DNA from: a bacterium
Lineage (GTDB): Bacteria; Elusimicrobiota; Elusimicrobia; UBA1565; UBA9628
Direction: 5' to 3'
Assembly: GCA_021822495.1 (NCBI GenBank)
Contig: JAKAQO010000005.1
Coordinates: 106,548-144,851, forward strand
DNA: 38,304 bases
Made by a program: the position numbers and the translations under genes. Below, in pieces: positions 1 through 38,304 of this stretch; positions within the stretch are counted from its first letter, which is position 1; every line of letters begins with the position of its first letter. The notes below the pieces were generated by a model. The model had not been told where the DNA came from, ran no database searches, and worked only from the letters and a program-made list of their open reading frames with translations.

Positions 1-93
1 CCCGGATTTAGCCCAGTTGAGAACCCAACGAGCTTCGACATCCTTGGGGATATAGGCTTTGTCCCAGGTTTTTATTTCGGTCGTTTCATTCAT
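1..93 (-). CDS. valS: Valyl-tRNA synthetase, N-terminal fragment (cut by window edge)
   Basis: Only the first 31 codons are present; the gene runs off the left edge. The peptide (start MNETTEIKTWDKAYIPKDVE) carries the Y-x-P-x-x-V/I-E-x-x-W pattern with which class I valyl-tRNA synthetases begin, ahead of the catalytic domain that charges tRNA-Val. The ATG overlaps the stop codon of the upstream response regulator (ATGA at 90-93), so the two are probably translationally coupled. Isoleucyl- or leucyl-tRNA synthetases start in a similar way, so the assignment rests on a short stretch; the HIGH and KMSKS motifs lie outside the window. Confidence 0.6.
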   Translation of the reverse strand, partial: MNETTEIKTWDKAYIPKDVEARWVLNWAKSG

Positions 94-467
94 GGTTTTA
101 GATGAGATTTAATCTTAGCGATTAAACGGTTGATATCAATAGGTTTGAGCACGTATTCGACCGCGCCCGCGTCAATTCCGGCCAAACGATCAATTTTTTC
201 TGTCGAAGAAGTAAATAAAATAACGGGAATATCCTTGGTCTTTGGATTTTGCTTGAGTTTTCGGCAAATGTCCAGACCGTTAAAATCCCGGATATAGAGG
301 TCCAGCAAAATCACGTCGGGTTTGGCCGCTTCGGCTTTTTGAACGAAATCCTCTCCGGGAACCTCAAAAGCCTCAACCTCCATCCCGGCCCAGCCAATCG
401 CGGCTCCAACCGCTTCGCGTAAAAGCTCGTCATCGTCCACCAAAAGAATTTTGGCTTTCTTTTCCAT
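90..467 (-). CDS. Single-domain response regulator (CheY-like receiver)
   Basis: A 125-residue protein consisting only of a receiver domain. The acidic pocket is D11-D12-D13, the phosphoacceptor is D56 (in VILLDLYI), the switch Thr/Ser is T86-S87 and the conserved Lys is K108 followed by Pro. With no output domain it should act by protein-protein contact, as CheY, Spo0F or DivK do. The start has a GAGGTG Shine-Dalgarno. It lies 8 bases after the PhoH-type gene and overlaps the next gene (probable valS) by 4 bases, so it is an orphan regulator inside a housekeeping run; no histidine kinase is in the window. Family assignment is secure, the pathway unknown. Confidence 0.9.
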   Translation of the reverse strand: MEKKAKILLVDDDELLREAVGAAIGWAGMEVEAFEVPGEDFVQKAEAAKPDVILLDLYIRDFNGLDICRKLKQNPKTKDIPVILFTSSTEKIDRLAGIDAGAVEYVLKPIDINRLIAKIKSHLKP

Positions 468-475
468 ATTTCACC

Positions 476-1780
476 TCACAATAAATCGGAAGCGAGAGCC
501 GCTAAAAGGCTTCTTTCGCTTTTGGTAAAAGTCACATGCCCGTAAAGCCCTTGCCCTTTAAAACGCTCGACTAAGTAAGTCAAACCGTTGGAGGCGGAAT
601 CCAAATAATAATTATCTATTTGGTAGGGATCTCCCGTCAAAACGATTTTTGCGCCTTGCCCCGCGCGCGAGATAATTGTTTTTACTTCATGCGGAGTCAA
701 GTTCTGGGCGTCGTCAATAATGATGAAAAGGTTTGGAAGCGTACGGCCCCTTAGATACGTCACAGCCTCAATTTCAAGCATCCCTTCTTCCATCAGCATT
801 TGAATGTCCATATCGGAAGTCTCTAAAGACCCGTGCGGACGCTCCAAAAGATAGCTTAAATTGTCATAAATAGCGCCCATCCAATTGGTCAGTTTCTCTT
901 CCTTGGTCCCCGGCAAAAAGCCGATGTCATGCCCAACCGCCACGACCGGGCGCCCCACGAATATCCGCCGATAATATTTTTCCTCGAGAGTTTGTTGCAA
1001 AGCGGTCGCCAAGGCCATCAAGGTTTTTCCCGATCCCGCCAGTCCCACCAAGGTCACGAGTTGAATCTCCTTACTCAGCAAAAGCTCCAAGGCGAAGCGC
1101 TGTTCGACATTCAAAGGCTTAATTCCCCAAGGAACCGAATCGGCGTGAGAAAGAGGTAAGAGACTTCCTGTTTTTTTATCAAATCTTGTCAAAGCTGTTT
1201 GCGATGGGGAAGCTCTCAAAAGAATAAATTCATTGGGCGCCGCTTCGATTTTCAAATCGGAAGCCGGTATTTTCTTTTCTTTATAAAACCGGTCGATGAC
1301 CGAAGGTTCAACCGCCTCTTCCCGCCAACCGGAATAAAGCTCGGAGACATCCACTTTTTGCTTCTCATAGTCTTCCGTCTCAAGGCCCAAGGCGTCCGCC
1401 TTAATGCGAAGATTGATATCCTTAGATATAAAAACGACATGCTCTTCTATCTTGCTGAGATAAAGAGCGGAGCCTAAAATAGCGTTATCTTTATGCTGAA
1501 TGGGGAGCTCTTTGGGGAGGTTGGCTACAGTTTTAAGTTCGACTTTGAGCTTACCACCATTTTCCAGATCGACCCAATCGGAAAGCCGCCCGCGCCGGCG
1601 AAGTTCGTCGAGTTTTCTAGCCACCAGCCGCGCGGAACGGCCGCGCTCATCGTTAGAGCGTTTAAAAGAGTCAAGCTCCTCGATAACGCCAAGCGGAATC
1701 ACGACCCTTGAACCCGCAAACGAAAACGGAGCGAGCGGATCATGCAAAATGACGTTGGTGTCTAAAACAAATGTTTTCAT
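476..1780 (-). CDS. PIN domain - PhoH-family ATPase
   Basis: 434 residues in two parts. Residues 1 to about 145 form a PIN nuclease domain with the usual acidic residues (D7 in LDTN, E34-E35, D98 in KDNAIL, D121). Residues from about 220 form a PhoH ATPase with a Walker A at 246-253 (GLAGSGKT), a Walker B region ending IIIDDAQNL and a TGDPYQID motif. PIN-PhoH proteins (PhoH2/YlaK type) are RNA helicase/ribonucleases thought to act in RNA turnover. The stop of hemW overlaps its ATG by 4 bases, and the response regulator follows 8 bases downstream, so it belongs to the speA-hemW-phoH run. Family is certain; the RNA target is unknown. Confidence 0.93.
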   Translation of the reverse strand: MKTFVLDTNVILHDPLAPFSFAGSRVVIPLGVIEELDSFKRSNDERGRSARLVARKLDELRRRGRLSDWVDLENGGKLKVELKTVANLPKELPIQHKDNAILGSALYLSKIEEHVVFISKDINLRIKADALGLETEDYEKQKVDVSELYSGWREEAVEPSVIDRFYKEKKIPASDLKIEAAPNEFILLRASPSQTALTRFDKKTGSLLPLSHADSVPWGIKPLNVEQRFALELLLSKEIQLVTLVGLAGSGKTLMALATALQQTLEEKYYRRIFVGRPVVAVGHDIGFLPGTKEEKLTNWMGAIYDNLSYLLERPHGSLETSDMDIQMLMEEGMLEIEAVTYLRGRTLPNLFIIIDDAQNLTPHEVKTIISRAGQGAKIVLTGDPYQIDNYYLDSASNGLTYLVERFKGQGLYGHVTFTKSERSLLAALASDLL

Positions 1781-2913
1781 AAAAGGGCCTCGCTTGGACT
1801 CCTTAGTTCTATTCCATCAAAAGGGGGCACAAATTCCATAAATACCTGATTGGCCACAAACACGCCTTCTTTCGTCAATCTAAAAACATCCCCGCGTCTT
1901 TCAATAAGGCCGCGAGAAATCAAGGAATTCCACTGAGCGTCAAAAACCCGGAGAGATTCCTCGGGCGGAACATATCCTTTAATCATCCGCAACCCTAAAA
2001 AAGCCATTTCACCCAAGCGCTCGACTCCTTTAAGCTTCTCCGAAGAAGACGCGGAGATTTGGCCCGACTCAACTTTCACGCAGTACGGAATCAATCGGTC
2101 CTCATTGGTCGAGCGAACTCCGTTTAGATGAGAAGCCGCTCCGCACCCAAGCCCCAGATACTCGCCGTTTCCCCAGTAAATCTTATTATGCAAAGATTCT
2201 GCCCCCCGGCGCGCGAAATTCGATATTTCATAATGGATAAAACCCGCTTCTTTTAACATCTCAATAGAACGTTCAAACATCTCTCGAGCCAAATTCTCAT
2301 CAATCTTGACTTCTCTTTTCGAGAACAAAGTCCAATCCTCCACCTGAAGCCCGTAAAGGGAAATATGGTCCGGAGACAAATCAAGAACCCGCTTTAAAGT
2401 TTGAAGATGAGTTTCAAGATTTTGCCCGGGAAGGCCGTACATTAAATCCACGGAAACTGAAAACCCGCCCGCTTCTTTTACATTTGAAAAAACATCGAAA
2501 AAATCTTTGGAGGAATGTTGGCGCCCAATTAATTTAAGCAGATGGTCATCGAGGGTTTGAAGCCCAAGACTGAGCCGATTGATTCCCGATTCTTTTAGAA
2601 TTTTAATTTTATCCGCGTCAAGGCTTTCGGGATTAGCCTCAAACGTCGCTTCTTTAAAATTGGCCAAAGGAAAGCGAGCATGAATAATTTTAAAAAGCGT
2701 TTTTAATTCCTCCGCTGAAAGTTCAGACGGGGTTCCGCCGCCGATGTAAAGAGTCTCCGGATTAAACTCAGGAAAAAAAGAGGCTTCTTGGTCCAAGGCC
2801 GCCAAATAACGAGAAATCGTTTTCTTTTGCCCGGAAAACGCCGTGAAATCGCAATAAAAGCACTTAATGGAACAGAACGGAATATGCAGATAAAGCCCGC
2901 GCGACAGTTTCAA
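1777..2913 (-). CDS. hemW: HemW-like radical SAM heme chaperone
   Basis: 378 residues. The radical SAM cluster motif C14-x3-C18-x2-C21 sits in HIPFCSIKCFYCDF, followed by a YIGGGTPS motif and the LGLQTLDDHLL and DLMYGLPGQ segments typical of HemW/HemN-like proteins. HemW proteins bind heme and deliver it to membrane targets; they are often mis-annotated as oxygen-independent coproporphyrinogen III oxidase, which needs extra features. The start is a TTG, 3 bases after the speA stop; no in-frame ATG lies before the cluster motif, so TTG is the only start that keeps the conserved N-terminus. Its 3' end overlaps the PIN-PhoH gene by 4 bases. Confidence 0.88.
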   Translation of the reverse strand: MKLSRGLYLHIPFCSIKCFYCDFTAFSGQKKTISRYLAALDQEASFFPEFNPETLYIGGGTPSELSAEELKTLFKIIHARFPLANFKEATFEANPESLDADKIKILKESGINRLSLGLQTLDDHLLKLIGRQHSSKDFFDVFSNVKEAGGFSVSVDLMYGLPGQNLETHLQTLKRVLDLSPDHISLYGLQVEDWTLFSKREVKIDENLAREMFERSIEMLKEAGFIHYEISNFARRGAESLHNKIYWGNGEYLGLGCGAASHLNGVRSTNEDRLIPYCVKVESGQISASSSEKLKGVERLGEMAFLGLRMIKGYVPPEESLRVFDAQWNSLISRGLIERRGDVFRLTKEGVFVANQVFMEFVPPFDGIELRSPSEALL

Positions 2914-2916
2914 ATC

Positions 2917-4893
2917 TTAAGTCTCAACAAAATTAGATTTTGAAGCGAGATCGGTAGCCCGTCGAGCCCATGTCTTTGGCGCATTCCCATAATCAATATA
3001 GGTGTATTTTTTCATCGCCGCTTCGTATTCATCCAGCAAGTCAACGCCTTCGCGAGGCTTAATCGCGCCCGAGCGAACGCAGGAGTCAATGGCGGATTTG
3101 AGCATTTTAATGAGTTCAAAGTCGCTGTATTGAATACTCTGAAGAACATCGCGAACATTTTGACCTTGAATCATTTCCTCGATGTAATACCCGGACGGCT
3201 CTGTGGGATCTTCAAAAACGTGGACCTCGCTGACCCTTCCGAACAAATTGTGAATATCTCCCATCGTCGCCTGATAAGCCCCCATCAGAAAAACGCCCAG
3301 ATAATAGGGCTCTCCGGGTTTAATCGGATGGAGGGGAAGCGTTCCGCCCGCTTTTCGGTGACAGGCAAATTGCGAAATTTTTCCGTCTGAATCACAAGTA
3401 ATATCCACCAGAGCCGCGCGGTGGGTCGGCTCTTCGTTTAAGCGCTCAAGCGGCATGATCGGGAAAAGTTGTCCAATGGCCCAGCTGTCCGGAAGAGATT
3501 GAAAAATAGAAAAATTGCATAAATACTGATCGCGCAAGGCCTTTGACATTTCTAAAATATCTTCTGGAACGTCTTTGATTTTAGAAAGGACTCCCCCAAT
3601 TTCCCGGCAAAGACTCCAGAAAAGCGTTTCCGCTTTCGCCCGATCCTCAAGGCTTAAATATCCCAAATTAAACAAGGAGAACGCCTCATCCCGCCCTTGA
3701 ACGGCCTGGTGATAGCTTTCGACCAGAGTCTTGGGATTTAAGTCCGTAAAAAGAGAACGCAAGGACTTGACGATATCGTGTTCATCTTCAGTGGGAGGAA
3801 ACTCAGTGGGGCGAGCCCCGCCCTCGATTAAACCAAAGACGTTTACCGCCAACATCGAATGATGAGCGACCAGTGAACGCCCCGATTCGGTGACGATATT
3901 CGGCTCCGGCACTTTTTCTTGCCGGCAAACTTCCTGAATGGTCATGACTAAAGCACGCGCGTATTCCCTTAAATTATAGTTGACGGAACTGTCCACCGAG
4001 GAGTGAGAGCCGTCATAGTCCACTCCCAAGCCGCCGCCGCAGTCGATATATTCCATCTCAACGCCCATCTTGCGAAGCTTGGCGTAAACCCGCGAGGCCT
4101 CTTTAACCGCGTCTTTAATCGTCTGGATGTTGGTAATTTGAGAGCCGATATGAAAATGAAGAAGCTTCGCGGAAGAACTGAGGCCCGCGGCTCTCAGTTC
4201 GGAAACGGCCTCTAAAATTTCAGAGGTCGTGAGCCCAAATTTAGCCGAGTGTCCGCTGGAATATTTCCACTTTCCGCTTCCCTCGGTCTGAAGGCGAACG
4301 CGAATTCCAATCGTCGGAACGACATTGAGATCTTTGGCCGCTTTAATCAGAAGCGCAAGCTCCCCGGGCTTTTCAATGACCACGATGACTTTCTTGCCTA
4401 TCTTGGTCCCGATCATGGCCAGGCGCATCATCGTCTCGTCTTTATAACCGTTAAGAATCGTCAAACCTTCCGAATGATTCATCGCTAAAACCGCGACTAA
4501 TTCTCCGAGGCTTCCGGCTTCAAGGCCGAACTGATAGGGCGCTCCCGCGTCCAAAATTTCTTCCACCACTTCCCGCAACTGATTGACTTTAATCGGATAG
4601 ACGCCGTAATAGCGACCTTTATATTTAAAATCCGAAACCGCCTTTTTAAAAGTTTCGTTTAAAAGCTCGACGCGATGGCGGAGGATGTCCTGAAAGCGAA
4701 AAAGAACCGGCAGGCGCAGGCCGCGGCTTAAAACGTCGTCAATGAGCCCGCGAATTTCAATCGCATGTTCGGCGTCAAAACGCGGGGAGACGGCTAGGCG
4801 CCCTTCCGGATTAATCCCAAAATATTTAAGGCCCCATCCCTTGACATTGTAAATGGAGGCGGAGTCGTCAACAGTCCAAGGGCGGTTGTTCAT
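2917..4893 (-). CDS. speA: Biosynthetic arginine decarboxylase
   Basis: 658 residues, the usual length for SpeA. It decarboxylates arginine to agmatine, the first step of polyamine synthesis by the agmatine route. The PLP lysine is K102 in GVYPIKVNQ; other landmarks are the fold III PLP-binding segments (LLHFHIGSQ, YIDCGGGLGVDYDG, TESGRS) and the C-terminal VDITCDSDG with the catalytic Cys. It is the first gene of the leftward run, followed after 3 bases by hemW. The ATG has no visible Shine-Dalgarno; a TATAAT box lies 11 bases upstream, so the message may be nearly leaderless. No agmatinase or agmatine deiminase gene is in the window. Confidence 0.95.
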   Translation of the reverse strand: MNNRPWTVDDSASIYNVKGWGLKYFGINPEGRLAVSPRFDAEHAIEIRGLIDDVLSRGLRLPVLFRFQDILRHRVELLNETFKKAVSDFKYKGRYYGVYPIKVNQLREVVEEILDAGAPYQFGLEAGSLGELVAVLAMNHSEGLTILNGYKDETMMRLAMIGTKIGKKVIVVIEKPGELALLIKAAKDLNVVPTIGIRVRLQTEGSGKWKYSSGHSAKFGLTTSEILEAVSELRAAGLSSSAKLLHFHIGSQITNIQTIKDAVKEASRVYAKLRKMGVEMEYIDCGGGLGVDYDGSHSSVDSSVNYNLREYARALVMTIQEVCRQEKVPEPNIVTESGRSLVAHHSMLAVNVFGLIEGGARPTEFPPTEDEHDIVKSLRSLFTDLNPKTLVESYHQAVQGRDEAFSLFNLGYLSLEDRAKAETLFWSLCREIGGVLSKIKDVPEDILEMSKALRDQYLCNFSIFQSLPDSWAIGQLFPIMPLERLNEEPTHRAALVDITCDSDGKISQFACHRKAGGTLPLHPIKPGEPYYLGVFLMGAYQATMGDIHNLFGRVSEVHVFEDPTEPSGYYIEEMIQGQNVRDVLQSIQYSDFELIKMLKSAIDSCVRSGAIKPREGVDLLDEYEAAMKKYTYIDYGNAPKTWARRATDLASKSNFVET

Positions 4894-4904
4894 TGATTAA
4901 TTTT

Positions 4905-4910
4905 ATTATA
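4905..4910 (-). promoter_or_regulatory. Probable -10 box of the speA promoter
   Basis: On the minus strand TATAAT lies 11 bases before the speA ATG, in an AT-rich gap. A convincing -35 box is not visible (GTTCTT at 17-bp spacing is the best). The expected start site would be within a few bases of the ATG. Confidence 0.45.
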
Positions 4911-4931
4911 TCACGTTCGCGCTTAACAAGA

Positions 4932-4962
4932 ACGGGAATTGGGAAAAATTCCCAATTCCCGT
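4932..4962 (-). terminator. Strong hairpin terminator after the CDGSH gene
   Basis: A perfect 14-bp inverted repeat (arm ACGGGAATTGGGAA) with a 3-base loop. It lies 26 bases past the stop of the minus-strand CDGSH gene and is followed on that strand by TTCTTGTT, so it probably ends the marR-yceI-CDGSH transcript and insulates speA. Confidence 0.7.
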
Positions 4963-4988
4963 CTGATCATTGCTTGTATTAATTTTGT

Positions 4989-5234
4989 TTAAGGAAGATT
5001 TTTATGGCTTCCATCGCAGTAAGGCTTGGTTTTCGAGTGTTTACATCCGCACCACGCCACCTTCTTAGCCTCGGTCAACTCAACAATGATCGGAGTCATT
5101 CCCGTATTCATTTTAGAATGACTTCCGTCGCAGTAGGGCTGATTCTTTGAATGTCCGCACGCGCACCAGGCATATTTGCCTGGCTTCTCGTCTTTAACAT
5201 ACGGAGCTTTTTGCGCCACTTTAGGTTCGCTCAT
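4989..5234 (-). CDS. Twin CDGSH-type iron-sulfur protein
   Basis: 81 residues with two complete CDGSH motifs: C24-x-C26-x8-C35-x3-H39 and C62-x-C64-x8-C73-x3-H77. Each 3Cys-1His set is expected to hold a [2Fe-2S] cluster, as in the mitoNEET family; small tandem bacterial members are thought to serve redox or cluster-transfer roles in the cytoplasm. An AAAAGGAG ribosome site precedes the start. It is the third gene of an operon, 14 bases after yceI, and is closed by the hairpin at 4932-4962. The family is unambiguous; the partner protein is not known. Confidence 0.92.
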   Translation of the reverse strand: MSEPKVAQKAPYVKDEKPGKYAWCACGHSKNQPYCDGSHSKMNTGMTPIIVELTEAKKVAWCGCKHSKTKPYCDGSHKNLP

Positions 5235-5248
5235 GAGAAGTCTCCTTT

Positions 5249-5842
5249 TTATTTTTTCGCTTTAGGCGGAATAATCGCCTCGACATCCAGCTTGATTTTG
5301 ATTCTATTTCCGACTAAAAGGCCGCCGCTTTCCAAGACCTTGTTATACATAAGGCCAAAGTCCTTGCGGTTGATCGTCGTCGTCGCAACGGCTCCCAAAC
5401 GCTGATTGCCCCACGGGTCTTTAACCACTCCTCCGATTTTCATTTTTAAAACCACGGGTTTGGTCACTCCGTGAATGGTGAGGGTTCCCAATAAGTCAGC
5501 GGTCTTGCCTTTCACGCGCTCAACTTTCACGCTTTTAAAGACAATCTCCGGATATTTCTTGACATCCAGGAAATTGGGCGACCGGACGTCATTATCGCGC
5601 ATCTGAATGCGGGTATCAATGGAAGCCGCGTCAATATGCGCCTCCGCCTTCCACAGCTTCGGTTTCCCTGGAACATAATCAACTGTCCCCGAGAACTTAT
5701 CGAAACGTCCTTGAACCCGGCTAATGACCATGTGCTTAACGCTAAAACTAATCGTTGTGTGCACAGGATCAATTTGATACGTCGCCGCCCCCGCGGGATA
5801 CGCCAAAGCGCTGACTAAAGCCAACGCCAAGTACTTTTTCAT
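5249..5842 (-). CDS. YceI-family periplasmic lipid-binding protein
   Basis: 197 residues. A signal peptide (residues 1 to about 19, MKKYLALALVSALAYPAGA) precedes a YceI domain beginning YQIDPVHTTISFSVKHM, with GRFDKFSG, SIDTRIQMRDNDVRSPNFLDV and the closing VLESGGLLVGNRIKIKLDVEA segment. YceI proteins have a lipocalin-like fold and bind polyisoprenoids or other amphiphiles in the periplasm. The AAGGAG Shine-Dalgarno lies inside the end of marR, whose stop overlaps this ATG (5839-5842), so expression is coupled to the regulator. It could be induced when the MarR protein binds a lipophilic ligand, but that is inference from gene order. Confidence 0.92.
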   Translation of the reverse strand: MKKYLALALVSALAYPAGAATYQIDPVHTTISFSVKHMVISRVQGRFDKFSGTVDYVPGKPKLWKAEAHIDAASIDTRIQMRDNDVRSPNFLDVKKYPEIVFKSVKVERVKGKTADLLGTLTIHGVTKPVVLKMKIGGVVKDPWGNQRLGAVATTTINRKDFGLMYNKVLESGGLLVGNRIKIKLDVEAIIPPKAKK

Positions 5843-6312
5843 TTTTTTATCTCCTTTTTAGTTATTTCATTTTTACGGCCTAGCTTCCGACACAATCTTC
5901 TCAAGGTTTCCTGTTCAGACGCCGATAATGCCGACATTTCTTCTTGAATGGCCGCGGCATGGCGGGGAAAGATCTTTTGGATTAAAGCTCGCCCTTTGGA
6001 CGTCAATTGAACGCTGACATATCGGCGATCTTCTCCCGCCCGAACTCGCCTCGCCAAACCGCGTTTTTCAAGGTGATCAACCACCATCGTCACATTCCCG
6101 TCAGTCTTAAGAAGTTTTTTACCTAACTCCGTTTGACACAAAGGCCCCAAATGGAAAAGGGTCTCAAGAGCCCCAAACTGGCTCGCGGTCAAGCCTTCAG
6201 CGCTCAAACGTTTTTGAAGCCTCGAAATCACCGATTCTGACGCTCGCATCAGATTAATAAAGGCGTTTAAAGACCGGAGGCGATTTAAATCTCCCTTATA
6301 ATGGCTTGGCAT
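5839..6312 (-). CDS. MarR-family transcriptional regulator
   Basis: 157 residues with a MarR winged-helix core: LTASQFGALETLFHLGPL, the helix-turn-helix TELGKKLLKTDGNVTMVVDHLEKRGL and the wing RVRAGEDRRYVSVQLTSKG, flanked by dimerisation helices. MarR proteins are usually ligand-responsive repressors. It is the first gene of an operon with yceI and the CDGSH gene. Its promoter region holds inverted repeats that could be autoregulatory operators, shared with the divergent membrane protein gene at 6389. The ATG lacks a Shine-Dalgarno and sits close to the predicted transcription start. Confidence 0.9.
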   Translation of the reverse strand: MPSHYKGDLNRLRSLNAFINLMRASESVISRLQKRLSAEGLTASQFGALETLFHLGPLCQTELGKKLLKTDGNVTMVVDHLEKRGLARRVRAGEDRRYVSVQLTSKGRALIQKIFPRHAAAIQEEMSALSASEQETLRRLCRKLGRKNEITKKEIKK

Positions 6313-6326
6313 AGTTTAATATAGAA

Positions 6327-6367
6327 CTATTTAACCATTAACTGTTTTCATTTGTCAACTTAAATAG
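6327..6367 (-). promoter_or_regulatory. marR promoter with candidate MarR operators
   Basis: On the minus strand TTGACA (6353-6358) and TTAAAT (6329-6334) are 18 bp apart and point at marR. An inverted repeat CTATTTAA (6327-6334) / TTAAATAG (6360-6367) brackets the promoter, and a shorter one, ATAGTT (6311-6316) / AACTAT (6325-6330), lies between the -10 box and the start codon. Such placement suits autorepression; binding is inferred. Confidence 0.5.
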
Positions 6368-6388
6368 GCAATATGGTTAAATTCTAGA

Positions 6389-8020
6389 GTGGAAGAACAG
6401 CGAAACGTTAAAATCGAAATAGCTGCCGTTCTGTTTTTTTCTCTTCTCATCTCCTTATCCGGTCTCAAAGAAGCCCTTCAAATAGACGAGCCCTTTTTCC
6501 TGGCCGTGGGTTTTCATATTCTCAAGGCCCCCTTGCATCCGTTTAACTTTTCATTTAACTGGTATGGACAAACCGTTTCATACGCGAAACTTAACAACAC
6601 CCCTCCTCTCTTTCACTATCTTCTGGCCCTCGGGCTTTACTTCTCCAAGGGAAAAATCTGGCTTCTGCGCGCATTACTTATTCCCTTTGATTTACTGAGC
6701 GCGTTTTTTCTTTATTTAATCGCCGCTCGTTTTCTCAAACGCCCTCTTTGGCCGACTTTAATCGTTCTCGCCTCGCCCGCCTATCTCATCAATCTTCCGC
6801 ATTTAATGCCGGAAAAGGTAATGGCGGTCTTTTCCTTTTTATCCCTCTACGCATTGATTCGCTCTTTCGATGAAAAAAACGAGACCTGGTATTGGATTTC
6901 GGCCTTCGCCTTAAACCTGGCCCTTCTCTCAAAATACGCCGCCCTTTTTCTCTTTTTTCCGGCGCTCGCCTACTCCCTAGAACATCAAGTGCCCCTTCGG
7001 AAAATGCTCCGCTATTTTTTCATTTCCATTTTCGGGCTTCTCCTTTATTTTATCTACGACCGGCTTACCAACCGCGCCGCGCTTACGGCCCTAAGCAGCG
7101 TTTTTGCCGCTCCCAGCATCGCGCTACTTCCTTTATATAGGACTCGCTCTTTTTTCTCTTTCGCCGGTGGTTTGGGAGTCGCGGCGACTCTCTGGCCATC
7201 CCTCTTTCTTAAAAAAAATCTTAAAGCGCAAATTCTGTGTTGGGCGGGCGCAATCCTTCTCTTCCTGCCGTTTTTCGACACGCCCCATGCCTTGACTCCT
7301 CTTTTTCAGCGCGGGATGGGAATCACTTTTTCTTATCTAGCCCTGACGTCTTTTTGGGAATTATTTTCAGCCCGAGCGCTCAAAGGCTGGCCTTTTTGGA
7401 TGAGCTGGCTTTTTTCGGCCAGCCTTCTCCAATTTTTTCTTTATTGGAGTATCGCCGCCCGGCTTTTTATCTTCATCCTGCCGCCCCTTATTTTTGGACT
7501 GGCGGAAAAAATGGAAATTCTCTTTGAGAATAACTTCAAAAAAATCATGATTATCTCTTTTCTCTTAACGCTTTCCTTGACTCTTGTTTTAAGAGAGGTT
7601 GATTTTGCCTACGCTTCCTCGCAAAAAAAATTCGCGGAGTGGGTCAAAACCCGCTATCTGGACGCTGGGGAAAAAGTATGGTTTACCGGCCACTGGGGCT
7701 TTCAATATTACATGGAGAAAGCCGGAGCCGTGGAAGAAAACTGGCCGCCGCAAGAAATGAAGACGGGAGATATTTTCGCCGTTCCGGCCATCAATACCAA
7801 TTTAATATTGCCATCTTATCTAACTACAAAGTTCAAAGAGGTTCATGAAATCACGATCCAAAACCCCTTCCCATTCCGTTTGATGGGTTCTTCCGACATC
7901 CCCAATGGAGCGGGCTTTTACTCCAGCGTCTTTGGTTTTTTACCTTACGCCTTGAGTTCAGGGCCGCTGGATAAATTTCTCGTATTCCAAATCCAAAAAA
8001 CTCCTAAAACCGTTAAATAA
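6389..8020 (+). CDS. GT-C fold membrane glycosyltransferase (ArnT/PMT-like)
   Basis: 543 residues with about a dozen hydrophobic helices. After the first helix comes LKEALQIDEPFFLAVG, with an acidic DE pair (residues 33-34) in the first extracytoplasmic loop, where ArnT/PMT-type transferases carry their catalytic Asp. The next loop (KLNNTPPLFHYLLALG) and the GxWLLRALL segment fit dolichyl/polyprenyl-phosphate-sugar transferases. A soluble C-terminal part follows residue 400. Such enzymes move a sugar from a polyprenyl-phosphate donor at the outer face of the inner membrane. The start is GTG without a clear ribosome site. The last 76 bases overlap the 3' end of the oppositely directed GT87-like gene. 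Substrate unknown. Confidence 0.7.
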   Translation: MEEQRNVKIEIAAVLFFSLLISLSGLKEALQIDEPFFLAVGFHILKAPLHPFNFSFNWYGQTVSYAKLNNTPPLFHYLLALGLYFSKGKIWLLRALLIPFDLLSAFFLYLIAARFLKRPLWPTLIVLASPAYLINLPHLMPEKVMAVFSFLSLYALIRSFDEKNETWYWISAFALNLALLSKYAALFLFFPALAYSLEHQVPLRKMLRYFFISIFGLLLYFIYDRLTNRAALTALSSVFAAPSIALLPLYRTRSFFSFAGGLGVAATLWPSLFLKKNLKAQILCWAGAILLFLPFFDTPHALTPLFQRGMGITFSYLALTSFWELFSARALKGWPFWMSWLFSASLLQFFLYWSIAARLFIFILPPLIFGLAEKMEILFENNFKKIMIISFLLTLSLTLVLREVDFAYASSQKKFAEWVKTRYLDAGEKVWFTGHWGFQYYMEKAGAVEENWPPQEMKTGDIFAVPAINTNLILPSYLTTKFKEVHEITIQNPFPFRLMGSSDIPNGAGFYSSVFGFLPYALSSGPLDKFLVFQIQKTPKTVK

Positions 8021-9162
8021 CCCACGCTCCAATATCCGGACCAAAACCAAAAGTAAGACGGTAACGCCCGGTAATTGGGAATAAGCAAAAGATTCACTGA
8101 TATGAGGATAAGCAGGAACCAAAGCGATATTTTTCGATTGCCAATATCCCGCAAAACCGCTAAGAAAAGCGGCAGAATCCAAACTTGATCTCCGCAATGG
8201 GAATAGAGAGAACCTAAAAGCGCGATGGAAAAAATCAGAGCCAAGCGCTTTTGGGCAGAACCCGGACGCAGGGAAATCCATAGAATAAAAAACCCGCTAA
8301 AAACTCCGCCTATTTTTCTAAAAAATTGAAGCCAGGGCGAGGGTTCAAAGAGAGAGGCGAAAGAGGCCGCTTTGAGAAAAGAAAAAAAGTGAAGGCTTTT
8401 ATAAATTTGGACGACCAGGCTTTGATCGTCAAAAAAAACAAAGCGACTCCCGTAATGAAAAAGGCTTAAGGCGAAATCTTGCCACAGAACCCAAGAAGCG
8501 TTTCCAATAAGAATCGAAAAAATCCCCAAAGCCATCGGCCAAAGACTGAGAGCGGCCGCGCGCCATTTTCGGTTCATTAAAAGAAAAAGAAATACGCACA
8601 AAAACCATTGCGGCAAAAGAGAGAGAAACCCCCACGCAAAAGTAGCCAAGGTTTCATATCCTTTTTGCCATAAAATGAGTCCCAGGACAAACGCGGCGAA
8701 AACCACGACCGCCAAACGATGATAGAAAACGCCGTGAATGAGACCGGGGAAAGAAGCGATAAAGAAAATGGCAAGGTAAGATCGCAATTCTCCAAGAGAA
8801 AATTCCGCCAAATAAAGCGAGGCATAAATCGCAAACGCCAGGGAGAGAAAAATAATAAAAGACCAAAGATAGAAAGCCGTTTTATAAGAGAACCTTGGCA
8901 AGAATTGGAGGAGAGTGAAATCCCAAGGTGGAAGGGCCGCCGCGTAAAAACGCGACGGATAGGGGTTTCTGCGTCCCAAAAAAGAAGAGAGCGCGTTTTG
9001 AAACGTTAAGGGGTCATAAGGGTTTTGGCCACGAGCGTAAAGACTGCTTCCCGCGTATAAATAGATGAAATCCTCTCTCGGATTTTGAAGGGAAATCCAT
9101 GACCAAAAGGCTGAAACAAGGAGAATGAGAAGAACTCCTAAGGTGCGCCGCTCCGCGCTCAT
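7945..9162 (-). CDS. GT87-like (DUF2029) polytopic membrane protein
   Basis: 405 residues using the ATG at 9162, which forms an ATGA overlap with the upstream YfhO-like gene; a longer reading to 9228 would only extend into that gene. The first loop after helix 1 reads REDFIYLYAGSSLYARGQNP followed by YDP, the D-F-x-x-Y-x-x-A-x-x-L/x-G-x-x-P-Y signature of DUF2029 / glycosyltransferase family 87, known from mycobacterial polyprenyl-phosphomannose mannosyltransferases. About ten transmembrane helices follow. It is the last gene of a three-gene minus-strand run of membrane proteins and converges on the plus-strand GT-C gene with a 76-base overlap. The sugar donor and acceptor are unknown. Confidence 0.7.
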   Translation of the reverse strand: MSAERRTLGVLLILLVSAFWSWISLQNPREDFIYLYAGSSLYARGQNPYDPLTFQNALSSFLGRRNPYPSRFYAAALPPWDFTLLQFLPRFSYKTAFYLWSFIIFLSLAFAIYASLYLAEFSLGELRSYLAIFFIASFPGLIHGVFYHRLAVVVFAAFVLGLILWQKGYETLATFAWGFLSLLPQWFLCVFLFLLMNRKWRAAALSLWPMALGIFSILIGNASWVLWQDFALSLFHYGSRFVFFDDQSLVVQIYKSLHFFSFLKAASFASLFEPSPWLQFFRKIGGVFSGFFILWISLRPGSAQKRLALIFSIALLGSLYSHCGDQVWILPLFLAVLRDIGNRKISLWFLLILISVNLLLIPNYRALPSYFWFWSGYWSVGYLTVLGVFWIWNTRNLSSGPELKA

Positions 9163-11825
9163 GGCGATTTTATTACCGAGGCGTAGAGAAGGCCCACAAA
9201 CCCCAAAAGAAAGAGAACCCAGCCCCAATCGGAATAAGGGGGGGAAAAACTCCAGCGCACGGAATTACTACCCGTTTCAAGATCAATGGATTGAAAAATT
9301 TCATCATAGGAACCAATCTTGGATGGAAAGCCGTTGATTTGAGCCTTCCATCCGGGCATAAAAAGTTCCCGGCGAATTAATTTCGCGGGAGCGGCGCAGT
9401 CAGCTAACGCGAAATCCCGGCGCAAACGGCTCAACTGGCAGGGACCCCCAACGAGCGAATAATAAGGCCGCGGGTTGGGCAATTCCCAAATCTTAACGAG
9501 AGAATCAGAATAAACCTCGCGAATTCCCTTAAGACTTCCGACATAACGCAAAATTAAGCGCGCGCCTCTTCCGGGAATTTTTCCTTGAGGCCCAAAGAGA
9601 ACTTGGTTTTGGCCTGGGGGCAATAGACCCGTCCAGAGAGCAAAGGGTTTTTTACCGCCCTCATTGGAAATATCCAAAGACATCAAAACCCCCGGATGCA
9701 CCCGGAGAGGGGGCGACAGCGGCACGTAAAGAAAAGAGTCGTCCTTGGTCCCAATAAGCGAGACCTCCCCCGAGGCACAAGCTCCCTGAGCGCAAAGACG
9801 CGCTTTCATTTTTCCATCCGCGCTATTTCTATAATTTCCCTCAAAAACGCCGACGGAGGATATTTGATTTTTCCCGCCAGGGTAAGACGGAGCGGTCAAT
9901 ACGACCCTTGCCGACTGCCCCGTAAAAAGAGTCAACGGCTCGGTCACCTTCCCAACCGCAAAGGCAAAGGAAAAGAGAGAAAGCCCTTCCGGACGCGTGA
10001 CGACATAACGAACTCCGACTTTTTCGTAATTCTTCAAGAATTTAAGCAGAGAGTCTCTCCCCGCGCTTCTCCCATAGGGAGGCCAATCCGGAAGATAAAC
10101 GGCGTTACGGGATTTAAATAGAAGCGGAAAGAGGTTTTTATTTATGAATTCATCCCAATTTCCCGGAGCGGGAACGCCATTGTAATTAAGTTCGGCTATT
10201 TTAAAATAGGATCCATAGTTGGGGTGAATCGGATAAAAGGTATAGAAACGAGAAAGCCCGAGATGAGTTTTTAAAAAATGAATCGCGGGCCAATCAAGGC
10301 GCCGAGGATGAACCGCGCTTAGCTGGGGAACGATGAAAAACACGCAAGACTCTAGTATTAGGAGGCAAAAGAAAACGATTCTGCGGTATTCCCCGCTAAG
10401 AAATATCCAGGACGCCGCAAAAACACCAAGTTCGCCTATCGCCCAGGCATTGGATAAAAAAAAGAAACTTTTAAAAAACCCTCCCCAGCTTCCAAAATTA
10501 TGCCAAGGCCAAGCCACCGCGGCGGCAAAAAAAATCAGCGCCAATGAAGCGGCAAGCGGTAAAAAAATATTCGACTGATCATTTTTTAAATCATCAATAG
10601 CCAACGCCGCGAGAATGGAGAGAGACAATTCCCAGGACGGCGGCGAATAGCGGTAAAATTCCGATTGCGAGAGAAAAGGAATATGAGACATCAAAGATAG
10701 AATCGGCGAGAACCCAAAACTTCGAGCCCAACAAAGGAGCGCCCACGAAACGAGCAAAATCCTCAGCCCTTTTTCTCGCTTGCCTCCCGAATAGGGAATC
10801 GCAAACAGGGCTAAAAAGACCAGCGAAACCCCGGCATAGCCTCCCACGTTATCCCATACTCGCGCGAGGGTTCTATTTCCAAAGCTAAACGCCGTGGGGC
10901 CGAACACATAAGGCAAAAAAAGGGTCGCAGATCCGGCAAAAGGGAGAGAGACGCGTCCAAAAACATGAAGACGGAACACGTCGGAATTTTGAAGATAATC
11001 GCCAAAAGAGATTAAAAGTGGAGCAGCAAGTAAGAGTCCCAAAACCCCGCCGCCAATAACACGTCCGGCAAAAACCAAAGGACGCTCCGACATTCTTAGG
11101 CGAAGAAGCGCCCACAAAAGAGCCAATAGGCCGTCAATATAAGCGGTTTCCGGGAAACCAGCAAGGAGAGACCAAGCCAGGGCAAACCCAATCCAAAAAA
11201 CTCCCGCGTTTTTTCCCTCTTCCGAAAAAGCGGTCTCTATTCCATAGAGGAAAAGAGGCAAAAACGGAATGGGGTGGATGGCCACATAGGAGAACCAGGA
11301 AAAAGTTCCGTTCAATGAATAAGCCATCGCTCCGGCAAGGGCCGCGAATGGGCCAAGACGCAATTTTCGCAACAATCCATAGGAAGCGAGTCCGGAAACA
11401 ATTTGAAGGGATATCTTCAGCCACAAAACGCCGTTTCTCAATAAGAGCAGAAACAAAAACGGCCAAAAAAAAGCGGCGGAAGCCGGACCTCCAGCCAAAG
11501 GCATTCCCACGCCGGAATAGGAATTCCACCAGGGAACGGTCCCGCGCAACCAATCCAGGGCCGCAAGCTTCCCCAGCGCTTGCGTGGTATAGCCAGCATG
11601 CGGATCCAAATAGGGCGCGCCCGGAAGCGGGTGGAAAGTATGCCCAATCGCCAGGCCCGAGTTAAACCATAGGGGGTTAGGGCTAAGCCCTAAAAGAAGC
11701 AGGGGCAGATGAATCAAAAACGGAAGGAGAAAAATCGCCGCGATGGGCGCCCACGGGAAAGATTCCAGCCATTGGTCCATTGAAACTAAAAAGCCGCTCC
11801 TGACCCGCTCAGATTGAGAAATCAT
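9159..11825 (-). CDS. YfhO-like large membrane protein
   Basis: 888 residues from the ATG at 11825 (ATGA overlap with the upstream gene's stop). About a dozen helices occupy residues 1 to about 520, with the YfhO-type first loop (LDPHAGYTTQALGKLAALDW, then W-W-N-x-Y-x-G-x-G-M-P-L-A). A large extracytoplasmic C-terminal part ends in FMPGWKAQINGFPSKIGSYD and a final helix; the PGWxAxxxG segment is typical of YfhO proteins, a GT-C-like group linked to glycosylation of lipoteichoic acid in Gram-positives. Here, with GT-C and GT87-like neighbours, a role in envelope glycoconjugate assembly is the best inference. A start at residue 30 of the longest frame was preferred because it restores the overlap pattern of the operon. 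Confidence 0.75.
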   Translation of the reverse strand: MISQSERVRSGFLVSMDQWLESFPWAPIAAIFLLPFLIHLPLLLLGLSPNPLWFNSGLAIGHTFHPLPGAPYLDPHAGYTTQALGKLAALDWLRGTVPWWNSYSGVGMPLAGGPASAAFFWPFLFLLLLRNGVLWLKISLQIVSGLASYGLLRKLRLGPFAALAGAMAYSLNGTFSWFSYVAIHPIPFLPLFLYGIETAFSEEGKNAGVFWIGFALAWSLLAGFPETAYIDGLLALLWALLRLRMSERPLVFAGRVIGGGVLGLLLAAPLLISFGDYLQNSDVFRLHVFGRVSLPFAGSATLFLPYVFGPTAFSFGNRTLARVWDNVGGYAGVSLVFLALFAIPYSGGKREKGLRILLVSWALLCWARSFGFSPILSLMSHIPFLSQSEFYRYSPPSWELSLSILAALAIDDLKNDQSNIFLPLAASLALIFFAAAVAWPWHNFGSWGGFFKSFFFLSNAWAIGELGVFAASWIFLSGEYRRIVFFCLLILESCVFFIVPQLSAVHPRRLDWPAIHFLKTHLGLSRFYTFYPIHPNYGSYFKIAELNYNGVPAPGNWDEFINKNLFPLLFKSRNAVYLPDWPPYGRSAGRDSLLKFLKNYEKVGVRYVVTRPEGLSLFSFAFAVGKVTEPLTLFTGQSARVVLTAPSYPGGKNQISSVGVFEGNYRNSADGKMKARLCAQGACASGEVSLIGTKDDSFLYVPLSPPLRVHPGVLMSLDISNEGGKKPFALWTGLLPPGQNQVLFGPQGKIPGRGARLILRYVGSLKGIREVYSDSLVKIWELPNPRPYYSLVGGPCQLSRLRRDFALADCAAPAKLIRRELFMPGWKAQINGFPSKIGSYDEIFQSIDLETGSNSVRWSFSPPYSDWGWVLFLLGFVGLLYASVIKSP

Positions 11826-13387
11826 TTTTTTGGAAAGAATTGAACAAGGGAAAGCTCCGGATTGTGATAGAGAATTTTGCAGGACGCCGCAGTGGAAGAG
11901 CAGGGATCCCAATTAGACGGAAAAACCGCGTAGTTGGCGTTCAAGACATGAGAAATGCCAAGCAAGGTTTTTAAATCCTTATGGAGATAAGCGGCATTAA
12001 GGTCTTCGTGAAGCGGCCAATAGAATTTTTCAACTTTATCATTAAAGGCGATAAGCATTTCAAGAGCGCGGGAATCCCCAAAAACGGAGCGGACGGATTT
12101 TAAACGAAAAAAGAAAAGCCCGTCAGGAACGAGAATCAAGGCGTCGCGAGGAGTCATCTCTCTGGTTTTTCGCGACAGGTCCGTTTCATCTTTCCACAAT
12201 CGCTCCGGTTCCAAAGGGGCGCTCCAGGCTGAATGAGGGAAAGAATGGAGGAGAATAAAAACCCCTAAGACAAGAATTAAAATATTTTTCTTTCTCTCTT
12301 CCAGGGGGCGCCAAAATTCGGACGCAAGAGGAATTAGCGGGAGAATGGCCGGCATGAAGGATCTAAATTCGGCCATGATTAAAGTCGGAGAAAACGGGAG
12401 CGTTAAAATAAAAAACCGTCCGAGAATCAGAAAACTCAACGGCAAACTCGCGCTTAAGAGAACCTGGCTTTTTTTATCTTGAATACTCCGCCAGGGCCGA
12501 GCCATGACCCAAAAGGCGAAAACAATCGCGGGATAACGTAAAAGAAAAAAGAAGATAATGATCGCCCGGAAACGGAAAATGGGCCAGCCATTGGCTGGAT
12601 AAATGCCCGGAAAAGCCCAGCCGAAAAAATTCGCGCTGGGAGGGCTCCACCTTCTCAAAAACAATAAAGACGGCAAGACCCCCATAAACATAAAAATGAG
12701 AGAAAGGAAAACCGCCAGAAACGACATTTTATTTTTTGGGGGACGAACAGCGGGAACAAAAAAATAAACGGAAACAAGGGCCAAACTCATCTCAATAGCC
12801 GTGGGAGCGTGAATATTGGCCGCCAAGGCTAAAAGCCCCATTTCCCAAGGGGGCGCGGCGGGATTTTTTATTCTCCGCGCGAGAAAATAGAGAATCCATG
12901 GAAAAAGAGACAAGGCCTGCTCATGAGGGACCGCAAAATTTCCAAGCGCGAGAAAATATTGACCCGCCGGATCGGTTCCGCCGGCTAGAAGAAATAAAAC
13001 CGCCAGCGCCATTGAAAGAAAGTTTTCTGAAATCTCATAAGACAGAAGGCCCATCCCTAAAGCCGCCACAAAAAAAGTCAAACAAGAGATAAACCAATTA
13101 CCCACAATCGCGTCGTGAAAGAGACGCAAACTCAAACGAGCCGTCATCTCGCGCCAAAACCAAGGATAAAGAGGCGCGACGCGAGTCACCATATAATCGC
13201 GCGCATAAAGAGACGGGTTCAGGGTGTGAATTTGAATCGGAATGAGATGGAGATAATCAAGGCTGGCCCCTGTGGCCAACATCGAATTCCAAGACGGTGG
13301 AAAACCGCTCCACAAAAATGTCCGGAACTGAAAAACAAACGCTAATGTCAACGCGATACAGCCCAGCGAAATTTGAAAGCGTTTCAT
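11822..13387 (-). CDS. Polytopic membrane protein of unknown function
   Basis: 521 residues with roughly ten hydrophobic helices and a soluble tail of about 130 residues (from WKDETDLSRKTREMTPRDAL). The loop after helix 1 (YLHLIPIQIHTLNPSLYARD followed by Y-M) resembles the first loop of other large bacterial GT-C-like proteins, but I cannot place it in a named family. It is the first gene of the minus-strand run with the YfhO-like and GT87-like genes, linked by 4-base overlaps, so it probably works with them in making or moving surface polysaccharide. Its 5' end faces ribD across 35 bases. Confidence 0.55.
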   Translation of the reverse strand: MKRFQISLGCIALTLAFVFQFRTFLWSGFPPSWNSMLATGASLDYLHLIPIQIHTLNPSLYARDYMVTRVAPLYPWFWREMTARLSLRLFHDAIVGNWFISCLTFFVAALGMGLLSYEISENFLSMALAVLFLLAGGTDPAGQYFLALGNFAVPHEQALSLFPWILYFLARRIKNPAAPPWEMGLLALAANIHAPTAIEMSLALVSVYFFVPAVRPPKNKMSFLAVFLSLIFMFMGVLPSLLFLRRWSPPSANFFGWAFPGIYPANGWPIFRFRAIIIFFFLLRYPAIVFAFWVMARPWRSIQDKKSQVLLSASLPLSFLILGRFFILTLPFSPTLIMAEFRSFMPAILPLIPLASEFWRPLEERKKNILILVLGVFILLHSFPHSAWSAPLEPERLWKDETDLSRKTREMTPRDALILVPDGLFFFRLKSVRSVFGDSRALEMLIAFNDKVEKFYWPLHEDLNAAYLHKDLKTLLGISHVLNANYAVFPSNWDPCSSTAASCKILYHNPELSLVQFFPKK

Positions 13388-13402
13388 CTATTATAGAAAC
13401 AC

Positions 13403-13408
13403 TATAAT
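13403..13408 (+). promoter_or_regulatory. Probable -10 box of the rib operon
   Basis: TATAAT lies 14 bases before the ribD ATG in the 35-base gap between divergent genes. No good -35 box and no Shine-Dalgarno are visible, so the ribD message may have only a very short leader. There is also no room for an FMN riboswitch. Confidence 0.45.
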
Positions 13409-13422
13409 ATCCTATCCCACTT

Positions 13423-14466
13423 ATGAAAGGACCCAGAGAAACAGACGTCTTCTTTATGCGCAAGGCTTTGGAACTGGCCCAACGCGGAGGCGAAAAGACT
13501 CGCCCCAATCCCAAAGTCGGCTGCGTTTTAGTGAAAGACGGAAAAATCATCTCTCAAGCCTGGCATCAGAAATTTGGCGGCCCGCACGCGGAACTCTTAG
13601 CTCTTGAAAAAGCCGGTTCTCAAGCGCACGGGGCCACCGCCTATGTCACCCTTGAACCTTGCGTTTTATTTCGCGGAAAAAAAACTCCTTCCTGCGCCGA
13701 GGCTCTTATCGCCGCCAAAGTAAAAAAGGTCTTCATCTCAAGCCCTGATCCAAACCCTAAAATATCAAACCGCGGAATTGGACTCCTTAAGGCCAATGGA
13801 ATCAAGGTTCAAACTGGACTTTTGAAGGAAGAAAATCAGGAGATAAACCGCAGTTTTTTCTGGAGACATCAGCACAAGCGCCCTTATGTGGTTTTAAAAC
13901 TCGCTTTAGGCCTTGATGGGAAAGCCTTCGCGCTTGGGGGAAGATCAAAATGGATTACCGGAATAGCCGCGCGAAAAAATGTTCATCGTCTCAGAGCCCG
14001 CTTTGACGCCATCTTAGTGGGAATCGAAACGGTCCTCAAAGATAATCCCAGTTTAACTTCTCACGGACGCGGCGAAAACCCCACTCGCGTTATTTTAGAC
14101 ACCCGCCTCAGAATTCCGCGAAATTCCAAGGTTTTGGACGGCCAAGCGCGAACCTTGATCCTCACCTCATCCAATCAAAAAATTCCCAATGGGAAAATTC
14201 TTCGCGTCCCCAAAAAGGACGGAAAAATTAATTTAAGGCGCGCCTTGAGGAAATTGGCCGAACTGGGAGTCGGAAGTTTGTTGGTTGAGGGAGGCCCCAC
14301 GGTCATTGCTTCTTTTCTTAAGGAAAATCTGGCCGATGAGGCTTATGTCTTTCTCGCGCCGAAATTTTTGTCTGGAACCCGCAACCCAAACCTTGCGCCG
14401 CTCCTCAAACACCCGGAATTTGAAAAAATTGGAAAAGACTTTCTCATCCATGGTAGAATCTCATAG
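13423..14466 (+). CDS. ribD: Bifunctional pyrimidine deaminase / reductase of riboflavin synthesis
   Basis: 347 residues. The N-terminal deaminase domain has the zinc site H55-A-E57 and Cys80/Cys91; the C-terminal reductase domain begins near residue 145 (YVVLKLALGLDGKAF) and has SKWITG, RFDAILVGIETVLKDNPSLT and LLVEGGPTVIASFL. Together they perform the second and third steps from GTP to riboflavin. The zinc loop is odd: between the two cysteines there are ten residues (VLFRGKKTPS) instead of the eight of the canonical SHxGRTPP loop. First gene of the ribD-ribE-ribBA-ribH operon. Confidence 0.95.
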   Translation: MKGPRETDVFFMRKALELAQRGGEKTRPNPKVGCVLVKDGKIISQAWHQKFGGPHAELLALEKAGSQAHGATAYVTLEPCVLFRGKKTPSCAEALIAAKVKKVFISSPDPNPKISNRGIGLLKANGIKVQTGLLKEENQEINRSFFWRHQHKRPYVVLKLALGLDGKAFALGGRSKWITGIAARKNVHRLRARFDAILVGIETVLKDNPSLTSHGRGENPTRVILDTRLRIPRNSKVLDGQARTLILTSSNQKIPNGKILRVPKKDGKINLRRALRKLAELGVGSLLVEGGPTVIASFLKENLADEAYVFLAPKFLSGTRNPNLAPLLKHPEFEKIGKDFLIHGRIS

Positions 14467-14530
14467 TCCCTTCTCTCATAATCTTAAGGTGGGGACAATG
14501 CCGTCTAAAATCACGAGGAAAAGGCATAGG

Positions 14531-15130
14531 ATGTTTTCCGGGATCATTGAAAAAGAAGGCCGAGTTAAAAAAGCGAGCGGAAGCTCTCTCTGCATTTCCG
14601 CGTCTTTGACCGGAATTAAACCCGGAGACAGCGTCGCGGTCAACGGGACCTGCCTCACTGCGTTAAAATCCCTCAAAAAAAACCTCCTCGCATTCGATTT
14701 AAGTACGGAAACATTGAAACTTACGACCTTGGGGCGGCTCAAACCCGGCCAAACCGTTAATCTTGAGCGCGCCCTTAAACTCTCAGATGTTATCGGCGGG
14801 CACCTTGTCTCAGGCCATGTTGACGTGACGGCCCGCGTTTTGGAAAAAATAAATTTGCCCAAGGGCTTCGCCAACATCCGCGTTGAAATTCCTAAAGCCC
14901 TCATCGGCCTCATAGCCAAAAAAGGATCCGTCACCGTTGACGGAGTCAGCTTGACTGTCGCGACTATTGGAAAAAGATATTTTGAGGCGGCGCTGATTCC
15001 GTATACGCTTAAACACACCAATCTTGGAAAATTAAAAGAAGGCGATTTCGTCAACCTCGAAGCCGATCTCCTGGCCCGATACGCCGCTCATTACTTATCC
15101 AGCGTAAAATTTGGGAGGACCTCTATTTGA
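14531..15130 (+). CDS. ribE: Riboflavin synthase (alpha chain)
   Basis: 199 residues from the ATG at 14531, chosen because the protein then begins MFSGIIEKEGRV as riboflavin synthases do (usually MFTGI). Two lumazine-binding repeats are visible: residues 1 to about 95, with SVAVNGTCLTA, and the second half, with GGHLVSGHVDVTARV and SVTVDGVSLTV. The enzyme dismutates two 6,7-dimethyl-8-ribityllumazines to riboflavin as a trimer. It follows ribD after 64 bases, and its TGA overlaps the TTG start of ribBA. Confidence 0.95.
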   Translation: MFSGIIEKEGRVKKASGSSLCISASLTGIKPGDSVAVNGTCLTALKSLKKNLLAFDLSTETLKLTTLGRLKPGQTVNLERALKLSDVIGGHLVSGHVDVTARVLEKINLPKGFANIRVEIPKALIGLIAKKGSVTVDGVSLTVATIGKRYFEAALIPYTLKHTNLGKLKEGDFVNLEADLLARYAAHYLSSVKFGRTSI

Positions 15131-16353
15131 AATTCAATACCATTGAGGATGCGATCAAAGACATCCGCAAAGGGAAAATGATCATCGTCATTGATGATCC
15201 CAAACGGGAAAACGAAGGCGATCTCATCATCGCAGCGGAAAAATGCACTGAAGCCGCCGTTAATTTTATGGCCAAACACGGGCGGGGTCTTATCTGCGTT
15301 CCAATGACCAACGAACGGCTTGACGAACTCAATCTGCACCCGATGGTCCACGCCTCTTCCTGGACCCGAGAACCGGGACGGGACACCGCGTTTTCAGTTT
15401 CAGTGGATGTTCGCCAAGGAACGACGACCGGCATTTCCGCTTCAGACCGCACTAAAACAATTCAAGCCCTCATCTCGCCAAAAACAAAACCTGACGATTT
15501 AATTCGCCCAGGACATATCTTTCCCCTGCGCTCTAAAGACGGCGGGGTCTTGGTGAGAGCCGGTCATACCGAGGCCGCTGTCGATTTAGCGCGATTGGCC
15601 GGTCTTAAACCCGCCGGAGTTATCTGCGAAATTTTAAACCAGGACGGCTCCATGGCGCGCACGCCTCAACTCATGCGCTTTGCGAAAAAACACAAGTTCA
15701 GCATCGTCACCATTCAAGATTTAATCGAGTATCGCAGATCCCGAGAAAGGCTAGTCAAGCGCATGGCCACTGCTCATCTTCCGACGAAGTTTGGAGATTT
15801 TTTAATTCATCTCTACGAAGAAACGCTAACCGGAAAACAACACCTGGCTCTCACTAAGGGCGTGGTCGAGGGCTCAAAAAAAGTTCTTGTGCGCGTTCAC
15901 AGCTCCTGCGTTACTGGAGACGTTTTGTTTTCCGAACGATGCGATTGCGGAAAGCAACTGGCCGCAGCGCTTGAGCGCATCGGCCACGAAAAAATGGGAA
16001 CTCTCATTTATCTCTCCCAAGAAGGGCGCGGGATCGGGCTTCTCAACAAGCTCAAATCCTACAATCTTCAAGATCAAGGCCTTGATACAGTGGAAGCCAA
16101 TCTCGCCTTGGGGTTTAAGCCGGATTTGCGGGAATACGGAATCGGAGCCCAAATCTTGGCCGATCTCGGGCTTTCGACTATTCGCATTTTGACCAATAAC
16201 CCGCGAAAAATCGTCGGCATCGAAGGTTACGGGCTCAAAGTTGTTGAACGCGTGCCTCTTGAAACTCCGGCGACTCCGCATAACGCCCGCTATTTGCAGA
16301 CTAAAAAACGAAAACTCGGACATTGGCTGACAGAGGAATCTCTTCTTCCATGA
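15127..16353 (+). CDS. ribBA: Bifunctional DHBP synthase / GTP cyclohydrolase II
   Basis: 408 residues. The N-terminal 3,4-dihydroxy-2-butanone-4-phosphate synthase domain has IDDPKRENEGDLIIAAE, the RPGH.FPL region and GHTEAAVDLARLAG. The C-terminal GTP cyclohydrolase II domain has zinc cysteines in HSSCVTGDVLFSERCDCG and the QEGRGIGLLNK motif. Together they supply both precursors of the riboflavin pathway. The start is TTG: a GGGAGG ribosome site at 15113-15118 sits 8 bases before it, and it overlaps the ribE stop (TTGA). Its stop overlaps the ribH ATG. Both domains look complete. Confidence 0.96.
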   Translation: MKFNTIEDAIKDIRKGKMIIVIDDPKRENEGDLIIAAEKCTEAAVNFMAKHGRGLICVPMTNERLDELNLHPMVHASSWTREPGRDTAFSVSVDVRQGTTTGISASDRTKTIQALISPKTKPDDLIRPGHIFPLRSKDGGVLVRAGHTEAAVDLARLAGLKPAGVICEILNQDGSMARTPQLMRFAKKHKFSIVTIQDLIEYRRSRERLVKRMATAHLPTKFGDFLIHLYEETLTGKQHLALTKGVVEGSKKVLVRVHSSCVTGDVLFSERCDCGKQLAAALERIGHEKMGTLIYLSQEGRGIGLLNKLKSYNLQDQGLDTVEANLALGFKPDLREYGIGAQILADLGLSTIRILTNNPRKIVGIEGYGLKVVERVPLETPATPHNARYLQTKKRKLGHWLTEESLLP

Positions 16354-16795
16354 AAAAATCGAAAATTGGAATTGTCGCCTCGCGTTTTAATGAAAACGTA
16401 ACGGAGCGGTTGCTCGCCAACTGCCTTAAGACCTTGGAAGCCGCAAAAATCGCGAAATCAGATATTTTGGTTATTCGCGTTCCCGGCGCTTATGAAATTC
16501 CCTGGACGCTTCAGGAAATGGCGCTAAGCGGAAAATATTCTGTTTTGATTACTCTCGGCTGCATTCTCAAGGGCGAAACCCCTCAAAACGACTACATGGC
16601 TAAAGCCGTCGTGGAAAGCATCCAAAAAATTTCTCTTGAGACCCGCGTCCCCTGCTTGTTGGGAGTCATTACCCCCAACACTGAAAAACAAGCCCTGGCA
16701 CGAACGCGAGGGGAAATGGACCGCGGAAAAGAAGCGGCCCTGGCGGCCCTAGAGATGCTGTGGATTAAATCAACGCTGGGAAAAGGAACCTCTAA

Positions 16796-16799
<4 letters not shown>
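16350..16799 (+). CDS. ribH: 6,7-dimethyl-8-ribityllumazine synthase
   Basis: 149 residues from the ATG at 16350 (ATGA overlap with ribBA); an upstream in-frame start at 16323 would overlap ribBA by 31 bases and adds no conserved sequence. Landmarks are ASRFNENV, the VPGAYEIP motif and GCILKGETPQNDYM. The enzyme condenses the pyrimidine from RibD with DHBP to give lumazine, usually as a 60-mer or pentamer. The conserved His in the G-x-T-x-H-x-x-Y motif (His88 in B. subtilis) is replaced by Gln79. Its stop overlaps the nusB start by 4 bases. Confidence 0.93.
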
Positions 16800-20802
<4,003 letters not shown>

Positions 20803-20827
20803 AAATTTTTCATTTCGCCCTCATTCT

Positions 20828-20836
20828 TGCTAGAAT
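20828..20836 (+). promoter_or_regulatory. Extended -10 promoter of tRNA-Gly
   Basis: TGCTAGAAT, an extended -10 element preceded by TT, lies 10 bases before the tRNA. The same TTGCTAGAA(T) motif precedes tuf and its leader copies, so it seems to be this genome's strong stable-RNA/translation promoter type. Confidence 0.5.
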
Positions 20837-20846
20837 AAGTTTTGTT

Positions 20847-20917
20847 GCGGGCGTAGTTCAATGGTAGAACGTCAGCCTTCCAAGCTGATCACGTGGGTTC
20901 GATTCCCATCGCCCGCT
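20847..20917 (+). tRNA. tRNA-Gly (anticodon UCC)
   Basis: 71 bases forming a complete cloverleaf: acceptor GCGGGCG/CGCCCGC, anticodon stem TCAGC/GCTGA with loop CTTCCAA (anticodon TCC), T arm GTGGG-TTCGATT-CCCAT. No CCA is encoded. Before insertion of the mobile element it was probably followed at once by tRNA-Thr and then tuf. Confidence 0.95.
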
Positions 20918-20921
20918 GGTT

Positions 20922-20963
20922 TAAACGCTGGGGTAGCTCAGTGGTAGAGCATCTCCATGGTAA
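20922..20963 (+). repeat. attL core: 5' half of tRNA-Thr
   Basis: 42 bases identical to 34964-35005: TAAAC followed by the first 37 bases of tRNA-Thr, ending in the anticodon loop (ATGGTAA). After it the sequence diverges (TGGGAAAAACCC), so no functional tRNA is made here. The following 186 bases to the AbiEii stop hold no gene, only G/C-rich runs alternating with T-tracts and the 25-bp repeat. Confidence 0.88.
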
Positions 20964-21077
20964 TGGGAAAAACCCGTTTTCGCGGTTTTTTGCCCGGCCT
21001 TGTTTGATTCGGTTTCTCGACGAGAAACGCCCAAAATCCATTTTTTCGGCTTTGCGGGTTTTTTCCCGTTTTTGACC

Positions 21078-21102
21078 CAAGATGGACACTATATGGACAC
21101 CA
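21078..21102 (+). repeat. Left copy of 25-bp end repeat (candidate integrase arm sites)
   Basis: 25 bases identical to 34887-34911. Inside, the 8-mer ATGGACAC occurs twice with an 11-bp period, one helical turn. It lies 114 bases inside the left attachment core. Paired short direct repeats near the ends are typical of arm-type binding sites of tyrosine integrases; the role is inferred. Confidence 0.6.
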
Positions 21103-21149
21103 GTTTTTGGGGCTGTTAAATCGAAATATCTAACCCAACTCGACTTTCT

Positions 21150-22151
21150 TTAGGACTGATTGAACTCTTTTTCGAACTGAACTATGATCCGGAGTATTTC
21201 ATCGAAGACCGGCGGAGTGCGAAAGAACATTTCCTTGCGCATGGCGGCGTAATCGCTCCGCCATTCAGCTTCCTGCTGGGGTAGCGGTGCGATACGCAAG
21301 CGCCCTTTTTTAAGAGTGTCGTAATCCATCCAGCCGTAGCGGAAGAAGTTGCGGCGGTGAGTGGCGACGCGCTCAAACAACGCCATATCCTTGACCGCCT
21401 CGGCGGCGATGCCCTTCGTGATGAGGCACCATAGATCGTAATAGTGGCGCGAAAGGCGTGCCTTGCGCCGCTTGCCCTCCGGACGATAAGTCTCCTCATG
21501 GAGCAACATCGCCTTTTCCCAGAACGTTCGACGCGGCGCGACGCTTCGCACCGAAAACGAGCCGTTCATAATTAGATTGTCAAAGACGCCGGCGAGCATG
21601 GGCTCTATATTGGGAGACTCAGCGGGTTCGGTTTCCGAGCGCGCGCCCAATTCGATCTTGACCGCTTGCCGCACATAGCTCTCCGCCTTCGGGAACTCGG
21701 TCGGATAGTGAAAGAGGAGTGTCTGCATGTCCATGTCCTCATCAGCTCCGGCGGCCTCCAGAACCCATTTCGCATTCCTCGGCAATCGCGCGGTGAAACG
21801 CTTTTGGAGCTCGGGCAACAGCTCCTTGACCACGCGCGCGCTACAAGCTTCCTTGAGCTTCTCGAGTTGTTTATTGCTCAGGCGTTCGCCAGAAAACCCG
21901 AGGGATTCACGGTCAATCACGATGTCAATGTCCTCGGAAAACCGCTCGATTAACTTCCAGCCCTTGGAAAGAGAGGTTCCGCCCTTGAACGTTAGATGCG
22001 CCCCGAAACCCGGTAGAGCGAAGAGTTCTCGCAGCGTCCAGCAAACCCAGAAATCCTTCTCAATGATCCTGGCCGGAATATTGAGACGAGCCTCGGCTTC
22101 CTTGAAGGCCAGCGTTTTTTCCTCGCCCGGTTTGCGGATGAAAGAGTCCAT
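21150..22151 (-). CDS. abiEii: AbiEii/AbiGii-family nucleotidyltransferase toxin
   Basis: 333 residues. The nucleotidyltransferase signature is visible as LTFKGGTSLSKGW followed by FSEDIDIVIDRE (GGTSLSK plus D-x-D). AbiEii proteins are toxins of type IV toxin-antitoxin systems that stop growth and can abort phage infection; related toxins modify tRNA 3' ends. The gene starts 1 base after the stop of abiEi, as in known AbiE operons. Its base composition is richer in GC than the housekeeping genes to the left, consistent with its place in a mobile element. It may serve phage defence or element stability. Confidence 0.9.
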   Translation of the reverse strand: MDSFIRKPGEEKTLAFKEAEARLNIPARIIEKDFWVCWTLRELFALPGFGAHLTFKGGTSLSKGWKLIERFSEDIDIVIDRESLGFSGERLSNKQLEKLKEACSARVVKELLPELQKRFTARLPRNAKWVLEAAGADEDMDMQTLLFHYPTEFPKAESYVRQAVKIELGARSETEPAESPNIEPMLAGVFDNLIMNGSFSVRSVAPRRTFWEKAMLLHEETYRPEGKRRKARLSRHYYDLWCLITKGIAAEAVKDMALFERVATHRRNFFRYGWMDYDTLKKGRLRIAPLPQQEAEWRSDYAAMRKEMFFRTPPVFDEILRIIVQFEKEFNQS

Positions 22152-22152
22152 C

Positions 22153-22755
22153 TTATCGGTCCCCGCTCGCGATCCAGCGCATCCACTTGGCGACCCAGGC
22201 CGGCGCGAGACGCGCGTCGGCGAGAAGCCGCTTCTTGTCCTTGGCGTTCAAACGCCGCCTGAGCGGGGCGAGCCTGTCCGCGGAAACGTGCTTCTGGCCC
22301 AGCCAACGCAAGGCGTTGATAACGAGCCCGCTAACCCGCCCAGCCGCCGCCATGCGCTTGGGCGTGGTGTGACGAAGGATGATGCGCCGATCACCCACGC
22401 GCAGGATGCGCGGCGTGCCGTCGGTTAGATAGACGAGCTTCATCGGGACATGATCGGAAAGGCCAAGAAGATTCGCCGCGTAGGCGCCGGTCGGCTGTAA
22501 ATTGATGTGGTCACGGGCGGCCAAAGCTCGGGCGACGGCCTCCGCGTCCGGCGAAAGAGCTCCCAACAAGGAATGTTGTCGCGGCACATCGTAAAGGCCG
22601 CGGCTGACGCGGCGGATAGCCCCGGCGCGCACCAGCCGCGCCAGCGCCATGCCGACAGCGTGGGGCGTTCCCAGATCGGCGAAGTCCGCCGGTGAGAAGA
22701 CAGCACCCGGCTGTAGATGATTGACGCGAAGCAGGATTTGTTTCCTTACAGTCAT
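22153..22755 (-). CDS. abiEi: AbiEi-family antitoxin / autorepressor
   Basis: 200 residues. An N-terminal winged helix (VFSPADFADLGTPHAVGMAL, then RLVRAGAIRRVSRGLYDVPR) precedes a C-terminal domain with LQPTGAYAANLLGLSDHVPM and RRIILRHTTPK. AbiEi antitoxins counter the nucleotidyltransferase toxin and repress their own operon by binding inverted repeats in the promoter. Such a promoter, embedded in a perfect 20-bp inverted repeat, lies directly upstream. Start chosen at 22755, the first ATG after the promoter. Confidence 0.9.
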   Translation of the reverse strand: MTVRKQILLRVNHLQPGAVFSPADFADLGTPHAVGMALARLVRAGAIRRVSRGLYDVPRQHSLLGALSPDAEAVARALAARDHINLQPTGAYAANLLGLSDHVPMKLVYLTDGTPRILRVGDRRIILRHTTPKRMAAAGRVSGLVINALRWLGQKHVSADRLAPLRRRLNAKDKKRLLADARLAPAWVAKWMRWIASGDR

Positions 22756-22761
22756 AGTGAA

Positions 22762-22812
22762 AGTATACTATGAAAGTGTTAAAAAAACAAGATGTTTTTT
22801 TAACACTTTCAT
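22762..22812 (-). promoter_or_regulatory. abiE promoter inside a perfect 20-bp inverted repeat
   Basis: Arms at 22770-22789 and 22793-22812 are perfectly complementary with a 3-base centre. On the minus strand -35 TTGTTT (22785-22790) and -10 TATACT (22762-22767) are 17 bp apart, so the left arm and centre cover the -35 box and spacer. TGAAAGT is repeated at 22758-22764 and 22771-22777. This is a likely AbiEi operator. Confidence 0.7.
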
Positions 22813-22845
22813 CAAGATTAATGGAGATGGGGCGCTCAAAGCCCC

Positions 22846-22877
22846 TTGACTCTATACCTTGGTATAGGGTTTATACT
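22846..22877 (+). promoter_or_regulatory. mer promoter/operator (MerR type)
   Basis: -35 TTGACT (22846-22851) and -10 TATACT (22872-22877) are separated by 20 bp, the over-long spacer typical of MerR-activated promoters. The spacer holds the dyad CTATACC-TT-GGTATAG at 22852-22867. It precedes merR, so regulator and resistance genes share one promoter. Confidence 0.85.
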
Positions 22878-22896
22878 ATGGATAGGAGGATAATGT

Positions 22897-23343
22897 ATGA
22901 GCGAAACATTAACTATCGGCCGGGCGGCTAGACTCGCCAAGGTGAACACCCAGACCCTGCATTACTACGAACGGCGCGGACTATTGCGTCCGGAAAGCCG
23001 TCTTGAATCGGGATACCGGTTGTATGGCGATGAATCTATCAGAAAGATTCGCTTTATCAAAAATGCGCAAGGCCTCGGTTTTTCGCTTGATGAGATCGCG
23101 CGGCTTTTGCGCCTAAGGGTTGGGCGCACGGTTCAATGCCTGAAGGTCCGGCGTCAGGCCCAGATGAAACTTAATCTCGTGCGCCAGAAAATCTTACAAC
23201 TCAATGTCCTCGAAAAGACCCTTCGGCGGTTGATTAAAACCTGTGAGTCCAAGGGAACGACGGATTCCTGCCCCATCCTGGAAGCCGTGGCCGACGCCAC
23301 TCCACTGGGAAAGACCAGAAATCGCTATATAAAGCAGGGATAA
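22897..23343 (+). CDS. merR: Mercury-responsive MerR regulator
   Basis: 148 residues. The helix-turn-helix reads LTIGRAARLAKVNTQTLHYY followed by ERRGLL and the wing GYRLYGDESI. Three cysteines, C81, C116 and C125, have the spacing (35 and 9) of the Hg(II)-binding C82-C117-C126 of classical MerR, which supports mercury rather than copper or zinc as inducer. It bends the over-long mer promoter to activate it when Hg(II) binds. AGGAGG at 22884-22889 fixes the ATG at 22897. First gene of the mer operon, 4 bases before merTP. Confidence 0.93.
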   Translation: MSETLTIGRAARLAKVNTQTLHYYERRGLLRPESRLESGYRLYGDESIRKIRFIKNAQGLGFSLDEIARLLRLRVGRTVQCLKVRRQAQMKLNLVRQKILQLNVLEKTLRRLIKTCESKGTTDSCPILEAVADATPLGKTRNRYIKQG

Positions 23344-23347
23344 CACG

Positions 23348-23941
23348 ATGGAAAACAAGAAATGGAGTCTTGTGGGAGCGTTTTTAGCGGCTATAGCCGC
23401 TTCGGCCTGCTGTCTGGGCCCGCTCATTTTGGCGGCTTTAGGACTAGGAAGCCTGGGCGCCTTCTCAGGTTTTGAAAAATACCGCCCAATCTTTGTGACC
23501 GCAACGCTGATTCTTCTGGCGGTTGCGTTTTACCGCGTTTACTGGCAACACGAGGAGAAATGCGAAAATGGGAGTTGCCGCGTTTCTTCCTCCGGCCCTA
23601 AGGTCCTTTTGTGGATAACGGCGGTTGCCGCCATCGGCATTCTGTCCTCTCCCCGCTGGTTGCCGGCGCAAATGAAAGGCAAGGCGAACCCCGTTTCCGT
23701 TAAGGACAAAAACCTCGAAACCGTGTTCTTGAAGGTGACGGGAATGGACTGCGCCATGTGCATCCCGCCGATTGAAAGGAATCTCAGGAAGGTTCCGGGC
23801 ATTTCCTTCGCCCATGTTGATTTCAAAAAACAAACAGCCGTAGTGCGGGGGATAAAGCTGGACGTAAAAAAGCTTATCGCGGGCGTCAAGGCCGCGGGCT
23901 ACAAAGCGGCTCAAATCAAAAATCCAGGAGAAAAACCATGA
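23348..23941 (+). CDS. merTP: MerT-MerP fusion: mercuric ion importer
   Basis: 197 residues joining two proteins that are usually separate. Residues 1-105 are MerT-like: a vicinal pair C21-C22 in the first helix (SACCLGPLILAALG), a second pair C72/C77 in the loop, and a third helix. Residues 125-197 form an HMA domain with GMDC135-AMC138, equivalent to periplasmic MerP. The chain would pass Hg(II) from the HMA domain to the membrane cysteines and on to MerA. The HMA domain follows an odd number of helices, consistent with a periplasmic location. It overlaps merA by 4 bases. Confidence 0.9.
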   Translation: MENKKWSLVGAFLAAIAASACCLGPLILAALGLGSLGAFSGFEKYRPIFVTATLILLAVAFYRVYWQHEEKCENGSCRVSSSGPKVLLWITAVAAIGILSSPRWLPAQMKGKANPVSVKDKNLETVFLKVTGMDCAMCIPPIERNLRKVPGISFAHVDFKKQTAVVRGIKLDVKKLIAGVKAAGYKAAQIKNPGEKP

Positions 23942-25389
23942 ATCAAAACCACGAACAGGAGACGGAAAATTTCTGGGATGGCCGGACGGACTTTGACCTT
24001 ATTGTCGTGGGCGGAGGTTCCGCGGCCTTCGCGGCGGCAATTAAGGGTTCAGAGTTGGGCGCGCGGGTCGCCGTGGTGGAGGAAAACGTTATTGGCGGAA
24101 CCTGTCTTAATCGCGGCTGCGTGCCGACCAAGCACTTGATCCGCGCTGCCGAGATTTACCACTTGGCCGAGGCCAATCCCTTCCCCGGATTTTCTCTTAA
24201 GCGATCTTCACTTGATTTTGCCAAGCTGATTGAGAAAAAAGACGGCCTCATCGGCTGGGCCAGAAACGCCAAGTATTGGGACATCCTCAAACACCACAAA
24301 AATATCAGCTTCATTCATCGCCGGGCGCGCTTTCTCGCGGCCAACCGTATTCAAATCGGCGATCAAGAACTGCGCGCTCCCAAAATCATCGTGGCAACAG
24401 GCTCTTCGGCCTTTATTCCGCCCATTGAGGGTTTGGACCAGGTTTCCTACCTGACCAGCACGGAAGCCTTAGAACTTAAAAAATTGCCCAAATCCATGAT
24501 TGTTTTGGGGGCCAACGCGGTGGGGCTCGAACTGGCTCAAATGTTTTCCCGCTTTGGGGTCAAGGTGACCATTCACGAGATCATGGGCCGATTGGCTCCT
24601 CTGGAAGAACCCGAGCTGTCGGAGGCCTTGGAGACCTATCTTAAAGAAGAAGGCATCGAGGTCTGCACTTGCTCCAAGGTCATCAAGACCCGCGAGAAGC
24701 GCAACAAAATCATCATCACCACCGAGATGCCTCAAGGCGTGACCAAGGAGTTCCAGTCCGAATCGCTTTTAGTCGCGACCGGCCGAAGACCCCATACGCG
24801 CGGCTTGGGGATTGAAGAGATCGGGGTGGCTCTGGACCCAAGGGGATACGTCAAGACCGACGAGACGATGAAGACCTCGATCGAGGGAATTTTCGCGGCC
24901 GGGGACTGCGTCGGCCCCTGGCAATTTGTCTACACCGCCGCTCACCAAGGGACGGTGGCGGCTCAAAACGCCTTGGACGGATGCTGCGCTCGAAAGGTCG
25001 ATCAAGGTCTTGTGCCCTACGCCATTTTTACGGATCCCGAATTGGCCTCCGTAGGTCTCAAAGAAGAGGAGGCCAAGAAACGGGGGCTGAAGGTCCGCAC
25101 AAGCGTGCTGGACCTTCATTGGGTTCCCCGCGCGGAAGTCATGCTTAATGAGCGCGGCCGGGTCAAACTCATAGCCGAGGAAGGAACGCTTAAACTTTTG
25201 GGCGTCCATATTCTCGCGCCACAGGCTGGCGAACTTATCCATGAGGCGATGCTGGCGCTTAAATACGGGGCGACGGCGAAAGATTTGGCGGAGACCCTCC
25301 ATGTCTATCCGACGCTGTCGGAGGCTCTCAAAATTTGCGCGCAGGGATTCTTTAAGGATGCAACCAAACTTTCCTGCTGCGCGGAATAA
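23938..25389 (+). CDS. merA: Mercuric reductase
   Basis: 483 residues. FAD motif VVGGGSAAFAAA, active-site disulfide C56-LNRG-C61 in GGTCLNRGCVPTKHL, NAD(P)-binding GANAVGLELAQMF, AAGDCVG, and the C-terminal vicinal pair C480-C481 (LSCCAE) that hands Hg(II) to the active site. It reduces Hg(II) to volatile Hg(0) with NADPH. It lacks the N-terminal HMA (NmerA) domain, leaving the merTP-encoded HMA as the only one in the operon. No merB (organomercurial lyase) is present. Confidence 0.95.
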   Translation: MNQNHEQETENFWDGRTDFDLIVVGGGSAAFAAAIKGSELGARVAVVEENVIGGTCLNRGCVPTKHLIRAAEIYHLAEANPFPGFSLKRSSLDFAKLIEKKDGLIGWARNAKYWDILKHHKNISFIHRRARFLAANRIQIGDQELRAPKIIVATGSSAFIPPIEGLDQVSYLTSTEALELKKLPKSMIVLGANAVGLELAQMFSRFGVKVTIHEIMGRLAPLEEPELSEALETYLKEEGIEVCTCSKVIKTREKRNKIIITTEMPQGVTKEFQSESLLVATGRRPHTRGLGIEEIGVALDPRGYVKTDETMKTSIEGIFAAGDCVGPWQFVYTAAHQGTVAAQNALDGCCARKVDQGLVPYAIFTDPELASVGLKEEEAKKRGLKVRTSVLDLHWVPRAEVMLNERGRVKLIAEEGTLKLLGVHILAPQAGELIHEAMLALKYGATAKDLAETLHVYPTLSEALKICAQGFFKDATKLSCCAE

Positions 25390-25409
25390 CAAAGAGGAGG
25401 AATAAAACC

Positions 25410-25487
25410 ATGAACGAGGAAAATGCCAAAACCTGCGGTTGCGGCTGTTCGTGTTGCTCCAGCGAGAAATGCTGTTGTTCAAAGTAA
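25410..25487 (+). CDS. Cys-rich micropeptide of the mer operon (25 aa)
   Basis: A 25-codon frame with a strong GAGGAGG ribosome site (25394-25400) nine bases upstream. Eight of 25 residues are Cys, at positions 9, 11, 13, 15, 16, 21, 22 and 23, in C-x-C, CC and CCC clusters, with few hydrophobic residues. The composition is metallothionein-like, and its place between merA and the next small gene suggests a Hg(II) or thiol buffer. I do not recognise a named family. The Shine-Dalgarno and cysteine pattern argue that it is translated. Confidence 0.7.
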   Translation: MNEENAKTCGCGCSCCSSEKCCCSK

Positions 25488-25511
25488 AAAAGGAAAACAT
25501 GGAGGCGGAAC

Positions 25512-25703
25512 ATGAAGAACATTCGCGTTTATGACGGTTCTTTGTGGTGTTGTGGCGGTAAATGTCCGGTGATCGACTACGCTCCTGAAAAAGGCCAGGT
25601 CGTCATCCATGACCCGGCCAAGCCCGAGAAGGGGTGGATGGTAATGAGCGTCGAGGAATATAACGCCTTGATCGCGCACGCCAAGCCGATCGGTCGTAAA
25701 TAA
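25512..25703 (+). CDS. Small CCGGKC protein of the mer operon (63 aa)
   Basis: 63 residues starting MKNIRVYDGSLWCCGGKCPV, with C13, C14 and C18 grouped, followed by an acidic, soluble stretch ending in a predicted helix (SVEEYNALIAHA). GGAGG at 25501-25505 lies 6 bases before the ATG. The C-C-x3-C cluster suggests metal or thiol chemistry. No family recognised. It is the last gene before the hairpin at 25719-25751 and so probably the end of the main mer transcript. Confidence 0.75.
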   Translation: MKNIRVYDGSLWCCGGKCPVIDYAPEKGQVVIHDPAKPEKGWMVMSVEEYNALIAHAKPIGRK

Positions 25704-25718
25704 GCTGGCAAAGCCTTG

Positions 25719-25751
25719 GCGGGCTTCCCTCGCGCCTTGAGGGAAGCCCGC
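25719..25751 (+). terminator. Hairpin after the mer operon
   Basis: A perfect 13-bp GC-rich stem (arm GCGGGCTTCCCTC) with a 7-base loop, 16 bases past the last stop. No T-tract follows, so it may slow decay or terminate weakly rather than act as a classical intrinsic terminator. Confidence 0.55.
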
Positions 25752-25770
25752 GGGTTAGCGAAAGTTTGAA

Positions 25771-26250
25771 ATGGGAGCGGCTACTTTGCGAGGAATCGTT
25801 CGACTAATGATCGTCGGTGTCGCATTAGCGGCGCTGATCTTGATTGCCCGCCGCGAATGTTTCGCCGGTTGGGAGACCCGATTCGATATCCAAGATTTCT
25901 CGCTGAGTGCTATCACCATGAGAGACTTCAACCATGGTCATTGGCTCTCCGGAATTTCGAAAACGATCTGGGAACTTGATCAATGCTACTCCGAAGGCTG
26001 TCGCCCCAGACTCACGGTAACGCCGTTTGAGGACTGGGACTTTGAGAGCGCAAAGGCGAGTTTCGGCGCGGCGATTGGCGTTCCGCTTTTGCCGTTCCTT
26101 GACTACTCTTTGCTGGGACAAGACTTCAAGAGAAATATCAAGAAGCTCGAACAATACGGGGGCCTTCAGTTCGCGGTTTGTCCCTCTCAATATGCCTATG
26201 ATGAAATCCAAAAGATGGCTTACGGTCTCATCCTTGGAGTGAAAATATAG
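25771..26250 (+). CDS. Membrane-anchored or secreted protein of unknown function
   Basis: 159 residues. One N-terminal hydrophobic segment (about residues 8-26, IVRLMIVGVALAALILIARR) is followed by a soluble, probably extracytoplasmic domain with C30, a C72/C77 pair (LDQCYSEGCRPR) and C136. The C-terminus (YGLILGVKI) is mildly amphipathic. No family recognised. It lies 20 bases past the mer hairpin in the same direction, ahead of two membrane micropeptides, so it may be part of an extended mercury transcript. The ATG has only a weak ribosome site. Confidence 0.55.
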   Translation: MGAATLRGIVRLMIVGVALAALILIARRECFAGWETRFDIQDFSLSAITMRDFNHGHWLSGISKTIWELDQCYSEGCRPRLTVTPFEDWDFESAKASFGAAIGVPLLPFLDYSLLGQDFKRNIKKLEQYGGLQFAVCPSQYAYDEIQKMAYGLILGVKI

Positions 26251-26261
26251 GGGGGCGTAAA

Positions 26262-26348
26262 ATGGGACAAGAAAAAATTTGGACAATCTTAGCCGCGATT
26301 GCGCTTATTGCCCTGTGCTGTTTCGGGCATCTGTTCACGCGGCGATAA
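26262..26348 (+). CDS. Membrane micropeptide with vicinal cysteines (28 aa)
   Basis: 28 codons: a short polar start (MGQEKIW), one hydrophobic helix with C19-C20 inside it (LIALCCFGH) and a basic end (TRR). A GGGGGG run lies 7 bases upstream and could serve as ribosome site. A Cys pair inside a single helix recalls the first helix of MerT and suggests Hg(II) or thiol transfer across the membrane. It is far too short for MerC, MerE or MerF, and no family is recognised. Confidence 0.5.
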   Translation: MGQEKIWTILAAIALIALCCFGHLFTRR

Positions 26349-26373
26349 AAAAATAAAGAAAAAGGAGAAAATC

Positions 26374-26490
26374 ATGCGAAAGGGAATCGTCATCGCGATC
26401 GTGGCGGCCATCGTGGGGGCCGGCATTTGGGCCATTTCAAAATGTGGGGGCGTATGTCCGATGCCGTCCTCGCAAGCGCAGGCCAAGTAA
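26374..26490 (+). CDS. Membrane micropeptide with C-x3-C-P motif (38 aa)
   Basis: 38 residues: a hydrophobic helix (GIVIAIVAAIVGAGIWAI) followed by SKCGGVCPMPSS. AAAGGAG at 26361-26367 lies 6 bases before the ATG, which decides the start over a longer frame from 26299. The Cys motif resembles the C-x4-C-P-L-S-S segment in the 55-residue protein encoded convergently at 26552-26719. Last gene of this rightward series; function unknown. Confidence 0.65.
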   Translation: MRKGIVIAIVAAIVGAGIWAISKCGGVCPMPSSQAQAK

Positions 26491-26495
26491 AACGC

Positions 26496-26545
26496 CGGAG
26501 CGCGCCAGGCAAAAATGATGTCCTTAAAGCCTTATGCGCGCTCCG
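26496..26545. terminator. Inverted repeat between convergent operons
   Basis: Arms CGGAGCGCGC (26496-26505) and its complement (26536-26545) enclose 30 bases in the gap between the rightward mer-linked genes and the leftward thiol operon. It may end transcription from both sides. The long loop and lack of T-tracts make this tentative. Confidence 0.35.
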
Positions 26546-26551
26546 ACAATT

Positions 26552-26719
26552 TCAATTCAAGGCCCACGCGAGGCCCATTACAACGCCAATCGCTGTGCTA
26601 ACATAAGGATTAGACGAAAGCGGACAGGTCCCGGTCTGGCAGCCGACGAGGCGATACCAGATAAACCCAGCCGCTCCCCCAATGACCGCGCCTAAGACGG
26701 CTTTGAGCGCCGCGTTCAT
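26552..26719 (-). CDS. Small DUF6132-like membrane protein (55 aa)
   Basis: 55 residues from the ATG at 26719. Two hydrophobic helices (AVLGAVIGGAAGFIWYRLV and a C-terminal one ending VVMGLAWALN) flank the loop GCQTGTCPLSSNP. The G-C-x-T-G-x-C-P-L-x-S-N-P loop is what I associate with DUF6132-type proteins of unknown function. It is the last gene of the leftward thiol/sulfur operon, so the Cys pair may take part in sulfur or metal transfer. The longer frame to 26812 overlaps the next gene and was not used. Confidence 0.6.
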   Translation of the reverse strand: MNAALKAVLGAVIGGAAGFIWYRLVGCQTGTCPLSSNPYVSTAIGVVMGLAWALN

Positions 26720-26736
26720 CGCCAGGCCTCGCGCGA

Positions 26737-26859
26737 TCATGCGAAATGGCGGAATAAAAAATAAGCGATGGCCGCCACGACCATGAGACCCATGATGATT
26801 TCGTGCGCGCACATCCCGCCCTTGGCCTTACAAGCTCCCATTCGACACATCAGTGACAT
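26737..26859 (-). CDS. Cys/Met-rich membrane micropeptide (40 aa)
   Basis: 40 residues from the ATG at 26859, which has a good AAAGGAG ribosome site. The first half (MSLMCRMGACKAKGGMCAHE) carries C5, C10 and C17 plus several Met and a His; the second half is one hydrophobic helix (IIMGLMVVAAIAYFLF). The composition suggests soft-metal binding at the membrane face. Not assigned to a family. It sits between the TlpA-like gene and the 55-residue protein. Confidence 0.65.
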   Translation of the reverse strand: MSLMCRMGACKAKGGMCAHEIIMGLMVVAAIAYFLFRHFA

Positions 26860-26944
26860 AATTCTTCTCCTTTGTGGTTTTATTTTTTCCGGCATCCATA
26901 GGTATGGGAAAACGCTCAAACGTTACAGTTTGAGGAAAAGTGGA

Positions 26945-27460
26945 TCAGCGAAGCAACCACCGCAGCCTCGGCGTGAACGTTTCCGGTTCAAGTTCGCCGG
27001 GAAACTTGGCCTTAACGCGGCCATCGCGGCCAATGAGAAAGCTCATCGGCAATCCTAGAACGCCGCCGAATTTCTCCGCAATCTCCGCCGTTCCCAGGAC
27101 AACGGGGTAATTCATGTGGAACTTGCGGTCAAAGCTGCTTACGTCTTGCGGCCTATCATCAAGAGATATCCCAACGACGCGCAGCCCGCGCCGGCGATAT
27201 TTCGTCGAAAGCCGGTTTAAGAAAGGAATCTCGTCTCGGCAGGCAGCGCACCATGTGGCCCAGAAATTGACCAGGATCACTTTTCCGCGCCATTGCGCCA
27301 GGTTCAGCCGCCGGCCATCGAGTTCCGCCATGTCGATGTTGGGCGCTGGCCGCAGAGAATGGGCTGGCGGCGCGACATCGACGTTCCGCCGCCTCAAGGA
27401 CAAGAACCCCCATGCCGCGACAACGGCCAGCGCCAGGATCATCGCGTATTTTCTCGACAT
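26945..27460 (-). CDS. TlpA/ResA-like membrane-anchored thioredoxin
   Basis: 171 residues. An N-terminal hydrophobic anchor (residues 7-21) is followed by a thioredoxin fold with the active site W70-C71-A-A-C74 (VNFWATWCAACRDEIPFL), VVGISLDD and the cis-Pro region LGLPMSFLIGRDG. Such proteins face the periplasm and reduce disulfides, often for cytochrome maturation or repair. Here it follows a flavoprotein-rhodanese gene by 3 bases, so it may pass electrons to or from a sulfur carrier. The family is sure; the partner is inferred. Confidence 0.9.
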   Translation of the reverse strand: MSRKYAMILALAVVAAWGFLSLRRRNVDVAPPAHSLRPAPNIDMAELDGRRLNLAQWRGKVILVNFWATWCAACRDEIPFLNRLSTKYRRRGLRVVGISLDDRPQDVSSFDRKFHMNYPVVLGTAEIAEKFGGVLGLPMSFLIGRDGRVKAKFPGELEPETFTPRLRWLLR

Positions 27461-27463
27461 GGA

Positions 27464-29149
27464 TCAGCGGCTGACGGGGTAGCCTTTCTCGACCCAATCC
27501 GCGCCGAAGTTTTTCGGCAGGATGAGGGCTTTGACGTTCTTAAAACCCATGGCGCGCAATTCCAGCCAAGCGGGCCGGATGTTGGGGCAATGCTCCCATG
27601 GACAGCAACCGCAGTAGATCACTATCGCGGCGCCGCGTGGAAGATTTTTCACGCGCTGCCGCAGGGCAAGCCGCCCTTCTTCCTTGGAAACCGCTCCGAC
27701 ATATTCAGAACCGGGGATATGCGCTTGATCATAAAGAACGCGGAAGCCTACTTGCAGGATCAAAGGCCGGCGGCCGCGCGGCGCTTTGAGCTGTTTAATC
27801 AGAACCTCCGGTTTTATGGTTTGAATGATTGTGGAGGAAGTCTCCGCCGCGGCTGTCTCGGACGAATTCCGCGCGTCTGGCGCGGCGGCGGAACATCTGG
27901 CGGAACCCGAAAGCGAGAAGAGAACAGCTAGACTCGCGCCGAGGACGACGCCCTTGGTCCTGGCTCCCCATTTAAGAATCATATCCAGCAACTCACGCTT
28001 GAGGCCGAAGGAAGTCAGCCACCATTTTTCAAAAAGGACCTTGCCCGCGTGCCACGATTTCGACGGCTCGTATAAACGCATCCGGGGGGTTTCGCCGAAG
28101 AAATTTCCGCTCCCGAAGGCCGCGGTACCGCCTCCAAGCTCTATGGCGCACCACCCCTGGCCGTCAAACCGCTTGGTTGGCGCGCGTCCGTCGAAAAAAT
28201 CCGCGATGTTTTCGGCCGCGATTTCCGCCTGCGCGTGGGCGAATACGCCGGCCTTCGGCAGGGCCTTGCCCTGCGCAAGCGGGGTGAAGGAGACGTCGCC
28301 AACGGCGAAGATGCCGTCATGTTTGGTTGCCAATGTCTCCCGGTCGACCGGAATCCAGCCCGCCTCGTTGGCGAGCCCGGATTCCCTGACCACGCGCGGA
28401 GATTGATGCGGAGGGACGCCGATCAAAAGGTCGAAAGAAGCGGTCTTGCCGTTGTCGAAAGAGATCGTTTTCGCTTGAACGTCAATCCCAGAAACTTTAT
28501 GCCCGGGATTGAAAGCGATGCCCTTCGCCTCAAGCATTCCCCTCAATGCGGCTCCAACCTCGGGTCCGGCTGTCGGCATGGGATAGGGCTCCGGCGTGAA
28601 CACGGCGAGCTCGGCCGAGACGCTCCGTTTTTTCAGGAAGTCGCCAACGAGAAACGCCGCCTCATACGGCGCGGCGGGACATTTAAACGGCGAGGATGAG
28701 ATCAAAACGGCCACGCGCCCGCCGGAAAACTCTCGCAACCGCTCGGCGATCTTGAGAGATCCTTCCAGGGCGTAGAGATTGAGCGCGGCTTCCTTAAACC
28801 CCGGAATTTTCTCGGGAGCGAGTTCCGCGCCCAGGCTGATGAGGAGGGCGTCGAATTTCAGGGGGCCGGAAGATGTTTCCACGATTCTTTCAGCCGGACG
28901 GATGGCGGTCGCTTCCGCCCGGACAATTTCCACGCCGGGCCTGAGCATCGCCGCCAACGGTTTCTGAACCTGTTCGGGCGTCCTCTCGCCGGTCAGAATC
29001 CACAAAAACGAAGGTGAAAAGGCGAAGGCGGCTTCCTTTTCGACCAGGACGACGCGGTGTCGGCCGTTGAAACGCCGCGCCAGGGCGTTTGCCGCCGTCT
29101 GACCGCCGATGCCGCCGCCCAGTATTAGGACCGTCTTTTTATCGGCCAT
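27464..29149 (-). CDS. SQR-like flavoprotein fused to a rhodanese domain
   Basis: 561 residues. Residues 1 to about 385 form an FAD/NAD-binding oxidoreductase (LILGGGIGGQTAANAL, GIFAVGDVSFTPL) with the segment SSSPFKCPAAPYEAAFLVGD, whose Cys matches a conserved redox Cys of sulfide:quinone reductases and flavocytochrome c sulfide dehydrogenases. Around residue 400 a hydrophobic, signal-like stretch (GVVLGASLAVLFSLSGSARC) follows. Residues about 440-561 are rhodanese-like, with an unusual cysteine cluster C513-G-C515-C516-PWEH-C521. The order suggests a cytoplasmic flavoprotein joined through a membrane helix to a periplasmic sulfurtransferase, or a fusion of two former genes. DsrE lies upstream and TlpA downstream. 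Confidence 0.8.
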   Translation of the reverse strand: MADKKTVLILGGGIGGQTAANALARRFNGRHRVVLVEKEAAFAFSPSFLWILTGERTPEQVQKPLAAMLRPGVEIVRAEATAIRPAERIVETSSGPLKFDALLISLGAELAPEKIPGFKEAALNLYALEGSLKIAERLREFSGGRVAVLISSSPFKCPAAPYEAAFLVGDFLKKRSVSAELAVFTPEPYPMPTAGPEVGAALRGMLEAKGIAFNPGHKVSGIDVQAKTISFDNGKTASFDLLIGVPPHQSPRVVRESGLANEAGWIPVDRETLATKHDGIFAVGDVSFTPLAQGKALPKAGVFAHAQAEIAAENIADFFDGRAPTKRFDGQGWCAIELGGGTAAFGSGNFFGETPRMRLYEPSKSWHAGKVLFEKWWLTSFGLKRELLDMILKWGARTKGVVLGASLAVLFSLSGSARCSAAAPDARNSSETAAAETSSTIIQTIKPEVLIKQLKAPRGRRPLILQVGFRVLYDQAHIPGSEYVGAVSKEEGRLALRQRVKNLPRGAAIVIYCGCCPWEHCPNIRPAWLELRAMGFKNVKALILPKNFGADWVEKGYPVSR

Positions 29150-29158
29150 GACTTTACC

Positions 29159-29509
29159 TCAAAAAACCAGGACTTTGTCCGCTTCCATCGTCCAGATCGT
29201 CAACTCATCGAGCGTGCTTCTATGAGCGCCGTCAAAAAGGTCCGGCTCGTCCAGACCCCGGGCGTCCATGCAGGTTCCGCAGACGCCGATCTTGCCGCCG
29301 CGCTTGGCGATTCCCGAGCCCATCACCTCGATGTTGTAGTAGCCCTGCGGCACCTTTTGGCCCTTCTTGGCGCAGGCCGCGGCGTCCCCGATGAAAAACA
29401 CCTTGACCTCCACGCCGTCTTTTTTGGCCATGGAGCCCGCCAGCCGGAGTCCGTTATAAGACCGCTCGCTCCCGTAGGGCCCGTCGTTGAGAATGAAAAG
29501 AACTTTCAT
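29159..29509 (-). CDS. DsrE-family sulfur-carrier protein
   Basis: 116 residues with the DsrE/F fold pattern: KVLFILNDGPYGSERSYNGL, EVKVFFIGDAAACAKKG and KIGVCGTCMDARGL. C77 and C80 in VCGTC lie where sulfur-carrying cysteines are found in this family; C46 is a third. DsrE-like proteins relay persulfide sulfur in the cytoplasm. It precedes the flavoprotein-rhodanese gene by 9 bases and is preceded by two SHOCT genes. A role in persulfide handling is well supported by context. Confidence 0.88.
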   Translation of the reverse strand: MKVLFILNDGPYGSERSYNGLRLAGSMAKKDGVEVKVFFIGDAAACAKKGQKVPQGYYNIEVMGSGIAKRGGKIGVCGTCMDARGLDEPDLFDGAHRSTLDELTIWTMEADKVLVF

Positions 29510-29587
29510 GCCTTGCCTCCTTTTTCACGCAATCGTTTCGCCAGTCGATCGACACCAAACGAGCTCGCTGTGAAAACGCGCGTGCCG

Positions 29588-29845
29588 CTATTCCAGGTCC
29601 TCTTTCATCTGCCGGTATTCGTCGCGGCTGATCTTCCCTTCGGCGTAGCGCAGATCGAGGACCTCGCGCGCGCTTTTTTCGCCGCCTGGTTCTCCATGAC
29701 CGCCGTTGCCGCCCCCGCAACACTCGCACGGACAGCGGCCGCGGCACTGGCAGGCGGCTTTCTTGCCGGCTCCGGGCTCCGCGTGCGGCGCTTGCCGGGA
29801 CTCCGATTCGACGTCAGCAGATTCTTTTCCAGAAGTGTTTTCCAT
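29588..29845 (-). CDS. SHOCT-domain protein with a Cys cluster (85 aa)
   Basis: 85 residues from the ATG at 29845, chosen for its GGAGGAGG ribosome site. The first 55 residues are polar and low-complexity and hold six cysteines (32, 34, 38, 40, 42, 43: CQCRGRCPCECC). The last 28 residues (REVLDLRYAEGKISRDEYRQ) form a SHOCT helix pair, a short motif usually found at protein ends and thought to mediate oligomerisation. No hydrophobic segment. The cluster suggests metal binding, fitting a mercury/thiol island; the pairing of Cys cluster and SHOCT is not one I recognise. Confidence 0.75.
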   Translation of the reverse strand: MENTSGKESADVESESRQAPHAEPGAGKKAACQCRGRCPCECCGGGNGGHGEPGGEKSAREVLDLRYAEGKISRDEYRQMKEDLE

Positions 29846-29904
29846 ATTTCCTCCTCCAACGTAATTGCTCACGCAACGAACCAGCCCCTCGCATGAGGAG
29901 CCTC

Positions 29905-30156
29905 TCACGCGAGGATGTCTCGCTTCATGCGTTCGAACTCATCTTTGTTTATCTCGCCTTTTGCGTAGCGCCGCTTGAGGATATCCAGCGGACTGTCTGT
30001 ATCCCTGTTCGCGGCCTCATCATCGCGTCCATCCCATCTCCCGCAAGGGGGACGGAATCCGCGCCTCCCAGACATCAGATAAACCATCAACAACATCACG
30101 CTGAGCCCAATCAGCGGAAATATCCACATTCCCGCTCCCGGTCCATATAAACACAT
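29905..30156 (-). CDS. SHOCT-domain membrane protein (83 aa)
   Basis: 83 residues. One N-terminal helix (MWIFPLIGLSVMLLMVYLM) is followed by a polar linker and a C-terminal SHOCT motif (PLDILKRRYAKGEINKDEFE). A strong AGGAGGAGGG ribosome site precedes the ATG. Helix plus SHOCT is a common small-protein architecture in bacteria, function unknown. It is the second gene of the leftward thiol operon, 12 bases after the ArsR gene, and may pair through its SHOCT helices with the next protein. Confidence 0.85.
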   Translation of the reverse strand: MCLYGPGAGMWIFPLIGLSVMLLMVYLMSGRRGFRPPCGRWDGRDDEAANRDTDSPLDILKRRYAKGEINKDEFERMKRDILA

Positions 30157-30168
30157 AATTCCCTCCTC

Positions 30169-30549
30169 CTATCGCCGAATCATTCTTGTTTGGCGCAATC
30201 GTTTCGCCAGCGCGCCCCTATCCTCAAGCTGGTCGAGAAGCACCCGGCGCAGCAGATCGTAGGCCTTGAGCATCCCCGGATAGGCCAGCCGGTAATAAAT
30301 TCTCCGCCCCTCGCGCCTGGACGCGAGGATTCCCTTCTCCCGCATGACGGCGAGCTGCTGGGAGACATTCGCCTTCGGGATGCCCATGTCACGGGCGAGA
30401 TCTCCTGCGGCCTTCTCGCCGCCGCGCAAAAGGTGGATGACCTCCAGGCGCTTGGCATTGGCCAGCACCTTGCACACGTGAGCGTGAAGCTCAAACAACT
30501 CTTTATTTTCCACGGCTCTCGCTGGCGGCAGGCTTTTATCCCTCGACAT
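30169..30549 (-). CDS. ArsR-family regulator
   Basis: 126 residues from the ATG at 30549; a TTG start at 30567 is possible but lies within the predicted operator. The winged helix is clear: HVCKVLANAKRLEVIHLLRG, the recognition helix IPKANVSQQLAVMREKGIL and the wing RREGRRIYYRL. Only one Cys (C26) is present, so the two-Cys persulfide switch of SqrR/BigR proteins is not evident, nor a full metal site. It is first in the operon with SHOCT, DsrE, flavoprotein-rhodanese and TlpA genes and probably represses it; an imperfect dyad overlaps its promoter. The inducer is unknown. Confidence 0.88.
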   Translation of the reverse strand: MSRDKSLPPARAVENKELFELHAHVCKVLANAKRLEVIHLLRGGEKAAGDLARDMGIPKANVSQQLAVMREKGILASRREGRRIYYRLAYPGMLKAYDLLRRVLLDQLEDRGALAKRLRQTRMIRR

Positions 30550-30559
30550 AGTTTCTCTA

Positions 30560-30594
30560 TTTCGCAACTATATGCTAAATTATTTTTTAGGCAA
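30560..30594 (-). promoter_or_regulatory. arsR promoter with imperfect operator dyad
   Basis: On the minus strand TTGCCT (30589-30594) and TATAGT (30567-30572) are 16 bp apart, upstream of the ArsR gene. The dyad TTTCGCA (30560-30566) / TGCTAAA (30573-30579) is centred on the -10 box, matching at 6 of 7 positions. Autorepression is inferred. Confidence 0.4.
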
Positions 30595-30637
30595 CATCAA
30601 GCAATCGCGCTCCCCCGGCGGACAGCGATTTTATAGA

Positions 30638-31243
30638 ATGATCTTCGACCCCAAAATTATGGCCGCCGCATCCATCGAAGATCAGGTCAAAGGAATCAAA
30701 GAGCGCCGCGCGGGCGCGCTCGAAGAGCTTGTGAAAACCTATACGCGACCGCTCATGGCCGCAGCTTTCGCCATGGGGTTTTCGGAGACCGACGCCGAGG
30801 AACTCGCCCAGGACAGCTTCGTCTCTTTCCTTGAGGCCGTGGACCGTTTCGAGGGACGCTCACAACTCAAGACCTATCTTTTCGGCATTCTCTACAACAA
30901 GGCCTCGACCCTGCGTCAAAAGCGTTGGCGAGAGGAAGGAGCGGAGGACATCGAAAAAGTTTTCGATCAGAGGTTTAACTCAAACGGGCTATGGTCCGCA
31001 CCGCCCCAGGGTCCGGAAGATGCCGCCCTCACGCGGGAAATCAAGAGGGTGATCGAAAAATGCGCCGAGAATTTGCCGGCCCAACAGCGCACGGCTTTTT
31101 TCCTCAAGGAAGCAGAGGGAGAAAGTTCGGAATCCGTGTGTAACATTTTGGGAATTTCCCCTACTCATTTACGGGTGCTATTATTCCGGGCGCGAGTGAA
31201 ACTTCGCGAGTGCCTGGAACGCAATTGGAACCAATCCCAATGA
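30638..31243 (+). CDS. ECF-type RNA polymerase sigma factor
   Basis: 201 residues from the ATG at 30638; a longer frame begins at 30572 inside the divergent promoter. Region 2 is visible (ALEELVKTYTRPLMAAAFAM, AEELAQDSFVSFLEAVDRFE, LKTYLFGILYNKA) and region 4 (LPAQQRTAFFLKEAEGESSE, then the helix-turn-helix VCNILGISPTHLRVLLFRAR). It overlaps by 4 bases a zinc-finger anti-sigma gene, the usual pairing. The pair may tune the island's operons under metal or thiol stress, but no target promoter was identified. Confidence 0.88.
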   Translation: MIFDPKIMAAASIEDQVKGIKERRAGALEELVKTYTRPLMAAAFAMGFSETDAEELAQDSFVSFLEAVDRFEGRSQLKTYLFGILYNKASTLRQKRWREEGAEDIEKVFDQRFNSNGLWSAPPQGPEDAALTREIKRVIEKCAENLPAQQRTAFFLKEAEGESSESVCNILGISPTHLRVLLFRARVKLRECLERNWNQSQ

Positions 31244-31488
31244 TGCCCTCATTCATTCCGTCCTGCCAAGAAGTGTCGTCAAGGCTGGCCTTTGGGGAGT
31301 TTAAGGAGGCTTCCTGGAAGACAAAGACGTTTGTTCGCATTCATCTGTTCATGTGCCGCGATTGCCACCGCTTTGCCCGGCAAATGCGGATTATTTCCGA
31401 GGGATTGCGGACCAGTTGGAAAGAGAATTTAACCAAGGAACGCCTCAACGCCGTTGAGCGCAGAATTCTGTCCCGCCTTAAAAAATAA
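31240..31488 (+). CDS. Zinc-finger (zf-HC2) anti-sigma factor, short
   Basis: 82 residues from the ATG at 31240, overlapping the sigma gene stop. The H-x3-C-x2-C motif (HLFMCRDCHRFARQM) marks the zinc anti-sigma domain. Unlike many members there is no transmembrane segment, so it should be a soluble, possibly redox- or metal-responsive anti-sigma factor like RsrA or ChrR. An upstream start at 31210 would lie inside the sigma gene. Confidence 0.8.
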   Translation: MMPSFIPSCQEVSSRLAFGEFKEASWKTKTFVRIHLFMCRDCHRFARQMRIISEGLRTSWKENLTKERLNAVERRILSRLKK

Positions 31489-31952
31489 CGCGCGCACCTT
31501 CCCTCTTTGCTAGAAGCCATCGTAGTTCCACCTGCCAAGCATTAAACCCCCAGTTCGCTTCTGTATTGCGCGACGGAGCGCTGGGAGAGATTAACGTCGA
31601 GAAGGTTGGGAAGGGAGCATAGCGCGGAAGCAAAAGCGCGAGTGGCGTTGGAGGCCGGGGGCATCGTCTTAAACGGGGATAGTGTCGGTTCCTGCATCGC
31701 GGTCCCAATCGGCAACCTCTCCGCCACGACGGTCAGGCAGTAGAGCACATTTCTAAATAGAAATAATTATTTCTATTTAGAAATCACGAAAACCGCGACC
31801 TTCCCCCGATTCTCCTCTTAAAACCGCATCCCGCCTCCGCCCCATCAACCTTGGCATAAAAATCCATACCAAGAGGGCGACGGGCCGATTTCCGGACCCG
31901 ACACCGGTCCGCAAAAACCGGAAGCTAAACACAAAACAAGGAGACAGAAACC
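31489..31952. other. Gene-poor stretch with palindrome
   Basis: 464 bases between the anti-sigma gene and the RHH-like gene. Short frames exist on both strands (longest about 70 codons at 31542-31748 minus), but none has a ribosome site or a recognisable product. It contains the 36-bp palindrome at 31749-31784 and a pair of CTTGG/CCAAG arms near 31850-31875. The second half, upstream of 31953, is GC-rich and probably carries the promoter of the maintenance genes. Confidence 0.5.
31749..31784. promoter_or_regulatory. 36-bp perfect palindrome made of two dyads
   Basis: A perfect 36-bp AT-rich palindrome. Each half contains its own 14-bp dyad, TTTCTA-AA-TAGAAA (31750-31763) and TTTCTA-TT-TAGAAA (31770-31783), with centres 20 bp apart (about two helical turns). 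This looks like a double operator for a dimeric regulator, perhaps the RHH-like protein or the excisionase-type HTH protein downstream. Confidence 0.55.
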
Positions 31953-32234
31953 ATGGAGACGCAGTCAGTTCAGCCGGAGGAAGAAGGGGGGATGGTCGCG
32001 GAAATTGCGGAACTTTCGGAGGAGTCGCGGGCCGGACTGGCCCGAAACCCGAAGGCTTCCCGCTGCATCAAGATGCAAAGTTTCATCCTGCTTAAGGACA
32101 TCGTGAGCCTGGACGAGATTCGGCTTAAGTTCATGCGGCAGGGACAAGACATCAGCCGCGGACGGCTTTTGTCCGAGGCCATCCGCCTGCTCGTCAAGGA
32201 AGTTTCAACCGGGAAACTCGAGATCAAGGGATGA
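31953..32234 (+). CDS. Small ribbon-helix-helix-like protein
   Basis: 93 residues. An acidic N-terminus (QPEEEGGMVAEIAELSEESR) is followed by ASRCIKMQSFILLKDIVSLDE and QDISRGRLLSEAIRLLVKEV. The strand-then-two-helices pattern with S-R-G-R-L-L-S-E-A-I-R is what ribbon-helix-helix DNA-binding proteins show, and such proteins regulate plasmid partition, mobilisation or copy number. AAGGAG precedes the ATG. It stands first in the maintenance module, next to the 36-bp palindrome, which may be its operator. The assignment rests on pattern, not on a named family. Confidence 0.5.
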   Translation: METQSVQPEEEGGMVAEIAELSEESRAGLARNPKASRCIKMQSFILLKDIVSLDEIRLKFMRQGQDISRGRLLSEAIRLLVKEVSTGKLEIKG

Positions 32235-32282
32235 GGACTCATGCTTAAACCACAGCGGGACGCTCTCAAATTCCTTCCGGCA

Positions 32283-32306
32283 ATCCTTCCGGCATGCCGG
32301 AAGGAT
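32283..32306. repeat. 24-bp perfect palindrome
   Basis: Perfect palindrome with half-site ATCCTTCCGGCA, 49 bases after the RHH-like stop. A partial extra copy of the half-site (TTCCTTCCGGCA) lies just upstream at 32271-32282, giving a direct repeat next to the palindrome. It may be a terminator stem or a protein-binding site. Confidence 0.6.
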
Positions 32307-32388
32307 GGGAAAAAGAGGGAATTAATGAAAAATCCATTATTTTCCTGCCCTTTTTGCCCCGCCTCTTGGCGCGAAAAGCCGCTTAAGC

Positions 32389-32454
32389 CTCCTGACCACA
32401 CCCCCACAACCATATTAAAAAATGATGGTTTTAGTGGTGCTGTGGTCAGGAGGA
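32389..32454 (+). repeat. 66-base long hairpin
   Basis: Outer arms CCTCCTGACCACA (32389-32401) and TGTGGTCAGGAGG (32442-32454) pair perfectly over 13 bp. Inner arms AACCAT/ATGGTT and CCAC/GTGG extend the stem imperfectly toward an A-rich loop (32414-32424). As single-stranded DNA or RNA this is a very stable element. Confidence 0.6.
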
Positions 32455-32586
32455 CGGCGGGGGTTGGGGCAGGAAATTAAGGAACAGAAGGCGGGGAGTT
32501 GGGATGAAAATGGTTAGCGCTGAGCTTAAGAGTGGAAGGAAAGAGTGGCAGGTTTGGGGTGGAAGGTATGGGAAACAAGGGTTAAG

Positions 32587-33006
32587 ATGAACTGGAAAAT
32601 GTCATCAGGATGGGTCAGTGAATGGTTGAAAATGGGAGAGTCGGGGCGGGAGTTTGAGGCCGAAGGGTTGGGGGGTGGGGGATTTTTGAGTCTGTCACAG
32701 ATAGAGGGACTGGCGCTTGGCAAGGCATCGGAAAGGAAAAGATGGGAGCTGTTTTTCAATGGAAGGTTCAAGGATGAGTATCGGGGAGCGGCCTATAAAG
32801 TTCTGGAAAGGCTGGTTAAAAGAGGCTTGGTGATGGGGCAAAGCTATGTCAATTTGACGCGGGTTTACTCATTAACTAGGAAGGGACATGCGGCTTTGGT
32901 TGAGTCTGGACTGGCGGGTCTTGAGGACTACAGGGACACGGTTTCCGACAACATGATCCGGCATGAGCTGTTGGTTTCGGGCATAGGTCTTCCCCTTGGG
33001 AGATGA
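32587..33006 (+). pseudogene. Truncated winged-helix protein resembling replication-relaxation/mobilisation proteins
   Basis: 139 codons from the ATG at 32587 (a longer frame starts at 32545). The second half reads as a winged helix: AAYKVLERLVKRGLVMGQSY and RVYSLTRKGHAAL, then DNMIRHELLVSGIGLPLG before an early stop. The R-V-Y-x-L-T-x-x-G wing followed by N-M-x-x-H-x-L-L-V recalls replication-relaxation proteins of plasmids and integrative elements, which continue well past this point. I therefore think the C-terminal part is lost. It sits after the hairpins and 64 bases before the excisionase gene. Confidence 0.45.
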
Positions 33007-33070
33007 GATCGCCTTGACCGGACTTTAGATTTTCTTGCCCAGAAGAGTCGAGTATTAAAAGGAGAATCAA

Positions 33071-33331
33071 ATGAACTCACAAAACGAGACAACCCCCGCC
33101 ACGCGTGGCCTTGCCGTAATCGAAAAGGAACCAGAGGGAAACGTGGAACGACGCTTCCTTAAAATCGAGGAGCTCTCGGAATACATGGGAACCCCCGTCG
33201 CCACCCTCTACACCTGGACCCATCAGAAAAAAATTCCGCATCTTAAGATGGGACGCTCGGTTCGCTTCGATCTTCGGGAAATAGAGGAGTGGATTAAAAA
33301 AAGACGGGTCGCGGTCTCCCCGTTTGCCTAA
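33071..33331 (+). CDS. xis: Excisionase-type helix-turn-helix protein
   Basis: 86 residues. After a polar N-terminus the protein has RFLKIEELSEYMGTPVATLY followed by T-W-T and KIPHLKMGRSVRFDLREIEE, with W-I-K-K-R, the DNA-binding domain (MerR-like, HTH_17) of excisionases and AlpA-type regulators. AAAAGGAG lies 6 bases before the ATG. It precedes the integrase by 69 bases, the usual place for a recombination directionality factor. Confidence 0.85.
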   Translation: MNSQNETTPATRGLAVIEKEPEGNVERRFLKIEELSEYMGTPVATLYTWTHQKKIPHLKMGRSVRFDLREIEEWIKKRRVAVSPFA

Positions 33332-33400
33332 ATCATGGATCGGGGCGACAAAAAATGAATCGACAGGGAACATTTTCTGGTTTTGAAGGTAAGACATAGT

Positions 33401-34411
33401 ATGGGACTCCTTAAAAAAGGCGAGAACTGGTATATCGACTATTACCAAGGAGGCCGCCGCAAGCGCGAGAAAATCGGCCCCTCCAAAAGCTTGGCCAGGG
33501 AGGTCTTACTTAAACGCCAAAACGAGGTCTCTGAAGGAAAGTATTTCCCGGAACGAAGCAAAAATATCCTCTTCCGCGTTTTCGCGGATAAATACTGGAA
33601 TTTAGAGGGGCGCCACCTGAAGGCTAAAGGAATCAAGGGGGTTCTCAATACGTTCAAAATCCAGTTCGGGAATAAAACCCTTTCCGAGATAACATCCGCT
33701 GATGTCCAGAATTTTTACAACATGACGGCGGACAGAACCAGCGCGGCAACCGCAAACCGGCAAATCAATTTCCTGTCGCCCTTGTTTAACCGGGCCAAGG
33801 AGTGGGGGGATTTCCACGGAGACAATCCAGTCGCCAAGGCGCGGCGAAGAAGGGAAGAAAATAAAAGACTGCGCTTCTTAAGCGAGGAGGAAATCAAAAA
33901 CCTTCTTAATGCCGCCGATGCGCGGCTTCATCCTCTTTTAGCGTGCGCCATCATGACGGGGATGCGAAAAGGAGAAATTCTGGGACTGCGCTGGGAAAAC
34001 GTGGATTTGGAACGTCACATGATATTTATTCTTAAATCAAAATCAGGAAAGGCGAGGGAAATTCCCATTGGCAAGCGGCTGCTGGAGATTTTATCGTCTT
34101 TGGTGCCTAAGGCGAATGGCGCGGTCTTTGAGATTCCGGAAATAACGATGAGAAGAAAATTCGCCCGCGCTCTGGAAGATGCGAATATCATGGGATTTCG
34201 TTTCCATGACCTGCGGCATACCTTCGCCAGCCATTTCGTTATGAGAACGGGAGATTTGCCGGCCTTGCAGAAACTTCTGGGTCATGCCTCGCCTCAAATG
34301 ACCCAGCGTTACGCTCATTTGGCCCAGGAACATCTATTCGCAAAAATGGAAAAGTTCGACGCGTCCATGCCCGTTGAACCCCTGAGTTTGCCGCAAAAGG
34401 GAATTGCATAA
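33401..34411 (+). CDS. int: Tyrosine recombinase (integrase)
   Basis: 336 residues from the ATG at 33401 (a TTG 18 bases earlier is also in frame). An N-terminal arm-binding region (GLLKKGENWYIDYYQGGRRK), a core-binding SAM-like domain (ALEARLIER than residue 170) and a complete catalytic domain follow: Arg in TGMRKGEILGL, H-x-x-R in FHDLRHTFASH, His in KLLGHASPQM and nucleophile Tyr in QRYAHLAQEH. It should integrate the element at tRNA-Thr. Compared with the relic downstream, its C-terminus is shorter (ends SLPQKGIA) and lacks the segment that overlaps the 25-bp end repeat. Confidence 0.93.
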   Translation: MGLLKKGENWYIDYYQGGRRKREKIGPSKSLAREVLLKRQNEVSEGKYFPERSKNILFRVFADKYWNLEGRHLKAKGIKGVLNTFKIQFGNKTLSEITSADVQNFYNMTADRTSAATANRQINFLSPLFNRAKEWGDFHGDNPVAKARRRREENKRLRFLSEEEIKNLLNAADARLHPLLACAIMTGMRKGEILGLRWENVDLERHMIFILKSKSGKAREIPIGKRLLEILSSLVPKANGAVFEIPEITMRRKFARALEDANIMGFRFHDLRHTFASHFVMRTGDLPALQKLLGHASPQMTQRYAHLAQEHLFAKMEKFDASMPVEPLSLPQKGIA

Positions 34412-34413
34412 GG

Positions 34414-34596
34414 TCATCGCATCGTGACCATTTATCCGCGAACCAAAGAGAAGAAATTGCCAAGGCATTGGGGCTCAGTTCCGAATATGTGCGCAAAGAC
34501 ATTCTTCCAAGGCTGATGCGCTCCGGAAAGATCGCCTATACCCTTCCGGATAAGCCGAGAAGCAAACAGCGGCGCTATGTCACAAAAACTAAGTGA
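34414..34596 (+). pseudogene. Fragment of a winged-helix protein
   Basis: An open frame of 60 codons with no start of its own: HRDHLSANQREEIAKALGLS, then EYVRKDILPRLMRSGKIAYT and a basic tail ending in TGA. It reads as a helix-turn-helix with wing, as found at the C-termini of several DNA-binding or Fic/AAA proteins. It begins just after the integrase stop in another frame, so it is probably the remaining 3' end of a gene broken by recombination. Confidence 0.45.
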
Positions 34597-34682
34597 GCTA
34601 AACCATCCCTAGCGCTCTTTTTTAATCTTGCATTAAATTCCTCTCGCGCGACTTCTTTTTTTCCAGAGCTCTAAAAAATGTT

Positions 34683-34955
34683 AATATACAAGGGTTCAGG
34701 TTTCATGATTTTACCTTTGCCAGTCATTTTATTATGAGAATGAGAAATTTGCCAGCCTTGCGGAAACTTCTGGGTCATGCCTCGCCTCAAATGACCCAGC
34801 GCTATGCGCATTTGGCCCAGGAACATCTGTTCGCTAAAATGGAAAAGTTCGACGCGTCCATGTCCGTTGAATCATTGGATTTATCGCAAGATGGACACTA
34901 TATGGACACCAAGGTCCTTGGCGCCTTGCGCAAAAATGGCAATAAATGCTTATAA
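34683..34955 (+). pseudogene. Integrase relic (C-terminal fragment)
   Basis: 91 codons homologous to the end of the intact integrase (from its NIMGFRFHD region), with near-identical stretches such as KLLGHASPQMTQRYAHLAQE. The H-x-x-R motif is damaged: FHDLRHTFAS reads FHDFTFAS, so two residues including the catalytic Arg are gone. The relic runs on through DLSQDGHYMDTKVLGALRKN, a tail absent from the intact copy and encoded by the 25-bp end repeat. It shows that an earlier, related element or a duplication event occupied this site. Confidence 0.85.
34887..34911 (+). repeat. Right copy of 25-bp end repeat
   Basis: Identical to 21078-21102 and, like it, contains ATGGACAC twice at an 11-bp period. 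It lies inside the integrase relic, 52 bases before the right core, at the end of the element opposite to its partner. Confidence 0.6.
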
Positions 34956-34956
34956 T
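34926..34956 (+). promoter_or_regulatory. Element-borne promoter for tRNA-Thr
   Basis: TTGCGC (34926-34931) and a perfect TATAAT (34951-34956) are 19 bp apart, and the -10 box lies 12 bases before the tRNA. The sequence belongs to the element (it overlaps the integrase relic), so tRNA-Thr is now expressed from a promoter the element supplies. Confidence 0.6.
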
Positions 34957-34963
34957 TTCAATA

Positions 34964-35005
34964 TAAACGCTGGGGTAGCTCAGTGGTAGAGCATCTCCAT
35001 GGTAA
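34964..35005 (+). repeat. attR core: 5' half of tRNA-Thr
   Basis: 42 bases identical to 20922-20963. Here the copy joins the native 3' half, giving an intact tRNA. The crossover lies somewhere within these 42 bases. Confidence 0.88.
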
Positions 35006-35040
35006 GGAGAAGGTCGTGGGTTCAATCCCCATCCCCAGCT
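34969..35040 (+). tRNA. tRNA-Thr (anticodon GGU)
   Basis: 72 bases forming a complete cloverleaf: acceptor GCTGGGG/CCCCAGC, D stem GCTC/GAGC, anticodon stem TCTCC/GGAGA with loop ATGGTAA (anticodon GGT), T arm GTGGG-TTCAATC-CCCAT. No CCA is encoded. Its 5' half lies in the 42-bp repeat; its 3' half is native chromosome. Confidence 0.95.
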
Positions 35041-35095
35041 AATCTCTCCAACTCAAACCGCCTATTTTCATTTCTAAAGCTAATCGGAGAACTAA

Positions 35096-35178
35096 TTTTG
35101 CTAGAACATAATGACGCTTAAAAAAAGGAGAAAGTAAAAATGTCAAGAGCGAAATTTGATCAGGGGAGGCCGACATAG
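35096..35178 (+). repeat. tuf leader copy A with a 12-codon EF-Tu-like mini-frame
   Basis: Matches the tuf upstream region (38138-38180) almost base for base: TTTTGCTAGAA, the GACGCTTAAAAAAAGGAGAA stretch and the same 10 bases before ATG. The frame 35140-35178 encodes MSRAKFDQGRPT and stops; EF-Tu here begins [12 protein letters not shown]. It shares the GATCAGGGGAGGCCG junction with copy C, after which the signal peptide seen in copy C is missing. The ribosome site (AAAGGAG) is intact, so this peptide could be strongly translated. Confidence 0.85.
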
Positions 35179-35677
35179 AAAACCGCAAAAATGAACTTCA
35201 GAATGACATTGATTCCTACAACGAATCCTGCGGGGGGGAAAACCTTGCCGCCGGGGCCGTACGAGGAATGCGAGTCGGAACGTCAGAATCTGGAATCCCG
35301 TGTCGCGCAAATACAAAATGATATTTCCCAGCATAACGCCAAGGATGAATGACGTCAAAGCCGCGCTCGCCCAAACCGACACCGGGGAATGCACGGACGA
35401 ACTGAAGAGTTCCGTTCATGAAATTTGCGATGTGGATCGCAAGTGCCGGGGCGATCAATCTTGTGATGAGTTAAGAGATAATTTGCAAAAAAATTTAGAT
35501 TGTTACAATGTTCGGAAAAAAATTATGGATGTCTGTCCGGATAATTCCGGAAAAGATCATCAGGGACAGCTTCAAGAAGTGCAAAATGCTATCGATACAT
35601 GTCAAGGTTGGATCGCCAAGACATGCGAAGTCGGCATTACGGTGTTTCCTCACAATGACAATGATGGTCAGCGCTAA
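35175..35677 (+). pseudogene. Frameshifted Cys-rich helical secreted protein (module 1)
   Basis: Three consecutive frames read as one protein: KNELQNDIDSYNESCGG from 35175, ECESERQNLESRVAQIQNDI up to 35352, then an open frame from ATG 35345 to 35677 (110 codons; e.g. CDVDRKCRGDQSCDELRDNL). The last part holds eight Cys in a helical, charged context. The signal peptide expected from comparison with module 3 is absent and two frameshifts are present, so this looks like a decayed secreted protein. Alternatively the 110-codon frame alone may be expressed. Confidence 0.6.
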
Positions 35678-36347
35678 GAATAATATAAGCGGTAGAGTCA
35701 AGTCTTTTGAGGATTGGATTGACTATGTTTTCAATCATCCCGTTACGGAGCCCGCATGGTATTTCAAGGATATCGAAAAGGACAACTGGGTCCTCTCGGA
35801 AGACGCGGTTGTGGAATATATGACGCGCCTTTTTGCGAATCCAGCGGCCTTTTTGGAGCCCTTTTCAAACGCCCAAGTCAATCAAGGCCTTCAATATCTT
35901 GTCAGTCCCTCCTGTTCGAGTCAGATGTTCGCGCTTTTAAACGAGTCCGTGAGCTGGGAAAAAAGGAAAGAAGCTCTATTAGCTATTTATGCTCTTTTTG
36001 AACGTTATTTTGTCAAGTATTGCGCGAATGTTCTTGCGCGTGATGAAAAAAGAAAGCCGCTCAATAATGTTTGCTTTATGTGGTGGGATGTCTTTCCATG
36101 GCATGGGCGCCCCAAGGAACCAAAATACGCCGAGATCGATGGCCTCATTTTATCAGTCATGGAAAAGATTTTATTCATTTCGCATACCGCCTGTCAGGAA
36201 TCCGCGTTGCATGGACTGGGGCATTGGCAAATATCTTACCCCGAGCGCGTTAAAAAAATAATTGATGACTTTCTTGCGCGCAATCCCGAAATGCTCCCAG
36301 AACTAAGAGAATACGCCTTGAGGGCGCGAACGGGACGGATACAGTAG
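35661..36347 (+). CDS. Trp-rich immunity-like protein, intact paralogue (module 1)
   Basis: 228 residues from the ATG at 35661 (35655 and 35664 are alternatives); a longer frame from 35508 overlaps the preceding gene. No signal peptide or membrane helix. Landmarks: SFEDWIDYVFNHPVTEPAWY, EPFSNAQVNQGLQYLVSP, VCFMWWDVFPWHGRP and HTACQESALHGLGHWQISYP; the C-terminal half looks like helical repeats. A second, frameshifted copy lies at 37420-38102. I do not recognise a named family. Each copy follows a secreted-type gene with a short overlap, the arrangement of effector-immunity pairs, so an immunity role is plausible but unproven. Confidence 0.75.
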   Translation: MMVSAKNNISGRVKSFEDWIDYVFNHPVTEPAWYFKDIEKDNWVLSEDAVVEYMTRLFANPAAFLEPFSNAQVNQGLQYLVSPSCSSQMFALLNESVSWEKRKEALLAIYALFERYFVKYCANVLARDEKRKPLNNVCFMWWDVFPWHGRPKEPKYAEIDGLILSVMEKILFISHTACQESALHGLGHWQISYPERVKKIIDDFLARNPEMLPELREYALRARTGRIQ

Positions 36348-36408
36348 AAGACTTAAAATCAAGCGCAAATATAAACCACACTTTGCTAGAATATAGTTAC
36401 ACTTAAAA
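36183..36408 (+). repeat. Long direct repeat, copy 1 (includes tuf leader copy B)
   Basis: 226 bases about 90-95% identical to 37938-38164. It spans the last 55 codons of the immunity-like gene, its stop, and the tuf upstream region through TTTGCTAGAATATAGTTACACTTAAAA. Here the tuf leader breaks off after the promoter: no ribosome site or EF-Tu codons follow, and module 2 begins directly. Confidence 0.88.
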
Positions 36409-36549
36409 TGGGAAGAGTTAGACAAGACTTGCTTTGATAATGACGAGGGTGGTGGGGATGCTGGCCATCGACGGCAACGAGAGCAGATTCAAATAACGAT
36501 TAATAACTGCAGAGACTTTATCGCCAAGAATGAATGCGCTCAGGATTGA
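36409..36549 (+). pseudogene. C-terminal remnant of a Cys-rich secreted protein (module 2)
   Basis: A frame of 46 codons without a start: WEELDKTCFDNDEGGGDAGH, then QIQITINNCRDFIAKNECAQ and a stop. It aligns with the end of the module 1 protein (IMDVCPDNSGKDHQGQLQEV, then AIDTCQGWIAKTC): same order of Cys and the same I-A-K-x-C ending. The 5' part, including any signal peptide, is lost. Its end overlaps the start of the DUF6714-like gene by 20 bases. Confidence 0.6.
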
Positions 36550-37099
36550 ACTTCCAGTGACAGATAAAGAGGCGGTTAAGGCTCTTATTCGGTCTGCCTT
36601 TGTCCATGTCAAGTATCCGGCGACTGCATGTTTAGTTAACAGCGATCAGGGAGATGAGCCTGAACTTGTGGAAAAAGCATTCAAGGATAAACGGGATTGG
36701 ACGAGTCTGTCCCCCGAGTTTTTAAGCAAAGCCCCGGAAGGCACTGAAGCTTCCCCGCTGCATTTTTTTTCTGATGAGGCTTTCCATTTTTTTTTGCCAG
36801 CTTACCTGATCGCGGACATTGATTTCAGAATGGAAAAAGCTTATCCGGTCTTTAGCCTCACCCATGGATTAACCGAAGAATCAAAAAATAAGGTCATTGG
36901 CCCGGGTGAGCGCACCTGGTGGGACAGCGCGGTCTATCGCTTCTCTATTTTTAACCAAGAGGAATGCCAGGCCATCGTCGCTTATCTTGAGTTCAAGATG
37001 GAGAATGGAGATAGCCCCGATAAGCCGCGAGTTAAAGAAGCCCTTGAAAATTATTGGTATAAGCGGGCAGGCGAGAAAATGAGTCACAAAGCGGCCTAA
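36530..37099 (+). CDS. DUF6714-like protein (module 2)
   Basis: 189 residues, soluble. Landmarks: KALIRSAFVHVKYPA near the start, KDKRDWTSLSPEFLSKAPEG, then LHFFSDEAFHFFLPAYLIAD and EECQAIVAYLEFKM near the end. The W-x-x-L-x-x-x-x-L ... L-S-x-E-A-F-x-F-F-L-P-A-Y-L pattern is what I associate with DUF6714, proteins often found among immunity genes. It starts within the remnant secreted gene and is intact while its partner is decayed, as expected for a retained immunity gene. The copy B tuf promoter lies upstream. Confidence 0.7.
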   Translation: MNALRIELPVTDKEAVKALIRSAFVHVKYPATACLVNSDQGDEPELVEKAFKDKRDWTSLSPEFLSKAPEGTEASPLHFFSDEAFHFFLPAYLIADIDFRMEKAYPVFSLTHGLTEESKNKVIGPGERTWWDSAVYRFSIFNQEECQAIVAYLEFKMENGDSPDKPRVKEALENYWYKRAGEKMSHKAA

Positions 37100-37103
37100 A
37101 TTT

Positions 37104-37177
37104 TCAGTAGAATATAACGACGCTTAAAAAAAGAGAAAGTAAAAATGTCAAAAGCGAAATTTGATCAGGGGAGGCCG
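37104..37177 (+). repeat. tuf leader copy C with 11 EF-Tu-like codons
   Basis: Repeats the tuf leader: TAGAATATAACGACGCTTAA, then AAAAAGAGAAAGTAAAAATG and codons for MSKAKFDQGRP. The ribosome site has lost one G (AAAGAG instead of AAAGGAG). Codons 1-7 match tuf exactly; after GATC the sequence follows copy A rather than tuf, so copies A and C descend from one fusion event. Confidence 0.85.
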
Positions 37178-37420
37178 CGCGTCGTTAAGACGATTGCCCG
37201 CATGGTTCCGATCATTTTTCTAGGCGCGGCCATTTTGGTTGTTTCGCGTCCCGCTCTTGCCTTATCCGATGATTGGGGGCAAAAGATATCGGATGAGTTT
37301 CATAAGACGTTGGGCCGAGTCAAGAAAAATAATTTGCGTCCCATTCGCGTCCAGTTTTTGCCTGTCGTCAAAACCCAAAAAATAATCCTTCCCAAATTGT
37401 CCCTTGGACAAATTTATTGA
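37145..37420 (+). CDS. Secreted protein whose N-terminus derives from EF-Tu (module 3)
   Basis: 91 residues. Residues 1-11 (MSKAKFDQGRP) copy the EF-Tu start. Residues 12-40 form a signal peptide: basic VVKTIAR, hydrophobic MVPIIFLGAAILVV and the cleavage region SRPALA. The mature part is only about 51 residues, basic, without Cys (LSDDWGQKISDEFHKTLGRV ... LPKLSLGQIY); compared with modules 1 and 2 it is probably a different or shortened passenger. Its TGA overlaps the ATG of the next gene (37418-37422). No family recognised. High expression from the tuf-type promoter is expected, though the ribosome site is weakened. Confidence 0.75.
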   Translation: MSKAKFDQGRPRVVKTIARMVPIIFLGAAILVVSRPALALSDDWGQKISDEFHKTLGRVKKNNLRPIRVQFLPVVKTQKIILPKLSLGQIY

Positions 37421-38102
37421 TGGCACAAGGTCCTCAAAATTTTTCGGATTGGGTTCGGTATGTTTTTGACCGCCCCGTATCCGATCCTCAGTGGTATTTT
37501 AATGAAAAAAATCTTTGGAAACCTTCGCGTGATTTAGCCGTAAATTATCTTGCGACTTTGTTTGAGCGCTCGGGAAATTTTTTAAAGCCCTTTTCCAACG
37601 CTCAGGTTAGTCAAGGACTGTGGTATTTGAATAATGAAATATCATGGGGATATATGGACGTTGTCGTAAGGAGTTATAAATCAGAAGACTCCGAGGCGCC
37701 TTGGCCACTGCGCCGACAGGCGTTACGCTCCATTCAATCTCTTTACATTCAATGTTTCTCGGCCCGTTGTTCCCCGTATCTCAGCCATCATATTGATGAA
37801 AAAATATAAATCCATTGAACCAGATTTGTTATATGTGGTGGGATGTCTTCCCTTGCGTAGGCGAGCCGGAGAATGAAGAGTTTATTGATAGAGATAGAGA
37901 GATTGTGAACATAATGGAAAAAACCTTGGAGTTGGATCATACCGCCTGTCAGGAATCCGCGTTGCATGGACTGGGGCATTGGCAAATATCTTACCCCGAG
38001 CGCGTCAAAAAAATAATTGATGACTTTCTTGCGCGCAATCCCGAGATGCGTCCAGAACTGAGAGAATACGCCTTGAAGGCGCAAACGGGACGGATACAGT
38101 AG
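37420..38102 (+). pseudogene. Trp-rich immunity-like protein, frameshifted paralogue (module 3)
   Basis: Paralogue of the 35661-36347 protein in two frames. The first, 37420-37809, reads NFSDWVRYVFDRPVSDPQWY and PFSNAQVSQGLWYLNNEISW to a stop after HHIDEKI. The second, open to 38102, resumes with NPLNQICYMWWDVFPCVGEP and ends with the same C-terminus as copy 1. The break is in an A/T run at about 37799-37810 and equals two extra bases relative to copy 1. It may be a true frameshift, a sequencing error or, less likely, programmed slippage. The ATG is coupled to the secreted gene. Confidence 0.75.
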
Positions 38103-38164
38103 AAGACTTAAAATCAAGCGCAAAATATAAAGCACACTTTGCTAGAATATAATGACGCTTAAAA
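37938..38164 (+). repeat. Long direct repeat, copy 2 (3' end of module 3 plus tuf promoter)
   Basis: 227 bases matching 36183-36408. Here the repeat continues into the genuine tuf leader, so this is probably the parental arrangement of promoter and gene. Confidence 0.88.
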
Positions 38165-38172
38165 AAAGGAGA
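38138..38172 (+). promoter_or_regulatory. tuf promoter and ribosome site
   Basis: Extended -10 TGCTAGAAT (38140-38148), with an overlapping TATAAT at 38148-38153, and no convincing -35 box. AAAGGAG follows at 38166-38172, 8 bases before the ATG. The same unit recurs in whole or part at 35096, 36381 and 37104. Confidence 0.65.
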
Positions 38173-38180
38173 AAGTAAAA

Positions 38181-38304
38181 ATGTCAAAAGCGAAATTTGA
38201 TCGGACGAAGCCTCACGTGAACATCGGGACGATTGGCCACGTGGACCATGGTAAGACGACCTTGACGGCGGCGATTACCCACTATTTATCGAAGAAGGGT
38301 TTGG
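38181..38304 (+). CDS. tuf: Elongation factor Tu, N-terminal fragment (cut by window edge)
   Basis: The first 41 codons are present: [20 protein letters not shown] followed by [20 protein letters not shown]. The P-loop GHVDHGKT is exact for EF-Tu, the GTPase that brings aminoacyl-tRNA to the ribosome. The gene leaves the window at the right edge. Its promoter and first codons are the source of the leader copies upstream. The ancestral neighbour on the left was presumably tRNA-Thr. Confidence 0.97.

Follow-up and report, generated by a model that had tools for sequence, protein, structure and literature searches.

Integrases that target tRNA genes usually keep the tRNA by carrying its 3' part. 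Islands of the opposite kind, with the 5' half, are known from Islander and from the archaeal pTN3, and they are rare. In Islander, 159 of 3919 islands have a 5' fragment (PMC4383910; Hudson, Lau & Williams 2015); in pTN3, a 41-bp core covers the 5' half, and the tRNA is separated from its promoter (PMC5495485). The 5'-half arrangement has been called seldom encountered in bacteria by a review (PMC8371274), and our literature search found no description of such islands in Elusimicrobiota.

The window analyzed here (the whole stretch of DNA, 38,304 nt, from a member of Elusimicrobiota) contains an island that, in all likelihood, was integrated by its own integrase through an exchange in the anticodon loop, with the rebuilding of tRNA-Thr at its right end. 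The features of the locus are as follows:

20807-20836, plus strand: predicted native promoter of the tRNA-Gly/tRNA-Thr unit, TTTTCA-18-TAGAAT with extended -10 (consensus scan)
20847-20917, plus strand: tRNA-Gly(TCC), intact, host (ARAGORN, Rfam)
20922-20963, plus strand: attL core, the displaced host 5' half of tRNA-Thr (5 nt and positions 1-37; repeat, empty-site mapping)
21083-21101, plus strand: left arm-type repeat, TGGACACTATATGGACACC, one of only two exact copies in the 2.2-Mb genome
21150-22151, minus strand: AbiEii nucleotidyltransferase toxin (Pfam PF08843, 4e-43; PADLOC)
22153-22755, minus strand: AbiEi-type antitoxin (DUF6088/AbiEi_4; PADLOC AbiEi)
22897-23343, plus strand: MerR regulator (Pfam)
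23348-23941, plus strand: MerT-HMA mercuric transporter (Pfam)
23938-25389, plus strand: mercuric reductase, MerA-like (Pyr_redox_2/Pyr_redox_dim; merA nucleotide matches)
26945-27460: thioredoxin-like protein (Pfam)
27464-29149, minus strand: sulfide:quinone-reductase-like/rhodanese fusion (Pfam)
29159-29509: DsrE (Pfam)
30169-30567, minus strand: ArsR regulator (Pfam)
30572-31243, plus strand: ECF sigma factor (Pfam)
33071-33331, plus strand: HTH_17/AlpA-like protein, likely excisionase (PF12728, 2.7e-13)
33383-34411, plus strand: tyrosine integrase, catalytic motif residues present (PF00589, 2e-32; motifs; family alignment)
34415-34598, plus strand: 5'-truncated fragment of an unrelated ORF, with a putative deletion junction just after the integrase (reading frame)
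34690-34954, plus strand: relic of a second integrase 3' end, 87% nucleotide identity over 184 bp to the intact gene (repeat, reading frame)
34892-34910, plus strand: right arm-type repeat, 77 bp before the tRNA (motif scan)
34926-34956, plus strand: element-supplied promoter-like sequence for tRNA-Thr, TTGCGC-19-TATAAT (direct reading, comparative test)
34964-35005, plus strand: attR core, the element-carried 5' half of tRNA-Thr, to the last anticodon-loop base (repeat, empty-site mapping)
34969-35040, plus strand: tRNA-Thr(GGT), restored, complete (ARAGORN, Rfam)

The island ends are marked by a direct repeat (20922-20969/34964-35011) of 48 nt with 96% identity. Its first 42 nt are exact and comprise TAAAC and tRNA-Thr positions 1-37, stopping at the final base of the anticodon loop; the sequence-only reading, which described a 42-bp repeat of five upstream bases and the tRNA 5' half, was correct to the base. 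We regard a chance origin of this exact repeat, in copies 14 kb apart, as excluded. In a whole-genome search with the joined tRNA-Gly/tRNA-Thr as query, the tRNA-Thr(GGT) part was matched only at the two repeat sites. The island between the copies is ~14.0 kb long and has a G+C content of 55%, the left flank having 48% and the right flank 45%. The whole tRNA at one end, the fragment of the same tRNA at the other and the integrase inside are those of a tDNA-integrated island, and the displaced 5' half, replaced by a new one from the element, assigns it to the 5'-fragment subclass; a carried 3' half and a retained native promoter, which define the canonical 3'-half island, are both absent from it. 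The proposal that the rebuilt tRNA-Thr has an element-derived 5' half is borne out by the core, which spans -5 to +37, and by the 5' half displaced at attL. The window attL can be folded into a cloverleaf-like structure, but p = 0.135 versus shuffles, and eleven other attL mostly do not fold in this way; a pseudo-tRNA was therefore rejected. No terminator was found in a scan of the sequence just within the left end of the island.

The empty site is present in a genome of the same genus (G004, contig G004:C17), where window positions 20963 and 35006 correspond to the adjacent bases 2972 and 2971, and no island sequence was matched on this contig beyond the 45-bp core. The order tRNA-Gly, tRNA-Thr, tuf was found in about two dozen relatives. 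Thus, the empty site anticipated by the sequence-only reading does exist, in G004 and in these relatives; the counterexample that it named, an element-free relative with a duplicated tRNA-Thr half, was looked for, and G004 has neither the element nor an extra half. Two details of the expected site had to be corrected: TAAAC is not conserved as part of the spacer, which is different and 35 nt long in G004, and tuf does not directly follow tRNA-Thr in the window, being ~3.1 kb away with two extra genes between. The real tuf begins near 38183 and runs off the contig.

This neighborhood has peculiarities of its own. The 75-bp tuf 5' region (promoter, ribosome-binding site and first 8-16 codons) is seen at 35097-35171, 37102-37176 and 38138-38212, copies of it heading both extra genes that separate tRNA-Thr from the real tuf; G004 has a fusion of the first 16 codons of tuf to a signal-peptide protein, and close homologues of this protein were found in this genus only. 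This looks like a capture of tuf expression signals or like repeated insertion at the tuf start. The same interval contains two related ORF sets (35508-36347 and 37417-38102) with shared blocks 75-96% identical (187 nt at 36183/37938), evidently a local duplication, with DUF6714 between them; the set at 35508-36347 had no Pfam match.

The integrase has the PF00589 domain and the R...HxxR...H...Y residues of a tyrosine recombinase, located in the motifs TGMRKGE (192), HDLRH (275), GH (300) and QRY (308-310), the columns of which are invariant or nearly so in the A1 alignment. Its gene is uninterrupted (33383-34411), which separates it from suicide integrases of the pTN3/SSV type. Among the 18 island ORFs scanned, no Pfam match to virion or conjugation genes was obtained, and the island is accordingly classed neither as a temperate phage nor as an ICE. 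The name mercuric reductase for the product of 23938-25389 is given because of its place in the mer operon. An origin of the cargo from a known plasmid was considered and rejected, only short merA/DsrE-like matches (66-79% among the matches listed) being found.

Each island end carries an arm-type repeat, TGGACAC-N4-TGGACACC, which occurs exactly twice in the 2.2-Mb host genome, at these two ends, the left arm lying 120 bp inside attL. In 44 family genomes, the motif has 29 occurrences versus 2 for a reversed control, and most of them adjoin whole or half tRNAs. Paired arms have a common spacer (TATA, TTTT or CATA), and at right ends of the 5' mode the arm is positioned 75-77 bp before the tRNA. 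These repeats fit arm-type integrase sites, to which the integrase would presumably bind.

We propose that the tyrosine integrase of the island inserted its 14 kb by exchanging strands within the anticodon loop (7 bp) of tRNA-Thr(GGT), using the anticodon stem as the core site, with TGGACAC-N4-TGGACAC arms on both sides. In its attP, a copy of the tRNA 5' half would follow the integrase gene and the right arm. Integration would consequently leave the host copy of this half behind next to tRNA-Gly, at the left end, and form the right-end tRNA from the island 5' half and the host 3' half. The observations behind this proposal are the boundaries, the empty site, the intact integrase and the arms, as well as the recurrence of the arrangement in the integrase family and a circular relative with a 5'-half attP.

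The latter is an IMG/VR contig (L150) of 14.9 kb, which has a 127-bp terminal direct repeat and is therefore probably circular. It encodes a major head protein, a terminase, a tape measure protein, a primase and an integrase of the wider family, and its order is integrase, arm, 5'-half tRNA (with a CAT anticodon loop), left-end sequence and second arm. Based on this gene content and attP, a relative of the island is a small phage with a tRNA 5' half in attP. An alignment scan of viral contigs gave matches, whereas a single-sequence scan of them gave none.

The integrase family was surveyed in 196 relatives, in which 28 integrase ORFs had a profile score over 450 and were treated as close. The 5' end of a same-strand tRNA adjoins or overlaps the integrase end in 21 of these 28, the tRNA 3' end faces the integrase in two, and a complete adjacent tRNA is absent for five. 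Among the latter, a 5'-half tRNA comes after two (L237 and L243), and another is that of the window, with its tRNA 558 bp away. The targets of the close family include tRNAs for Arg, Ala, Val, Lys, Thr, Gly and Phe, with many isoacceptors. Seven other elements could be seen with both ends, and each duplicates a tRNA 5' half; the far-end copies, scored only where enough contig was present, are Arg-CCT (G002, G004), Ala-CGC (G002, G001), Thr-TGT (G168), Val-CAC (G008) and Gln-CTG (an Omnitrophota genome). The 5'-half mode is a habit of this integrase family and the majority state of the clade. The description of the 5' part as less usual is thus right for islands overall, as the Islander count indicates, but not within this family, where it is the standard mode. 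In several 5'-mode loci (e.g., L240, L244, L232 and L089), the integrase ORF terminates at the conserved TAG of the tRNA D arm (positions 8-10 or 17-22) and hence overlaps the tRNA gene.

Repeats of the 5' mode end at tRNA position 37-44, and in more distant relatives with the tRNA reversed relative to the integrase (e.g., in Nitrospira defluvii) the repeats, here of the 3' mode, extend from position 30-32 to the 3' end. A third geometry, found at tRNA-Ala(GGC) (L300, L301 and L277), has the same arms and polarity, with the complete tRNA away from the integrase and a displaced 3' half beside it. All the geometries overlap at about positions 31-37; therefore, the anticodon loop is the likely region of strand exchange, within which we infer the exact crossover bases, and the carried half appears to be the variable. 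A quick tree of 75 integrases requires 9 changes of the 5'/3' label versus a shuffled mean of 24.5, at least 4 changes being forced by well-supported branches, with three of the 5' labels ambiguous. The ambiguity concerns L078, L087 and L127, from outside Elusimicrobiota, and arises because a 3'-half copy lies on the other side of the tRNA; possibly, a single tRNA is used there from both sides by different elements. In addition, a single well-supported integrase clade (L239 on G001:C159, L056 and L149) includes both orientations of the target tRNA-Gly(GCC), a recent polarity flip.

The promoter-like sequence reported by the sequence-only reading is present as claimed, with TTGCGC at 34926-34931 and TATAAT at 34951-34956. 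Its -10 box is perfect, its -35 box weak and its spacer long; with 19 nt it was not listed by the consensus scan, which covered spacers of 16-18 bp. The integrase relic ends with a stop codon that overlaps the TATAAT box. As was also claimed, the native promoter is cut off from tRNA-Thr: the one predicted at 20807-20836, at the position of which G004 has a -10-like TAAAAT, would now serve tRNA-Gly and the stranded half. The comparison with relatives supports a replacement of the promoter. For six of the seven elements with both ends, the restored tRNA and the stranded half are preceded by different sequences, and most of those before the restored tRNA hold a -10 box; the exception is G168, in which the identity of the two ends extends through the native -10. 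The promoter score is higher at 5'-mode ends (n = 41) than at 3'-mode ends (n = 34; Mann-Whitney p = 2.5e-4, relatedness not being fully corrected), and TATAAT, TAAAAT or TAGAAT is mostly located at -13 to -20 in 5'-mode ends of the close subfamily. The rebuilt tRNA-Thr is, most likely, transcribed from the -10 box that lies within 20 bp of the right island end. At several 3'-mode integrase ends (e.g., L103, L117 and L133), a hairpin and a T-run facing the tRNA were noticed by eye, where the 5' mode has promoters.

The same island could also express its tRNA by read-through from the upstream integrase gene, as for the archaeal pTN3, with the TATAAT being incidental. Integrase and tRNA do point the same way in this family, 10 of the 43 5'-mode integrase ORFs end inside the tRNA, and pTN3-type tRNAs are expressed from the integrase promoter (PMC8371274). 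We nevertheless consider this unlikely, since 5'-mode ends, unlike 3'-mode ends, have an excess of -10 boxes at a fixed position, the dependence of an essential tRNA on a usually repressed integrase would be costly, and the window integrase ends well upstream of the tRNA, with the relic between. It is more doubtful still that the co-oriented restored tRNA of 5'-mode elements could signal integration and silence the integrase. Once the tRNA was completed, RNase P would cut the integrase read-through RNA at the tRNA 5' end and thereby remove the stop codon that lies inside the tRNA in those 10 of 43 (about a quarter of the family), whereas the circle, with half a tRNA only, would not be cut. Such a scheme is not directly applicable to the window integrase, given its distance of 558 bp. 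Transcription from the element-supplied -10 box is the reading that we retain.

The history of the right end was considered separately. The last ~260 bp of the island, including the promoter and the right arm, lie in the degenerate second integrase 3' end, and the simplest reading of this copy is that two tandem elements were fused by deletion. An element with the intact integrase would have lost its own attR, and the 5' half and the promoter would have been donated by a second one, a scenario for which we see about even chances. It agrees with the truncated ORF right after the integrase, with the relic that holds the only right arm, with a similar double integrase end in G010:C8 and with attP-like junctions (integrase, half tRNA, left end) inside the contigs L237 and L243, which point to tandem arrays; against it, the left and right arms have a common TATA spacer, like matched ends of one element elsewhere. 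Such a fusion is compatible with the integration proposed above and alters its history only. The island may still be able to excise; since its right end is composite and no arm of its own follows the intact integrase, excision may be impaired. The draft state of the assembly and the duplicated integrase sequence at the right end might suggest that the half-tRNA repeat is a local duplication or an assembly error and not a trace of integration. This is scarcely credible in view of the matched arms at two ends only and of the same architecture in seven or more independent elements that occupy other tRNAs, and it was rejected on the exact empty site in G004.

Overall, what was a rare exception, the use of the 5' half with promoter replacement, is the norm in a broad clade of bacterial integrases whose att architecture can be read. 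Since close and distant relatives share the anticodon-loop crossover but differ in taking the 5' half, the 3' half or a tRNA of opposite orientation, they offer a natural experiment on the general preference for the 3' half. Essential tRNAs are placed under predicted promoters supplied by the elements, and tool builders gain compact integrases with predictable sites.

Compared with the 5'-fragment islands of Islander, the island likewise has a tRNA restored at one end, a 5' fragment displaced at the other, a tyrosine integrase inside and a crossover of the anticodon-centered class; there, such islands are a minority, whereas here most members of a single integrase clade show the arrangement, with arms that are defined and an end that bears a promoter. 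The pTN3-type plasmids of Thermococcales share a core of about 41 bp over the tRNA 5' half and a tRNA rebuilt without its original promoter (PMC5495485, PMC8371274), but they are archaeal, and their integrase gene, which contains attP, is disrupted by integration; here, the gene stays intact and lambda-like arm repeats flank the site. Canonical 3'-half islands have in common with ours the anticodon-loop crossover, the tyrosine integrase and the regenerated tRNA with a displaced fragment, and differ in carrying the 3' half and keeping the native promoter; their mode occurs in the distant relatives and in the tRNA-Ala(GGC) elements with the same arms. In tRNA-dependent lysogeny (PMC10865867), integration into an essential tRNA is also compensated by sequence supplied by the element; however, the phage brings a whole second tRNA gene and the tRNA is not rebuilt, as it is here. 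Relative to the previous descriptions (PMC4383910, PMC5495485, PMC8371274), the present analysis adds a broad bacterial clade, a clade-wide use of the 5' half, fixed arms and the switching of halves.
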